Part shown: piece by piece, positions 1-64,000 of the stretch
How the letters are laid out: each line of letters begins with the position of its first letter
Position numbering within the stretch: the first letter of the stretch is position 1
Assembly: GCA_027604705.1 (NCBI GenBank)
Contig: JADHYV010000046.1
Span: forward strand, 1-64,000
DNA from: Allomyces arbusculus
Lineage: Eukaryota; Blastocladiomycota; Blastocladiomycetes; Blastocladiales; Blastocladiaceae
DNA length: 64,000 nt
Direction: 5' to 3'
Translations under genes and position numbers: made by a program
Notes under the pieces: model-generated
The model's input: the letters and a program-made list of their open reading frames with translations, nothing else
Told to the model about the DNA's origin: nothing
The model's database searches: none

Positions 1-789
1 GGCACGGGTTTTATACGGCGCATGGCCAGTGTTGGTCGAGCACCGCGAGCATGTCGGCGCGCTCACTCACAGCTGCGACGGCTGTGTTCCGCGCGCGCGT
101 GTCCGTGGCAGCAGGCATACGCTGGCGACGGTGGCACGGTCTCGACGGCTCGCTTGCAGACGTGTGCACGGGGGACCGGTGTCAGGATCGTCGTGCGCAA
201 GTCGCGCTTGGACCAGGTGCCGGATTCAGTCGGCTGTAGTCGGCACCATGTCGCGGGGTCGGCACTCGTGGCCTTTGGCATGCCCGGCCCTGATCAGGCT
301 TCTGTGTGGTGCCGGCGGGCATGGTTCCGGTCGGCGCCATGTCGTGCCGCCGGTCGTGCCGTTGAGGTCCAGCCACGGCCGTGTCCTGGCGGTTGTTTTG
401 CAGTGCACGGCGGTCTCGGCGCGCCCTGGCCGAGGTTTCGCGCGAGAGGTCCGACATTGCGGCGAGTCGCGGCCGTCATGGTTGCCGTGGCCAGGCTCGA
501 GGGCGACGCCGTCGACGCGAAGACGACGCTGCTAAAAGCGTTGACCGCGAGTTTGGTTGCGTGCCAGGTGCCGTGATTTATCACCACGTCATTTCTCTTC
601 GCCGGAGGACTGGCGAGCGTCAGTTTGCGGACGCAGCCTGGACATGCTCGTGACACTCCCGGCAGCGACCAGGGCAGCAGCTCGCTCCTCTCGACTTCTC
701 CGCGATCAGCTGCGCGCGCTCCGCTCTCATCTCCCTCTTTCCTGAAGAGAAAGAAGCGCCCGAACAGTTGCCCCCGCTTCCGCCCCGCC
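1..789. other. no gene recognised; upstream region of the exonuclease gene
   Basis: GC-rich sequence with several overlapping open frames on both strands. None has recognisable motifs or favoured amino-acid composition (all are Arg/Ala/Pro-rich, as expected of antisense GC-rich DNA). It probably holds the promoter and leader of the gene starting at 790, and may hold the end of something off the left edge. Confidence 0.4.
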
Positions 790-2427
790 ATGGCCGACTG
801 GGGATGGGCCCGCGCCGCGACCGCGCTGCCCTCCGACCCGGCACCAGCACAACAGCAATCATCCGCGCCGTCGCAGACCGACCTGATCGGCCTCTACCGT
901 CAAGACGACATTCCTCCACATACCCGTGCATTTCCCGTGCCTGAACCAAGCGTTACACCAGCCCCAGCGCCACTTCCTGCACGCGACCATATCTTGAAGC
1001 GATGCCTTGCTCTTGATCCAGACCTGGCCGCGCACAATGTCCATTCCTTTGTGATCGACACGCCCGAGCAGTCGGCTGCCGCTATCGCACGCCTTCTCGC
1101 GCCGCCGACAGCACCGGGCCCATATGCGTCGCGTCTGGCACGCGCCGGCGTCCTCGCACTCGACCTCGAAGGCCGGCTCGCCGATGTAGCCAAGGTCGAC
1201 ATTCACTCGGTCCAGATCGCCGTACCCATGGCGCCACGCGTCATGGACGTGACAGTGCCGTCGTTCTTCATAGCACCCTCCGTCCTTCCTGCATCTCCGC
1301 TGTCAGCAGAATCTCCCGCAGCAATTCCCGTGGAAATCTACTACTGGCGGCTTGACAAGATGCCCGACCTGGCAGCGCGCCATGCGTGCATGGACCACGT
1401 TGCCGCGCTCCTTGCCGACACGCCAGGCATTCTCAAAGTCCTGCACGCGGGCTACAGCGACGCGTACGCGCTGATGCGCCAGTTCGACATTGATCTCGGC
1501 GCGTTTGTTCTCGACACGCAAGTCGCTTACGATCACTGGCGCGCCCTTTCGGACCGCGTGCTCGCGCTCTACCAGCACGTCGCAGCCAAGACCCCGAGTA
1601 CGACCGCACCGCTCCCGCCACTACGCATCGACCTTGTCCACCCGAAATCGAATCCGCGCGGCGCTAGTACCACCGGCGCGGGTGACCCGATGTCGATGGT
1701 GCCGATCATGGCCGTTGACGGCACGAACCTCGGTCAGGCCGGGCTCAACGACGTCTATGCCGCGTGCCGATTCCCGACCAACGACCTGAAGTCGCGCACC
1801 GCGCGGTCGGACGCGGCGCAGACGCGGTACGCCGTGCGCGACGTGGCCTACCTGTGCCAGGCCGCGCGGCACATGCAGACGGCGATCGCCTACCTCGCGC
1901 ACTGGGCGGTCATGCTCGACTCGCACGGACTGTTACGGTCGCTCTTACCCGCGTCCGTGGACGACACGGCCTCGTCATCGACGGCCTCAACTGCTGACCC
2001 CAACGCGAGTGTCGCATCCGCTGACGTCCGGCTCGTCTGGGCTATGGCGACGGTCCTGCACTCCAAGGGACCGACCATGGCCGTGCCAGACTTGGCCGAG
2101 GAATTGCGGCTCGCGCTTGGGTCCGCGGGACGCACGGCGTTGAGCAAACGCGTTGGTGGTGTGCGCCAAATTGCGGTCGATTACCCGCGCGTGTTCCGGT
2201 TCCTGCGCGCACACCCGTACGCGATTGATCCGGCCGGCAGCGCGGGCGCGGTGGGGACGGCGGCGCGAGTGGAACTGGCCGCGTCGATTGAGACTGTGCG
2301 CAAGATGCTCTACGATCAGCCGTCGCCGACCGTCGCGGGAGGAGGAGGGACGTCGGGATCAGAGGGGAATGTCGCCGCGTCGAAGAAACCGGCTGTCGAT
2401 ATGTATGCGGTCCTGGCCGACCTGTGA
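790..2427 (+). CDS. EXD1/Egalitarian-like 3'-5' exonuclease domain protein (DEDDy type)
   Basis: Single-exon gene of 545 residues. The frame is open from 625, but the ATG at 790 has a good context (GCCATGG) and begins the protein-like sequence. The exonuclease fold runs from about residue 119 to 365. Acidic residues fit the DEDD family: D125/E127 in ALDLEG, D224 in HAGYSDAYAL, D242 in LDTQVA, then Y347 and D351 in RYAVRDVAYL, the Tyr making it DEDDy type. The spacing resembles the EXD1/Egalitarian branch, whose animal members act in piRNA and mRNA localisation pathways, more than RNase D or WRN. An insertion rich in Pro/Ser/Gly (about 268-305) interrupts the domain. The N-terminal 65 residues and the Gly/Ser tail look disordered. 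The nucleic acid substrate in a fungus is unknown. The 3' end lies only 53 nt from the convergent NEDD1 gene. Confidence 0.8.
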   Translation: MADWGWARAATALPSDPAPAQQQSSAPSQTDLIGLYRQDDIPPHTRAFPVPEPSVTPAPAPLPARDHILKRCLALDPDLAAHNVHSFVIDTPEQSAAAIARLLAPPTAPGPYASRLARAGVLALDLEGRLADVAKVDIHSVQIAVPMAPRVMDVTVPSFFIAPSVLPASPLSAESPAAIPVEIYYWRLDKMPDLAARHACMDHVAALLADTPGILKVLHAGYSDAYALMRQFDIDLGAFVLDTQVAYDHWRALSDRVLALYQHVAAKTPSTTAPLPPLRIDLVHPKSNPRGASTTGAGDPMSMVPIMAVDGTNLGQAGLNDVYAACRFPTNDLKSRTARSDAAQTRYAVRDVAYLCQAARHMQTAIAYLAHWAVMLDSHGLLRSLLPASVDDTASSSTASTADPNASVASADVRLVWAMATVLHSKGPTMAVPDLAEELRLALGSAGRTALSKRVGGVRQIAVDYPRVFRFLRAHPYAIDPAGSAGAVGTAARVELAASIETVRKMLYDQPSPTVAGGGGTSGSEGNVAASKKPAVDMYAVLADL

Positions 2428-2480
2428 CCCAAATCCATGAAAATTCAATACACCTCCGTTCTTCGCAATTCCATTCCATT

Positions 2481-4756
2481 CTACAAACTGCCATTGCTCC
2501 CATAAAACCCGCGCAGCCGATCAATCTCAGCACGTAACCGGCGATTCTCCTCGGCAATCGCACGCACGCCCGCGGCTTCCGCGACCATGGCCTCCAAGTC
2601 GGCACGTTGCTCGTCAAACAGCCGTATCAGCTCCACGTGCATGTTCATAATATCAGTGCGCACCAGTTGCTGGAAATCGCTTAACGCGTCGCGCACGGTA
2701 CGGTCGAGCACTTGCTGTGAGAATCCAGCCGCGGATGGAGGTGCGGCGGCGGCGGCGGCGGCGGCGCGGGTTGGGGATGGTGGGGCGGGAGATGAGGTGA
2801 AGGTGGTCGCGGGGCCGCGGTCGGACCATACGTCGCTGTCGACTGCCGCGGCAGCCGCAGCAGACGCGCTTTGTCGTGGACTCGATGGCGCTCTTGGATC
2901 AGATTGGCGCGGCGGCGGCGGCGGCACAGACTGGTGCGACCCGCCGCGCGTCCGGCGCGGACGCACGTCGTCCACCACCATCTCATGGGCGTCCCCCACC
3001 CACGCAGCACGCCTTGGCGCTGCCGGTTCGGCGGCACCGGGTGCGGGGACGGGCGTCATAGGTGGCGCCGTCGACCGCAGGGAAGGCCTGCGCGTCGCGT
3101 CACGTGCAACGGCTTCGCGCGCGGCCGTCGCACGCGCCGACGAAGTGCGTCGCGGCATGTCCGAATCCAAAGACGGGATATCGGACCCGCGCCGTGCCGG
3201 TGGCACTGTCCGTGTCGGCGTGAGGGGCACGTCTGCCACCGCAACAGCCGCTGGTGCGAGCTGGGGAGGCGGCGCGTCACCCGTGACCGGCGAAAACATG
3301 GCCAAGTCGAGCGTGCCGCCCTGCACTGGGGATGGAGCCGCGCGTTCCTCGTCAGCCATTTCGACGTCCGTCGTGGTGGCCGCGCGGGCTGCCGCTACCA
3401 GCGCCGATTTCGGCGGTTTCGGCGCGCGTCGATCGGCCGCGGTCGCGACGGTACTGGGCCGGTGGAACGCGACGCACGGCACGTGGCCCGTATCAGCCGT
3501 GGGGGTGACTTGTACCGGGTGCGTCGGTTTCGCGAGCGAGACAAGAACCAGATCGCCGTGCGTGGTGCCGAGCGCGAGCGTGTGGCCGTCGTGCATGTAG
3601 GACATGCAGGTGATGCGGTGCGGTGGGAAGGAGAAGGTTTTCAGGATTCTGGGTGGAGAGTAACGTCGTGAGCCGCCGCGTGGAGCGAAGCAAGCGGGAG
3701 GTGGGGGCGTACCGCGTCTTGACGAGATCGTAGAGCGCAACCGTCCCGTCAGTCGAGCACGACACGAGCGTGATCTTATTGAGCGGCGAGAACCCGATAC
3801 CCGTTACTTCTTCGTTGTGCGCGTGGAACGTGATCAACGGGTCGGTTGATGCGGATTCGAGGTCGAACAGCGCGACCCGGCCGTCCTCGCACCCGACCGC
3901 CATCAGCGACGCCGAGTAGAAGGAGAAGGCGATACGCGTGATGCGCAGGTGGAACGGCGACGCCAACTGCACGACCAGCTGCTGTGTACGGTACAGCGCG
4001 TAAATGTCGCCGCCTTGGTTACCGACGGCGAGCCACGCGGTGCCCGAGTCGTTGCTGAGGGCAAAAGCCGTTGGCGCGAGGACTGTCGGCGGCTACATGG
4101 TATTGCGAGTGAGCATTCGATCCTGCAATCAAGATACGGTTGGCAATCGTGGGGGCAGATTGTACACGCACCTCCCACGTCTCTACGAACGCACGCCGGT
4201 CCAGGTCATAGACTTGCACGAGCCGGTGCGTGCCGCAAATGGCAATCTTGCGGCCCTCGTTCAGGTATTCGGCAGCAATCAACTCGTCTGAGCGCTACGA
4301 ATACAGCTGATGAGAGTCAAGTTCTCCCCAGAAGCTATTCCACCAAGCAAGCAGCCCGCGCACGCACCAGAAACGAGTCTGGGCTTGGCGCAATCGTCAT
4401 GTACGGGTTCCCTGCCGGATCGTGGACCGTGACGCGGTCCTTGGCCGTTAGGGCGAGCAAAGGGCGATCTAGCGAACACACAAATCGCTCACGTTAACTT
4501 CCGTGCCATTGAAATGAGCTTACCACAGGTGCCGCCCACCTTGCGAGTGCGACCAAGCCGCGTAGACAGGCGGTGCGACTTGGCCATTATCAAAGGCGCT
4601 GTAGAGTGTGTAGGTAAGGTGGGTGCCGGTGCTGTCGTGTGTGTCCGAGGCTGTGCTCGGGCGGCGGCTTGGTGGGTTGGGTTTCCAGACGCGCACGTCG
4701 CCGCCGAGCGTGACGAGAAAGGCCGGCCCGGGGCGCGTGCTGGAAGTGTCGCTCAT
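2481..4756 (-). CDS. NEDD1: NEDD1-like WD40 protein, gamma-tubulin complex recruitment factor
   Basis: Multi-exon gene read right to left. The likely start is the ATG at 4756 (MSDTSSTRPGPAFLVTLGGD). WD40-type blades follow in separate exons: GGDVRVWKP near 4700, CGTHRLVQVYDL near 4220, CEDGRVALFDL near 3870, SCSTDGTVALYDL near 3760 and LALGTTHGDLVLVSL near 3560. A long disordered Pro/Ser/Ala stretch (about 3450-2760) follows. The C-terminal 80 residues form a helix (VRDALSDFQQLVRTDIMNMH to the end) that matches the NEDD1 C-terminus, which in animals and plants binds gamma-tubulin ring complexes and directs them to centrosomes and spindles. At least four short introns are needed to join the blades; I have not fixed each boundary. 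Identification rests on the combination of WD40 and the C-terminal helix. Confidence 0.8.
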
Positions 4757-5246
4757 GCCGGACGCAGTGCTGGTAAGTTTGGTGCTGGTGCCGGTCGGTT
4801 TGCAAGGAAATGGTGGCCGCGCGCACGAGCACGAGCAATAATGAATTGAAGGCGGTGGGGGCCGATCAGCGGTCATGCCGCGAGTGGATGGGTCTGTCAC
4901 TGCGGTGTGTCATCAAACGTGATCGCGTTGTGCCGTTTGCGAATTCTCGTTTCCAAGCAAGAGAAAAGTAATGGCGGCGGTCGCCGGCGTCGACGTTCGC
5001 GCGGGCTGGCGGATTGACGGTGCCGAGATGCTGACGACCGCGATTGACGATGCCGGCGCGCGACCGGAGGTGCCGAGTTCCCAAAAAATGCCAGATGTCC
5101 AAGTTCGATCTAAACACAAAGGTGCAATTGCCAGCTGCCTGCAGCTATCGTCGTCGTCCCCCCCCCCCCCAAGTCCATGCTGATGCGTCGTCACCCACAA
5201 TCTGCCCTCCCCTCGCCCAGCATTGCATGCGGCGCGCCAGGCGCCG
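4757..5246. other. intergenic, NEDD1 5' side to ENKD1 3' end
   Basis: About 490 bp between two minus-strand genes. No convincing gene. It contains a run of 13 C at 5158-5170. An in-frame extension of NEDD1 to an ATG at 4900 exists but reads as low-complexity Pro/Cys sequence, so I prefer the start at 4756. Confidence 0.5.
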
Positions 5247-6469
5247 TCACATCTTGGTCATGAAGACGCGCTCCTGGCTGTAGACGTCGATGCCCTTTTC
5301 AATCTCGCGCAGCTTCTCCTCCACCTCCTGCTTGCGCTTGTACCGCTGCACGTTGCTCGGCTGCAGCGTGATCGGGAACCGCGACAGCTCGAGCAAGAGG
5401 GCTCTTTGGGCTGGAGTCATGAATCGCGGCGGGGTCAGCACGACCAGTCCGAGCCAGGTTGCGAAAATGAGGAGGGGGAGCGTACATTGCTGCAGGTAGG
5501 CAAGCGTCGACAGCCGCTCTTCTTCGGGCACGGGGACCGTTCCTGGTGGCCACGTCCTGATTCGTGGTGAACGTGCAGTGAGCGACGTATCGTTCGGCGG
5601 AAAGAGTGGATCTGAGCGGAGCAACGTACTCTTCCTCGATCTGCCGCTGCCGCTTTTCCTCTTCCTCGCGCGCCCACTCTTCCTTGCGTTGCGTCAAGCT
5701 ACCCCATAGGCACAAGCGTGAGTGATTGGTGCAGCGGCCGAGCGAGTCGAGTCGATTCCAAACCGGTCACGTACTATTTCGGCATCTTGCCTAGCGCCGT
5801 CTTGCGCTCCGGCACCGCTGCCTCGGTCGTAATCGACCCGGACGACGCCGACCGCGTCATGCCCGTCTTGGCCAGTGGTGCCGCCGCGCGGCCCGACGTG
5901 TTGAAGTTTGGCTTCACGGGCGCCTTCTACACCTCGGCGTCAGTCGTCGCCCACCCCCTTGAATAATACACAGGTTCAACGTACAGCACGCGTTGATCCT
6001 CCCGACGACGGCGCCGACTCCGGCCCCGACGCGGACGCCGACGTGGCGCGCGTACCCGCCGACCCGGTGCTCAGGTACAGCCGGCTCGGGACGTGCGTGA
6101 ACTTGTCGGCCGACCCGGTCGCTCGCGTCTTCTTCTGCTGCGCCTCCAGCTCGTCCTACCACCCAAGGTCAGCCACGTACGGGGCCGAGCAGAGGATGAG
6201 CGTAGAGCATGGAACGCACCGACTGCTTCTTCTGCTTGACTTTTTCCTGCAGCGCCTTGAGCTGCCGCTGGTTCTCGCGGAAGTGATTCTTGGGCACGCC
6301 TCCCTTGCGCGTGATTTCATCCCTTGGAAGCGCAAGGTTAGCCGTGCGTACGGCAGGGACGCGAGCGGGCGTTGCGCACGCACCGTATGCCGCGGACCGG
6401 GTTCATGGCGTCGTGGATCGCCGACGACGAGCTGTGCTTGCGGCCAATCGATTGGGCGTTTTGCAGCAT
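5247..6469 (-). CDS. ENKD1: Enkurin-domain protein, ENKD1 orthologue (centriole/cilium microtubule protein)
   Basis: Small gene in six exons that no single open frame reveals. The start is the ATG at 6469 (MLQNAQSIGRKHSSSSAIHD). The next exon gives GGVPKNHFRENQRQLKALQE, the ENKD1 N-terminal signature. Then come DKFTHVPSRLYL, LGKMPKYLTQRKEEW, PPGTVPVPEEERLSTLAYLQ and the enkurin-domain end KQEVEEKLREIEKGIDVYSQ-ERVF. Introns I can place: 5927-5984, 5699-5774 and 5557-5629, each with a GTACGT donor and an AG acceptor that keep frame; one of 64 nt ends at 6156 (GTGCGT donor); another small one lies near 5460-5500; one lies upstream near 6310-6390. ENKD1 in animals is a centriolar and ciliary-base microtubule-binding protein, so its presence supports a flagellated fungus. 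It sits next to NEDD1 on the same strand. Confidence 0.85.
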
Positions 6470-7842
6470 GGTGCGAATTGGTGATGGGGAGAGTTGGAAG
6501 CGGGGAGAATGTGAAGTGGGTGAAAATCGGCCGGGCAGGTCGGGTCCAGCGTCGATGGCGGCGGAGAGAGTCGCGAGAGGCCGGAATGCTGGCGCTCCGA
6601 ATGCAGGTAGTGGACAGAGTCTGCCGCTTTATAGGGACGTCGCGATAGGATTGTAAGCCGTCGCAGGTTTACAGCACGTTTGCACTTGCAGCAGGCCAGT
6701 GCGCACATTCAAGCAGAGCAGCTTGAGAAAGAGTGTTTGCTAGCGTTTTAACTCAATATCAGTCCATGTCACCGTGTAGGTATTCAAAACCTACGTTCTG
6801 TCCTGCTGCGCGAGGTTGACATAACCGCGGCAAGGAGAGCATGAAGCATGGCGGCAGGACGAAAGTCGCGGTAGCCGCGTCCGCGCGGGCTGTCCATACC
6901 GGACAAAATCGTTCAAATAGGTTTGTGAGGGACGACAGGTACAGCAACGTGCAATCTACGAGAGCCAGCTGTCTATTCCACTTGCATAACGATGCTGCAT
7001 TTGCTCTCCATGCCTGCGCGTCGCATTGTGCTGATATTCGTCCATCCAGATGTAGCATTGCTCTCCACCCCAGGACCCAAGAGCGGGTGGAGTGACGGGA
7101 AAATGTGATGAGCCTGCCGAGCCAGCAAATGGCGGGCTTCGTATTTTAACTCGGTTCCAGACTGAGGGAACTCAGGAGTAGGCTTTTTGTAAATCGTGGC
7201 TCGTTTTGGCTCGCAAGTCGTTTTTCCCTGCCGAAAATCCTGCGAGTGGGCTGGTCAGGACTAGATCATTCAGTGCGCTCGCGCTCTGTGCATCGTTTCC
7301 AGCGCGCTTGTACTGCAAATTTGCGCTTGTATTAATTTGTTCATATCTGGTTGAATGCACTTTGGCTCTTGCATTTTTCGAATCCAAATCCTTTCAACTG
7401 GCCGTGCGTGAGCTTTCAGCTCTCTTTGTCAAGATCGAGTGTAAGTGTTGCCCAAATTCACAGCGGCCAGCAAGTGCTCGCTTCATATTTCTCGCTTGAC
7501 GATCCGGTCAGCAGTGGCGTTCATCACCGCGCTCGTCCGCCATGCCCGTTGCTGTTAATAAAATTGATTTTGTTCTTGAGCCCGCGGTGCATTAGTCGTT
7601 GATACTTTCATGAGATAGAGGATGAAAGCGGAATTCCGAATCATCGAGCGTGGGCGTTTGCCAGCTCGCTGCGCTGACTGGTGCATGTTGACTTCGAATC
7701 AGATCCGCTGCTCTGTGCGCGTGTTGTGAGGAGCGTGAGGCCGAAGACGTATCCCAAGCGTGCTGAACAGCAATATTTGGTTTGAATGAATGAACGTACG
7801 GCGCGAATCTATTTCTCGTCCCCGACCGAGTCCAGTCTCACC
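6470..7842. other. 1.4 kb intergenic, no gene recognised
   Basis: The segment between the ENKD1 start and the 3' end of the RA-PH gene. The part from about 6700 to 7600 is clearly less GC-rich than its surroundings and holds only short unrelated open frames on both strands. I see no tRNA cloverleaf, repeat ends or transposon motifs. Confidence 0.45.
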
Positions 7843-10800
7843 CTAGTCTGCTCCCCGACTACCGGCCTGTCCGGTATACGACGCCGGCCGACCCGCGGCG
7901 GTCGCGTTCGACGCGGCTCCCGGCGCCGGGACCGCGCTTGACAATGGTGCTGCGGGCGCGCTCGACGTCGTCACCGCCGACTCTGGCCCTGCCACAGCGG
8001 CACCCGCCTCGTCCTCGAACAGCGCCGGATTCAAGTGTTTGTCGACGTGATTCTTAGCATTCCGCAGCGCGAGCACCCACTCCTTCATACTCGTCTGGTC
8101 CTCGGTGCAGAAAAAATGAATGTAGCTCGCCTCCAGCGGCTCGTCGTGAATGCCCAGCCGGTGCTGCGCCTTGACCGCAAAGCAGTACCGCGTCGGCGCG
8201 CGCTTGCGCGGCGCAATCGGCGTATACACGTCGTAGTGCGCGAGCGTACAAAGCACCGTCGCGGGCTTGTCTTGCGCGGACCGCACATAGAGCGTGGCCA
8301 CGCCGTCGGTCGAGTTGGCAGGACTACCACCGGGTACCTCCGCGCCGGGCCGCAACTCGATGTACCGCTTCTTGAACTGGCCGCGCTTGGCCTCCCAGTG
8401 CAGCCAACCCGAGACGGGCGGGTAAAAGATCTTGAGCGCGTTTGGCGTCAAACTCGACTTGTACCCGTACCGCCGCAACAGCAACGCGTTGTCCGTATCG
8501 CGCTCCCACGTGCGCAACACGTCTGTGACCAACTCCCAATTCTTCAGCGGCCGCTCCACACCCAAATCATGGAACAGCTCAAACAGCGTCCACTGGTCAG
8601 CCTGGTGTTGGTCGAGGTTTGCCTTTTGCACAACCCACTCGGTCACGAGCTCGGCGGTCATGAGCGAGGTGAGCATCAACGTCTTGGCCTGGCTCGTGTC
8701 GCCAATGTAGATCTTAGCGGCCACGCGCTGCACGCGCGCTTGTGCGAGTTTCTCGAGGGCACTTGCGACGCGCGGGTCCGACGGGTTGATGCCCATGCTC
8801 TGCAACAGCTCGCGCTGCTTCTTCTCTTCGGCGCGCTGCGCACGTTCAAACTTGTCCTCCGCCGAGGACAAGTTGGGGCTGCTCATCGACAACTTGCCGA
8901 GCCCCGACGCCGCACTGGGTTTGCACGCAGGCGCTGGCGCCGCCAGTGCAGGCAATGGTGCCGTGGTCACAGTCGTTGCAGGAGCCGGCGGCAACATCGA
9001 CGGCTGCTGCGCGACCGGCGCGCGATCCGCGAGCACCTCATTCGGGCTTGGCAGCAGCGGCATCGACGGCGCCACCAACGTATCGCGTCCGGTCGTCGTG
9101 CACCGCGACGCGTCGCGCGTCGACGCGGCTGACACCGACCGGTGCCGCAGCAGCGTCGCCAACTGCCCCGCCGCCTCGCCGCGCACGAACAGCGACTCCA
9201 AATCGGCGGCGAGCGTGTTGATCGTATCAATCACATCAATTTCCTCGAATACCACCGTGTGCGCCTTGGGCGCCATGGTTTTCAGCTGGTCGGTGCTGCT
9301 GAGCACGTCCTGGCTCGCGTGAGGATTGGTGCTCCCGTCGAGCTGGTGGTCGGTGCTCGTGCCGAGGTGTGCGAGACTCGCAATGCTCGTAGTGCGGTTG
9401 GGGGTCAGGCCGTTATCAGAGTGCGTGAGGGTGTCGCTTGCACCGATCGATGCGGAGCGGCGCATGTCCGAGTAGGCTGTCGGTGACGGGGCGGAGACGG
9501 GAGAAGGGTGCGATTCCACGGTGGAGCTGCCGTTGCAGTCGAGATCGCCCACGAGCTCGTCGAGCATTTGCGTGATCGAGATCGATGTCGACACACGGAG
9601 GTCGTGCAGGTGAGGTTGTACGTGCTGCGCCGATGCCGGAGTAAGCGGCACTGTTGGTGGCGGCGGGAGCGGGATGACGGGGGCGGGGCCGGGTGCAGCT
9701 GGCGTCACGACGGTCGGCGCGATTGGGAACGCGGTGCTGGCCGCTGAGATTGACGACCGGCGCTCGGGCGCGCCGGCGAGCTCGTGCAGCGACGGGCGTC
9801 GCTGGCCCGTGACGAGAGCAGCGGGTGGGGCCTCTGGTTGCTCGTTTCCGGCCGACAGGGACGACCGGCGCGGAGGCGCGCCTGCAAGCTCGTGCATTGA
9901 TGGCCGCCGGCCATTTTGTGCCGCCGCGGTCGGCAATGCGGCAGGGTCCGCAGCAACGGGCCCCGAAATCGCGGCCGGTGGGAGCAGCGGAATGGGTACA
10001 GCTGTCTTCGGCAACGAGGGTGGAAACGGGGGTGGAAGCGGCGAAGGGATCGGTGGCGGTTTCGATGGCGGCCCCGCCGACCGGCTCGCCGTCGAGTGCG
10101 CCGACGATGCAGGATCCATGTCGGAATCAGGTTCCGCGTCAATGCGCTCCATATGCAATACCGGGTGTGATGACCGTCTCCACATCGAGTTGGGTGGCAT
10201 CGGGACTGGCGCGTGTTGCGCTGGCCGCGACCATGGCGCCTGGCCGGAATTCGATTCCACTCTTGTCGGCGACAGCGGCGAGTTCCCGCAACTCGTCGCC
10301 TTGGTTGCACTCGCCGCGAGCGCGGTCGAGGCCGCGTTCACCAACCGATCCTGCGAATTCTCCTCTCCAACCGTATCCGCCGACCCCTGGCCCGAGTGCG
10401 GCAACGACGACGACGCTGCCGGCTCAAACAGCGACGTTATCGACTTGACCTTGGACGCCGGCATGTCAGCAAGCAACGGCATACTACGCGAATTGGCGAT
10501 ATTGCTGCTATTGCTGCTGCTCGACCGCTCGTGCACACTGCGCGTGAACGGCAGCGGCGCGGCGGAGCCCGCACCTGCAACCGACGTCATCGACTGGTGG
10601 TGTTGATGCTTGCCGAGCCCGGAGCGCACATCGGCAACCGCTGCGATACGGTCGGACCGGACGGTGGTGCGAGGCCCGTTCGGTGGAGTCCGGACCCCGC
10701 GCGGGACCACGGACGGCACGTTCACGGTGGCATTGGGCGCATCGAACCGCGCGCGCAGTGCCGAGACTTTCTTGATCGCGGCCACCTGCTCGATCCGGTC

Positions 10801-11560
10801 AATGACGGGACTGCCCTGCTGAATCTGCTCGTCGTCGGCGTCCGGCCGGACCGGGGCCACGACCAAGGGTGTGGGCGGCAACGGCATTTGCATCGGGCTC
10901 GTATCGCGGAACCCGCCCGCGCGTGTCGGGCTCGACGGTGCCGTCGAGCCCGTTGTCGATTCGGTCGCCGTCGGGGAAATGGCCGCGAGTGGTATTATTG
11001 GCGACGGGTGTGCAACTGCGCGATCGAGCGGCGGGACATCGTAGAGCGACGGTTTGGTTGGTGGCGGCGCGTGATTCGCGGCGAGCGCCGACGTCAGCGA
11101 GAGTTTGCGCTCGCACGAGATCGGCGACAGCGGGCTCGAGCCGGTGCTGCACGGTGAGTGCGCGTCGGCGGGTGGGACGGTATGCACGTCGTGGTCGGCG
11201 GCGTTTAGGTGCAGGTCGATGATCGACGCGCCTGCGCCGTGGCCACCCTGGAATCCAGTGGAGGAAATGCGTGAGCTTGCGTGGGCGCAAATCAAGAGAG
11301 AAAAGAAGTGGGGGGGGGTAGAAGGAGCGGAACGGGGTGCGCACCGGCTCACATGCATCGTCCCGTCGGAGCGATGGCGGGAGGAAAGCTCGCGGGTCAA
11401 TGGCGGGCGGGTCGGACGTGCGTGTGGCGTTTGGCGGGCCGTTGACATGGCCGATCAGCGACGAGGACGCGGCAGGAGGCGGTATTGGCGCTTCTGGTTC
11501 CTTTGAGATGGCGTCGAGCTCGGCCAGGAGGCGATCAAAATCGATTTGCTTTGCCGTCAT
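7843..11560 (-). CDS. Ras-association plus PH domain scaffold protein (MRL/Grb7-like architecture)
   Basis: A 1206-residue protein if the intron is 11248-11344 (an alternative donor/acceptor pair that also keeps frame exists a few bases away). Exon 1 begins at the ATG at 11560 (MTAKQIDFDRLLAELDAISK). About 850 residues of disordered Ser/Pro/Ala sequence follow, with proline clusters (KPPPIPSPLPPPFPPSLP) and two RRPS-x-HELAGAP repeats. Near the C-terminus are a helix (KFERAQRAEEKKQRELLQ), a Ras-association domain (AKIYIGDTSQAKTLMLTSLM to LLLRRYGYKS, about 8730-8450) and a PH domain (SGWLHWEAKRGQFKKRYIEL to MKEWVLALRNAKNHVDKHL, about 8420-8030). RA directly followed by PH is the module of RIAM/lamellipodin and Grb7/10/14, which couple Ras-family GTPases to membranes and actin. 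Short acidic amphipathic motifs (FDRLLAELDAI, ITQMLDELVGDLD) recall the N-terminal motifs of RIAM. The GTPase partner is unknown. Confidence 0.8.
9745..9915 (-). repeat. two-copy protein repeat with four RRxS sites
   Basis: Inside the RA-PH gene, the unit RRPS(M/L)HELAGAP(P/E)RRSS(L/I)SA occurs twice, separated by a linker of about 16 residues. Each copy carries two Arg-Arg-x-Ser sites, the consensus for PKA-type basophilic kinases. The DNA copies have diverged at many positions, so the duplication is not recent. Confidence 0.75.
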
Positions 11561-12769
11561 GATGCACGAAAGTAGTGGTGCAACGACGGTTGGGGAGGTG
11601 CTCGGGCCGTGCCGAGGGCCGTACAGTCAAGCTGTCGGTAGTGCTCAAGTGCAGATAGCTCGGCGTGTGGAGGACGTGGCAGGGTTGGCAATGGGCCGGG
11701 CCAGGCGATGGCGGGCGAGGGTCGGTCAGCAACGCGACGGATGCGGCTGCCGTGGTCTGCGGCAGGTGGCGAGCAAATCTGGCAAGAATAATCACAGCAA
11801 TATTGAGTGATTTGGGCGTTGTCGGCTCCGGGGCCGCCAACGCCGCCGACGCCAGCGCGAAAGAGCGGTTGTCCCGCACTCAAGGTGGGAGACAAGACAG
11901 GATCACGCGCTCTGCTGGTGGACGCACGTGGACAGGTCGCAGGCGTCGGCGTGCTTTTTGGTTTGGCCGAGTTGTGGAGCAAACGACACCCGCTGGCTGT
12001 TCTGGTCTGCTGCCGCCCTCGTCCTCACGCCGGACCTGCGACCGCCGCGACCACCGCTGCAGAGCGCGCGATTCAACCCGCGCCGACGTGCCACTTGCCG
12101 CACTCGCTTCGCGCCCGCCGTGCCGTGCCCACGCCGTGCCGTTCACCGGCCCGATCGCTCGACCCACGACTCGTGCTGGACCGCGCGGTTGCCCCGTGGG
12201 ACTGCGACTGCCAGGCTCGAATCTCGCCGCCAATACGCGTCGACTCCAGCGGAGCTGATCGCTGAAAGAAGCGTTTACGACATCGACCCCGGCCCACGCT
12301 GCGCGTCCATGGCTCAGGTATGCAACCGACCACACGCATGCGCAGGCGACCATGCTCGCGACGGCCGGCACGCCGGCCCCACGACGCGTTGGTCGCGTCT
12401 CCACGCGTCGAATCCACGTCGCTCGTCGGACGTACCCGTACCGCGCTCACCACGCACCCGGTCTTGCGCTGTCTAGCCAAAGAAAAAACCGGCCACGGCC
12501 CCGGCTGCGGCCGCGACCGCGACCGCCGCGACGAACCCAACTCCGGTACCAAGCGACGCTGACCCACTTGTGATTCCAAATTCGCCCGTGAGCCGTGCCG
12601 TGCAGCCCAAGGACGTCAATGTATGACACGCCTCCCGTTCCGGCACCCATGGCGGCGACAGCCGTAGATTCCTGCACGCGTCTGTCTGCACCCCATCGGG
12701 TTGATCTCTAACGTACCATTTTGATATGCTCGCTTTCTTTGTTTCTAGGACCTCACGACCCTCGACGAG
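11561..12769. other. 1.2 kb divergent intergenic region
   Basis: Lies between the starts of the RA-PH gene (-) and the coiled-coil gene (+). No open frame here looks protein-like. Since the coiled-coil gene may have an upstream exon (a good acceptor, TTTGTTTCTAG, precedes an in-frame GACCTCACG at about 12750), part of this region could be a 5' exon. A minus-strand frame ending at 12473 encodes a Gly/Ala-rich hydrophobic tail and is discussed separately. Confidence 0.4.
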
Positions 12770-15074
12770 ATGATCCCGTCCACGGCCTCGTCCACGGCTC
12801 TGTCCGCGACCGCCGCGTCCCGCGACCCAGCGCACGTGGCCGCGGCCGTGGCCCCGCTGCGACGCGAGATTCAGGTGCTTTCCGTGACGCTGGCCATGAC
12901 GCGCAAGGCCGCGCGCCGCTTGCTCGATATCGGACAGCAGCTCGAGATCGACAAGGCCGAGTCAGACCGCGCGCTCGCTGCGACTTCACATGCCAACGAC
13001 CTGTTGACCGCCGAAGTTGTAGTCCTGCGCAAGGACGTGGCCGACTGTAAAGCCACGCTCGGGTCACTGCGCAAGGAACTCGAGCTCTGTCGCGACGAAC
13101 TCACGCGCCGGCGGAAAATGGAGGCCGACTTTGTCGCGCTGCGCACCAAGTTTCTGACCGATATGGGTGCCATGGAGGGCGAGTCGGCCAAGATGCGTGA
13201 CCAGCTGGCGAGAGTGAAGACCGAGAACGCGAGACTTGCGCCGGCGCTCGAGGCCGCGCAGAAAAAAGTGGCCAAGCTCGAGCAGGAACTGACGACGGCG
13301 CGACAGCAGGCAATTACGCACGACCAGGCGCGCGCCAAGGCCGAGGCCTCGCTCGCACAGTACCAGCAGCAGTTGCAGAAGTTGCAGCAGCAGCAACAGC
13401 AGTACCTGCAGCAGGTCGAAAAGCAGCGGCAGCAGCAACAGCAGCAAGCCGCCACGTCGACCGCGGCTCGCGCGGCCGTCAATGCCGCGCTCCCGCCGCC
13501 GCCGCCCCCACCGCCGCCACCTCCGCTCACGCAGTTCCAGGGCCAGGCCAAGATCATGCGCAAGCCCGGATCGCACGCGCCCTTGAACCCGCTGCGCAAT
13601 ATGAGCACCGAGTTTTCCGAGACCGGATCGCTCGCTGACGACAACGACTTGATGCCGGCGCCCGTGCCCGCTGCGTTGGCGGGAACGCCCGTCCCGCCGG
13701 CCCCGCCCATGTCCCCCACGAAGGCGACCGCCGCTGCAACCGCCAAATCGCCCGCCACGCCGAAATCGCCGGCGTCGGTGACGAAAGCACCCGCTGCTGC
13801 TGCCGCTGCTCGCCCGGCGGCGCCGGCGATGACCGCCGGGCCCGGAGCAGCTGCGCGCCCCGCATCCCCCGCCAAGGCGGCCGCACCGTCGACCAATGGC
13901 ACGCGCAGTGCTCCGGTGGCTCGTGCCCCTGCGGCCGCCGCAGTTCCTGCTGCTGCCGCTGCCGCTGCCGCTCCCACCCCGAATGGGAAGCCTGCCGGTC
14001 CCGGACCGCATTTTGTGGACGATGACGATGACGATGACGATGACGGTTACGATGATGGGGAAGAGTACGACGACGGCGACGACGTGACTTCGCTCGATCC
14101 TGCTAGTGCGGCACCCGCCCAGTCTGCTGTCGCTGCGCCGCCCGCCGCGGACGGGACCGTCACGGCCGAGCCCAAGTCGTACAATGAGCTTGCGCGCGAT
14201 TTCCTGCGGTGCTTGGAGCTCAAGGACTATGCTGGCTTCTGCTCGAACGTCATGCACCTCGCGCAGTTTTCGCAAGCGCAGAGTGTCAACGACTGGAACG
14301 CCCTCGCCATGGGCGCACTTTGGTTGATTGGGCTCGCGGCCGAAAACCATCCGAGTACGTGCTCCGCGGCCTGTTTGCAATTGATTCCAGATCAAGGGTG
14401 ACGCTAACCCCTCCCCCCCCCCCCCCCACTCAGACACGGCCGTGCAGGGCGTCATCGACTCGCTCCCGCAAGTGCGCGACAAGCACGACTGGGTGCGCAA
14501 AGTTGCGCAACTGAGCACGCACGCGGGCCAGTACGCGGTGCGCGACTTCTACGCGACGCTCGAGGACATTATGCAGTCGACCATGGTCAAGCAAGTCTCG
14601 CCGCTGCGCGACATCCTCAACGCCCTTCGCATCCTGCAACGCATCCGGTTCCTCAACAACTTTATCGCGCACGATAACCGGTACAAGCGATCGAACCAGG
14701 TGTCGCTGCGTATGGCCGTTTTCAAGACCGATTTCCGCGACGTTGCGCAGTTGCGCCAGTGGCTCGAGCGCGAACTCGAGCCGGCGTCGGCGAACCCGGT
14801 CGTTCCGGCACCCACGACCGCCACGGCTGCGCCCATCGCGAATGCCGATGGGACCACAGCAGCGGCCACGACGACTGCCGCCGCACCGGCCCCCGCGAGT
14901 TCCGGTGTGCTCACGCTCACGCAAGGTGGCAAGAACTTTGCCGAGGCGCGATTTGTCAAGCAAAAACTCACGGAAAAGCTGCGCGGCGCCGAGAACACGT
15001 ACAAGAAGGCGCTCGAGTCGCTCACGCTCGCGCGCCCGCCGGCGACGCCGGGCGAGCACCTGCGCCGGCATTGA
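12770..15074 (+). CDS. coiled-coil protein with conserved-looking C-terminal helical domain, unknown function
   Basis: Two exons, with an intron at 14355-14433 (GTACGT donor, CTAAC branch site, 15-C pyrimidine tract, CAG acceptor), giving 741 residues from the ATG at 12770. The order is: Ala/Ser-rich N-terminus; long coiled coil (about residues 25-210, e.g. ELELCRDELTRRRKMEADFV, ending in Gln runs); proline run (13494-13527) and a long Ala/Pro/Lys linker; acidic Asp/Gly segment (14017-14090); then a compact domain of about 200 residues spanning the intron (YNELARDFLRCLELKDYAGF to LRQWLERELEPA); a last coiled coil closes it. I do not recognise the C-terminal domain. The layout suits a cytoskeletal or endocytic scaffold, but this is only an inference. 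An acceptor-like site upstream means a short first exon may be missing. Confidence 0.7.
13366..13449 (+). repeat. CAG/CAA (poly-Gln) tract
   Basis: Impure CAG/CAA repeats code for Gln-rich sequence at the end of the coiled coil. Mixed codons suggest the tract is reasonably stable. Confidence 0.8.
14413..14427. repeat. poly-C tract (15 nt) in an intron
   Basis: It forms the polypyrimidine tract just before the acceptor of the coiled-coil gene intron. It is a likely spot for length errors in sequencing. Confidence 0.85.
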
Positions 15075-15732
15075 TTATGGTGCACGTCCGCGCGGCGCGC
15101 AGTGGGTCGGTGGAGACGACAGAAAAGTTGTTGAGGCAGTTCTTGGATGCGGTTGCGCGGCGGTGAATTGGCACCTTCCGTGCGGCGCGCTGGTCGGAGG
15201 AGGAGAAGAAATCGGAAATTCGTTCTGGGCCTCGTTTTACTTGCGCTTATCTTTGCTTTGGCTTGAGGCATTCGAGGGCCACTACAATAGGTCAGAATGC
15301 TACCGATCTTGGCACATGATCGCATCCCGTGTTGGAATGCAATCACCCGCCATAAACACACTCCAATGATCCAGGCCAATCGTCAATCAACGTAAACGCC
15401 CTGCCTTGACCCGAAACAAAGCCAAGCAGGATACTGGTGCGATGCGCGTGCCAGAATACGTGCACGGTTCATGTCACACTCTTTGATCAGCCGCGTTGTC
15501 CACAATTTACCAGTCACCGATCCGTGCCCGAGGTTACGCCGCGATTCCGATGCCGTGACTTTCCACCAGGTCTCTTCAGGATTCAAGCGGAGACAGCGCC
15601 ACCGCTCATGCGTTCTAATTAGTTAGCATAGACGGTATTCACGCGTGATCAGTACTATCTCCAGTACTGGCCTGTTGGAATTATGCCTTACATGCCTCAA
15701 CTTTGTGCTAAGTCTCTCCACCCATCTTCGAC
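15075..15732. other. convergent 3' intergenic region
   Basis: About 660 bp between the ends of the coiled-coil gene (+) and receptor copy A (-). Only short open frames without motifs. Presumably 3' untranslated sequence and terminators of both genes. Confidence 0.5.
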
Positions 15733-18700
15733 TCAGAGTCCCCTCTCGCCGCCCCTTTCCTTCGCAATCTCCGCATTCGACGCATTTCTGGCAGTGCCCG
15801 CCGCTCGCGGCCCACTCACCAGTCCGCGTGCCGGGTCCGTCGGGCTCACCGAAGCGCGGCGCCTTGCGCCCACCGAACGCACCGCCGGGGAACCCGCATC
15901 CGGCGACACACGCGGTTTGGATGCGGTAAAAGTAGTGGAAATGGCGTGGACCCACCGCCTTGCCTCGGCTGCGTCGTGGCATTGGATGACCGTGACATTT
16001 GGCGACGGTGATGATGCGTGAGTGATGAGCATGAACTGCGCTTGCGTGATCGGTGTCGTACTGGCGACGGGCAACGCGGCGCGCACGTCGATGGCGGTGC
16101 CACGGACGATGAGGTGGTGCGTGTGCGTGGTCTAGGGCGGGAATCCATCAGTCCTTGTACCAGGAGAAAGTGGGACAGCGCAGAGCGACGGACGCACCCA
16201 CGGATTGCGATCGAGCACCAGCAGCGTCTGCAGCGGCGGAATCAGCACGAGCGAGACGGCTTGCCACGGTGTCCACCACCACGCGCGCGCATCACGCCGG
16301 CCCAAAAGAGTCCCAACGAGCACGGGAAACCGGCACGCGACTGACTGCCGCGCGACCTTGCTGTTCCCCTGCCACGCGGTCGCAACGACCTGGACGACCG
16401 CGGCCATGTTCTCGTCCGGAACGCCAGGGACGGCCGCCAGGGTGCCTTCAACGGCCGAGTTGGTGGGATCGTTGCGCGTCTCGAGTCCCATATCGTCAAG
16501 GCTTTCGTTAACAAGCCTGGTGATCGCGCCGATGTTGTTGTTGGGTTTCCTGCGCGTACTCGAGTCCATTATGCTCGTCATTTTGCTCGAGTGCGATTCA
16601 GTCCCGCTTAAGTGCGCGACGGGCGCGAGCAGAAATTGGGACCCGCTCGCTACGACGAGAATCAGCGGGCGTAGCGATATGGCGACGGATCCGATGAGCA
16701 AACTAAGAATCGTAAGATTGGCGCTTGCAAACACGAGCAGGAACGGGTCGTCGGTGGTGAACTGGAGCACGGCAATAAACACGGACGGCAGCGAGATGCC
16801 CGTCATGGCCACCATGGTGGCCGTGGACTCGTTGTTGAGCACGGCAAGTGACCGGATGCGGTGTGCGAGAAAAATCCCAAATCCAGCAAGGAGCCAGTGG
16901 TAGAGCACCATGAGGTACGCGAGCGCAAAGTCGGCCGTCTCGATAATGCCCAAGTCCATGCGTGTCCCGCACCGGTACGTGAATGTGGTTGGACTGGCGA
17001 TCACTTGCACGGGCTGCGGCAACGTGGTGACAAGCCAGAAGGTCTCGAGAATGGCGTAGACTGCGAGGATGAGGACGGCAAGCAGTGCGAGATGCTTGTT
17101 GCTCACGTTGAGCCGGACCAGCCGCCCAGCAACGACAACCGAGAGCCGCAGGTTGGAGAATATGTAGAAGACGCGCCACGTCTTGGCAAGGAGCGCCACG
17201 AGTACGAAGCTGAGCCCTATGATCATCATGACCGACTGGGCCACGCAGAGAGCTGGGGTCAAGTCCGCTGTGAAAAGAACGTCCACCACGCCGCCGTATC
17301 CACCCATTAGCGCGCCGACATTGACGGCGGCAACAAGGGCTGGTGACTGAATGCGGATCAGTGGGTCGCTACGGAAGAACACCAGGCCGGCAATCGAGAG
17401 GCAGTTGATGGCGACGAGCAGGGCCAGCAGAGCAATTGAAATGGCAAAGGGTGCGGTTTGGCTCCGAACTGGCACCAAGGTCTTGACTATGTACGGAAAG
17501 TGAGCGGAAGGCGTTGAGGCGCAGAACCAGTGCCAGTAACACAGTACCATAGTCGCTTGGCGGCGGCGGGATCCACGGCCCCCAAAGCTGCTCGTTTTGT
17601 TGCAACCACGTGCACGCCGTCATGGCCGTGCCCTCGACGCCAGGCAGCGCCGACAACATGTCCACCATATCCGTGTCGCGAATCACAAAGTTGAGGAGCA
17701 GAGTGTGCACGGGCGGAACGCGTTGTGTCATGGACACCGAAACGAATTTTTGGATCACGTCCGTCTCCCAATCGCACCGCCACGAGGTGCGATTCGATGG
17801 AGCGAGCGTCAAGTCAAAATCCGCAATGCAATCGAGCGTCGCGGGTGGAAAGTTGACCTGCAGGAGTGAGTACCGACTCGGCAACGTTTCCGGGACCCAG
17901 TAGAAGAACAGGCACGTCGAATTGCTCGACTGCCGCTCGAGACACGCCGTGACGATCGGAACAAACGTAGGGCCAAGGTAGACGACGACGAGGGGCAAAT
18001 TGAAGTCGAGGATACGCTGCTCGTCCTTGCCCGGGCTGTAGTCTGGCGTGACGTGCCAGAACTCGCGACACGTCGTGTATGCGGCACCCTGGCACTGCGG
18101 CGGGACGTACTCACCATTCTGGCAATACCACGAGCTGCACAAGTACGACCCATCCGGTCCGCGCTGCGGCGGCGTCGTGCCGGCGCGGGGCAAGAGCTGT
18201 AGCAGGTTTGGGTCGCGCATCGACCCCCACGACGAGAAAATAATGCTCGGGTACAAGTCTGCAATGTAGGACGGGAAATACCACGAAACGCGGCCCACGT
18301 AGCCGAGAGCGCCGTACATGCCAACCACCTGCTGCTTGAGAACGAGCTATGACCGACGCCTGTGATGAGAGAAAGGTTCAATCTCGTCATCGCGTGAACA
18401 AACCGTACTTCGCGAATATCGCGCGCCTTGTCGTTTGGCCACAGTTCGAGCGACGCATCGCTCTCACCCGACGCAAGCCGAGCAAGTGTGCCAGATTGCC
18501 CCGGAAACTCGACGATCGTCACGTCAATCCCGAGAACTTGCTGAACGAGGAACGCTACCACGTAGGTGGACAAATTCGAGCTTGTTGGCGTCAAGTTACC
18601 ACGCGGGTCAAGACGCGCTCCACATGGCCAATACAAATCGCGTGTGGCTGTCCACCAGTTCGGCAAACCTACGCAAGCTGTGCCCCATCAAGACGCACCT

Positions 18701-19228
18701 TGACCACGCATTCGACTCGAGGACGACACGGCCATACTTGCGCCTAATGACCGACGTGGATTCCGGCCGGACCCAGCCGTATGGTGCGGCCACGGACGTG
18801 TTGAGGCACGACGGAACTCCTCGAACAATTTGTGCTGCGGCGAAAAGAGCAGGCGACTGCTGGGTCCCAGCCACCAGGACCGCGACGAGGACAAGAAGGC
18901 CGAGAATTGTCGCTGCACGGGTGCAACGGTGTCGCCTTTCGTGATTGTGACGGTGACCGAGCGTAATGAGCGTCATATTGCTCGCGGGAACACCTCCGTC
19001 GTATCGTGCCGGTGACGGTTGATTTTGGCGGTGCACAAGCTGGTTCAAGACGACTCGATTCGGCAATCTAGTACTGCCCGACATCGTCCAAGTTCGGTTT
19101 GCTGTAAGTCGTGGCTGGACGTGATGCTGGCGTTTGCTGGGTTTGCCGTCGTTGTCAGGTGTAGCCTCGATCGTTACCTGGACCGGAGAGACTGCAGTGT
19201 CGACCAGCGACTCTGGTTCTGGTAACAC
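15733..19228 (-). CDS. class C GPCR with OpuAC-like (glycine betaine) binding domain and PH-like tail, copy A
   Basis: Multi-exon receptor gene. The start is the ATG at 19228 or the later ATG at 19084. Order: basic N-terminus; hydrophobic signal/anchor (ILGLLVLVAVLVAG); a type 2 periplasmic-binding-like domain whose start (NLSTYVVAFLVQQVLGIDV, LARLASGESDASLELWPND) matches OpuAC/ProX proteins; an insert with four Cys around CSSWYCQNGEYVPPQC; sequons such as SNRTSW; then seven helices from about 17450 to 16640. The second intracellular loop reads LLAKTWRVFYIFSN, close to the GABA-B receptor signature. After a linker (GAITRLVNESLDDMG) and an intron at the conserved NPW codon comes a PH-like end, VIQCHDAAEARRWVHAIS (about 15930-15990). 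Introns after the GWSR-equivalent position and after NPW match those of copy C. It probably senses an osmolyte or amino-acid-like ligand outside the cell and signals through G proteins. Exact exon ends in the N-terminal third are not all fixed. Confidence 0.82.
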
Positions 19229-19373
19229 ACATCAGTTCTCCACCTCCAATGATAGGAGTTGTATTGAAGGCTGCGCATTCGCTAATCAGATTCACGTCTA
19301 TATTCTCAAAGAATCGGTCATCAGAAAAGCTCTATGCCCCTCCAACATCATTCTTCCCCAGCGCACAAAGAAA

Positions 19374-20699
19374 TTACGGCCGGCACTTGCCGCCCGCAAC
19401 ATCAATCGTCATGAGCTGCGCCGAGTCGTCAAAGACGAACCACTTGTCGGCCGGGACCCCCTGGAAGGCGGCCGTGAACCGCTCGGGCTTGTTAAGGTCC
19501 TTTTCCTTGTCGGCGTTCACGCCGACGACGCGGCGAATGAAAATGCACTTGATGGTCGTCTTAGTGACGGGTGCAAGCGACCGCCACGCGTCCCCATACA
19601 CTTCCGGGTCCTTCTCCGTTGAGTCGCCAATCATGACCCACTGGCGCCGTGGCGCCGCGGCAAACAGGGCCGAGATTTGCTCGCGCTTGTGAGCGGGCGT
19701 ACCCGCCCAAAAGTCGAGATCCGTCAGGCCAAATGGACGCGGGTGCAGCGAACCCTCTGGGTAGAGCTGCGCAATGAATGTCGTGAGCGGCGCAGCGAGT
19801 TGGTGGACCGACCCGGTCACGTAGTGGAATGAGGTCGGGTTCGCATCACCACCCGACAGTGTCTGCGCGAGCCGCGCGAAGAAATCGGGCATGCCGCTGA
19901 CGGGACGGAACGGCTTGATCAACGTGTTCTTGAGCGCCTTGGACTGGTCGTTGACTTCGGTGACGCGAATCTATTTGTTGCACACGGAAGAGGATGAGTG
20001 CGTCAATCGACCAGAATGTGATTCCAAGCGGAAGTCAAATGGCGAGAGCACTCAAAGTACGAACCGTGTCGTCAATGTCCGAAATGACGGAGAATCCATC
20101 AGCCGCAACGACCTGCACCTTGCCCATAAATCCAGGCTTACTGCCCGTGATCGACAGCCAGTTGGCCGAGCACGGCACCGTCAGCGAGAAGGGCGTCGTC
20201 GCCAGGCCGTGGTCGGCCGCAGGCGGGGTCGTCAAGCTCACCGTGGTGTTGCCCGCGATGGAAAACGGGAACGTGGCACCATCAGACCCCTTCTGGTAAA
20301 AGTACGCTGACATGGTCTGGAAACGCTGCCGATCCTCCTCGGAGCCTGCCGCCAGCGGAGCCACTACCTTGAGCAGCGTCGACGCGGTCGCCTTGACAAT
20401 GGCGTTGTAGTGCGTGGCTACATGAGGAAGCGCGGGTATCAGGCTGATTGCTCGCAAGTCGATTGCGTGTCAAAACGATGCGAGCGTGTACCGCGAGCCA
20501 CAAAGTTGCCCTGCACGCGGCACATGTTGCTGCCAGGCGTCAATGGTTCGGAGCGAATCCCAATCGCGCGCAACGGAGTCACGATTTCCACGGCTGATGG
20601 ACCAAAGATGCCGCGTTCGCCGAGCGCTGGCGCCGGCGCTGCCTGCACAAGGGCAGCAAGAAGAAGCAGCGTGGTCGTGAGCTGCAGCGTTGTTGTCAT
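19374..20699 (-). CDS. secreted App1-type phosphatidate phosphatase (DUF2183)
   Basis: Three or more exons, with the start at the ATG at 20699. The first 20 residues are a clear signal peptide (MTTTLQLTTTLLLLAALVQA). An intron (GTACAC to ATGTAG, about 20430-20510) joins VARA to THYNAIVKATASTLLKVV. The catalytic motif DIDDT (DxDxT) lies at about 20070-20085. The next intron is removed so that it continues IRVTEVNDQSKALKNTL, as in yeast App1. The family motif IGDSTEKDPEVYGD is at about 19600-19640. The C-terminus has a Trp-Phe-Val-Phe-Asp-Asp strand and ends GGKCRP. Yeast App1 is a cytosolic Mg2+-dependent phosphatidate phosphatase at actin patches; this protein keeps the catalytic motif but appears to be exported. 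The gene lies 146 bp upstream of receptor copy A on the same strand. Confidence 0.82.
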
Positions 20700-22011
20700 C
20701 CTGCAGGGTGAAGCCTTGGTTGCGTCTGGTTGCGTCTATGTTGCTCGCGGATCAGGCGATGGGTCCGACAGTTCAGAATGAGAGAGCATCAGCTTTATAG
20801 CTCGGTGACGCGGCCGTGATCCACGCTGCACTGCGGTGGCCAGGAGTATCGTATCCCTCGACGCGTGTTGCGCGTTGGGCGCCATTTTACTCCGGTTGCC
20901 GCGCGCACTCATGCCTTGATTCGGCCCGTTGGCATCCCAAACGTTGTGCAAGCTGAGGTTCTGGATGCAACATTCTCATTCGCGCGCGTGATTTGCTTGG
21001 TGTGACCAACACGTTGATGCGAATGAACGCCATCAAACTATAATCCGAGAGGCGGGGATTGCACTGAAGGATTTCTGCCATGCGACAAAAAACAACGATG
21101 CGGCACACTGGTGTCAGAAAAGCGCAGCACTGACCTGTTTCATCCGTCCATGTTCCTAAAGTAATGAGATGCTTGTTATCTGCAACAACCCAGTGATTGA
21201 ACTTGCGTGCTCACAGGAGGACATCTGGCGTGATGTGCATGCATTTTCAGCGCTTTCTGGAGCCAGATGGTTCTTGCGCCTTGACTCGTGCCGTGATGGT
21301 GGTAGTTATCCTCATATTTCGGCGAGCAAGCAGACATCAGGCAACGCCAGGGCCAAATCGTGTTACTTAGTCCTTCCATCTCTCCAACACCCAGCTCTGC
21401 CGACACACGTTTCTGGCTGCATAACAACAACCTGAAACAGGCCGGGCAACCGCGACGCCAGGCACCACACCGCTGAGACCGAGCTGGTGTTGCTGCCGAT
21501 AATTTACTAAAAACGTGCGAGGGGTTGTACAACCAGGGTATGATCAAAAACCAATCCATTGTCGAGAGTGACCGATGCAAAATGGTGATTGATTCGTCGA
21601 TCCAAGAGGAGCGCGGAAGCCAAGGAGAATGACGGCGAGTCCACCGGCTCGACGAGACGGCACACATGCAAGCATGAGCGGCGGTGGGGAATCGACACCG
21701 ATCTTGGCGAAAGCGGGAGGCAAAGACAAATGGGTGTCAAAATCAAGAAAGACGTCATAACGACGGCGAAATAGAACGCCAATGGAAACGATAACGGAAA
21801 TCCGCGCGTGGGAAGCAACGCACACAGCAAACGAACGACAACGACTATATACGAGCGTCAACGACAACCACAACAGCAACAGCAAATACCCAAGGGAATC
21901 GGACAAGAAGAGCAACATCGTGCCTTCGACCTCGAGGCAGCGAGCACAGTCGGGGCCCGACTGCACGGTCGCACATGCCATTTCGACACGCCAAGCAAAA
22001 GCGGTGTCGAT
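20700..22011. other. 1.3 kb intergenic, no gene recognised
   Basis: Between the App1-like start and the myosin V 3' end. It has somewhat lower GC. One minus-strand frame (about 21540-21980) has a hydrophobic stretch but no start context or family resemblance, and lies where the myosin 3' untranslated region is expected. Confidence 0.45.
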
Positions 22012-25000
22012 CTATGCAAACTTGAACAAGAGCACGACGCGCGGCAGGTCCATTTCCAGATCGGATGGCAGATACTTTTCGACGCCGAGAATCTTGCGCG
22101 GCTCTGGTCGCGAGAACCACGAGTTGTCCGTATCTGGCGTCGCTTCGAGCAGCAGCACGTCGGACCTGTCGGTCGACACAGATCGGCTCGCCACCGCGCG
22201 CAGAATCTCGGGTGAGATTGGGTTCTCGAAGTCGGCCTAGAAAAAGGATGGAGTAAACATGGTGAGAGGGCGAATGATTAAGCAAGAGAGAAGAAGTAGC
22301 GGGAATGGATGCGCACCACCGTGTAGATGGACATGAGCTTGGAGATTTGCGTCGGCGAGAGCAAAAAGCACACGTCAAACAGGTCCTCGATGTAGAGCTC
22401 GAGGTTGGTTGGCGTTGCCTTGTTGAGTTGCAACAGCTTGGCCGCCTGCATGAGCCGCTCGAGATGCAGCGATGCCTCGTTGAGCGAGTGCTGCGAGCAC
22501 CACTCGGTGAGCCGACTGACATTGTACTGGATCTGCATACCGCGCTTCCACGTTGCGAAATTCTTGCGCATGATCAGATGGTTGAACGCAATGACGCCGA
22601 CCATCTTGAAAATCTCCGACATGGTCTGGCGAATAATGGCGTCGTCGACGTAGTAGTACTTGTGCACGCGCCATACTTGGCCAATCGCATCGAGCAGCTG
22701 CTCGATCGTGTAAGTGGGCTGCGTCGAGACAAACTTCCTGAAGAGCGACGACGAGTCCTTGGCGACGAACCCGGGCAGTGACTGGTTCTCGATCACGCAC
22801 GGGATGATGAACTTCTGCATGCGCTTTTTGACGAGCCGCACCCACTGGAAGTAGAGGTTCGTGAACGCGCGCTCGACCTCGACGACCGTCTTGTTGAGCA
22901 AGCGCTCGCCCTCCATGTAGATAGACGTGCGCCGTGCTGCGGCCAAGGCGGCGGCGCCCGGCGACGCGCTGCCGGCGAGCCCCGACGTTTTGAGAATGCT
23001 GAGTAGCTCGAGCAGGTTCGACATCCAAAAGTTCGTCACTTCGTCGTCGAAATTGGAAGCCACGACGCGCTCCTCAATGGCCTGCGTCGCGTTCTTGAGG
23101 AACGAGGCCATGTTGCTGTTCATGCCGTGCTGCCAGGCCTTGATCGAGTAGAGCCCAAGAATATGCGCCGGGAACACAATCTGCCGCCGGCTCGCGTCTT
23201 GCGTTGCGTGCTTGGGGATCGGCAAGTTGCGAATGACGCCGTCGAGAATCTCCGACTCGAGTTTCGGGTCCTGCAGCAGCGAGAACGTGTGCTCCTGCTC
23301 CATGATGGCTTCCTCGACAGTACGCGGTGGTGTGTGACCGCCATTGAGCAGGTTCACGGGGTCGACCTCGACCATGGCCTTCATTTCCTCGGTCCAGACC
23401 TCAACCGACGAGTGGCGGCGCACGCGCTTGAGTGCGTCAAACGACCCGCGGGACGTCATGCGTTCGGTCGGCGAGACTTGCGACAGTGGCGTGACTTGCC
23501 GCCGCCACAGAGCCTCGGGTGGCAGCGTGTCGACCGACGGCCGTCGCGGCCGTGCTGTGGCGAGCTCGTGCTTGGCCTTTTCGTCCTCGAGCTGCTGCTT
23601 GAGTGCAATAACCTCCTGCTTGAGCACATTGATTTGCGTTGACTCTTGAATGAGCGCCTCTTGCCGCGCCAAGGCGGCAATGCGCTCGCGCTCGCGGTCC
23701 TGGTGCTCGGTTGCCTGCTGCTGCTGGAGCTGCTCCTGCTGCTGCAACAACTGCTGCTGCTGTTGATCGCGGTCACGCAGCTGCCGCTGCGCCGTGGCCT
23801 TGAAGTTGGCGAGCGACTCTTGCAGCGCGGCAATCTCGGCATCCTTGCTGCGAATCACGTCGTTAGCGGCATTGAGTTGTGACTGCAGGCCCTTGTTCTG
23901 CTGCATGATCGCTTCCATTTCGCGGCTCGACGACCCGGCATCCTGCAACTTGTCCTTGAGCTGCTGCTGGTTCGACTGTGCCTGCTCGAACTTCTCGCGC
24001 CACTGCTTGGTCTGGGCCTCGAGCGCCTTGACAACCTCGTTAAGTTGCCGCACCATCTTCTCCTTGCCGTCGAGCGACTGCGTGAGCTCGACGACCTTGT
24101 TTTCGAGCCGGTACGAGATCTCCTTGTAGTGATTGACCGACTTGGCCTCGAGCTTGAGCGCCTTGAGTTCCTTGCGCGCGCGGTACCGGCGAATACACGA
24201 CTGCGCGAGAATAACACGCTTGCGTGCTGTCGCGTACTGCATGCGCGCGCGGTATCCACGGAACGCCGCCTGGATCTCAATCGCCGCTCTCTCTTCACGC
24301 AGCCGCTGCAATTCGCGGCGCGCGACATACGACCGCCACGCGCACTGCAGCGTGACGACGGCCGACCTTGTGCGGGCAAACTCGCGCTGCGCAAGGTACC
24401 GGCGGAAACACGCTTGGATCACGGTCGCAGCCTTGGCCTCGCGAATCGCGCGCGCTTGCTTGCGCGCGTGCACGCCGCGCACGCGCGCCTGCAGCGAAAT
24501 CACGGCCGACCGCAACTTTAGGTACCGTTTGCGCGCGAGCGCGCACTTGATGTTCTTTTGAATCATGACGACGCACTCGTTGAGCCGCTGCGTGCGCAGC
24601 TTCTCGAGGTACGCGAGCTGGCCAGCACGGAAAAAGATCTTGGTCATGCCAATCTGGTACTTGTCGGTGTCTGGGATCGTTCGCGTGAGCAGCTTGGTGC
24701 AGAGGCCGCGAATGTCCTTGAACTGCGCCCATTCCTTGGACGGTAGCAACAGGTAGTACCGCTCGACGAATTCGACAAACGTCCATCGGCCCGGGTAACC
24801 CGCCGTCGAGATGCGAATGGTCTCGAGAACACCGCACGCGCGCAATTGCGAGAGCACCATCTGCGGCTCAAACTCAAACGGTTTCTTGGCCGAGTTCGAC
24901 TTGATGCACCGAATGTAGCTGACCTCGGTTGCGTTGATCGTGTCCATGAGTTGCGTGAGCGACTGCTTGAAGACCGACCCGAGCGTCGGCTTCGACATTT

Positions 25001-27574
25001 TCCCGCCGCCGCCCATACTGCGCGCCATAACAGGACTTGTGGCGCGGCTCGACACGGGCGAGGGCTTGTTGATCTTGTGCGCCGAGATCACGTCGTGCAA
25101 GAAATCAAACTGCGCGTTGTTGAAAAGCGCGAGCAGTTCGTCGGGCACTGTATCCTTGTTTTTTTCAATGAACCCCTCAATCTCGTACTCGACATTGTGC
25201 GCAAAATGGTGCACGATAAACGACGTGTTGGAGAACCGCGGCTTGCCGAAAAACTTGTGCTTCTTGTCGAATTGGTTGTAAAACTTGGCAATCAGCGTCT
25301 TGTCAGACCCAGACGGCAAACGCGACTCTTCGTCGAGCAGCGACAGCAGACCCATGCGGCCCTCGATCAGCTCAATGCACGGCTTGTTGTCGTTGAAGTC
25401 GATAAATGACCACTTGATCTGCTCCTTGACGTACTCTTCCTGCTCGAGCTTGAAGACGTGCTGGTTGAACTCTTGCTGCAGCTTTTCGTTGGCCCAGTTG
25501 ATGCACCCTAGCGATGGTGGTGGGTCGGGCGGGGAGTCAGCGGCCCGGTCCGACTTGAAAGGAAGCGTCGGCAGTGGAGAAGGTCAATGACGGCGTACAC
25601 TGCTCAAACGAGTTCTTCTTGAAATGCTCGAACCTAAAAACGGCTCGCTGTGAGTACTCGTATTCGGACACCGTTGATCACAACGCTGTGTGGCTCCGAG
25701 AAGAACGGACCCGTAAATATCCAGCACGCCAATGAAGCTGTGGTACGAGTTGGCGACCTCGGGCGGGCACAGCGACTCGTTGGTCTTATCGACGAGCCAC
25801 TCGAACAGCCCCGCGTACAAGAACTTGGCGACCGAGTCGCGAATCGCGACGGCGCCGACCATGTTGACATTGGTCACAATCTTTTCGAACCGCGTCACAA
25901 TCTGCTTCTTGACGAGCCACTTCTTGAACTCGGCGACTTCGACACCCAACAGCTTGCACGTCTGCGCCATGGCCGCGTCGTCGTCTGCAATGTAGGCCTC
26001 GTCATTGCGCAGGTTCGTAATTTGGATGTTGCCGATGTGCAGCAGCGCCGCGAGAAGTCGGAACAGTTTCCACTGCACGGTCACCGAGACGCCGATCGTC
26101 GACAGTGCGCGCTGCGTAATTTCAAATTCGGCCGCGTCGTCGACGCCAGGGACGGTTCCAGACCCGCCGCCTTGGTTCAGGTAGTGGAAGTACGAGTGCG
26201 GCTGCAGACCGAGCTCCTTGCGCTCGGCCGCGGGCGCGCCGGCGACCAGCTGGTAGAAGATGTGGTAGTTGCGCTCCGTTTCGGGCTGGTAGATGACGCG
26301 CGACCGCTCGAGCAGGTAGGTGCGGATACGCGCGCCAATGATCTTGGCGTGTTGACTGAACAGCAGCTAGGAGAGTGAGGTTGGTTGCGTTAGCGCGACT
26401 GGCAAGGGCGGTGCAGATGGAGGGCCACTGAGCAAGGGAAATGGAAGTCAAAGGCAAGCAAGCGGATCCTATATACCTCAATGTACTTGCCAAACCGCGA
26501 CGAGTTGTCGTTGCGCGTCGTCTTGGCGTTGCCAAATGACTCCATGATCGGGTTTGTCGCTGAAAGCAGTGGGCCAGACGCAGGTCAGCCATGAACAGCA
26601 ACAAGGAGGGGCGTTCAGGCACAGGTGGCACGACATACCGAGAACCTGCTGCTCGACCTCGCTCATGCCGGCAGCATTGGTCGGCGACGTGACCTCGGCG
26701 GCCTGGAAGTAATCCTCGCCAGACTCTCCTGCATCGGCCATGGCGAAATAGCGCTGCAAGCAACCCACGCAACCTGGTCAATCGGGCGCTCACGAAGCCT
26801 GTCCACCCGTCTAAAATAGGGCGTACCATGATGTACTTGGCCGAGACCGTCTTCCCAGCACCCGACTCGCCCGAGACAATGATGCTCTGGTTCTTCTTTT
26901 CGCGAATCATGCCGCGGAACGCGTCTTCAGCCACGGCAAACAAGTGCGGCTCGAGCTCGCCGCGACGCTTGCCCGAGTAGGCGCGGACCACGTCTTGCGT
27001 GTAGAGCTGCACGCGCTGGAAAGGGTTCATGGCGATCAGGACAATGCCCGAGTAGGTGTAGATGTTGTGCTGCGAGTAGCGCGTGCGAATGTTGTGCAGG
27101 ACTGGTCACGAAATGGAGGATCAAGGTCAGATCCGCTTATCTAGAGCCAAACTGCCGCCAAGAACGTCGTGATCGTACCAGCAGGCTCGTGCAAGTAGGA
27201 CAGGTTCGTCAAGTCCTCGATGCCCTCGAGCATGGGTGGGTTCTTGAGCGGCGGCAGTTCGTAGCTGTCTTTGCTCGCCGCGATCTTGGCAATGGTCGTC
27301 GACGTCGTCACATCCTGGACGAACACGATCGTCAGTCCTCGATCCATTACACGATCCATCACCGCACGACCCATCACCCCAAATTTGCGCTTCCTCCTAC
27401 CTTGCCCAAATCGTCGGTCACCTTGACAGTCACGGTATCGCCGCTGCGCACGAGCGAATGCACGGATGCGACACGCCATCCCTCGACCGCATCCTGCACC
27501 CACACTTTGGTGCCAGGCGTGTAGGCCGTGAGCAGCGCCTCGGCGGCCGCGACCGGGTCCGTGGGGGCGGTCAT
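22012..27574 (-). CDS. MYO5: class V myosin heavy chain
   Basis: Large gene: several small exons code for the motor, one 3-kb exon codes for most of the rest, and a short last exon ends at 22012. The start is the ATG at 27574 ([20 protein letters not shown]), with an N-terminal SH3-like region ([20 protein letters not shown]). The motor has the P-loop GESGAGKT (about 26860), switch [13 protein letters not shown] (about 26500), switch II in VLDIYG (about 25720) and the actin-binding loop region. At least five IQ-type repeats follow (24560-24150, e.g. [20 protein letters not shown]). Next come a Gln-rich coiled coil and a cargo-binding DIL domain (about 23200-22300, e.g. [20 protein letters not shown]). 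Yeast relatives Myo2/Myo4 carry vesicles, vacuoles and mRNA along actin. Introns separate [19 protein letters not shown], the post-GYIE segment, the switch II exon and the last exon. Some short exon joins (around 25600 and 26480-26800) are inferred from family order. Confidence 0.92.
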
Positions 27575-28440
27575 GGTGACGAGACGCGGCGCGCGATCAG
27601 GCGAAGCGTTGGTGGTGTTCTATCGTGCACGTCGAGCGGGATGCGCGGGGGGCTGCCAGGGGGGAACATGGCCACAGCAAGGTCAGCCAATGCGTTGGCG
27701 AGCGGGAACCGGCGGCCATCAGCAGCGGCAAGACGTCTGCATCAAGACGTGTGCGAATCACGGTACACACTTGCGAGCAGGGCAACGTCGTGCGCCGGGG
27801 TTGCGTGCAGCGAGAGTGTCGGATGGCACCGAATTCGGCCCAGTCGCGTGGTTGTTGATCAAATTTCAAGCCGAGAACTCGTCGAATCAGGCTTGTCCAG
27901 GGATCGGCCAGCGACCAGAACAGAGCCGCAGAGTCGGGAGCCAGCGGTGGTGCAGCAGCAGGTCGACCGTTGACCGAGCGAGCGGTGCTTGCAGCTACAG
28001 AGAGGCTCGAGCGCGGCGGCAGGGTCGAGGCAGCGTGCCGTGCAGCGTGTTGCGGGTGCTGTTCGGCAGCGTAAAGCCGCTGTCGTCGTGGTATGCGTGC
28101 GCGGCAGAGCGCTGCTGGCGTCGCCGGCGACCTTGAAGAGAGGTGGAGCACGGCGGCATTGCTGTCGGTCGAGGTCCTGAGGAGCCAGGTGTGCCGCCGT
28201 CTCGCCCTTGCACAGGCCCTTGCCCCCGGGGGCAGATCGGTCACGCGACATGATGGTGCGCGGTTTGCCGCTTGGCTGGCAGGCACCCTGCGGTCATGAA
28301 CGTGTTGTGTCGTGTTGCAGTGTTGCACTCGACCGCCACGCTTCGCCACAGCGCGTCTTCAATGTCCTCACTTCTGCTCCACCTGCAACCGCGATGCACA
28401 CACCAATCCGACATGTACATTGACGACCACAAGCAGCCAA
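27575..28440. other. intergenic between LEO1 3' end and myosin V start
   Basis: About 870 bp with long but composition-driven open frames on both strands (a 250-residue minus frame is Arg/Ala/Pro-rich without motifs). No gene supported. It probably holds the myosin V promoter. Confidence 0.5.
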
Positions 28441-30113
28441 CTAATACTCGTCGTCCTCGTCACTCATCACGGCGCGCCGCTTGCTCCGGCGGCTGCGGCT
28501 CGTGGCGGCGGCAGCATCATCCTCATCCTCGTCCTCGTCCATCATATCACCATACCCATCGGCCGCCGCAGGCCCGCGCATGCGCGCCTTGCGCTCCTCA
28601 AGCGCACGCTTGGCGCCTGCCGCTTCGCCCGCCGACCGGCGCGACGACAACCCTTGCGCGTACTGGCGCTCCTCCTCCTCGTCGTGCTCGTCGTACTCGA
28701 CCAGGTCCTCCTCGTCGTCCACCACAAACCCACCGAGGTCGTCGTGCGCATTCGACCGGCGCGTGCCCCCCGCCGCCGCGCTCGACGATCCGGCACCATA
28801 GTCGTCGACATCATAATTATCGTCGTAGGCACCGCCCACATCCTCCTCCTCGTCCGAGAACCCGCCGTCGCCGGCGCCGCCGCGCGAACTGCCGCTCCCG
28901 CCACGCCGCACGCCGTACCGCCCACTCGCGGCGCGCTGACTCTTTTCAAGTTTCTTGCGGGACCGCTCGGCCTCTTGTGCAGCGGCAATTTTTCTCTGGC
29001 GTTCCCTCTCCGGGTCTTTCGTGACGTGCGTAACCTTGACGCGGTCGGTGCGTTTGAACCGCATTGCGAGTGCGGCCGCCATTTTCTTGTGCGTCTTGGA
29101 CCGCGCGCCCATGGGCTTCACGACCAGCTTGTCGTCAAGCGCGCGGTGCACGTGCAGGGTGTTCGACGAGTGGTTGGCCCCCGTCAGGTACTGGTACGGG
29201 GCCACGGGCTGCGTCGTCACGTCAAAGTACTCGTCACCGACGAGGAGAGAGTAGGTGCCGTCCGACCACTTGACGAGCTGCGCGTTGGATTGCACGGTCA
29301 TGCGGTCTGGGTGCGCGTCGTTCTGGATGAACCGCCACCGCATCGTGTTGGCAACACGCAAGTCCACTTCGTGCTGCTTGAGTTCCTCTGGGTCGCCGGC
29401 GTCGTAGTGGTCCGGGTCGAACGGCATCGAGTCGAGGTGGAGAAAGTTGGGCATGTCGAGCAGGTGTGTCTGGGGGAGTTGGGAGCGGGACAAAGGGAGT
29501 CAGCTCGGCAGCCAGATCAGAACCGCCCTCCAAGAATTCCGAATTCGACTCGTGAGCGTACCGGCTTGTCGGACGGGAACGGGATCATGGGAATCGAATC
29601 TATGGCGAGGGTATGGTCGCCGTCATGCCCATACATGTCATCGTCGTCGATGGCATCGTGGTGCCGGTCGTCCAGGTGCTGCGAGCGTCCGCGGCTGCCC
29701 AGGTCGGCAGCATCGTCCAGATCCATGTGGTCGTCGACCGGCTCGTCGCCCGTGCCAAAAAGCTCGGCCTCGTCCCCTGCCGCATCCTCGTCGCCAAACA
29801 GCGCGGCCTCGTCGTCGTGTGCTTGCGGCTGCGCGTCGCCGCCAAACGCATCAGCGGCACCGTCCTCGTGGTGGTGGTCGTCATGGTCATGACGTGGGCT
29901 CTCGTCGCCAAACAGCGCAGCCTCGTCGTCATGGCGGTCGTCATGCGCGACGGCGGACGGCTGGTCGTCGTTGTCGGCGTTCCACGCCTGGTCGGCCGTC
30001 GTAAAGTCTTCAAAGTCGCCCTCGTCCTCGGAATCGGCGCCAGCGCCGCCGGCGTGGGCGTTGGCGGGGGCGCGTGCGCGCGCGTCATGCCAATCTTGGT
30101 CCATCGGGTCCAT
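28441..30113 (-). CDS. LEO1: Paf1 complex subunit Leo1
   Basis: Two exons. The start is the ATG at 30113 (MDPMDQDWHDARARAPANAH). The first exon codes for a very acidic, disordered region with repeated DDEAALFGDE units, as is usual for Leo1 N-termini. The second exon carries the conserved Leo1 core: LLDMPNFLHLDSMPFDPDHY, NTMRWRFIQND, SNAQLVKWSDGTYSLLVGDE, then LDDKLVVKPMGARSKTHKK and the basic FKRTDRVKVTHVTKDPERER. It ends in a Lys/Arg/Glu helix and an acidic tail with Ser-Asp-Glu motifs. Leo1 is part of the Paf1 complex that travels with RNA polymerase II and supports histone H2B ubiquitination and H3K4/K36 methylation. The intron lies near 29460-29570; a GTACGC donor at about 29560 keeps frame, but I am not certain of it. 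The gene diverges from the V-ATPase gene. Confidence 0.9.
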
Positions 30114-30568
30114 TGCGGGCGGTGGTCGTCGCGGGCTGGGTGCAATCGCCGTCGAGGACGGTTGCCGGTGTGGGAGGGGAGGTCGGTCGTGATCAGACCG
30201 GGGGGCAGCACCGGGGCAGCGCAAGGTCGCGTTCGCACGTGATGACTCTCGGTTCAGTGTGGACCTGTCAGCCCTGTCGACACGCATCCGCAACGCTGGA
30301 CGCGTGCTTCTCTCGCTGTTGCTTCCTGCACCACCACCCACCGGCGCGACGCGCAAGATCACCGCCATTACTGCACCGCGCTCGCGCTCCTGCCGCGACG
30401 CCCCGCACTCGTTGCCACTGGTCGCACTTGGACCTGCGTGCCTCGCCTGTACTGATCCTGCGCGCTCGACCCACACCCACGCAACCCGCCCCGTGCTGAC
30501 CACCGCGCCGACGCCGGCTCCCAACTCCCAGGTCGTTCGCCGCCGGCCTCGGGCCAATTCCCGCCACC
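30114..30568. promoter_or_regulatory. divergent promoter region, LEO1 / V-ATPase subunit a
   Basis: 455 bp between two divergent start codons. No TATA box or conserved element stands out. By position it must contain both promoters. Confidence 0.45.
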
Positions 30569-33548
30569 ATGGCCGATCCGGGCGCCGACACCGCCTACGT
30601 GCGGTCCGAGCCCATGTCGCTCGTGCAGCTCTACATTCCACTCGACATTGCGCAGGCCACCGTCTCGGAGCTCGGCGAATTGGGCGTTGTCCAGTTCCGT
30701 GACGTACGGATCACCGCTTCTCACTGCCCTCAGACGTGGTTCCTCACCTGATCCGGTGTTCTTTGCAGCGCAACCCGGACGTGAGTGCGTTCCAGCGCAC
30801 CTACGTCTCCGAGATCCGCCGTCTCGATGAAATGGACCGCCGCCTGCGTACGCTTCTGCTCCCACTATCTCTCGCTCTGTCTCTTTTGCTCGCAATCTCA
30901 CATCTCCACTCTCAATTCAGGCTTTTTGTGGCAGCAAGCCGAAAAGGCCAATGTGACCATCAACACGACGCGCCGCGGGCCCTCGCCCAACTCGGCGCGC
31001 CGCCAGCAGGAAATCGACGAGCTCGACGCGCTGCTGGCCGATACCGAGGCGCGCATCCTGCAAATGAACTCGAGCCAGGCCGCGTTCAACAAGACATATC
31101 TCGAATTGACGGAGCTGCGCCATGTGTTACGCGAAACCACGTCGTTTTTCGAAGAGGTGCGTCGTATCCCGGCGCGTGCCAGGTTTTCTACGGCGCAGAC
31201 TTCTCACGCCTGCGATTTCTACCACTAGGCCGAGGCGCACCAAAGCGAAATCATTGGTAGTGCTGGTCCCGGCGGCGTCGAGGACACGCTGCTCGGCGCT
31301 GGCCCTGACGTCGAGGCGAACGAGCAAATGGGCGGGCACACAATCCAGATCGGGTACGTTTTTCATGCTCCAACATCCGCTCCTACTTCGCACTCACGAT
31401 CTGCCTTTGCCACTAGTTTCGTTGCTGGTGTGCTCGACCGCAAAAAGGCGCTGGCTTTTGAGCGCATTCTGTGGCGCGCGCTGCGCGGTAATCTTTACCT
31501 CAAGTCGGCCGAGATTGAAGAGCCCATCACTGACCCGACCACCGACGAGCAAGTCTACAAGAACGTGTTTGTGATTTTCGCGCATGGTAACGAGACGCTG
31601 CACAAGATCCGCCGCTTGTCTGAGTCGCTCGGCGCCACGCTCTACCCAGTCGACGCCAACTCGGAAAAGCGCCGCCAGGATGCGCGCGCGGTGCTGTCGC
31701 GGCTCGAAGACCTGAACCAGGTTCGTGTGTTTTCGCGTACTCCCGCCCGGCATGCTTCAGAACAAATGCGAACTTACTCAACCCCTCGATTTAACTTTGT
31801 AGGTGCTCTTCAACACGTCGACGACGCGCCGGCACGAGCTCAGCAAGCTCGCTGACCAAATGGGCACGTGGAACACGCTGATTCAAAAGGAAAAGGCCGT
31901 CTACCACACGATGAACCTGTTCAGCACCGAGGCCAACCACAAGGCCTTGATTGCCGAGGGCTGGGTCCCAACCGCCGAGATTCCGCGCGTGCAGTCGGCT
32001 TTGGCCGTGGCGCGCGAGGCGGCGCGCGGCATGATGCCGACGGTGTTGAACGTGGTGCCCACAGCTCGCGAGCCGCCGACCTACCACAAGGCCAACAAAT
32101 TCACGGCCGGGTTCCAGGCGATCATTGACGCGTACGGGATCGCGCGGTACCGCGAAATCAATCCGGGACTGTTCACTGTGATCACGTTCCCGTTCCTGTT
32201 TGCCGTCATGTTTGGCGATTTCGGGCACGGGATTATTGTCGCGCTGACCGGCGCGTACCTGTGCCTCAAGGAGGACCAGCTCAAGATCGCGGCCAAGGGG
32301 TCCGAGTTTATGGGCACGATCTACGGCGGCCGGTACATGATCTTGCTCATGGGCCTGTTTTCCATGTACACGGGGTTCATCTACAACGACGCGTTCTCGC
32401 GCATGATGTCGGTGTTCCCGTCCGGGTGGACGTGGGAGCCCGATGCACACGAGCCGAATGTCTTGGTCGGCAAGCAAGTCGGAACGTACCCGATCGGGCT
32501 CGACTGGGCGTGGCAGTTTGCCGAGAATAAGCTGATTTTCGGCAATTCGTACAAGATGAAAATGTCGATCATTTTCGGCGTCATTCACATGACGTTTGCT
32601 ACGATCCTCTCGCTCTTCAACCACTTGCACTTCAAGAAGAAGATCAACGTCTACTGCATGTTCATCCCGCAGATCTTGTTCATGCAGTGCATCTTCGGGT
32701 ACCTCGTCGTGTGCATGATCTACAAGTGGCTCGTCGACTGGTCGCAACCGGGCATGCCCTCGCCGCCGGGACTGCTTAACATGCTCATCTTCATGTTCCT
32801 CTCGCCCGGGAAAATCAAGAAGGGTGAAGAGCTGTACGCGGGCCAAGCGACTGTGCAGATGACCTTGCTCGGGATTGCCGTGATCTGCGTGCCGTGGATG
32901 CTCTGCGTTAAGCCGTACCTGCTCAAGAAGGAGCACGACCGTACGATCGCGCAGGGGTATGCGACGCTGCACGTCGCGCACGGCGACGACGATGACGATG
33001 ACGACTCGCACAACGTTTCGGACCACGCGCTCATGGGCGGCGCGATCCCGGCGACGGCCTCGTCGTCGAACCACGTCGCGCCCTCGCCCGCCGCCGCTCC
33101 GGGCGCGCCCGCGGCCATGGTCATGTCCCCCGTCTCCGACGCGGGCGGTCATGGGCACGGGCACGACGGCGAGCCGTGGGATTTCGGCGCACTCGTTATT
33201 GACCAAGTGATTCACACGATTGAGTACTGCCTCGGGTGCATTTCCAACACGGCCAGTTACCTGCGTCTCTGGGCGTTGTCACTTGCGCACGCGCAGCTTT
33301 CGGAAGTGTTGTGGGACATGACGCTCTCAGGCCGGTTCGAGGCGGCGACCGGGTCGTGGGGGCAGGCCGTGGTGCTGGTCCTGATTTTCCCCATGTGGTT
33401 TGGCGCGACTGTGTTTATCTTGCTGCTCATGGAGGGGCTCTCGGCTTTCCTGCACGCGCTGCGTCTGCATTGGGTCGAGTTTGATTCGAAGTTTTACGAA
33501 GGGTCCGGGTACAAGTTTGAGCCGTTTTCGTTTGCCGAGATTGAGTGA
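30569..33548 (+). CDS. VPH1: V-type H+-ATPase subunit a (Vo, Vph1 family)
   Basis: About six exons. The start is the ATG at 30569 (MADPGADTAYVRSEPMSLVQ), with the family hallmark SELGELGVVQFRD followed, after an intron (about 30704-30770), by NPDVSAFQRTYVSEIRRLDE. Further exons give the cytosolic N-terminal arm (coiled coil, then GVLDRKKALAFERILWRALR). The last, long exon (from about 31803) holds the remainder of the arm and the membrane domain (INPGLFTVITFPFLFAVMFG, FGDFGHG, YCLGCISNTASYLRLWALSL). The essential proton-path arginine of the family (R735 in yeast Vph1) is present in YLRLWALSLAHAQL at about 33255-33300. An acidic loop of Asp repeats (32986-33010) sits in the luminal/cytosolic loop before the last helices. 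The protein acidifies the vacuole or Golgi/endosome; with a single copy here, which compartment cannot be told. Confidence 0.95.
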
Positions 33549-34117
33549 GCGGCGCGGGGCGTGTGCGGTCGAGCGGGGCGTAAGGGGGAGGGTCGATCAC
33601 GTTGCGTCGCTTCGCGTCACTGCGCGTTCGTGCTCGTTCTTGCCGTGCGCGGCTCGTCGCGTCAGCCCGTCGTACCCAGTCGCGTCGCGTCGTGGCGGCG
33701 TAGGATGGCTCGGTTGTGCCATTCGGTTGTCGTGTCATTCATTCATTTACCCGCTTTGCTTCAATGAGACTCGTTGGATTGGTTTGCAATCGGAGAAGGC
33801 GCCTGATGCAGAAGACATCTCTGATTGGTCTCCAAAACGAGGCAGCGTTACACACAGGGGACAGGAATGCACAAACGGGAAATTTGAAAGGACAGAACGC
33901 AAGGAGGGGGGCGAAGGGGAGAGGCAGTGACGACAGGTTCAAAGAGGAGATGGACAGCGACGACAATCGACGGGTACCAAAAGCGACAACAAAACGAATT
34001 CCAAGGGGTGGGAAATGTACAAGATGGGTTCAGCACGCAACAAACCAGTCGGAAAGAATGCAAAAAGACAAGAACTACAAATAAGCCAGACAAACGAACG
34101 AGAAGCCTGCGCACCAA
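33549..34117. other. convergent 3' intergenic region
   Basis: 570 bp between the V-ATPase subunit a (+) and the Kch1-like gene (-) ends. From about 33740 on it is purine-rich on the plus strand (many GA/AA runs). No gene seen. Confidence 0.5.
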
Positions 34118-36409
34118 CTACGGCTCATCATCGTCGCTTGTCGAATACAAGTGCCGCGCCGGCTCGGCTTCCGTGAATCGCACACGGTTCACCGTCCGCT
34201 GACCACCGGTCGCGACTGACGAGGTCGTGGACGGCGGGGCGGGCGGATAGTACGCGACAGCACTCGCCGTTGCTTGTGGCGGCGGCAACGCAGCCCCGGA
34301 GAGCAACGGAGCCCGCGCAGACACATGCGGCGCGGCAGGCACTGTAGCGGCGGATGCGCAATCATTCCTTGCGCCACCTCCGCCGAGGAGCGGGACGGCC
34401 ACGTTTTTCGTTGCGGGAGCGCGTGGATGCGCCGGGGACGGTGACCGCGAGCGAGCCGGGGACGGCAGCATCGACGCTGCAGCCGCTGCCGCCGCGAGCC
34501 CCTGCGGAGGCGTGATATGCACGGCCGGGGGGTGCTGGTGCGCGCGCGTCGCGGGATGTGGTGCCGGTTGCGCGACGCGCAGTGCCGGAAAGGCCGCGGT
34601 CGCCGGTTCGGGCGCGACTGTTGGCGTGGTCACTTCGACGGCGGCAACTTCGGGCCTGTCGGGGATCGCGGTAAGGATTGGTGGCACGGCATTGCGTGGG
34701 CCCGGCGCGTAGACGGGCGCAGCATTCACGGCCACGGCCACGGGCGTCACGAGGTGCGCTGTCCCGCTTGGCTGGTACTGGACGAGGTCCGGCTGCGAGC
34801 TGTTGACGACGCCGAACCGCAAATTGCCGAGCGCGCCCATGGCCGGAGGCACGGCCGCCTGTGCAATGGGTGCTTGCGACGCGCTCGCGATGCTGATTTG
34901 CGACAGATTCGAAGTGAGCTGCTGCTGCAGGCTGAGCTGCGACGCGTTCGGGTGCAGGCCGATCGGCCGGTGCAAGCTGATTTGCGACACGTTGTACGCA
35001 GTCGGCTGCTGCACGAGACTGATGACCGACGACGACGCGTGCCCGCCGAGCTGCCGCTGCAGCGTATTCGGGTCGGCATTCGACGACGTCCGGCTGCTTG
35101 CGACCGATAAGGACGGGATTGGCAGCTTATTGTCACCCTGCGGCGTCAGGGTCCCCGAGCCCCACGCGGGATTTGGCTTGGCGCCGAGCAGCGGCGCGAC
35201 AGCAGCACCGTTCCCGTGTCGCCCCGTCGGCGTTGGTGGCACGTACGACGAAAAATCGATGCTCGGGAGCGCGGCGACAGGCCGACCAGGATTCGCGGGC
35301 CCGACACTCACGGTGTTCCCGCAACCCGCGCGGCCGTGATGCGCGCCTTGACGGAATGTGGTTGCCACCCCACCCTGCGGGCCGCGCCCACCGCTGCCGT
35401 GGTGACCAGCCGCGGCCCCGTCGGCGTACATTTGCTGGAGCGCGTACTGCTCCTCCTCCACGCGCATTTGCCGCTTAGTGGACATGAGCGCCGTGATGCG
35501 CTTGTCGACCATGTGGCACACGTACTCCTTCAAGTTGCCGCGAATGCGATAAAGAAGCGGAATGTACATGACCGCGGCGACAAGTGTCGAGAGCGCGTTG
35601 ATCACAAACATGGTGAAGACAAAGGCCATGGTCACGACCCCAAACTGCTTGGTGAGCTGCTGCACGCCCGAGAAATACGAGATGAACCGGTAAATGTCGA
35701 AAGTGGCCACGAACTGGGCCATTTGCCGGACCGAAGCCGTCGGGTTCAGTTCCTTAAACTTCCTGATGTCGTCGTCGGTGGGCGTGCCCATTTGCTTGAT
35801 CTGCCACCAGAGCAGTAGCGCCGTGACAGCGTGACGCGGCGTCTCGGCAAAGAGTAGCCGCTTCCACCCCTTGAGCTGGAAAAACACAAACTGTGCGATC
35901 TGGTCGGACGTCTTGTGGTGCATACGAATCTCTTGGAAAAAGCACCAGTGCGCAAACGACCGCAGGGAATAGTACCGGTAGGCAATCACGTCCGTAAACG
36001 CAAACGAAATGTCGTGCGACTGGATGATACGGCGCGACTTGCGCATGTCGTTGGCGAGTAGCAAGAACGACACAATGATCGACCCGACGTAGACCCACCG
36101 CAAATTGTCGGCCAAGTTGTGGTAGGTTGACGGCGACACGCCGAGCTCCTTAGCCAAATTGGCGTTCTTCACGATTTCGTCGGGCGACTTGGTCGACCAT
36201 TGGTTGAAGAGAATGATGAGCATGGCCGTCGACACGTCGGCTAGGTAGACAATAAATGAACGGAACACGTCGAGAAAGAGGAACGTGTACCCCATGTACG
36301 ACCAGCAGTCGTTCATTTGGTACTCTTCCACGTCGACAAAATCCCACTTGTGGTCGAGCACCTCCTCGCGCTTCCAGTTGGACTTTTTTGCAAACTTGAG
36401 GCAACTCAT
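34118..36409 (-). CDS. Kch1-like low-affinity K+ transporter with long disordered tail
   Basis: Intronless, 763 residues. The start is the ATG at 36409 (MSCLKFAKKSNWKREEVLDH), chosen because the upstream part of the frame is Arg-rich and unlike protein. The N-terminal 350 residues match fungal Kch1/Prm6: helices near WSYMGYTFLFLDVFRSFIVY, WVYVGSIIVSFLLLAND, the hallmark FFQLKGWKRLLFAETPRHAV, FGVVTMAFVFTMFVINALST and a final LREYIC-like stretch LKEYVCHMVDKRI. In yeast these proteins admit K+ during pheromone response and trigger Ca2+ influx. The remaining 410 residues are low-complexity Ser/Pro/Ala/Gln with repeated motifs such as NxSQ(I/L)S(L/I) (around 35000-34890: NVSQISLH, NASQLSLQ, NLSQISIA). 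These look like a disordered regulatory tail, longer than in yeast. Confidence 0.82.
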   Translation of the reverse strand: MSCLKFAKKSNWKREEVLDHKWDFVDVEEYQMNDCWSYMGYTFLFLDVFRSFIVYLADVSTAMLIILFNQWSTKSPDEIVKNANLAKELGVSPSTYHNLADNLRWVYVGSIIVSFLLLANDMRKSRRIIQSHDISFAFTDVIAYRYYSLRSFAHWCFFQEIRMHHKTSDQIAQFVFFQLKGWKRLLFAETPRHAVTALLLWWQIKQMGTPTDDDIRKFKELNPTASVRQMAQFVATFDIYRFISYFSGVQQLTKQFGVVTMAFVFTMFVINALSTLVAAVMYIPLLYRIRGNLKEYVCHMVDKRITALMSTKRQMRVEEEQYALQQMYADGAAAGHHGSGGRGPQGGVATTFRQGAHHGRAGCGNTVSVGPANPGRPVAALPSIDFSSYVPPTPTGRHGNGAAVAPLLGAKPNPAWGSGTLTPQGDNKLPIPSLSVASSRTSSNADPNTLQRQLGGHASSSVISLVQQPTAYNVSQISLHRPIGLHPNASQLSLQQQLTSNLSQISIASASQAPIAQAAVPPAMGALGNLRFGVVNSSQPDLVQYQPSGTAHLVTPVAVAVNAAPVYAPGPRNAVPPILTAIPDRPEVAAVEVTTPTVAPEPATAAFPALRVAQPAPHPATRAHQHPPAVHITPPQGLAAAAAAASMLPSPARSRSPSPAHPRAPATKNVAVPLLGGGGARNDCASAATVPAAPHVSARAPLLSGAALPPPQATASAVAYYPPAPPSTTSSVATGGQRTVNRVRFTEAEPARHLYSTSDDDEP

Positions 36410-37989
36410 GGTGGTGGGCAATGTCGCGGCCGCGATGACAGTGCAATCGATGCAAAAATGACAGCGTGGGCGTCTGGCGCGGCCACGGGGCCGAATCAAA
36501 AAATAGTCGGCAAGCAGGCCACGGGCTGCACGATCGCAACGAGCGGGCACGTCGAAAGATCGATGATGCGGTCGCAGACGCCACCACAAAGTGAATGTCG
36601 GTCAGGGTCCCGGTAATGGTGTCGTGCTGCGTCGTTGCGGCAGGCGGCAGTAAAGTGAGTCGTGCGCGTGGCCGTTGTGCAAAGAATCGCAGTTGTGGCC
36701 AATGGGATCGTCTGCACCGAGGTGATGGTGGAATGGTTCTGCAGCAGTTGGACTGCAATGGGGCCGAGCAATCATGGATTGGCGACGGCACGCCAAGGAG
36801 CGGGACCGTGCTCGTGGGCTACGCTGGTGCCGCCAGACCAGGAAGCCGAAGCGATGATGAATTGATCATGGCCAGGTACGTTGGCGCGCGTCGAATGGCG
36901 AAGCGTGACAGCAACCCAAGCACGGAGAGAAGAACGAGACCTACGTCAGCCAAGACCCAACGGACCCATGCTTGTCCGCCCAACTTTCGCTTTGTCGGTG
37001 ACATGGGATGGCATGGCGTACCGAGAGCACAATGATCAAACGTTGGCAGCTCTTTGGCCGCCCGCGGCCACGTTGTTCGTCAGACTGGTCGTCGCCGCCC
37101 AACACTTGTCGCTGGCTCGTCAGACGTGTGCCCAGGCGTCGCGGCGTGCCAATAATAATGGTCGGGACCAGCGCGAGCAGGATTCGAGCGATGTGCCGCA
37201 CGTGCTGGCGGTGATGGCTGCGGGAAGGGGCTGCGGAATCCTTGCGATGGAGAATGACTGCGGTAAAGGCGTTGCAGTTCGTTAGTCGTGAAACTGGTTC
37301 GTGCGTCCAGTTGAGTACGCTGGTGGCCCGTTGGTTGCAGCAGGTGGAGGTTGGCCAAAGGGCGGATCCCAGTCGAAATTTGCTGGTGTACAAGCTGGCC
37401 GTGGTGGTCGAGTTGGGTTGAGGGTCCAAGCATGACCGGCGAGCGGCCCCTGCGGCAGGTCGCCTTCTGTGTGCGGAAACTGCGGAGCGGTTGGTCGGCG
37501 GAGTCGCGGCAACTTTATGATCGCGGCTCAGCAGTGCGAGACAGCGTGATCTGCACGCGATAACTGCGACGCGTCTCCCAGCTCAGCGGCTCCCACGACG
37601 ATGAACGGCGGCCTCCTGTGAACGGCCGGCCGCTGCAGGCCAACATGAGCAAGCCCGCGTCGCCTTTCATGGGGTTAGCGCAAGACCAGGTGAGGTGGGA
37701 ACGTGCTTTGCAAGCGAGGAGGCACGGGCAAAGCACGTTCCCACCTACTTGCTCTGCAAACGCGATCGAGTGTACGGGAAAGACCCTTCTCGACGGCGCT
37801 CAAGATCATCCTCGCTCCCTGCACCGACCCACGTCGCCCTCGCCTTGTCCCGCTTTCTCCTCCTTGAGCCCTCCACTCTCGCGAGCTGTCTGGCAACGGA
37901 CCCCTCCGCAACCCCCTCAACCCCCACCTCAACCCCCACCTCAGTCGCCCCCGATCACACCCGAGTACCAATCACCGACGACCTGCACC
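36410..37989. other. 1.6 kb divergent intergenic region with possible small membrane ORFs
   Basis: Between the Kch1-like start (-) and the membrane-protein start (+). Minus-strand frames at 36819-37004 (containing WVRWVLADVGLVLLSVLGLL) and about 37080-37430 contain hydrophobic stretches and could be exons of a small membrane protein, but I find no ATG-led, spliceable whole. It contains the perfect hairpin at 37693-37746. Confidence 0.35.
37693..37746. repeat. perfect 19-bp inverted repeat (hairpin)
   Basis: Arms at 37693-37711 and 37728-37746 are exact reverse complements (AGGTGGGAACGTGCTTTGC and its complement) around a 16-nt loop. It lies about 245 nt before the ATG at 37990, probably in the leader or promoter of the membrane-protein gene. 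Confidence 0.9.
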
Positions 37990-39369
37990 ATGGCGCTCGA
38001 CGAGTTTGTCGACGGCATCACATTCTGCCTCATTTCGATCCTGACGGTCTTCCGTGAGCACTTCAAGCTGTGGTCACGGTACCCGATCACGTCGTGGGTC
38101 TGTTTTGTCGGCATCTGCCTCAATTCGCTTTATCAAGAGGTCGTCGGGCCGCTCACTGCGCCCGACACGTCGGAGAAGGCCATCTATGCCGCCAACATTT
38201 TGCAGCTCCTCGGCACCTACACGGTGGTCACGACTGCGTATGCAGCTGTGCTCGCGTTCTCATTTGAGCGGCTCTTCAACGTGGTTCCGTGGGCTCGGAC
38301 GCTTGGGCACAAATGGCCAGCACTGCGCAAGTTCTTCCCGCGCGTCGCGGCCGGGCTCATGCTCACGACGCTCTACGCGATGCTCATTGTGCTCGATCTC
38401 GACGCGTTTGGCAACAACCGTCACTACATCAAGTCGCCGGTTCTGCGCGTCTGGCTGCTCACGCGGCTGCCGTTTGAAGTGCTGACCGACGCTCTCATGC
38501 TGACGTCCGACGCGACTATCATGACGGTTGTGCTCGACAATGTCCGTCGCATGGAGGCCGCCTCGGGCATGAAACCGCAGGGCACCATCAAGGTTCTGCC
38601 CATCAAGCCCGTCTCGCACCACGCGCCGGCGCCCGGGTCTTCGCCGGCGCCCGGGTCTTCGCCGGCGCCAGGGTCGACGACGCCCTCGCCCGTTCCGCCC
38701 GCTGGTGCCAACGGTACCGGCGCGAGACACGGCACGACCGTCGTGAGCCACGATTCGCTGCACGGCGGCACGCTCGACCACAGCCCGACGCCCAAGCCCG
38801 TGGGCAGTAGTGGCGCGCGCGGCAGCTCAACGATCCCGCTCAACCAAACGCCCGGTCCGTCGACAGCCGCGGCGACGCGTCGTCCGAGCTCTGGCGGCGT
38901 GCACTCGGCGACCACCGGGGCTTCGATGGTCTTCGAGTCGACCAAACTGTTTGTGCTCATCCTGTCGGCACTGTGCACGGTCGCCAACATTGCCGTGCGC
39001 ATTGCCTGGACGTTCGACCTGGTCCCACTCAAGGTGGCCACGGCATTTTCGCGGCTCTCGCTGATTGTCATTTTTGGCAACTTGCTGTACGTCGGTGTGC
39101 GCCGGCCCGACGCGCCGAACACCACGTCGGGCGGGACCATGTCCGGATCGGCGGCGCGCGCGTCGATGGGTGCGGGTAACGCGCTCGCTGGGTCGGCGCC
39201 CGTGCTCAATTCGCGCGATAATGCTGCACATCACAGCCACCCGACGGCACTTGACGAGAAGCCTGTGTCGGGCAGCCGCCGCCACTCGGTGGATAAGCTG
39301 TCGACAGGCGAGAATTACCGGCCCAAGGTCACGGTGGCGATTCGTGGCACCTCGGCGCTGACCGACTGA
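37990..39369 (+). CDS. multipass membrane protein, unknown family
   Basis: Intronless, 459 residues from the ATG at 37990 (CACCATGG context); the frame is open upstream to 37618, but that part is low-complexity. Helices: FCLISILTVF, WVCFVGICLNSLYQEVVG, ILQLLGTYTVVTTAYAAVLA, VAAGLMLTTLYAMLIVLDL, LLTRLPFEVLTDALMLTSDA, then a disordered loop of about 150 residues with the triple repeat APGSSPAPGSSPAPGS, and two more (LFVLILSALCTVANIAVRIA; FSRLSLIVIFGNLLYVGV). About seven segments with a broken-up order suggest a receptor-like or transporter-like protein, but I do not recognise a family. Helix 7 ends in an Arg-rich cytosolic tail. Confidence 0.75.
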   Translation: MALDEFVDGITFCLISILTVFREHFKLWSRYPITSWVCFVGICLNSLYQEVVGPLTAPDTSEKAIYAANILQLLGTYTVVTTAYAAVLAFSFERLFNVVPWARTLGHKWPALRKFFPRVAAGLMLTTLYAMLIVLDLDAFGNNRHYIKSPVLRVWLLTRLPFEVLTDALMLTSDATIMTVVLDNVRRMEAASGMKPQGTIKVLPIKPVSHHAPAPGSSPAPGSSPAPGSTTPSPVPPAGANGTGARHGTTVVSHDSLHGGTLDHSPTPKPVGSSGARGSSTIPLNQTPGPSTAAATRRPSSGGVHSATTGASMVFESTKLFVLILSALCTVANIAVRIAWTFDLVPLKVATAFSRLSLIVIFGNLLYVGVRRPDAPNTTSGGTMSGSAARASMGAGNALAGSAPVLNSRDNAAHHSHPTALDEKPVSGSRRHSVDKLSTGENYRPKVTVAIRGTSALTD

Positions 39370-39659
39370 GGACCGACCGATTAACTGGCAATTGGCGGAC
39401 GCGCGTGCGCCCGAGGTGTGTAGTCCCCATAGTGACGCAGTGAATACGAATTCCCATTTCCTACGTTGCCATGTCCTTTGAGCTCGTTCCTCCAGTCCAC
39501 TAAACCACTACGAGAATTCATGTCGGCACCCGGCTCGTCGCCTCGCTCAACCCACTGGTCCGCCCACGGCCAACATCCGTCAAGGCGTGGTCCACCGTGA
39601 AGCCATCCACCGTTGCCGGTCTTGGTCGCTAGACATGGGCCACGGTCGCGCGGCGTCGT

Positions 39660-41431
39660 ATCGTCGATTGCGCGGGCTCGGCGTCAATCTGCGTCACAGA
39701 AGCAGTGAAGGTCGTGGTGATCGCGTGCACCCACCGCCAAGCCTCCGCAGCGTCGCGGCACTGAACGGCCGACTTTCGCGGCCTGGATGACGCCGCGTCC
39801 GTGACGAGCAGGAAACGGTCCTTGTCCGCGGGTGGGCTTTATTGGCTGGGCCCTGGCGGTGCTGGCTGCACAACGTGGGCTTCGACACTCTGCCGTAGTG
39901 CAAAGTTGTGCGGATGCGTGGTCTACGTCGCGTGGAGACACAGGTCAGGTCGTGATCCGAGCGGGATAGAAATTCAAATCAAAGCGGTTCGTACCCACGG
40001 ATCGCGATCGAGAATGAGCAGAGTATTCAGCGGCGGAATCAGGACGAGGGTGACGGCTTCCCACGGCGTCCACCACCACGCGTGCGCCGCGCAAGCCAAG
40101 GTGCGTGCCGACAAGCATGGGGAGCCGGCACGCGATCGAGTGCCGAATCGTCGCTTCGCTTCCGTGCCATTCGGTGACGACAGTCCGGACAGCGGCGGCC
40201 ATGTTCTCGTCCGAGACGTCGGGTATATTGCCACCCGTCATATTTCCGTCAAGAGCATAGCCGCCTGACAGCTGGTTGCGCGTTTCGATCTCGACATCTT
40301 CGAGCTTTTCGTTCACGAGCTTGGTCAGGGCACCGACCGCGTCCACCCCGGGACCGCATCTCCCCGAATTGGTCGTCGTAGCGATGGTCGTGTGCACGCC
40401 GCCAGATCGTCGTGACCATGGCACCGATCTGAGAAGAAACCGGCTTGTGGTGCCCACAGCAAGACCGAGCAGGTGCAGCGAGACGGCTATGGAGCCGACG
40501 AGTAGACTGAACAGAGCAACAATCCCGCAGTCAAACACGACCACAAACAGGTCAGAGGCCGTGGCTTGAATGGCAGCGACGAAAATGGTCGGGAGCGTGA
40601 CGCTCACGGCGGCAATCATGGTCACTGTCGACTCGTTGTTGAGCATGGCGAGCGACCGGATCCGTTACGCGAGGTACAGGCAGGTGCCAGAGAGCACCCA
40701 GTGGTAGAGCAGCGCGAGGCCCGTGAGCGCGACCTGCACGGTCGTCACCGTTCCGAGGTCCATCAGTGACCCGCACCGATACGTGAATTTTGTCGCACTA
40801 GCCGATTGCTGCACGGGCTGCGGCAACGTGGCCGAAATCCAAACCAAGATGAGAAGCGCGTCGAGTGTGAGTATCAGAGCGCCGGAGTAGCGCGAGGTGT
40901 CTGTTGCTCACGTTGAGCCGAATCAGGCGCCCAGTAACGACGAGCGAGAGTTGCAGGTTCGAGAATATGTAGAAGACGCCACGTCTTGGCAAGGAGCGCG
41001 ACGAGCACGGTGCCGAGTCCCAGTGCCGACACCGCCGTCTTGGCCGTGCAAACGAGTGCGCTCGCTGCATTGGCGAACACGAGATCCAGGGTTGTGCCAA
41101 TCCCGCTAACAAGCGCCCCAAGATTGAAGGCCGCGACCAAGGCCGGCGACTGGATGCGGATCAACGGGTCGCTGCGGAACCACACCGGGCTGGCGAGTGA
41201 GATGCAGTTCGTGAGGACGAGCGTATCCAGCAGTGGGATCGAAGAGGTAAACCACATTGTCTTGGCCGGAGTCAACTGCAACGTCTTGACTTGAAAAAAA
41301 AAAAAAAAAAAAAANNNNNNNNNNTGAACCAACCGGGGGGGGCTTGTGATTTTTTTTTGTTTTGGATGTGGTTTTTCAGCTGTGGTTTGTCTTTGTTAAA
41401 CAAATTTTTTGTGGGGGGTGTAAATTGCTAA

Positions 41432-41462
<31 letters not shown>

Positions 41463-42010
41463 AAACAGTATTAGAATATGGTGGTCAGCGTGGTTAAATG
41501 CAAACCATCGAAATCTTCGCACCATAATCGCCTGGCGGCGCCGGAATCCACGACTCCAGATGCGCTCGTTCTCGTGCGCCCATGCGCATGCAGTCGCGGC
41601 CGGCTCGCCAGAGTCAGGATCCGAAAGCATGTCCACAATGTCCGTATCACGGACGACAAAACTGAGCAGGAGCGAGTGCACGGGCGGGACATGCTGCTTG
41701 ATGGATGCCGTGGCCTGGTTAAGCTCCTGGTGCTCATGGCCATGGATGCGAGCGCAGATGACCATACCCAACTCGACCACCCAGACGTTTCCATGACGAT
41801 GCCATGATATTTGCGCCGAATAATTGTCGCAGACTCTGGGACGGCCCAGCCATACTTGGCCGTCACGGCCGCGTCGAGGCACGACTGCACAGCTCGAATG
41901 GCTTGTGCTGTTGTGCACGAAACGATCCTCGCGCAGATGCCAATTGTGACCGCAGCGATAAGCGCAATGTGGGCAGAGACTGTTCGACGTGATCGTCTCA
42001 GGCGCTAAAC
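39660..42010 (-). pseudogene. decayed class C GPCR / OpuAC-like receptor, copy B
   Basis: Homologous to copies A and C but broken. The N-terminal part is there (AVQSCLDAAVTAKYGWAVPE, about 41910-41840). Most of the binding domain is missing: the sequence goes almost at once to IKQHVPPVHSLLLSFVVRDT (about 41700). The seven-helix part follows from about 41270 to 40480. Compared with copies A and C it has lost 2 nt near 40980 (after LLAKTWR), gained 1 nt near 40890, and has a stop codon at about 40666 where the others have the His of the AHRIRSL motif. The PH-like end is still readable at about 39690-39750 (VQCRDAAEAWRWVHAI). A sequencing gap and odd AT-rich insert (41297-41465) interrupt it, so part of the damage could be assembly error, but the frameshifts and stop lie outside the gap. 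Confidence 0.8.
41297..41465. other. sequencing gap and AT/homopolymer-rich insert
   Basis: A run of 20 A leads into 10 N (41315-41324). About 140 bp of T-rich and G-run sequence unlike the rest of the window follows, closing with another long A run (to about 41465). It separates two parts of receptor copy B and looks like a poorly resolved scaffold join. Confidence 0.85.
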
Positions 42011-42288
42011 GCGACTCGACGAACTTGTCTTCTTGCTGATCATCATTGACAACGCGTTGATGCAGCTGGCATTAGTTGTTTGTTGCTGCTCATGATCCTT
42101 GGCAAACGTTCAAAGTGATTGCCGCAAGTCGCCGCTGGCAACATGGCAACCATGACGATAGCGACATCTCATGTGAGCTGTCTCGCCAATCTATTCTGGT
42201 GCCAATCAACTACGTAGCGCGATGCGATGCCACAAATTCCCATCATCTGAGCTCTTCTCCAACATTCCGCCCACCCCTCACGCAGAAA

Positions 42289-45200
42289 TCAAGCCCACGT
42301 CTGGCTCCTCGAACTGCCCCGCAGCACATCGGTGTGCTCCACTCGGCTGACCCGTTCACTACCGACCTCAGTCGAAGCGTGCAACGCCGTGAGTAAAATA
42401 CGCGGTCCGCCCGTCGCGGCAGCCGGCGCACGGCGCCTTGTCGCTGGCCCACGTGCCCTCTCCACCCCAAATTGCGGCGATCCGGACGGGTCAAAGGTCG
42501 AAGTGATAGCGTGCACCCACCGCCGCACCTCTGCAGCGTCGCGGCATTGAATGACCGACGTATGCGACTTGAGTGACGTTGGGTCAGCAATGAGAAGGAA
42601 GCGACTCTGATCCGACAGTGAACCGCGTTGGCCGGGCAATGGTGGTGCCGAAAATACAGCGCGGGCGTCGGCGACCCGTCGCAGCACGAGGTTCTGCGTG
42701 TGCGTGCTCTATTCCGAGTTGAGAGTCGGGTCAGGCCGTGATTCACACGAGAAAATGCATGCAATGTGATCCGTACCCACGGATCACGATCGAGGATCAA
42801 GAGCGTCTGCAAAGTTGGAATCAGCACAAGCGTCACGGTCTGCCACGGCGTCCACCACCACGCATCAGCGTCACGCCGGCCCATGTGCGAGCAGACGAGA
42901 ACTGGGAGACGGCACGCAATCGATTCCCGGGCGATTTTGCCAGTTCCGTTCCACGCGGTCGCAACGGCCTGGACGGCGACGGCCATTTTCTCGTCAGAGG
43001 CACCAGCGACGGCGGCCAAAAAGGCGTGGTTGCCAGCCTTGCTGCTGGGTTCGTCGCGCGTATCGAGCCCCACGTCTTCAAGACTCTCGTTGACGAGCTT
43101 GGTGATGGCGCCGATCGCATCACCGCTGCGCCTGCTGTTCCCAGCATCTGGGCTCTTCGTCGAGACTCTCCGGCCGCGCACCTGGGCCGCACGCGCCCTC
43201 GACCCAAACAGCAGCCTGCCACCGCTGTCCACAGCGAGAATGAGCGGGCGTAGCGACATGACGACGGATGTGACGAGAAGGCTGAGCAGTGCAACAATCG
43301 CGTTGGCAAACACGAGCACGAACGGGTCGGTGACGGTAACTTGATTTGCCGCAACGAGAAGGGTGGATAGCGTGACGCTTGCCATGGCGAACATGGTCAC
43401 AGTCGATTCGTTGTTGACCATGGCGAGCGATCGGATTCGGTGCGCGAGAAAGAGACCGACGCCAGCGAGCATCCAGTGGTAGAGCATGGGGAGAGCCATG
43501 AACGTGATTTGCGCAGTCGTAGCTGGGCCCTGGTCCATCAACGACCCGCACCGGTACGTGAACTCCGTCCTGCCAGTGAACTTCTGAACGGGGCGTGGCA
43601 ACACGACCGAGATCCAGAGCGAGATAAGGAGCGCATCGAGGCCGAGGATCAGAGCACTGAGCAGCGCGAGGTGCTTGGTGGTCACGTTGAGTCGGAACAG
43701 CCGTCCAGCAATCACCAGCGACAGCCGCAAGTTCGAGAAAATGTAGAATACGCGCCAGGTTTTGGCGAGAAGCGCCGCGAGAACGATGCCGAGCCCCAAA
43801 GTCGATACGGTCATCTTGGCCACACAGACAACTGAGGTCAGTGCATTTGCGAGCATGAGTTCCAGCACGCTGCCAACACCGCTTGTCAACGTTCCAAAAT
43901 TGATAGCCGCAACCAAGACCGGCGATTGCAAACGGACGAGCGGATCGTCGCGGAAGCGCGCCAGGCCAATCAGCGAGAGCAGATTAACGACGACGAGCAG
44001 AGCAAACAGAGCGAGCGTAATCGCAAACGGCGAGATTTTCGCCGAAATCGGCTGCAATACCTTGACTAGAAACGGAAGCGAGTTACGTGAGGATGTGCGC
44101 TCGCTTTGGCATATGCGCACAAGAGACAAAACATGCGCACCGTAATCACTTGGCGGCAATGAAATCCACGGCCCCCAGATGTGCTCGTTTGCGCGCAGCC
44201 ACGCACATGCCGTCGCGGCCGTATCAGTGGGGTCCGAGAGCGCTGAGAGCATCGCGGCAATGTCCGTGTCGCGGACGATAAAGTTGAGTAGGAGCGAATG
44301 CACGGGTGAGACACGCTGCTTGATGGATGCTGTGGCAAACTTTTGGAGCACGTCGGTCTCCCAGTCACACCGCCATGACGTCGTATTCGACGGCGAGATC
44401 GACTGGTTGAAAGCGGTCATGCACGCGAACGTTGCTGGTGGGAAATGAACGGCCTGGAGCGAGTACCGACTCGGCAACGTTTCGGGAGCCCAGTAGAAAA
44501 ACAGACACGTTGAATTGCTCGACTGCCGCTCGATACACGCCGTGACGGTCGGTATAAACGCAGAGCCGAGGTAGACGACTACGAGCGGCAGATTGAAGTC
44601 GAGGATGCGCTGCTCGTCCATGCCTGGGCTATAGTCGGGCATGACGTGCCAGAACTCGCGACACGTCGTGTATGCGGCACCCTGGCACTGCGGCGGGACG
44701 TACTCACCGTTCTGGCAATACCACGAGCTGCACAAGTACGACCCATCCGGTCTGCGCTGCGGCGGCGTCGTGCCGGCGCGGGGCAAGAGCTGTAGCAGGT
44801 TTGGGTCGCGCATCGACCCCCACGACGAGAAAATAATGCTCGGGTACAAGTCGGCAATGTAGGACGGGAAATACCACGAGATGCGGCCCACGTAGCCGAG
44901 AGCACCGTACATGGCAATAAGCTGCCGCTGGATGACGAGCTACAGTTCTTGAGTCGGTCAGATGATAGAACCTGCCCGCAAATAAGCCGGCACAAAAGCA
45001 ACAATAGGCACCTCGCGGATCACGTTCTCCTTGTCGTTTGGCCAAATTTCAAGAGACACGTCGGAAGCGCCGCTGGCAAGACGAGAAAGCGTCACAAACT
45101 GCCCGGGGTACTCGACGAGCGTCACGTCAATGGCGAGGACCTGCTGAACGAGAAACGCGAGCAAGTAGGTGGAGAGGTTCGAGCTGGAGGATAACAAACA

Positions 45201-45676
45201 TAATTCAGCTTGGCGCCGCGAGTTGCTGACCAAGTTTGCGATTTGTTGATGGTAGGTACTGACCTGGACCAACCTTCTCCCTCGAGGACGACACGATCGT
45301 ACTTGTGCCGTATGGTTGATGCGGATTCCGGCACGGTCCAGCCATACTTGGCCGTTACCGGCGCGTCGAGACATGACGGCACGGTTCGGATTATTTGTGC
45401 TGCAGTCGGCACGACGTAATCTGAGAGGCCAACCACGAGGGCGACGAGCACAAGCGCAGGCAAAGCGACAAGAGCTGTTCGAGCTCGTTGTCGTCCCTGG
45501 TGAGGGCGCGATCGAGGTCGGAGCGTCCATAATAATTGATCATTCAAGTTGCTGAGGGTTGGCATGCCAGTACTGTCAAATTGCCGCTGGGATTTCGATT
45601 CAGCACTCAAGTGTGGGCGCAGATCAGTTGCAGGGACCAGCTGTTGCTGCATTGATGTCAACCGATGAGTTGACAC
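42289..45676 (-). CDS. class C GPCR with OpuAC-like (glycine betaine) binding domain and PH-like tail, copy C
   Basis: Intact paralogue of copy A. The start is the ATG at 45676 (MSTHRLTSMQQQLVPATDLR). It has a signal/anchor helix (TALVALPALVLVALVVGL), then AQIIRTVPSCLDAPVTAKYG and YDRVVLEGEGW. After an intron, the OpuAC-like lobe follows: SNLSTYLLAFLVQQVLAIDV and LASGASDVSLEIWPND. A second intron leads to one long exon from about 44912 (MYGALGYVGRISWYFPSYIA) to the conserved DPW codon near 42775. This exon covers the second half of the binding domain and seven helices, including LLAKTWRVFYIFSNLRLSLV and the ECL Cys pair (CVAKM, YRCGS). After an intron at about 42716-42773 the PH-like domain runs from LVLRRVADARAVF to VIQCRDAAEVRRWVHAIT, ending at 42289. 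Class C receptors usually dimerise and bind small ligands in a two-lobed domain; here the lobe is of the bacterial betaine/proline type rather than the usual LIVBP type. Confidence 0.85.
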
Positions 45677-45936
45677 CGTCTTGTTATGACCTTGGACGCG
45701 GTCGTGTATCGTTTGCTGATAGCTCTTGGGTGGTGGTCAGATTTTCTCTCGTTCGATTCGCGTCCATGGATCGGATGCGAAAGTGCTGTTGTTGCAACAG
45801 GTGTTTTGATCCGCTTGCATCGCAAAGATTGTACTGTCAACACATCAAACCTCGCGTTCTGTCGAACACTGCGAACGCAGCGGAAAATGAGATCGAGAGA
45901 GAAGAATGATCGGCCATCACGGCCGAAGGGCCCGCT

Positions 45937-46694
45937 TCAGGAACGCTTGACCAAAAAGAGTCGAGCCCAACAACTAAAGGAAGACAAAATGCGACCAGTA
46001 AAACGGGCAAGGTGACAGACATCCTTCGCGTCTACGTCGAGCGAATCGGGCTGGCCAAGGCGGCGAGAGCCAAGAAGAGCACCTATTGACATAGACATGG
46101 AGCAGAGCGTGAGGCTCAGCCCTCTGATGCTGGCCACCACAGGTCCAAAGCGGTGATCGGGGTCGGTACGCACATCGAACCCAAGCAGCACGGGGACTGC
46201 AGCCCCGCTCCCGACTCGGATCAGCGACGTCGCATACGCCAAGAGCGGCGCGGGCAGAGCGCTCACAAAGAAGATGCCCAAGTAGCCGTGGAACAGATCT
46301 TTGTCCGACTAGATGTGATCAAAACAATAGGGATCGTGAGTTCCAGCACTTTGCGACCCGAAAAACAGGGTGGAGAAATACCTTGAGAGCGGTGCGAATA
46401 CAGAGCGTGGCCATCATGGCCGACAGGAGTGCGCAAATGATGAACAGAGTCGTGGCGGCCATATACGAAATGGAAGCTGGGTGATTTGTGCGAGGGCTGT
46501 GAGCTGTGCATTCGCTTCCATCTCGACATTTTTGGCGCAACAACAGCGGGAACACGCCTGACGGCAACGCCCAAACTCACTGTCGTGAGCCGATACGCAC
46601 TGGTATACCACTGAAGATTCGCAAAATTCCACGCTGTAATGCCCCACACGGCAAGGCACAAGGCGGTCAAGCCGCCCAGCTTCAAATTGGCCAT
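45937..46694 (-). CDS. small tetraspan membrane protein, unknown family
   Basis: Three exons that give one clean 186-residue frame: 46694-46601, 46476-46382 and 46308-45937, with donors GTGCGT and GTATTT and AG acceptors. It starts MANLKLGGLTALCLAVWGIT. Four hydrophobic segments: LTALCLAVWGITAWNF; MAATTLFIICALLSAMMATL; YLGIFFVSALPAPLLAYATS; and a weaker one around ASIRGLSLTLCSMSMSIGAL. The C-terminus is hydrophilic and then mixed. The size and four-helix plan resemble MARVEL or other tetraspan proteins of fungal plasma membranes, but without diagnostic residues. It begins 5' of receptor copy C on the same strand. Confidence 0.6.
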
Positions 46695-47341
46695 GATTGG
46701 GTGGATAATTTGCGGTCCAAGAGCGGTTCTTGGCTCGATTGGGTACGGCCTTTCTGGTTCGTTGCTGCCGCTTCTGGTCCACTAAGCTGGCGGCAGGTTG
46801 GTCTGGCCAAGGCGCTGCAGCGAGTTGCAACGGGTGATGAGGCGAGCACGCGCGTCTATTCTGCTTGCCGCACGGTTTGGATTGCCTGTCGGTACGAGTG
46901 CGAAAGAGGAGAAGAACGATCCTGGGTCCAGCTTCAGATCGGGTCTAAGTCGACGTGTGGCGCTGGTGGCGCCAGGGTGCTGCCGGCGTTGAAAAGTCAC
47001 AGCAGGTTTCGCAACATGTGTTCCAACTTTCGCTGTTTACACCCCTGTTCGGTTTCTTTTCGCCGTTGCCTTCCACCGTTGAGTACGGTGGATCAAGGTG
47101 GGGCAAGGTGCAGCACGGCCCCTCTCAGGAACTCGACGACACCAAGAAATATCACGACTGAAGCGAGCTGCAGCGGGTATCCGCAAGCTGCGCCTTGTAT
47201 CAATACACAATGCCAAAAGGACAAAAACGAATACGGAGATTAGAAGCGAGGAGCGACCACAGAGAACAAACCGCCACACCGAGCTAGAAGCAACAAAAGA
47301 TCAACGGAGTTGTGCGCGTCTGCACCGACCAGCCTCCTCGA
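46695..47341. other. intergenic, no gene recognised
   Basis: About 650 bp between the tetraspan gene start and the 3' end of the cytochrome fusion gene. Short open frames only. Confidence 0.45.
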
Positions 47342-49888
47342 TTACGAGTTCGACGGCCGGACCATCGTGGCGGGCGGCAAATAGAACCATTCGCCCTGCT
47401 GACTCGTCGGGTCGGACCGCACGGGCAGGCCCGGCAGGTAGAGCACGTCCTCCTCGACCGGCTGTGCCGCAGGCTTGTGCGGGAGCGTCGCGGCAGGCAG
47501 CTGCATCGACACGCCCGAGACGGGCCGTTGATTCTCGTGCCCGACACTCGGCCGTACCGGGATCTGTTCCAGACCGTGCACGCCAGCCAGGCTCAAATAC
47601 GACTGTGCCGGCAAGAGGGTGATTTCCTCATCGGGAATGAGCCACTCGGTGAGCCACTCGTAGCACTGGTCGAGGAACGCCTGCGGCCCACAGACAGCCA
47701 CCATGACTGACCCGCGGCCCGCGTCGTCGGCATACAGCGCCGGCCCCAAGACGCCCGCCGCCTCGAGCACGCTGCGCACGTAGGGGGCCGTCATGCGGCC
47801 TTGGCTAATGCCTACGTTGAGTGACCCGACATCGTTGGAACCCGGCGCAGGCATCTGCTTGACGCGGTATTGCACGCGCACTTGGTGCGGGTATGCATCG
47901 GCAACGAGCCCAAGCGTCGAGCGGTTCATGATCGCGCCGACATCGGCCTCGGCCACGGCCACGGTCATGCGCGGGTGCTGCCCAATCCACGGCGCCAGGC
48001 ACCGCAGCGGCAGGTAACCATCCGTGTGTGTGCGCAAATTGGTGCCCCACACCCAACCGCGCTCGAGCGCGTGCCGCACGAGCACCTTGTCGCGAGGTTG
48101 TACGGTCAATTCGTGCGCCGAAGTGCCGGCAAAGGACGACGTAGCCACAAGCGGGAAGTAAGTCGGCAAGTGTGTCCACTGCAAGAGCTGCAGCGCCGGC
48201 GCGACGCCCGACCCGGCACAGAGCATGACCAGCGTGTCCCAGCACCCGTTGCCGCGCGGCAGCGGGCGTTCCGGGTTCATGAACGGCGTACCAAACGGCC
48301 CACGGATCTGGAACTGGCGCGCGTCTTTGGGGTCGAGCCCAGCGAGAATCGTCGACATCAACCCGCCCTTAACGACCTTGAAGCTGATATTAAACTTGGT
48401 CATGTTGCCCGCGAGCGGCGTGTAGTACCGCGAGATCCAGCCCGACGCGGGCACGTCGCGGTGGAGGTCCCCGGCGCGCCCCATCGTGCCAGTCCGCTCA
48501 CGCTCGCGCTTGGCCGCAGCCATGACGTTCTTGGGCACGCGAATCCGAATCTCAATGACATGACCCGGCAAAAAGAAGGACGGCTCCTCGGGGTAGGCCT
48601 CGTGTGGGAACAGCAAACAAAATGACACCTTGTACGAGACGACGGCCGACGACGGCGTCGTGATGCGGTCCTTGCCGACCATGGCGTACCGGCGGTACTC
48701 GTTCTTGTCGAACCGTGAGACGTCGCGCGCGTCGAGCCGCGCCACAGCCATGGTCTTGAGCTTTTCTATGGCCACCTTGGAGTGCACGTTGGTGCGACGA
48801 CTCTGCACAATCAATTGCCAATCCTGCTCTGTAAGCCGAGCGCGCGCCTCAACGTCCGCGTCGCGCGCCATACCCGCGGGCCCCATCGTCGTCGAGACCG
48901 ACGACCGCATCGACATGTAACTCGGGTTCACGCGCATGTCGCGGTCGGGCACGTCGAGCGGCGCCGGAGCAAACGCATGGAACCGCGCCTGGTCAAAGAG
49001 CGCGACGTTGAAGTAGTCAATGATGACCGACGTGCCCATGGCATCAAACAGGACCTGCTGCCCGCCCGGATGCGCCGTGATCCACTGCTTGACGTCGTAG
49101 ACGACACCGCCAGGCCCAACGACCCACTGCCGCCCATTGGCCACAATCTCGTGGTCAAAATCGGCCCACGTCAGCAGCGGCAAGTTGGCCTTTTCGGCAG
49201 CCATGGCCGCGTCGGCCGCGGCTTTTTCGGCGAGCGTCATGGACGACGAGGCCGTGGGCAGGAACGTCGCCATGGCCTCGTCGTTACCCCCGACGCGATG
49301 TGCACCACCTGCGCCGCCAACGAGCTGCATTGCGCGCGCCTGGTGGTAGGCAAATAGCGACGTCCAGAGAATCAAGGACACGTAGTAGGCGAGCCAAAAC
49401 GGATGCCAAGTGTTTTCCGAAAACGTATAGACGTGCGAAATCCCCTGCGGGATGTTGATGAAACCGAGCAGCATCAAGAGCACGCCCATGCTGCCGTGCA
49501 CGCGGCGCACAAGAGGGCGCAGGCGGTGCAATTTAGGGTTGGACGAGAGCGACTTGAGCGAGAAAAAATGCGACCCGCCACCGAGCATTTGCAAGATGAC
49601 TAGGGCGAGGATCGTATAACCCCAGAACCGGTGCTGCCGCTTGCACTTCACTTCGTTGAAGAGCACAAATGCGCCGGCCAGCAGCACGACCATGGTCGAG
49701 AACACTTGGGACCCAGCATGGACAGCGAGCCGGTTGGATGCGTCGCGGTAGTAGCGCGCGTAGAGAGCGGCCGCGGGCAGCAGGTAGCCCCAGCACACGA
49801 TCATCATGATCCCGTGCGCCAAAATGGGCGGGTACGAAAAGTAGTCAGTCGCCATGTCGGAGTTAGAGTCGTCGTACGGCACGGCCAT
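47342..49888 (-). CDS. cytochrome b561 - cytochrome b5 - FAD/NAD(P)H reductase fusion
   Basis: Intronless, 848 residues from the ATG at 49888 (MAVPYDDSNSDMATDYFSYP). The upstream frame to 50200 is low-complexity, so the internal ATG is preferred. Residues about 15-230: cytochrome b561-type membrane domain with spaced His pairs (ILAHGIMMIVCWGYL, AVHAGSQVFSTMVV, HRFWGYTILALVI, RRVHGSMGVLLMLLGF). About 290-370: cytochrome b5 domain with the heme motif HPGG (DVKQWITAHPGGQQVLFDA). About 460-848: a ferredoxin-reductase-like unit, with FAD part (SGWISRYYTPLAGN, FKVVKGGLMSTIL, IRGPFGTPF) and NAD part (LCAGSGVAPALQLLQW, VAVCGPQAFLDQCYEWL). The layout would pass electrons from NAD(P)H through FAD and b5 heme to b561 hemes across a membrane, as in ferric-chelate or ascorbate recycling systems. 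The acceptor is not known. Confidence 0.88.
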   Translation of the reverse strand: MAVPYDDSNSDMATDYFSYPPILAHGIMMIVCWGYLLPAAALYARYYRDASNRLAVHAGSQVFSTMVVLLAGAFVLFNEVKCKRQHRFWGYTILALVILQMLGGGSHFFSLKSLSSNPKLHRLRPLVRRVHGSMGVLLMLLGFINIPQGISHVYTFSENTWHPFWLAYYVSLILWTSLFAYHQARAMQLVGGAGGAHRVGGNDEAMATFLPTASSSMTLAEKAAADAAMAAEKANLPLLTWADFDHEIVANGRQWVVGPGGVVYDVKQWITAHPGGQQVLFDAMGTSVIIDYFNVALFDQARFHAFAPAPLDVPDRDMRVNPSYMSMRSSVSTTMGPAGMARDADVEARARLTEQDWQLIVQSRRTNVHSKVAIEKLKTMAVARLDARDVSRFDKNEYRRYAMVGKDRITTPSSAVVSYKVSFCLLFPHEAYPEEPSFFLPGHVIEIRIRVPKNVMAAAKRERERTGTMGRAGDLHRDVPASGWISRYYTPLAGNMTKFNISFKVVKGGLMSTILAGLDPKDARQFQIRGPFGTPFMNPERPLPRGNGCWDTLVMLCAGSGVAPALQLLQWTHLPTYFPLVATSSFAGTSAHELTVQPRDKVLVRHALERGWVWGTNLRTHTDGYLPLRCLAPWIGQHPRMTVAVAEADVGAIMNRSTLGLVADAYPHQVRVQYRVKQMPAPGSNDVGSLNVGISQGRMTAPYVRSVLEAAGVLGPALYADDAGRGSVMVAVCGPQAFLDQCYEWLTEWLIPDEEITLLPAQSYLSLAGVHGLEQIPVRPSVGHENQRPVSGVSMQLPAATLPHKPAAQPVEEDVLYLPGLPVRSDPTSQQGEWFYLPPATMVRPSNS

Positions 49889-50563
49889 GGCACCGCTCGT
49901 GAGGGCAATCCTCGAGCTCTTGCGCTCGTGGTCCTTGGTCTTGGCCGGTCTTGGTTGAAGAGCGCAGCGACTCGCGCGCTCGACGGTGTGCAATGCCGCG
50001 ACGGGACTTGTTGGTGTCGAGCAAGCTGCGAGAAGAGAGCGTCGTTGAGGGGAAGGGGCGGCGCCGTGCGTGTCGCCGTCGTGGAGCGATTGGGGAGAAC
50101 GGGTGGCCAAAGCCGTCAGCAAGCAGGGATCCCCACCAGTTTTTAGCCGGCACTCGACCAGTGTGGCGGTTAAGTCATCTCGTCGCGCCGCGCCCCCCAA
50201 GTCACCGACCCGTCACCAACTTCTCGACTTCCACCAATGCGCCAGGCACTCGCAGCCTCGCAACGGCCAGAAACGGTGCGTGGAGGCATACGACGTCTGT
50301 TCGACCAAAGCAAACTTGATAGTCGCCACGCTTTGCCCACGATTTGGCACGCCGCTGGAGCGAGTCCAATGAAGGCCAACCGGTGGAGGCCGGCCGTTGG
50401 AGAGTTCGCGACAGGATGCCGTCGTCCGCAATTTGCTCACGAACGACGCATTTTCTGAGAGAGGGCTCGAGTGACGAGCGAGGTGACCAAACGAAAATGG
50501 GACAGCAACAAATTTCAAACTAGCTATGGAAACGCTCGTCCCTCATCTCAACCTCATATATCT
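49889..50563. other. intergenic between DHTKD1 3' end and cytochrome fusion start
   Basis: About 675 bp. No gene recognised; only overlapping short frames. Expected to hold the cytochrome fusion gene promoter. Confidence 0.45.
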
Positions 50564-53500
50564 TTACAGCGCCACCGCCGCGGCCAACACGGCCGCCTGC
50601 TCCTTACGATGGATCGCGCCCACGCCCGTCGCGGGTGCGGCCGCCGACACGCGGCCAATGTAACGCACCTTGTGCGGGACGAGTGCCTGCAGGCGCGGCT
50701 CCACAAACGTGTAGGCGCCCTGGTTCTGCGGCTCCTCCTGGACGTAGCACCAGTCTTCGACGTGCGCGAACTGAGCAACCTGCGCCTGCACTTCCTCGAC
50801 CGGGAACGGGCACAGCTCCTCGAGACGCACAAGCGCAATCTGCTGCGTGAGCCCCTTGGCGTCGCGCTCCTTGACTAGCTCGTAGTAGAATTTGCCCGAG
50901 CACACGACGACACGCTGCACGGTCTTGGGGTCGACGATTGCTGGGTCGGCAAGGACGGGCTGGAAAGTCGTGCCCGGGCCCATCTCCTCGAGCGTCGAGA
51001 CGGCCTGCGGCAGACGCAGCAGCGTCTTGGGGCCAACGACAATCAGGGGCTTGCGGAAGTTGCGCACCATCTGGCGACGCAAGGCATGGAAGTGCTGTGC
51101 GGGCGTCGTCGGGAAGACAACATGCATGTTCGGGTTACGCGGCAGCTCTGGCTGCGTCGGGTTGAACGGGTCATTGCACAGCTGCAGGAACCGCTCCATG
51201 CGGCACGTCGAGTGCTCGGGGCCCGTGCCGTCGTACCCGTGCGGGAGCAGCATGACGAGCCCGGACTGACGCAGCCACTTGGCCTCGGACGACGAGACAA
51301 ACGTGTCGATGATGATCTGCGCGCCGTTGAAGAAATCGCCAAACTGCGCTTCCCAGATGGGCAGCGTCTTGGGCGACTCCCACGAGTAGCCAAACTCGAA
51401 CCCGAGCACGGCAAACTCGGACAGCGACGAGTTCGCAATTTCGAGCATGCCCTGCTGGCCCGCTGGCGCCATGGCGTTAAGCGGCGTGTAGACACGCTCC
51501 GTCTCTTGGTCGACGAGCATGCAGTGGCGCTGAGAGAAGGTACCGCGACCGACATCTTGGCCGGAAATGCGCACGTTGTTGCCCTCGAGCATCAGTGAGC
51601 CAAACGCCATGGCCTCGGCGGTCGCCCAGTCAACGGGCTTGTTAGCCTCGATGCGTTGCGCGCGCGCCTGGATGTGGAACTTGTGCAAGCGCTGGTGCAC
51701 GTGCATCGACTCGGGCACAGCCACCGACGCGAGCCCGACCTTTTTGAGCGTGTCGACTGGCACGCCCGTTACGGGCTTGGTCACGGCCTCCTTGGGCGAC
51801 ACGTAGCCCTCCCACTTGCCCTGCAGGTGTGTGGCGGGTGCCGAGTAGGTTGCGATCGCGTCAAGGTCAGCGTCGAGCTTCTTATACCACGAGTCGCGCA
51901 GCGCCTCGACTTCGGTGGGCGAGACAATGTTCTCAGCGACGAGGCGCTCCTCGTAGAGCTTGGGCACCGATTTGCGCGCGCGAATGATCTTGTACATGTT
52001 GGGCTGCGTGAACCCGGGCTCATCGAGCTCGTTGTGGCCCCAGCGGCGGAACGCCGTCACGTCGAGCACAATGTCCTTGTGGAACTTGTTGCGGTACTCG
52101 ACAGCTAGCGCCGTCGCGTAGGCAACGTCCTCGGGGTGGTCGCCGTTCACGTGAATGACGGGCGCGTTGATCATCTTGGCCACGTCCGACGAGTAGGCCG
52201 TCGACCGCGAGTTGGTCGCGGGCGTCGTGTACCCAATCTGGTTGTTGACAATGATGTGCACTGACCCACCGCACGTGTAGTGCGGCAGGTTCGACAAACC
52301 GAGCGTCTCCATGACGACACCCTGGCCAGCAAACGCCGCGTCGCCGTGCAGCTGCACGCACATGACACGGTCGCCGAGGTAGCAGTCGGTCTCCTTACCC
52401 GACTGGAACGCGTCCATCTGCTTGGCGCGCGCCTTGCCCATGGCGACCGGGTTGATCGCCTCGAGATGCGACGGGTTGTGCAGGAGCGACACGTGCATTG
52501 GCTCCTTGGCCTGCGGGTAAGTCAGGTCGAGCGACTGCGCAATGTGCGAGAGCACATCACCCGTGCACACATCGGCCTCGTCGACCGGGTACTCGGGCGT
52601 GCCCTTGACCTTGGCAAACAGCGCCGTCGGGTTGTACGCAAGCAGGTCCGTGAGCAGGTTCAGGCGACCGCGGTGCGGCATACAAAGAACAATGTCCTTG
52701 AGCCCAGCGACGTTGGCGGTCGAGAACAGCGAGTCGAGCGCGACCATCATCGATTCGGCGCCCTCGAGGCCGTAGCGCTTGACCTGCGGGAACTTTTTGG
52801 TCATGAACAGATCAAACACCTCTGACTTGGTCAAGAGCGCCTGGATGCGCTTCTTCTCGTCGGCCGAGAACTTCTTCTTCTTCTCAAACGACTCGACCAT
52901 GTGCGCAAACCACCGGCGCTCACTGCTGTTCTGTTGACGGTTTTCGCAAAGGGAAGTTCGCGCGTCAGTCGTTGATCACTCAGAGCAACCAGCAGGCCCA
53001 AGAAAAGGATTCGTACGGGAATATGCGCAAATTCGTACGCGATGCGGCCCGCGTACGTGTTCTCGAGGTGCTTGACAATCGTTTCGAGCGACGCCTGCTC
53101 GCGCGAGATCGAAGGGTCCGACGTCTTGCCGACATGCAAAATGCCGTTCAGGTTGAACGTCTGGCCCGGCTTGAGACCGTAGCGGGCGGGATCGAGCTCC
53201 GGAATCGTGCTACATCGGGGATTAAGCGTAGAAAAATGAGGGATTGCCCAACGACGCCCAAACAGATCCGCTTAAACCAAATCGCACGTTTTCGGGCCGT
53301 TAATACCGAGCGGGTCGAGCTTGGCGTACTGGTGGCCGTGCATACGATACGCTGCGACCAGTCGCAGCAAGTTGGCGTTCTCGTTGCGGTTCGCGAGTTC
53401 CTCGGGCGTGTCTGTGATTTTGATAATCGGTTCTGGTCAATTTTAATTCGCTAGCCCCTCTCGGACTGATCGCCGATCGCGGCCAAACTCGCATACGCAC

Positions 53501-53705
53501 AATCGGGCAGCTGAAATTCGCGCGCAAGACGGTATCCGTAGGCCTCTTGCGGCGTCTCGTTGTAGGCACGGCGCGCCGTGACGGGCATCGTTGGTGCGCG
53601 CAGCGCCACTTTCGGGCGTACAGCGGCCAGGACCGAAGCGGCCGAGGACCGTGCCGTCACAGCAGCGACAGCGCGCTGCACACAGGCACGGCGCAGAGCA
53701 AACAT
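50564..53705 (-). CDS. DHTKD1: 2-oxoadipate dehydrogenase E1 (DHTKD1 type), mitochondrial
   Basis: Thiamine-diphosphate E1 enzyme in about four exons. The start is the ATG at 53705 with a mitochondrial-type leader (MFALRRACVQRAVAAVTARS, Arg-rich without acids). Next exons give NRNENANLLRLVAAYRMHGH and PELDPARYGLKPGQTFNLNG. An intron beginning at about 53000 joins AHIP to NSSERRWFAHMVESFE. The last exon (from about 52950) holds the catalytic core: VKRYGLEGAESMMVALD, MPHRGRLNLLTDLLAYNP, LHGDAAFAGQGV, RRWGHNELDEPGFTQPNMYK, SGQDVGRGTFSQRH and WEAQFGDFFNGAQIIIDTFV. Residues such as SGQDVGRGTF and GHNELDEP follow human DHTKD1 rather than the oxoglutarate enzyme (SGEDVERGTF, GHNETDQP). It acts in lysine and tryptophan breakdown, converting 2-oxoadipate to glutaryl-CoA with shared E2/E3. 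The first intron boundaries are uncertain. Confidence 0.85.
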
Positions 53706-55403
53706 GGTCGAAGGAGGTGGAAACGGACTCGCACGAGTCGCAAACTTGGAGTGCCACGGGTGGTGACGGTCGTGGGGTACTTGAAGACGAGGACAGGTGT
53801 TGGCCGGTCTGCTGCTCCTTGGTCCAAAAACGAGCTGGGGACGAGCGAGTGAGGGAGATCGAGAGTGCCAAACCGCGAGAGCGGGAATGAGGGAGAGAAA
53901 GCGCCGTGGTGGTGCGACGAGCTGCTCAAATAGCCCCTTCAAGCACAAAAACGGGTCCACCGTCCAAGGGGGTCGAAAGTGGGCCAAAAATTGGTTGTGT
54001 TGGGTTGGCCAGCGGGGCCCTCTCGGTGTGAAGTTGGCGCCGCTGTTGTTGCGTCGGTGGGGCGCTTGCGCCGCGCATTGGCTTGTCCGAAGCCACCGGA
54101 AATAGCCGTCCCCGAACGTGCCTTTAAGAACAAGACCGGAGCAGGACCGGAGGGAGAGCAGCCCTGATTGGCTGCCGATCACGTTTTGAGCAGCCCTGCT
54201 CCGACCCTCTCGCGTCTGGAAAACTCCAACCAAAACATTGTTCATGGCTCAGCCGGACGCGCGGCCCCGCGTCCAACAGGCCCCAAAAGAGGCCTCGCGG
54301 AATGGTTGCAGGGCGACGACGAGCGGCTGGCGAGCGCCGACGATCACGACGAGAGAGTTTCATTGAAGCGTGAAGGGCGATAAAACGCTGCGCAAATGCG
54401 AGCGCTGGTGGCCGAAAAACAAGAAAACGGGTGGCGAATCGTTAGGAACAGTTAGATTGAACAGCATCAACGCACCGATCAGCACCCGAATTTCGTCGGC
54501 TTTTCGGAAGAGTTTTCAACGGTAGGGACCGAGGGAAAAGGGAATCCCATCTCATGTGGTTGACAGCAAAAGGAGCGATCCTGAATAGAAGGGGGCGAAT
54601 GGACGCGAATGAGGTCGTGAGCGGACGCCGTTCTTTGGGCAACCGTGGAATGCTATCCCAAACAGAACAGGAGCGAGCAGGCGCGATTGGAGCCGCACGC
54701 ACGCTCGCGTACTCAACGTGGGGTTGAGACGCCAGCAACTCAACTCGCTTCCGGTTATGGCCATTGCGGGCAATACGCGCTCATTGTGGATGCGGGCTCC
54801 ACACGATGGCTGAACCACGCGGGTGGCGATGAGCCCATTGCAAGACATGAGCGTATGAGACCCCTTACGTGCTCGCAAACCGACTCGCTGTCCCTGGCCA
54901 CCCGGACGATGTTGACCGCAATGAAGATGTCGGAGCTCACGAACTTCGCATCGCGTCATCAAGTTGGCAATCAAACGAACGCCGCACGTCCACTGCACTG
55001 TTGACACGAGCGCGAAACGCGTCATCTTGCATTCTGACAGACGGCGCACAATCCTCGAAGAGCGGCATTGTCGAGTTTATTGGTTACTGTCAAGCAGGAA
55101 TGTTGATGATCAACACCAAGCGGGACGAAGCAACCAGCCGCTATGATTCAGTAACACTAACACGAAATGGTGCTAGGGCGATCTTCTGTGAAATGCAGCT
55201 AGCAGGAATTGTTTCTTGAAATGAGCTACAATCAAGACGCAGAGGGCTCTGACGGCATTGAGCTGGAAAGGGACACTCATAGCGGCCAAGAGACGGTGCT
55301 GGGGACTCACACTAATCACATGAGGATGATCAAAGAACGAAACGATCCTTTGCATTCCTCTCAACCCAACCCACGTCACCAAAACCGTCCATCTCACCAC
55401 GTC
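53706..55403. other. 1.7 kb intergenic, no gene recognised
   Basis: Upstream of DHTKD1 and downstream of SWI3. It has ATTGG (reverse CCAAT) boxes at about 54169 and 54078. Open frames here have no motif and poor composition; none is supported. Confidence 0.45.
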
Positions 55404-57473
55404 CTACAAACTGACAAACGTCCTTCCCGGCTGCTGCACGGCCGACGGCCCCTCGCCTTCCCCTACCTCATGCCGCACCGCGAGCGTCTCGGCGGGCGAC
55501 GTCGGCGCATGCGGCGCGTGCGGGTGCTGCTGCTGGTAGTGCAACTGGTGCCGCTTCCACGCGAGTTTCTCGAGGTAGAGCGCCTGCTTGCTGCGCTCGA
55601 GTTCGCGCCGTTCCAAGTCGAGCATCGCCTCGAGTTGCTCAAAGTGCGCGACTTTCCGCTCCATTTTCTGCGACTGCAAATCGAGCACCTGCACCATGAC
55701 GCGCCGCATCTCTGCTTCAGCGTCGTTGGCGAGCTCGGTCGCCCGGACAGCGGCCAGGCCGAGAGCGGTCCCTCCGGCGAGGTCGAGCGCAGCGCGGTTG
55801 ACGGGAGAGGTCGGATCGGTCGAGGTGGTGGCGACATCGGGTGTGTCAGATGAAGTTGCGGCCGGCGTCGCCGTGGTTGGCGCTTTCGGTTGCGCGTCGC
55901 CCTGGTCGACGGCCGCGTCCTTGTCTCCTGCGGGCGCTGCCGGTGCAGGCGCCGCATCCACCGCTGGTGCTGCCGCATCCTCGTCCATAGGTGCCGCCGC
56001 ATCACCGGCCGTCGCGGGTACCGGCGCATCCGCCCCCGCCGTCTGCCCACCCCGCGTCGGTCCGGCACTCGCGCGCGCCGCCTCAGTCACGGCCTTGGCG
56101 ACGTGCGGCGAGACGGCCGACGACAAGAAGGCCACGAGCGACAGGATCGGGTTCTCCACGTCGTTGAACGCATTCCGGTGAAACTGCAGCGGCCCCAAGT
56201 CCTTGGCGGGTACGCCAAGGTAGGGGTCCTCAATCGGCACTTTCAAAAATTGCAAAATGCACTGGTCGCGCGTCTTGGTCCCGACGTGCGCGGCGATCGC
56301 CGACCAGTCCTTGTCGTGCATTTCAATCCCTTCCAACAATAGCAGCAGTTCCTGATCGGTCCACTGGTCCTCCGTGACCCGTGAGGCCACGACTTGGTCG
56401 AGCTTGACAAAGTCGCCGGCAAACATGGTCGATGGGAACCGGCCTTCGAAATAGCACGGCTCGCACAGGTTCACGTCCGGATGCTTGAGCGAGTGGTACC
56501 GGAACGGCGCGCACACGACACCGCACGTCAAGCACTGGTAAGTTGGGGTCGACGCTGTCGAGGATTCGTGCAGGTCGAGCGTGTAAATGTCGCGCCGCGA
56601 AGCCAGATTGGCCGGGTCGGTCGGGGTGGAGGCGGCGTCGCCGCTGCTGGAGCCCGGCGCGATCGTCGTGATCATGGTGGTCGTGACAGTGGCCGCGGTT
56701 GTGGTCGTCGTGGTCACAGTCGTGCCATTGGCACCGGCCGCAGAACCGTCGCTCGGCACGTTCATTGCCGGCAAGAACGGCTGCAGGCCGCGCGGTGTGT
56801 CGGCCGTGACGCGGAAATGGCCCGTGAATGGCGGTGCGAGCGCAGCGGGCCGCGTTTCCGGGTCGACCTGGTGGCAATGGAGCGAAACAACGACAAATCA
56901 GCGGCCAATTCTCCTGATCATCCCGGGACGACACAAGCAACGCACATGGTAGTTGATCAAGCCCCACTGCTCCAGGAACGCGTGCACGCGCAAGATTGCG
57001 CACACATCGCCGGCCAAGTTACGGCGGCATGCTGTGACCGTCAAGTATTCGGTCGGGTTGAGCCGGTAGGCGTTGACCATAAAGTCGCGGTACTCCTTGT
57101 AGACAGCGGGCGACTTGGACTTGTTGCGGCCATTGAAGAATTCGGGCAGGGCACGGCGCTCCACGTCGTGGATCGCATTCATGTCGAACCACGCTGCGTA
57201 GGACGGGATAATGATCTCGTGTGTCTGCTCGACAAGGTACTTGCGCGCGTCCTCGTCGAGCTTGGAAAAGGGCACCTCCATGGCCGCCTTGGGCGCCCGT
57301 GGGGCAATGGCCGTGGTCGGCGAGACGGGAACGTCGCTCGTGGCGCCGTTGGGCGCTCCGGACACATCCATGTCGTCGGCGGCAGTAGGGTCGTGCTGCG
57401 AGCCGGCGGCCGAAGCAACGTCGTCGACGTCCATGTCGTGCTGGCTTTGCGTCGTTGGTGCGTCGTCGTCCAT
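55404..57473 (-). CDS. SWI3: SWI3/RSC8-type chromatin remodelling subunit (SWIRM-ZZ-SANT)
   Basis: Two exons, with an intron at 56868-56945 (GTGCGT donor, CAG acceptor, joining INYHV to DPETRP); 663 residues from the ATG at 57473. Order: acidic/Ser-rich N-terminus; SWIRM domain (about residues 75-180: [50 protein letters not shown]); Thr-rich linker; ZZ-like zinc finger ([29 protein letters not shown]); SANT domain ([37 protein letters not shown]); a conserved IEDPYL segment; Ala/Pro-rich linker; and a long C-terminal helix ([20 protein letters not shown]). This is the order of Swi3/Rsc8/SMARCC proteins, the scaffold dimer of SWI/SNF-class remodellers. Which complex (SWI/SNF or RSC) it joins cannot be told. 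A SWI1-like partner gene starts 2.4 kb away. Confidence 0.9.
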
Positions 57474-57966
57474 TTTCGGCAGGCTAGTTGCGTCGTGGTG
57501 CCTGTTTGACCGGGCCCAAGTTTGGTACAGGTGCCGCTCAGTGAATTGCAGCGAGTGCGCGGGGATCAGGGCCGCTGGCGCCGAGGTGCGGTCGTTGCGC
57601 GGGTCGATGGTTGCAACTGATCGCGATTTGGTTGGACGGAAAGGGCGAGACGACTTGTCCGAGATTTATGACGTCCAGTGCACGTGCTCCATCTCGTCCC
57701 TGCCATCACGACCAGTCGTCGGTGGGCCCAAGCTGCCGCCGAACCTCCGAATCGAGGAATGGTGAAGTATACACAATCCCAAGAGTCTACTGATACCGAC
57801 ACGCATGTCCCATCGACCAAGTCGCTTCTCCACCCCTTCAGTCCGCCACATGGTCTCGAACCAAGCCCCGGGCTGGCCTTCCTGTCATCCGACGTGCGCG
57901 ACACGGCACGGATGCACCCCACCCATCAGCGCACCCCCCCCCCCCCCCCACGGCGAGGCGCGCGCT
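57474..57966. other. intergenic, NIPA 3' end to SWI3 5' end
   Basis: About 490 bp, no gene seen. It includes a 16-C run at 57934-57949, just beyond the NIPA stop codon. Confidence 0.5.
57934..57949. repeat. poly-C tract (16 nt)
   Basis: An uninterrupted C run 17 bp from the NIPA stop; it would be G-rich in the NIPA transcript. Prone to sequencing length errors. Confidence 0.85.
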
Positions 57967-59324
57967 TCACGCATCGTCGTCCGTGTCGTCGTCCGACTTG
58001 AGCGTGAACGGTCTGTTCTCCTCGTCGAACCGCGCCATCATATGCGACTGGCCCCCCGGCGCGACCTGCCCGGTCCGTTGCAACACCATCAACGACTCGT
58101 TCTCAATCCGCTTATCCATGCCCGACTTGGCATTGAGCATGAACACGCCAATAAAGATGGTCGTGAAACCGGCAAATACGGACACGACTTCGACCGCCGA
58201 ACTGTTGTTGAACCCTTGAAAGAGCACAATCGAGGCGGTAATCGTGGCTGTCGTGAAAAACACGTAGTAGACGGGGGTCACGACGTTGGTGCTGAACACA
58301 TCGAGCGCTTTGTTGAAGTAGTTGACTTGCGTGATCGCGCAGGTCAGCACAACGATCCCGAAAAAGTAGGTTGACGCGTGCGTCAACTGGTTGTTGCCCT
58401 CGAACGTGAGCTTGAGCGCGATACCAAAGCCCTTGACGGCCATGATCGAGATCGACCCGACCAAAGAGCAGATGGAAATATAGACGAGCATGTGCTGCTT
58501 GCCGTAGACGGGCGCGATCCTGAAGATGAGGATCAGCGATACGACCAGGACAATTAGCGAGTAGACGACAAAGCCTGCATGTGGCGGCACGGTGGTGGTC
58601 AGAAAATTGGTGGACAAGAGCGAGCTCGAGCGTGATAATGAGAACGCACCTGGTTGCGTCGCGTACTGCATCATCTCGTCGACGCTATGAATGACCTGCT
58701 CCTCGGGCGCGTGCAGGACCACGACCAGCGACCCAATCACGCACAGCGCGCACCCGAGAATGCCTTCTCGTCCGAGCTTTTCTTTGAGAAAGAACGACGC
58801 CAAAACAGCTCTACGTGTCGAAGCTGATGTGAGCGCATAGGTCGGCAGCATGCCGAGGAGCTCTCCGCACGGACCCGATCAGGACACTCATGGCGCCGAG
58901 CGGCGTGACGAGAATGGCGGGTGCAAACGAGTAGGCGGCAAAGTTAGCGGCCTCGCCGCACACCACTAGGCGAGGGTAGCAACAGCGTCAGCGTCATATT
59001 CCGCGATATTCCAAGCGTGTAACGACAACGCGTACTGGTCAGCATGCCGAGCCACCACTTGGCGTTTTTCAGGTAATTGTGGTTGGTGCCAGCGGCGCCT
59101 ACAATCGGCAGAGGCGGCACAATGAGGTCAAGAGCACGCGTTTCATAGTCGAGACGCCAGAATAGGACGTTGCTCGCGCGCTCGCCATCAAAATGCACAG
59201 TACCGCGATTATTGCGCGTCGCGTCCAAGAGGCCGACCTTGGTGATGACAAACGACGATCCGATCAGGATCGACGAAAGCATGGCCAACGTCAGGCCAAT
59301 GTACTTTTCGCTTGCCGTGGCCAT
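57967..59324 (-). CDS. NIPA-type Mg2+ transporter
   Basis: Four or more exons. The start is the ATG at 59324 ([20 protein letters not shown]). Conserved family segments in order: [29 protein letters not shown]; the exon near 58850-58960 giving [120 protein letters not shown]; and [14 protein letters not shown]. Nine helices are expected and all can be seen. An intron (GTGCGT to CATGCAG, about 58590-58650) joins YATQPG to FVVYSL. NIPA proteins carry Mg2+ across plasma or endosomal membranes. The cytosolic tail ends DDDTDDDA. Confidence 0.88.
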
Positions 59325-59920
59325 GGTGCCGGGTGGGTCGAGGGCCGAAGTTAAGTGGATGGAGGAGAGCGGTAAGGAGTCGGCGCGCGACGTCGGGGGT
59401 ATCGGTCACGCGGGATAGAAGCAGGGTGGGGTTGCGGTGCGGCAGAATCGCATGTGGGTCGGCAAGCCGGAGGGGAGGGTGGCGGTGCGCGTGCAGGAGC
59501 GGTTGCAGGTCGGCCGTCAGGTCGGGGCGCAAATGAAGGCCTGGAGTCGGCCGAATCGCGGCGCGCGAGGAGGCAGTCTTGAGTAGGCGGATGCGCGAGT
59601 GGAGTGCGCCGAGTAAGAGGGCGCGGTGCGCGAAGTGGGCGGCAATCCGAGCGGCAGAAGGAGCGACAGACAAGTGGGCCGTCAACGTTGACGATGTCGT
59701 TCATGAGTGTGCAGAAGCGCTGGAGAACGATTGATGATGATAAGTCAACGATGGTGTTTCTTGTCGTTTGGCGCGGTCACGTCAGTTGCACGTGTCTGCA
59801 GAATCAGGCGTCAGATGGCTACCGGCCCTCCGCCAGTCGGCTCAGACGGCACCACCGCCGCGCCGCTGCCAACCATTGCCGGCCACCGGATCACATCGCG
59901 ACGCGCTTGCCGCCGCGGCC
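59325..59920. promoter_or_regulatory. divergent promoter region, NIPA / SWI1
   Basis: About 600 bp between the divergent NIPA and SWI1 starts. The SWI1 frame is open back to 59768 but reads without family features. No known element stands out. Confidence 0.45.
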
Positions 59921-62900
59921 ATGCAGTTCCCGCAAGATTCGCAGGCATGGCTCATGAACGCGCTGCTGCGCGGCGACCTCTCGCCGCAGCAGCAGCACCA
60001 GCTCCAAGTCCAGCTCCAGCAGCAGCACCAGCATCAGCTGCAGCAGCAGCGTCGCCTGCACCAGCAACAACAGCAACAGCAGCAACAGCAACAGCAGCAA
60101 CAATCACAGCAGCCGTTCCTGCCCGCGCCCGGCAATGCCCTCGCCGGCGGCTATCCGCCCGCATCCACGCCCGCAGCCTCCGACCTGGGACCCTGGCGCT
60201 CCTCGGCCGACCCGTCGCTGCTCCTCAATGACCCGTCCATAGCCGCTACTACCACCGACCCGTACGCGGTGTCGACAACGCCCGCATCATCCGCGGCGAT
60301 GAACCAGTACGGGCTCGACAACAACCCCTACGCCGATCTCCTCCCGCAGGGCATGGGCGCGCCTATCAACCCGTCGCAATTGCACCAGTCGCCGCAGGCG
60401 CTCCAGCAGCAGCAGTACAGCCAGCAACAGTACGGCCAGCAGCAGCAGCAACAAGCGCAGTACGACCAGTCGTCGGCCCCGCAGCAGCAACCGCAGCAGC
60501 AGCCGCGGTTCCAGTCGCCCGCCAACTTCACGACCGACGCGTCCGACGGCATGTCCGTCGATCCGTTCACCGTGGGCCCGCCAGGCCACTCGGCGCCCAC
60601 TCCTTCCGCTGGTGCAACCACGCCGCGGTCGCACGCATCGACGCCGCACCCGACCATGGCCTCGCGCGGCGCGCGTGCAACCGAGACCCCGACCCCGGCG
60701 CCGACTTCGGCCTCCGCAACCCCCGCCGGTACCGCTACTCCCGCGCCACCCGCCAAAAAGCAGCGTCCGCCACGGGCGATGCGCGCGCCGAAACCCTTCA
60801 CAGGCCTGACCGAGACCGAGCAGGAACTGGCCGACTCGGATCCGTTCTACCGTGACATGTTTGCGGCGCTTAAGAACCGCAACGTGCAGTTCCGGCAACC
60901 GTCGATGTGCCAGATCCCGCTCGATTTCAAGCGCATGTACGAGGTCGTGCAGGAAATGGGTGGGCTCGAGACGATGACGACCGCGCGGCAGTGGCGCGAG
61001 GTCGGGAATGCGTTGGGGTATCCGAAGGAGAACTCGAATATTCCATCGTATTTGCGCCGCAATTACGCGGCGGTGCTCGTGCCGTTTGAGGAGTTGCGTC
61101 GCGAGCGCGATGGGCTTGGGGGTGGAGGGAGCAGTTTGGGGGGAAGTGGAGCCGGTGCGCACGACGAGGATCACAGCAGGTTGACGCCGCCGGGGAACGC
61201 CATGGGGCATCCAAGAGGAGGCGACTCGGTGGCGGGTCCGCCCGTCGGCGCGCATGGGCATGGCACGTCCGATTCTGGGTATGTGAAACCGGAGCGGAGC
61301 GTGTCGGTCCCCGAATCGGCCATGCACGCGCCCAACAGAGAGCCATCGCGCAATTCGCTGGTATGGTTTGTCTCGGCGACCATGTTTCTGCGGCTCTCTT
61401 ACTGACTGTCTGCCCTTCTTTCCTCCAGCGCGCCATGACCTTCCCGTTCGAAATCCCTCCGCTGCCCGAGGACGCGCCGACGCACGCGGGCCCGACCATT
61501 GACGCCCCCGAGACCATCTACGAGTACAAAAAGTACATGCCGACGGTGCTTGTTCGCGACAGTGCCATGGCTGGTGGGCTCGACGTGACCGCAACCGAAA
61601 ACTATCTGCGCGTGCTCAACGGCGGGCTCGAGCAGAGCATTGTTGAGCGGTGGAAGCAGGCTTCGTATGCGCCCGACCGCGCCGTCGTCCTCGAACACGA
61701 CGTGCAGGTCCTCGACTTGGGCATGGTCCAGTGCCAACTTGCGAGCGGGATCGACCCGGAAATGGCGTCGGCGCTGAACTTGTTGCTCGTGCTGAGCGTC
61801 AACGAGGGCGTGAATCTCCCGCTCAAGCAGTGCATGAGCGTCGTGCGCACGCTATGCGATGTGGTCATGGTCGATGTGACGGCGGTACGCGAGTGTTTGG
61901 CGGCTGACGCGGCAAGAGCAGGTGAGGATTGGCATTCGGACGATGATAGCGATGATGATTGGGCGGCGCAAGTCTTCCCGCCGATGCCGTCGCGCGAAAC
62001 GGAGCGCGCCCGCGCGCTCATGCAGCGCGTGCAAACGGCCGTGCTCATTTTGCGCAACTGGAGTTTTGTCGTCGAGAGCATTGCTGTGCTCGCGCCGCTC
62101 CCAAGGCTCTACCAGGCGCTCGGCCAAGCTGCGGCTCTGGCGCTCGCGGTGCTCGGCACTGTCGACCGCGACTTCCCGTTCTTGTCGGCCTCGTGGATCC
62201 CATCCGTTGCGCGATCCGTGCGCGACGCGGCACTGCTCGAGTCGGCCGTGGACGTGCTGCAGAGCACGCAAATTGTTTTGGCCAATGTCTCGGTCATGAT
62301 GACGGCACTGTCCGGGATCGAGCCGCGGCCGTTGCTCGCGGTGGTCGTCGACGTCGCGCTTGTGTTCTTGATGTGGGCTGATCACTGGCACGCGCGCGTG
62401 GAGTTGGCAGTGCCCGGGATTCAGCTCGAGGCCGATATGCCGTACCAGGCCGTCATGACGCTGGCCAATTTACTCGTCAGCGCTAATCTCGAGCCGGCGT
62501 GGGCAAGTGTGTTTGCGGGCGAGGCTCCCGCGAAGACCGACCACGATGTGCACTGGTTCTTGCTCCTGCACCATCTTGTCGCGTACCTCGACGAGTACGA
62601 AGCCGTAGCCATCTCCCCTCACCTTTACCACGCCGATGCCGGAAGGACGGCGCTCGTTGCCGTCGATATGGGGCTGTTGCTCGTCAAGCACCTCGCGCGA
62701 TGGCCAGTGTTCCTAACGGCGGCCGTCTCGAGCTGGGCGCGCGCGTGGCACGCGTGGGGGCAAGCAAGAGACGATTGTATCCCGACTGGTGCGCCGCGAC
62801 CGCGTACGGCCGCACGGTCACCGCTCCACGCACTCACGGGCATGCTCTTGCGACACATTACCTCGCCCATGGCGACACCGTTGACGCGACGCGCTGCTGA

Positions 62901-63195
62901 GGTGTTGAATGATCTGGCACCGGCGCTTGCGACGCTCGGTGCACGGCCACCCCATGCCGTGGCACCTAGTGACATGGTGGACGTGCCGTGGTCCGTCCTG
63001 CCGCTCCCACCGCAACCGCGCGATCAGCAAGGGCGCGAGGTTGTGCTCGACGTGGTCCAGGTGGGTGCTGCGGCCGCGGCGCTCGGTGCGGTCGTGACGG
63101 GTGCCACGGGCGTGGATGCGGTCGTTCGCGAATATTGCTGGCGCGCGTGGATGGCGCTCGGCGAGCCTGGCGGCGCGGCGTCGGGCGACGGATGA
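59921..63195 (+). CDS. SWI1: SWI1/ARID-domain subunit of SWI/SNF
   Basis: Two exons, with an intron at 61361-61428 (GTATGG donor, ACTGAC branch site, CAG acceptor, both sides in phase 0), giving 1068 residues from the ATG at 59921. The N-terminal half is Gln-rich and Pro/Ala-rich, with long CAG/CAA tracts. The ARID DNA-binding domain lies at about 60830-61085: DPFYRDMFAALKNRNVQFRQ, YEVVQEMGGLETMTTARQWR, GNALGYPKENSNIPSYLRRN. The second exon codes for an Ala/Leu-rich all-helical region of about 590 residues (LEQSIVERWKQASYAPDRAV, SALNLLLVLSVNEGVNLPLK) like the armadillo-type C-terminus of Swi1/BAF250. It recruits and anchors the SWI/SNF complex. The SWI3-like gene is 2.4 kb away on the other strand. 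Confidence 0.88.
59984..60112 (+). repeat. CAG/CAA repeat (poly-Gln) in SWI1
   Basis: A long, mixed CAG/CAA/CAC tract coding Gln with some His and Leu. Gln-rich N-termini are usual in Swi1. A second Gln-rich patch lies at about 60400-60510. Confidence 0.85.
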
Positions 63196-63395
63196 TCCTG
63201 CGTGGGCGAGCCTATCAGGCCGAGGGATATGCAAATTTAATTTATTGATTCAAAGAGTAGAAAGGACGAGAGCCAGATTGGGCCGCCGTTCTGGTCGGCT
63301 TGCTGGACTGGGAGAAGTGGGGACGAGGACAAACCCGGGCAAAGCTTGAACTTGACAGATCAAACGCGTGCGACGTTCTCTCTCTCGGCGGCAAG
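63196..63395. other. short intergenic
   Basis: 200 bp between the SWI1 stop and the next start, AT-rich at 63230-63250. It probably contains the SWI1 terminator and the next gene's promoter. Confidence 0.45.
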
Positions 63396-64000
63396 ATGCT
63401 GGCCACGACCATCACCGGCAAACCGGTCCTGCCCTACCCACACCTCACGCCCGACGCGAACAGCTCGTTCTACAAGACGTCGCCATCGCCATCGCCATCG
63501 CCGCCCGAGAGCCCACTGCCGCGCCCGACTCGCCGCGGCGCCCCGCAACTAAACCGCCTGCCGCCGCTGCGCAATCCGCCCGCACCCGCCGTTCCCGCCG
63601 TTCCCGGTGTCATGGCCGACCGCTTCGCCAGCTACCGCGACCCGGCCGACAATCGCTCGACCGGCACCGACTGGGACTCGTCGTACGCCGACGACCCGAC
63701 CATTCGTCCCGCGACCACGACCACCGCTGGCGTGACCGCGCAAGGCCGTCCTCTCACGCACCCAGTCCCGCTCTCGCAGCAAGTTGCCGAGCTCGGCGAC
63801 GATTTGACAAACGCCGACCTCATCCGCACCGCGCCATGGGGCCTGTTGCGCACCGACAATGGCGACGTGCACGGTACAGCGCTTTGTTTTGTGGACGTGA
63901 CGACGGTGAGAGTGGGAAAGCCGAAGGAATCCAGGCCAATGACTCGATGCCTCCCCCGCCCCTCCATTTTCCGGCGCTTTGATGACCCCCAGAACTCGAC
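63396..64000 (+). CDS. start of an unknown Pro/Ser-rich protein, cut by the window end
   Basis: The frame opens at the ATG at 63396 (MLATTITGKPVLPYPHLTPD) and is open to the window end, so the right part is missing. The visible 200 residues are rich in Pro, Ser, Ala and Asp, with the motifs SPSPSPSPPESPLPRPTRR and ADRFASYRDPADNRSTGTDW and a possible amphipathic stretch LSQQVAELGDDLTNADLIR. A GTACAG at about 63873 could be an intron donor, so the last 40 residues may be intron. No family recognised. Confidence 0.5.
   Translation, partial: MLATTITGKPVLPYPHLTPDANSSFYKTSPSPSPSPPESPLPRPTRRGAPQLNRLPPLRNPPAPAVPAVPGVMADRFASYRDPADNRSTGTDWDSSYADDPTIRPATTTTAGVTAQGRPLTHPVPLSQQVAELGDDLTNADLIRTAPWGLLRTDNGDVHGTALCFVDVTTVRVGKPKESRPMTRCLPRPSIFRRFDDPQNS

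Follow-up and report, generated by a model that had tools for sequence, protein, structure and literature searches.

What kind of receptor is formed when the extracellular head of a class C seven-helix protein resembles the binding proteins of bacterial importers, and what would such a receptor sense? The question is raised by the minus strand of the window, by which we mean the whole stretch of 64,000 nucleotides that was analysed (Allomyces arbusculus contig JADHYV010000046.1, positions 1 to 64,000). Splice modelling resolves two intact receptor genes on this strand. Copy A (15733..18976, 978 aa) has exons at 18976-18699, 18580-18409, 18346-17548, 17486-16198 and 16131-15733, and copy C (42289..45565, 993 aa) has exons at 45565-45264, 45183-45012, 44939-44141, 44065-42777 and 42708-42289, with an alternative in-frame start ATG at 45652. 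Both frames are open after removal of four GT-AG introns that occupy the same places in each gene. The proteins are 61% identical in a whole-protein alignment of 932 columns and share one domain order, namely a signal peptide, an OpuAC-type head, a GABA-B-like seven-helix domain (7TM) and a PH-like tail. Both also contain, unaltered, the motifs given in an earlier note on this DNA (LVQQVL, LASGxSDxSLE(L/I)WPND, KTWRVFYIFSN and RRWVHAI).

The head of copy A starts at the end of exon 1 and continues into exon 3 (17548..18840, minus strand), and that of copy C (44141..45403, minus strand) is placed by similarity to copy A and by its OpuAC match. The earlier note had proposed that an OpuAC-type (type II) head replaces the LIVBP/ANF flytrap, and profile searches bear this out. 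Spliced copy A matches OpuAC PF04069 at 35.8 bits (E 8.8e-9), its head alone scores 39.1 bits (cut-off 21.2), and all seven aligned heads, copy C included, match at E<=0.1, whereas ANF_receptor gave no match in spliced copy A (E<=10) or in the seven heads (E<=0.1). A search of the unspliced DNA found no OpuAC match within the window, where introns interrupt the lobe; the match appears after splicing. When the heads were built into a profile holding no bacterial rows, the marine bacterial proteins DmpX (7yle, a DMSP binder; 2.2e-16) and TmoX (4xz6, a TMAO binder; 1.4e-15) were recovered in two stretches, one per lobe, and a cysteine-rich insertion separates the two lobes. Identity to TmoX is about 20%, and the six PDB relatives that the sequence search recovers at E<=1 all belong to the onium-compound type. 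TmoX and DmpX are also the best PDB fold matches among those listed, and by Foldseek the predicted head of P0012, a Blastocladiella relative, aligns with TmoX, DmpX and OpuAC at TM-scores (by target) of 0.69-0.76, to be read with the fact that the alignment behind this model held seven TmoX rows, which may draw the head towards the TmoX fold. A model of the relative P0005, made from 13 receptor sequences and no TmoX rows, has head pLDDT mostly under 50 and is unusable for this purpose. It was Foldseek that revealed the head match, as the VIA-align structure listings were taken up by the 7TM and are uninformative on the head. Elsewhere, the NCBIfam choline-binding and ProX models matched two of seven heads each (best E 0.0013 and 0.025, respectively) and gave no match for the copy A head. 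The head alignment, scanned against prokaryote genomes, yielded no relative, and in a scan with the TmoX sequence the best 80 of 440 matches were 87-98% identical to TmoX itself. A further homologue search, limited to 8000 candidates, gave at least 11 proteins, all of which had already been recovered. The head is thus nearest to TmoX and DmpX, both by sequence and by the predicted fold of a relative, and on that relative a two-lobed type II fold is predicted. Absence of OpuAC similarity or a fold other than two-lobed would have told against the earlier proposal; both were looked for and neither was encountered.

For the seven-helix domain of copy A (16696..17457, minus strand) 7tm_3 PF00003 scores 75.8 bits on the spliced protein and 80.2 bits on unspliced DNA, and for that of copy C (43266..44033, minus strand) it scores 75.3 bits and, separately, 71 bits (cut-off 33.5); the seven-helix fold is of the class C type. 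The closest PDB 7TM by profile is that of GABA-B receptor subunit 2, with which the second-loop motif KTWRVFYIFSN is shared in the alignment, in agreement with the GABA-B-like loop described previously. A further likeness is that no nine-cysteine domain was found in spliced copy A. GABA-B receptor subunit 2 has a type I (ANF/LIVBP) head and is not known to carry a PH tail, whereas the window receptors carry a type II OpuAC head. As a separate observation, a search of a viral fold library placed viral GPCRs at the top.

What, then, is the module that ends the protein? In copy A it spans two exons (15916..16332, minus strand), and in copy C the corresponding two-exon segment (42487..42911, minus strand) is assigned by similarity to the copy A tail. 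The earlier claim of a C-terminal PH-like module is upheld by the layout in a relative's model, although the copy A tail scores only 18.6 bits against Pfam PH PF00169, below the cut-off of 25.1. Five of six tails match Pfam PH at E<=1. DSSP analysis of the P0012 model (residues 730-826) reveals seven strands followed by a C-terminal helix, which is the PH layout, and the same layout is seen at lower confidence in P0005 (736-845). No PH match was present among the 50 Foldseek matches listed for P0012, and for this reason the assignment rests on layout together with weak Pfam scores; when the tails were searched as a profile against the PDB, one match came back, a Rho-GEF at E 0.47, too weak to use. 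At other Allomyces class C loci, on C42 and C74, the tails exceed the PH cut-off in a six-frame search (28.8 and 26.2 bits), although the C74 tail scored as an ORF reaches 23 bits. Within the OpuAC branch a tail is recognised by similarity at eight of ten loci (A, B, C, C89 and four on C98), two of which are the query genes; it is weak at C6 and not established at C104. Of the 59 clustered 7TM loci, 8 are followed downstream by one of the 41 Pfam PH matches (E<=1), eight matches in all where 0.07 would be expected, and none has such a match upstream; only three of these eight are over the cut-off. Because the PH-like tail is common to OpuAC receptors and a receptor with an ordinary ANF head, a 7TM-PH chassis carrying exchangeable heads is suggested.

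A fundamental question is what the head would bind. Of the four tryptophans that form the TmoX cage, three are kept, namely Trp102, Trp222 and, on intact models, Trp55, and they are conserved across the Allomyces, Blastocladiella and Catenaria rows, although Trp222 is replaced by R in the close relative P0005. Opposite the fourth, Trp177, each of the 15 rows has S or N, and the invariant W of the motif REFWHV, seven columns upstream, is a candidate substitute only. TmoX Glu131 bonds the oxygen of TMAO; all 15 rows have V, I or T at its position, and none of 12 retains Phe106, which together disfavour TMAO itself as the ligand. In the accessible portion of a study of a second TmoX (PMC8918994), the counterparts of Trp102 and Trp222 were important by mutation, whereas alanine at the Trp55 counterpart left relatively high binding, so that Trp55 counts as weak evidence. 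Tryptophans outside the cage (149, 319, 327 and 330) are kept as well, and conservation of tryptophan is therefore not specific to the cage. The aromatic residues that are conserved speak for a methylated onium compound in preference to GABA or plain amino acids, and our best guess for the ligand is a small compound of this class.

The mechanism that we favour, and to which we attach moderate confidence as a whole, would proceed as follows. A methylated onium compound (glycine betaine, choline, DMSP or a relative) would enter the cleft and stack on the conserved tryptophans, and its binding would close both lobes of the head. Closure would be relayed through a short linker, without a nine-cysteine relay, to the GABA-B-like seven-helix bundle, which would then activate a G protein. 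The PH domain of GRK2 is a reader of phosphoinositide or G-beta-gamma, and the cytosolic PH-like tail may likewise bind one of these and so hold or tune the receptor at the membrane. Such a receptor might also act in zoospores, as had been raised earlier.

An alternative hypothesis, which we regard as possible but doubtful, is that the same architecture senses some other solute (an amino acid, proline, GABA, a peptide or a sugar) and that the tryptophans are conserved for structural reasons. Absence of Glu131 and Phe106, displacement of the fourth tryptophan and retention of tryptophans outside the cage are all consistent with this. However, the six sequence relatives in the PDB are without exception of the onium-compound type, and the kept Trp102 and Trp222 are those with mutation-sensitive counterparts in the second TmoX. 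A more improbable hypothesis is that the head has ceased to bind a ligand and serves dimerisation or targeting while a partner receptor senses, as in the GABA-B pair, where subunit 1 binds GABA and subunit 2 couples. That subunit 2 provides the nearest 7TM, that a cage tryptophan is lost in P0005 and that the extra cysteine-rich insertion could serve protein contact would fit such a role; retention of the cage tryptophans in three genera and a low dN/dS in the head argue against it.

Could these be tandem copies in decay, or errors of annotation, and not functional genes? Copy B (about 39554..41968, minus strand), traced as tblastn pieces in three frames, is such a decayed relative. What survives is an exon for the signal peptide, a fragment of the distal lobe, a 7TM broken where the frame changes within KTWRVFYIFSN, and a tail, and a 10-N assembly gap (41315-41324) falls inside its span; the larger 7TM piece is nearest to AMAG_01758 (74%) and AMAG_04252 (71%). 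No copy B piece in the tblastn search of the locus matched the OpuAC motif region, and the earlier description of three copies of one architecture is thus accurate for A and C but not for B. The public models are also imperfect: GGF31_006296 omits the first exon of copy A but shares 100% identity with 90% of the model, whereas GGF31_006303 (copy C) begins with different upstream sequence and ends in part of copy B. For A and C themselves, however, we consider decay or artefact very unlikely, given intact frames, matching introns, an overall dN/dS between them of 0.35 and closely related counterparts in A. javanicus and A. macrogynus. Judged from these substitution rates, purifying selection acts on both genes. 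A further link between the two is a tract within the head (17921..18320, minus strand) where DNA identity in 100-base windows is 89-99%, against mostly 50-76% in other exon parts, and dS is 0.14, against 1.03 in the remainder; by these measures a recent gene conversion links A and C inside the head.

Bacterial contamination, or a separate binding protein set beside a receptor gene by mis-assembly, would suit the bacterial family of the head but is rejected as having a negligible chance of being correct, because the head is interrupted by introns and another falls at the head/7TM junction, each of the ten places in the genome matched by a head search is followed on its own strand by a 7tm_3 match, and public proteins of other Blastocladiomycota hold head and 7TM in one chain. 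With 7tm_3 following in ten of ten cases, the heads are not components of ABC importers. TmoX and DmpX, by contrast, are soluble importer parts, and the window receptors differ from them further in the absence of Glu131 and Phe106 and in the presence of the cysteine-rich insertion.

The novelty that the earlier note had implied for an OpuAC head on a class C receptor does not stand. Krishnan et al. 2012 (PMC3251606) reported OpuAC in six A. macrogynus Glutamate-family receptors (AMAG_01750, 04252, 14324, 14326, 15836 and 17562), which belong to the same genus and gene family as ours; AMAG_04252, 01751 and 04246 are close to the window copies, and the accessible portion of that report labels AMAG_01751 and 04246 as LysR_substrate, unlike the OpuAC assignment made here. 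That portion does not give the TmoX/DmpX relation or pocket residues, and the words 'PH domain', 'pleckstrin' and 'C-terminal' were not found in the main text. Type II heads were described in 2016 for anaerobic gut fungi, in about half of their class C receptors (PMC5168858, in the portion available), likewise with no ANF and no nine-cysteine domain, but those heads resemble sugar-uptake binding proteins whereas the window heads resemble binding proteins for onium compounds. Fungal GPCR class 16 (Glutamate) of Liu et al. 2025 (PMC12842992, in the portion available) comprises 7tm_3 receptors and is enriched in Blastocladiomycota and Chytridiomycota, and word searches of its main text found neither OpuAC nor a PH domain. 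Literature searches of open-licence papers found no class C receptor with a PH tail, nor did word searches of the main texts of PMC3251606, PMC12716839, PMC5168858, PMC13308352 and PMC12842992. The PH-like tail appears to be new, as do the specifics of the binding pocket, and what is added here is the TmoX/DmpX kinship, the cage residues, the ten-of-ten pairing, the tail common to an ANF-headed receptor and the conversion tract.

We hypothesize, tentatively and with the odds against it, that these receptors form a modular system in which a GABA-B-like 7TM with a built-in PH domain exchanges ANF and OpuAC heads, and in which the OpuAC branch comprises receptors for methylated-onium osmolytes (such as betaine, choline or DMSP). 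A 2026 review (PMC13308352, in the portion available) places fungal Glutamate-class receptors among the classes needing experimental validation, and a testable ligand class is now available for one branch of them. A class C 7TM is here paired with an unrelated kind of binding head, and a built-in PH-like domain, unmentioned in the main texts of the open-licence papers searched, is indicated in class C receptors. If the head does bind an onium compound, it would provide a ready-made sensor domain.

Splicing of copies A and C by hand, guided by their mutual similarity, resolves two receptor genes on the minus strand (15733-18976 and 42289-45565, respectively) whose starts lie ~27 kb apart. Four GT-AG introns interrupt each gene at matching positions, and the encoded proteins of 978 (copy A) and 993 (copy C) residues are 61% identical and share a single domain order of signal peptide, OpuAC-type head, short linker, seven helices, variable linker and PH-like tail. 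The public A. arbusculus protein GGF31_006296 covers 90% of the copy A model and is 100% identical there, and the public model GGF31_006303 fuses part of copy B onto copy C; the present analysis provides corrected gene models for copies A and C. The earlier note had described three copies of one architecture, which holds for these two open spliced models but not for copy B (39554-41968, minus strand), which is decayed and adjoins a gap of 10 N with homopolymer runs on either side. The larger seven-helix piece of copy B is nearer to AMAG_01758 (74%) and AMAG_04252 (71%) than to copy C (53%); copy B is a distinct copy, decayed at this locus. Within the predicted ligand-binding head, a tract shared by copies A and C at about 18320-17921 shows 89-99% DNA identity versus mostly 50-76% in other exon windows, with synonymous divergence of 0.14 in the tract and 1.03 elsewhere, and looks like recent gene conversion. 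The neighbours, all on the minus strand, are ordinary: a protein with RA and sub-threshold PH matches (7843-11454), a myosin V-like protein with myosin head, IQ and DIL domains (22278-25583), a fungal KCH potassium channel (34118-36601), a protein that matches cytochrome b5 and, weakly, b561 and FAD- and NAD-binding domains (47342-50212) and 2-oxoglutarate dehydrogenase E1 (50564-52975).

How firmly can the head be assigned to the bacterial betaine/OpuAC type? The Pfam OpuAC model covers the first lobe in spliced copy A at 35.8 bits (cut-off 21.2) and is found in all seven heads of the alignment (those of copies A and C, of one A. javanicus protein, of three from Blastocladiella and of a further one from A. 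arbusculus), which bears out the assignment made from sequence. A profile built from these seven heads, with no bacterial row included, retrieved six PDB sequences at E ≤ 1, every one of the onium-compound type: the DMSP-binding protein DmpX (2.2e-16) and the TMAO-binding protein TmoX (1.4e-15), both matched in two stretches that correspond to the two lobes, followed by OpuAC 2b4l (1.5e-7), lactococcal OpuAC 3l6g (1.2e-4), transporter subunit 7ahc (8.7e-4) and choline-binding 2reg (0.016). The predicted two-lobed fold agrees with this result: the AlphaFold2 model of P0012, a full-length Blastocladiella relative (mean pLDDT 76.0), is best matched in the PDB by TmoX (Foldseek E 1.7e-13, TM-score by target 0.75), with DmpX second and OpuAC, ProX and ChoX lower, interspersed with class C receptors. 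The alignment behind this model included seven TmoX rows from which the head prediction may have gained, and an earlier model whose alignment lacked such rows gave an unusable head. A literature search of open-licence papers found no report relating these receptor heads to TmoX or DmpX. The heads of copies A and C also carry a conserved cysteine-rich insertion between the lobes (C..C.NG.YVPPQCQG.....C.E.W) without counterpart in the TmoX rows, and four of its cysteines are invariant in the seven heads.

Searching the genome (197 contigs, 25.9 Mb) with the head of copy A returned 20 pieces at 10 places, namely copy A, copy C, a fragment in copy B, contigs C6, C89 and C104, and four places in tandem on contig C98. 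A 7tm_3 match follows on the same strand at all ten, that of copy B below cut-off, and the C98 group (37600-57500) comprises four more class C receptors with OpuAC heads and PH-like tails, arranged in direct tandem. A role in transport is unlikely, because exon-by-exon searches of the genome found no free-standing OpuAC protein.

Which ligand would such a head bind? The TmoX cage consists of Trp55, Trp102, Phe106, Glu131, Trp177, Phe220 and Trp222 (PMC8918994), and the DmpX pocket of Trp35, Thr64, Trp84, Glu113, Trp152, Ala153, Tyr200 and Trp202 (PMC10030565). On TmoX numbering, 15 receptor rows were mapped, of which copy A and P0001 are one gene. All 12 rows with a residue at position 102 keep its tryptophan; Trp222 stands in 12 of 13 rows, and 12 of 13 have F or Y at the Phe220 position. 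Of 12 rows, 9 keep Trp55; the other three are two public models without that exon and copy A as aligned with them, and in the seven-head alignment, which contains spliced copy A, the residue is invariant. Glu131 (0/15) and Phe106 (0/12) are not kept, nor is Trp177 in its own column (0/15), an invariant W lying seven columns upstream. Judged from these alignments, most of the aromatic side of an onium pocket is present and the polar side is different, so the best guess is a methylated onium compound other than TMAO, a sharper ligand hypothesis than before; we give an onium ligand roughly even chances. Against this guess, tryptophans outside the TmoX cage are likewise kept in the receptor rows, and a second TmoX retained relatively high binding when its Trp55 counterpart was changed to alanine (PMC8918994).

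The seven-helix domain is nearest to GABA-B subunit 2 (3.9e-23), and spliced copy A gave no match to the nine-cysteine domain. The PH-like module proposed for the protein end falls below the Pfam PH cut-off, but the P0012 model predicts seven strands and a C-terminal helix for the tail. Between copies A and C, dN/dS is lower in the tail (0.28) than in the preceding linker (0.49). Genome-wide, the 88 7tm_3 matches cluster into 59 class C loci. Pfam PH gives 41 matches at E ≤ 1, and eight of them follow eight of these loci on the same strand at a distance of up to 1.5 kb (contigs C42, C74 with three, C3, C4 and C98 with two) against a chance expectation of 0.07; three of the eight pass the PH cut-off, and none was seen upstream. 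At one of the C74 loci the head is of the ordinary ANF kind, with ANF_receptor (1.5e-11) and 7tm_3 (1.4e-36) sharing a frame and PH (1.2e-4) in the next open frame. The tail therefore accompanies the seven helices and is not restricted to receptors with an OpuAC head.

In A. macrogynus, Krishnan et al. (2012, PMC3251606) found 78 class C receptors and assigned OpuAC to AMAG_01750, 04252, 14324, 14326, 15836 and 17562, and LysR_substrate to AMAG_01751 and 04246. Three of these, AMAG_01751, 04246 and 04252, belong to the 15 homologues recovered for copy A. In gut fungi, type II heads are reported for about half of the class C receptors (PMC5168858), and a 2025 survey counts 918 Glutamate-class receptors in fungi, with enrichment in Blastocladiomycota and Chytridiomycota (PMC12842992). 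Such heads on fungal class C receptors in earlier papers mean that the headline of the finding was already known. The receptor family is real and well supported, its outline known, and its architecture in our judgement close to certain; the tail module is an addition, of which a search of open-licence papers found no report. By analogy, ligand would close the two lobes of the head, the seven helices would then activate a G protein, and the PH-like tail may bind lipid or G-beta-gamma, for which GRK2 is the comparison.
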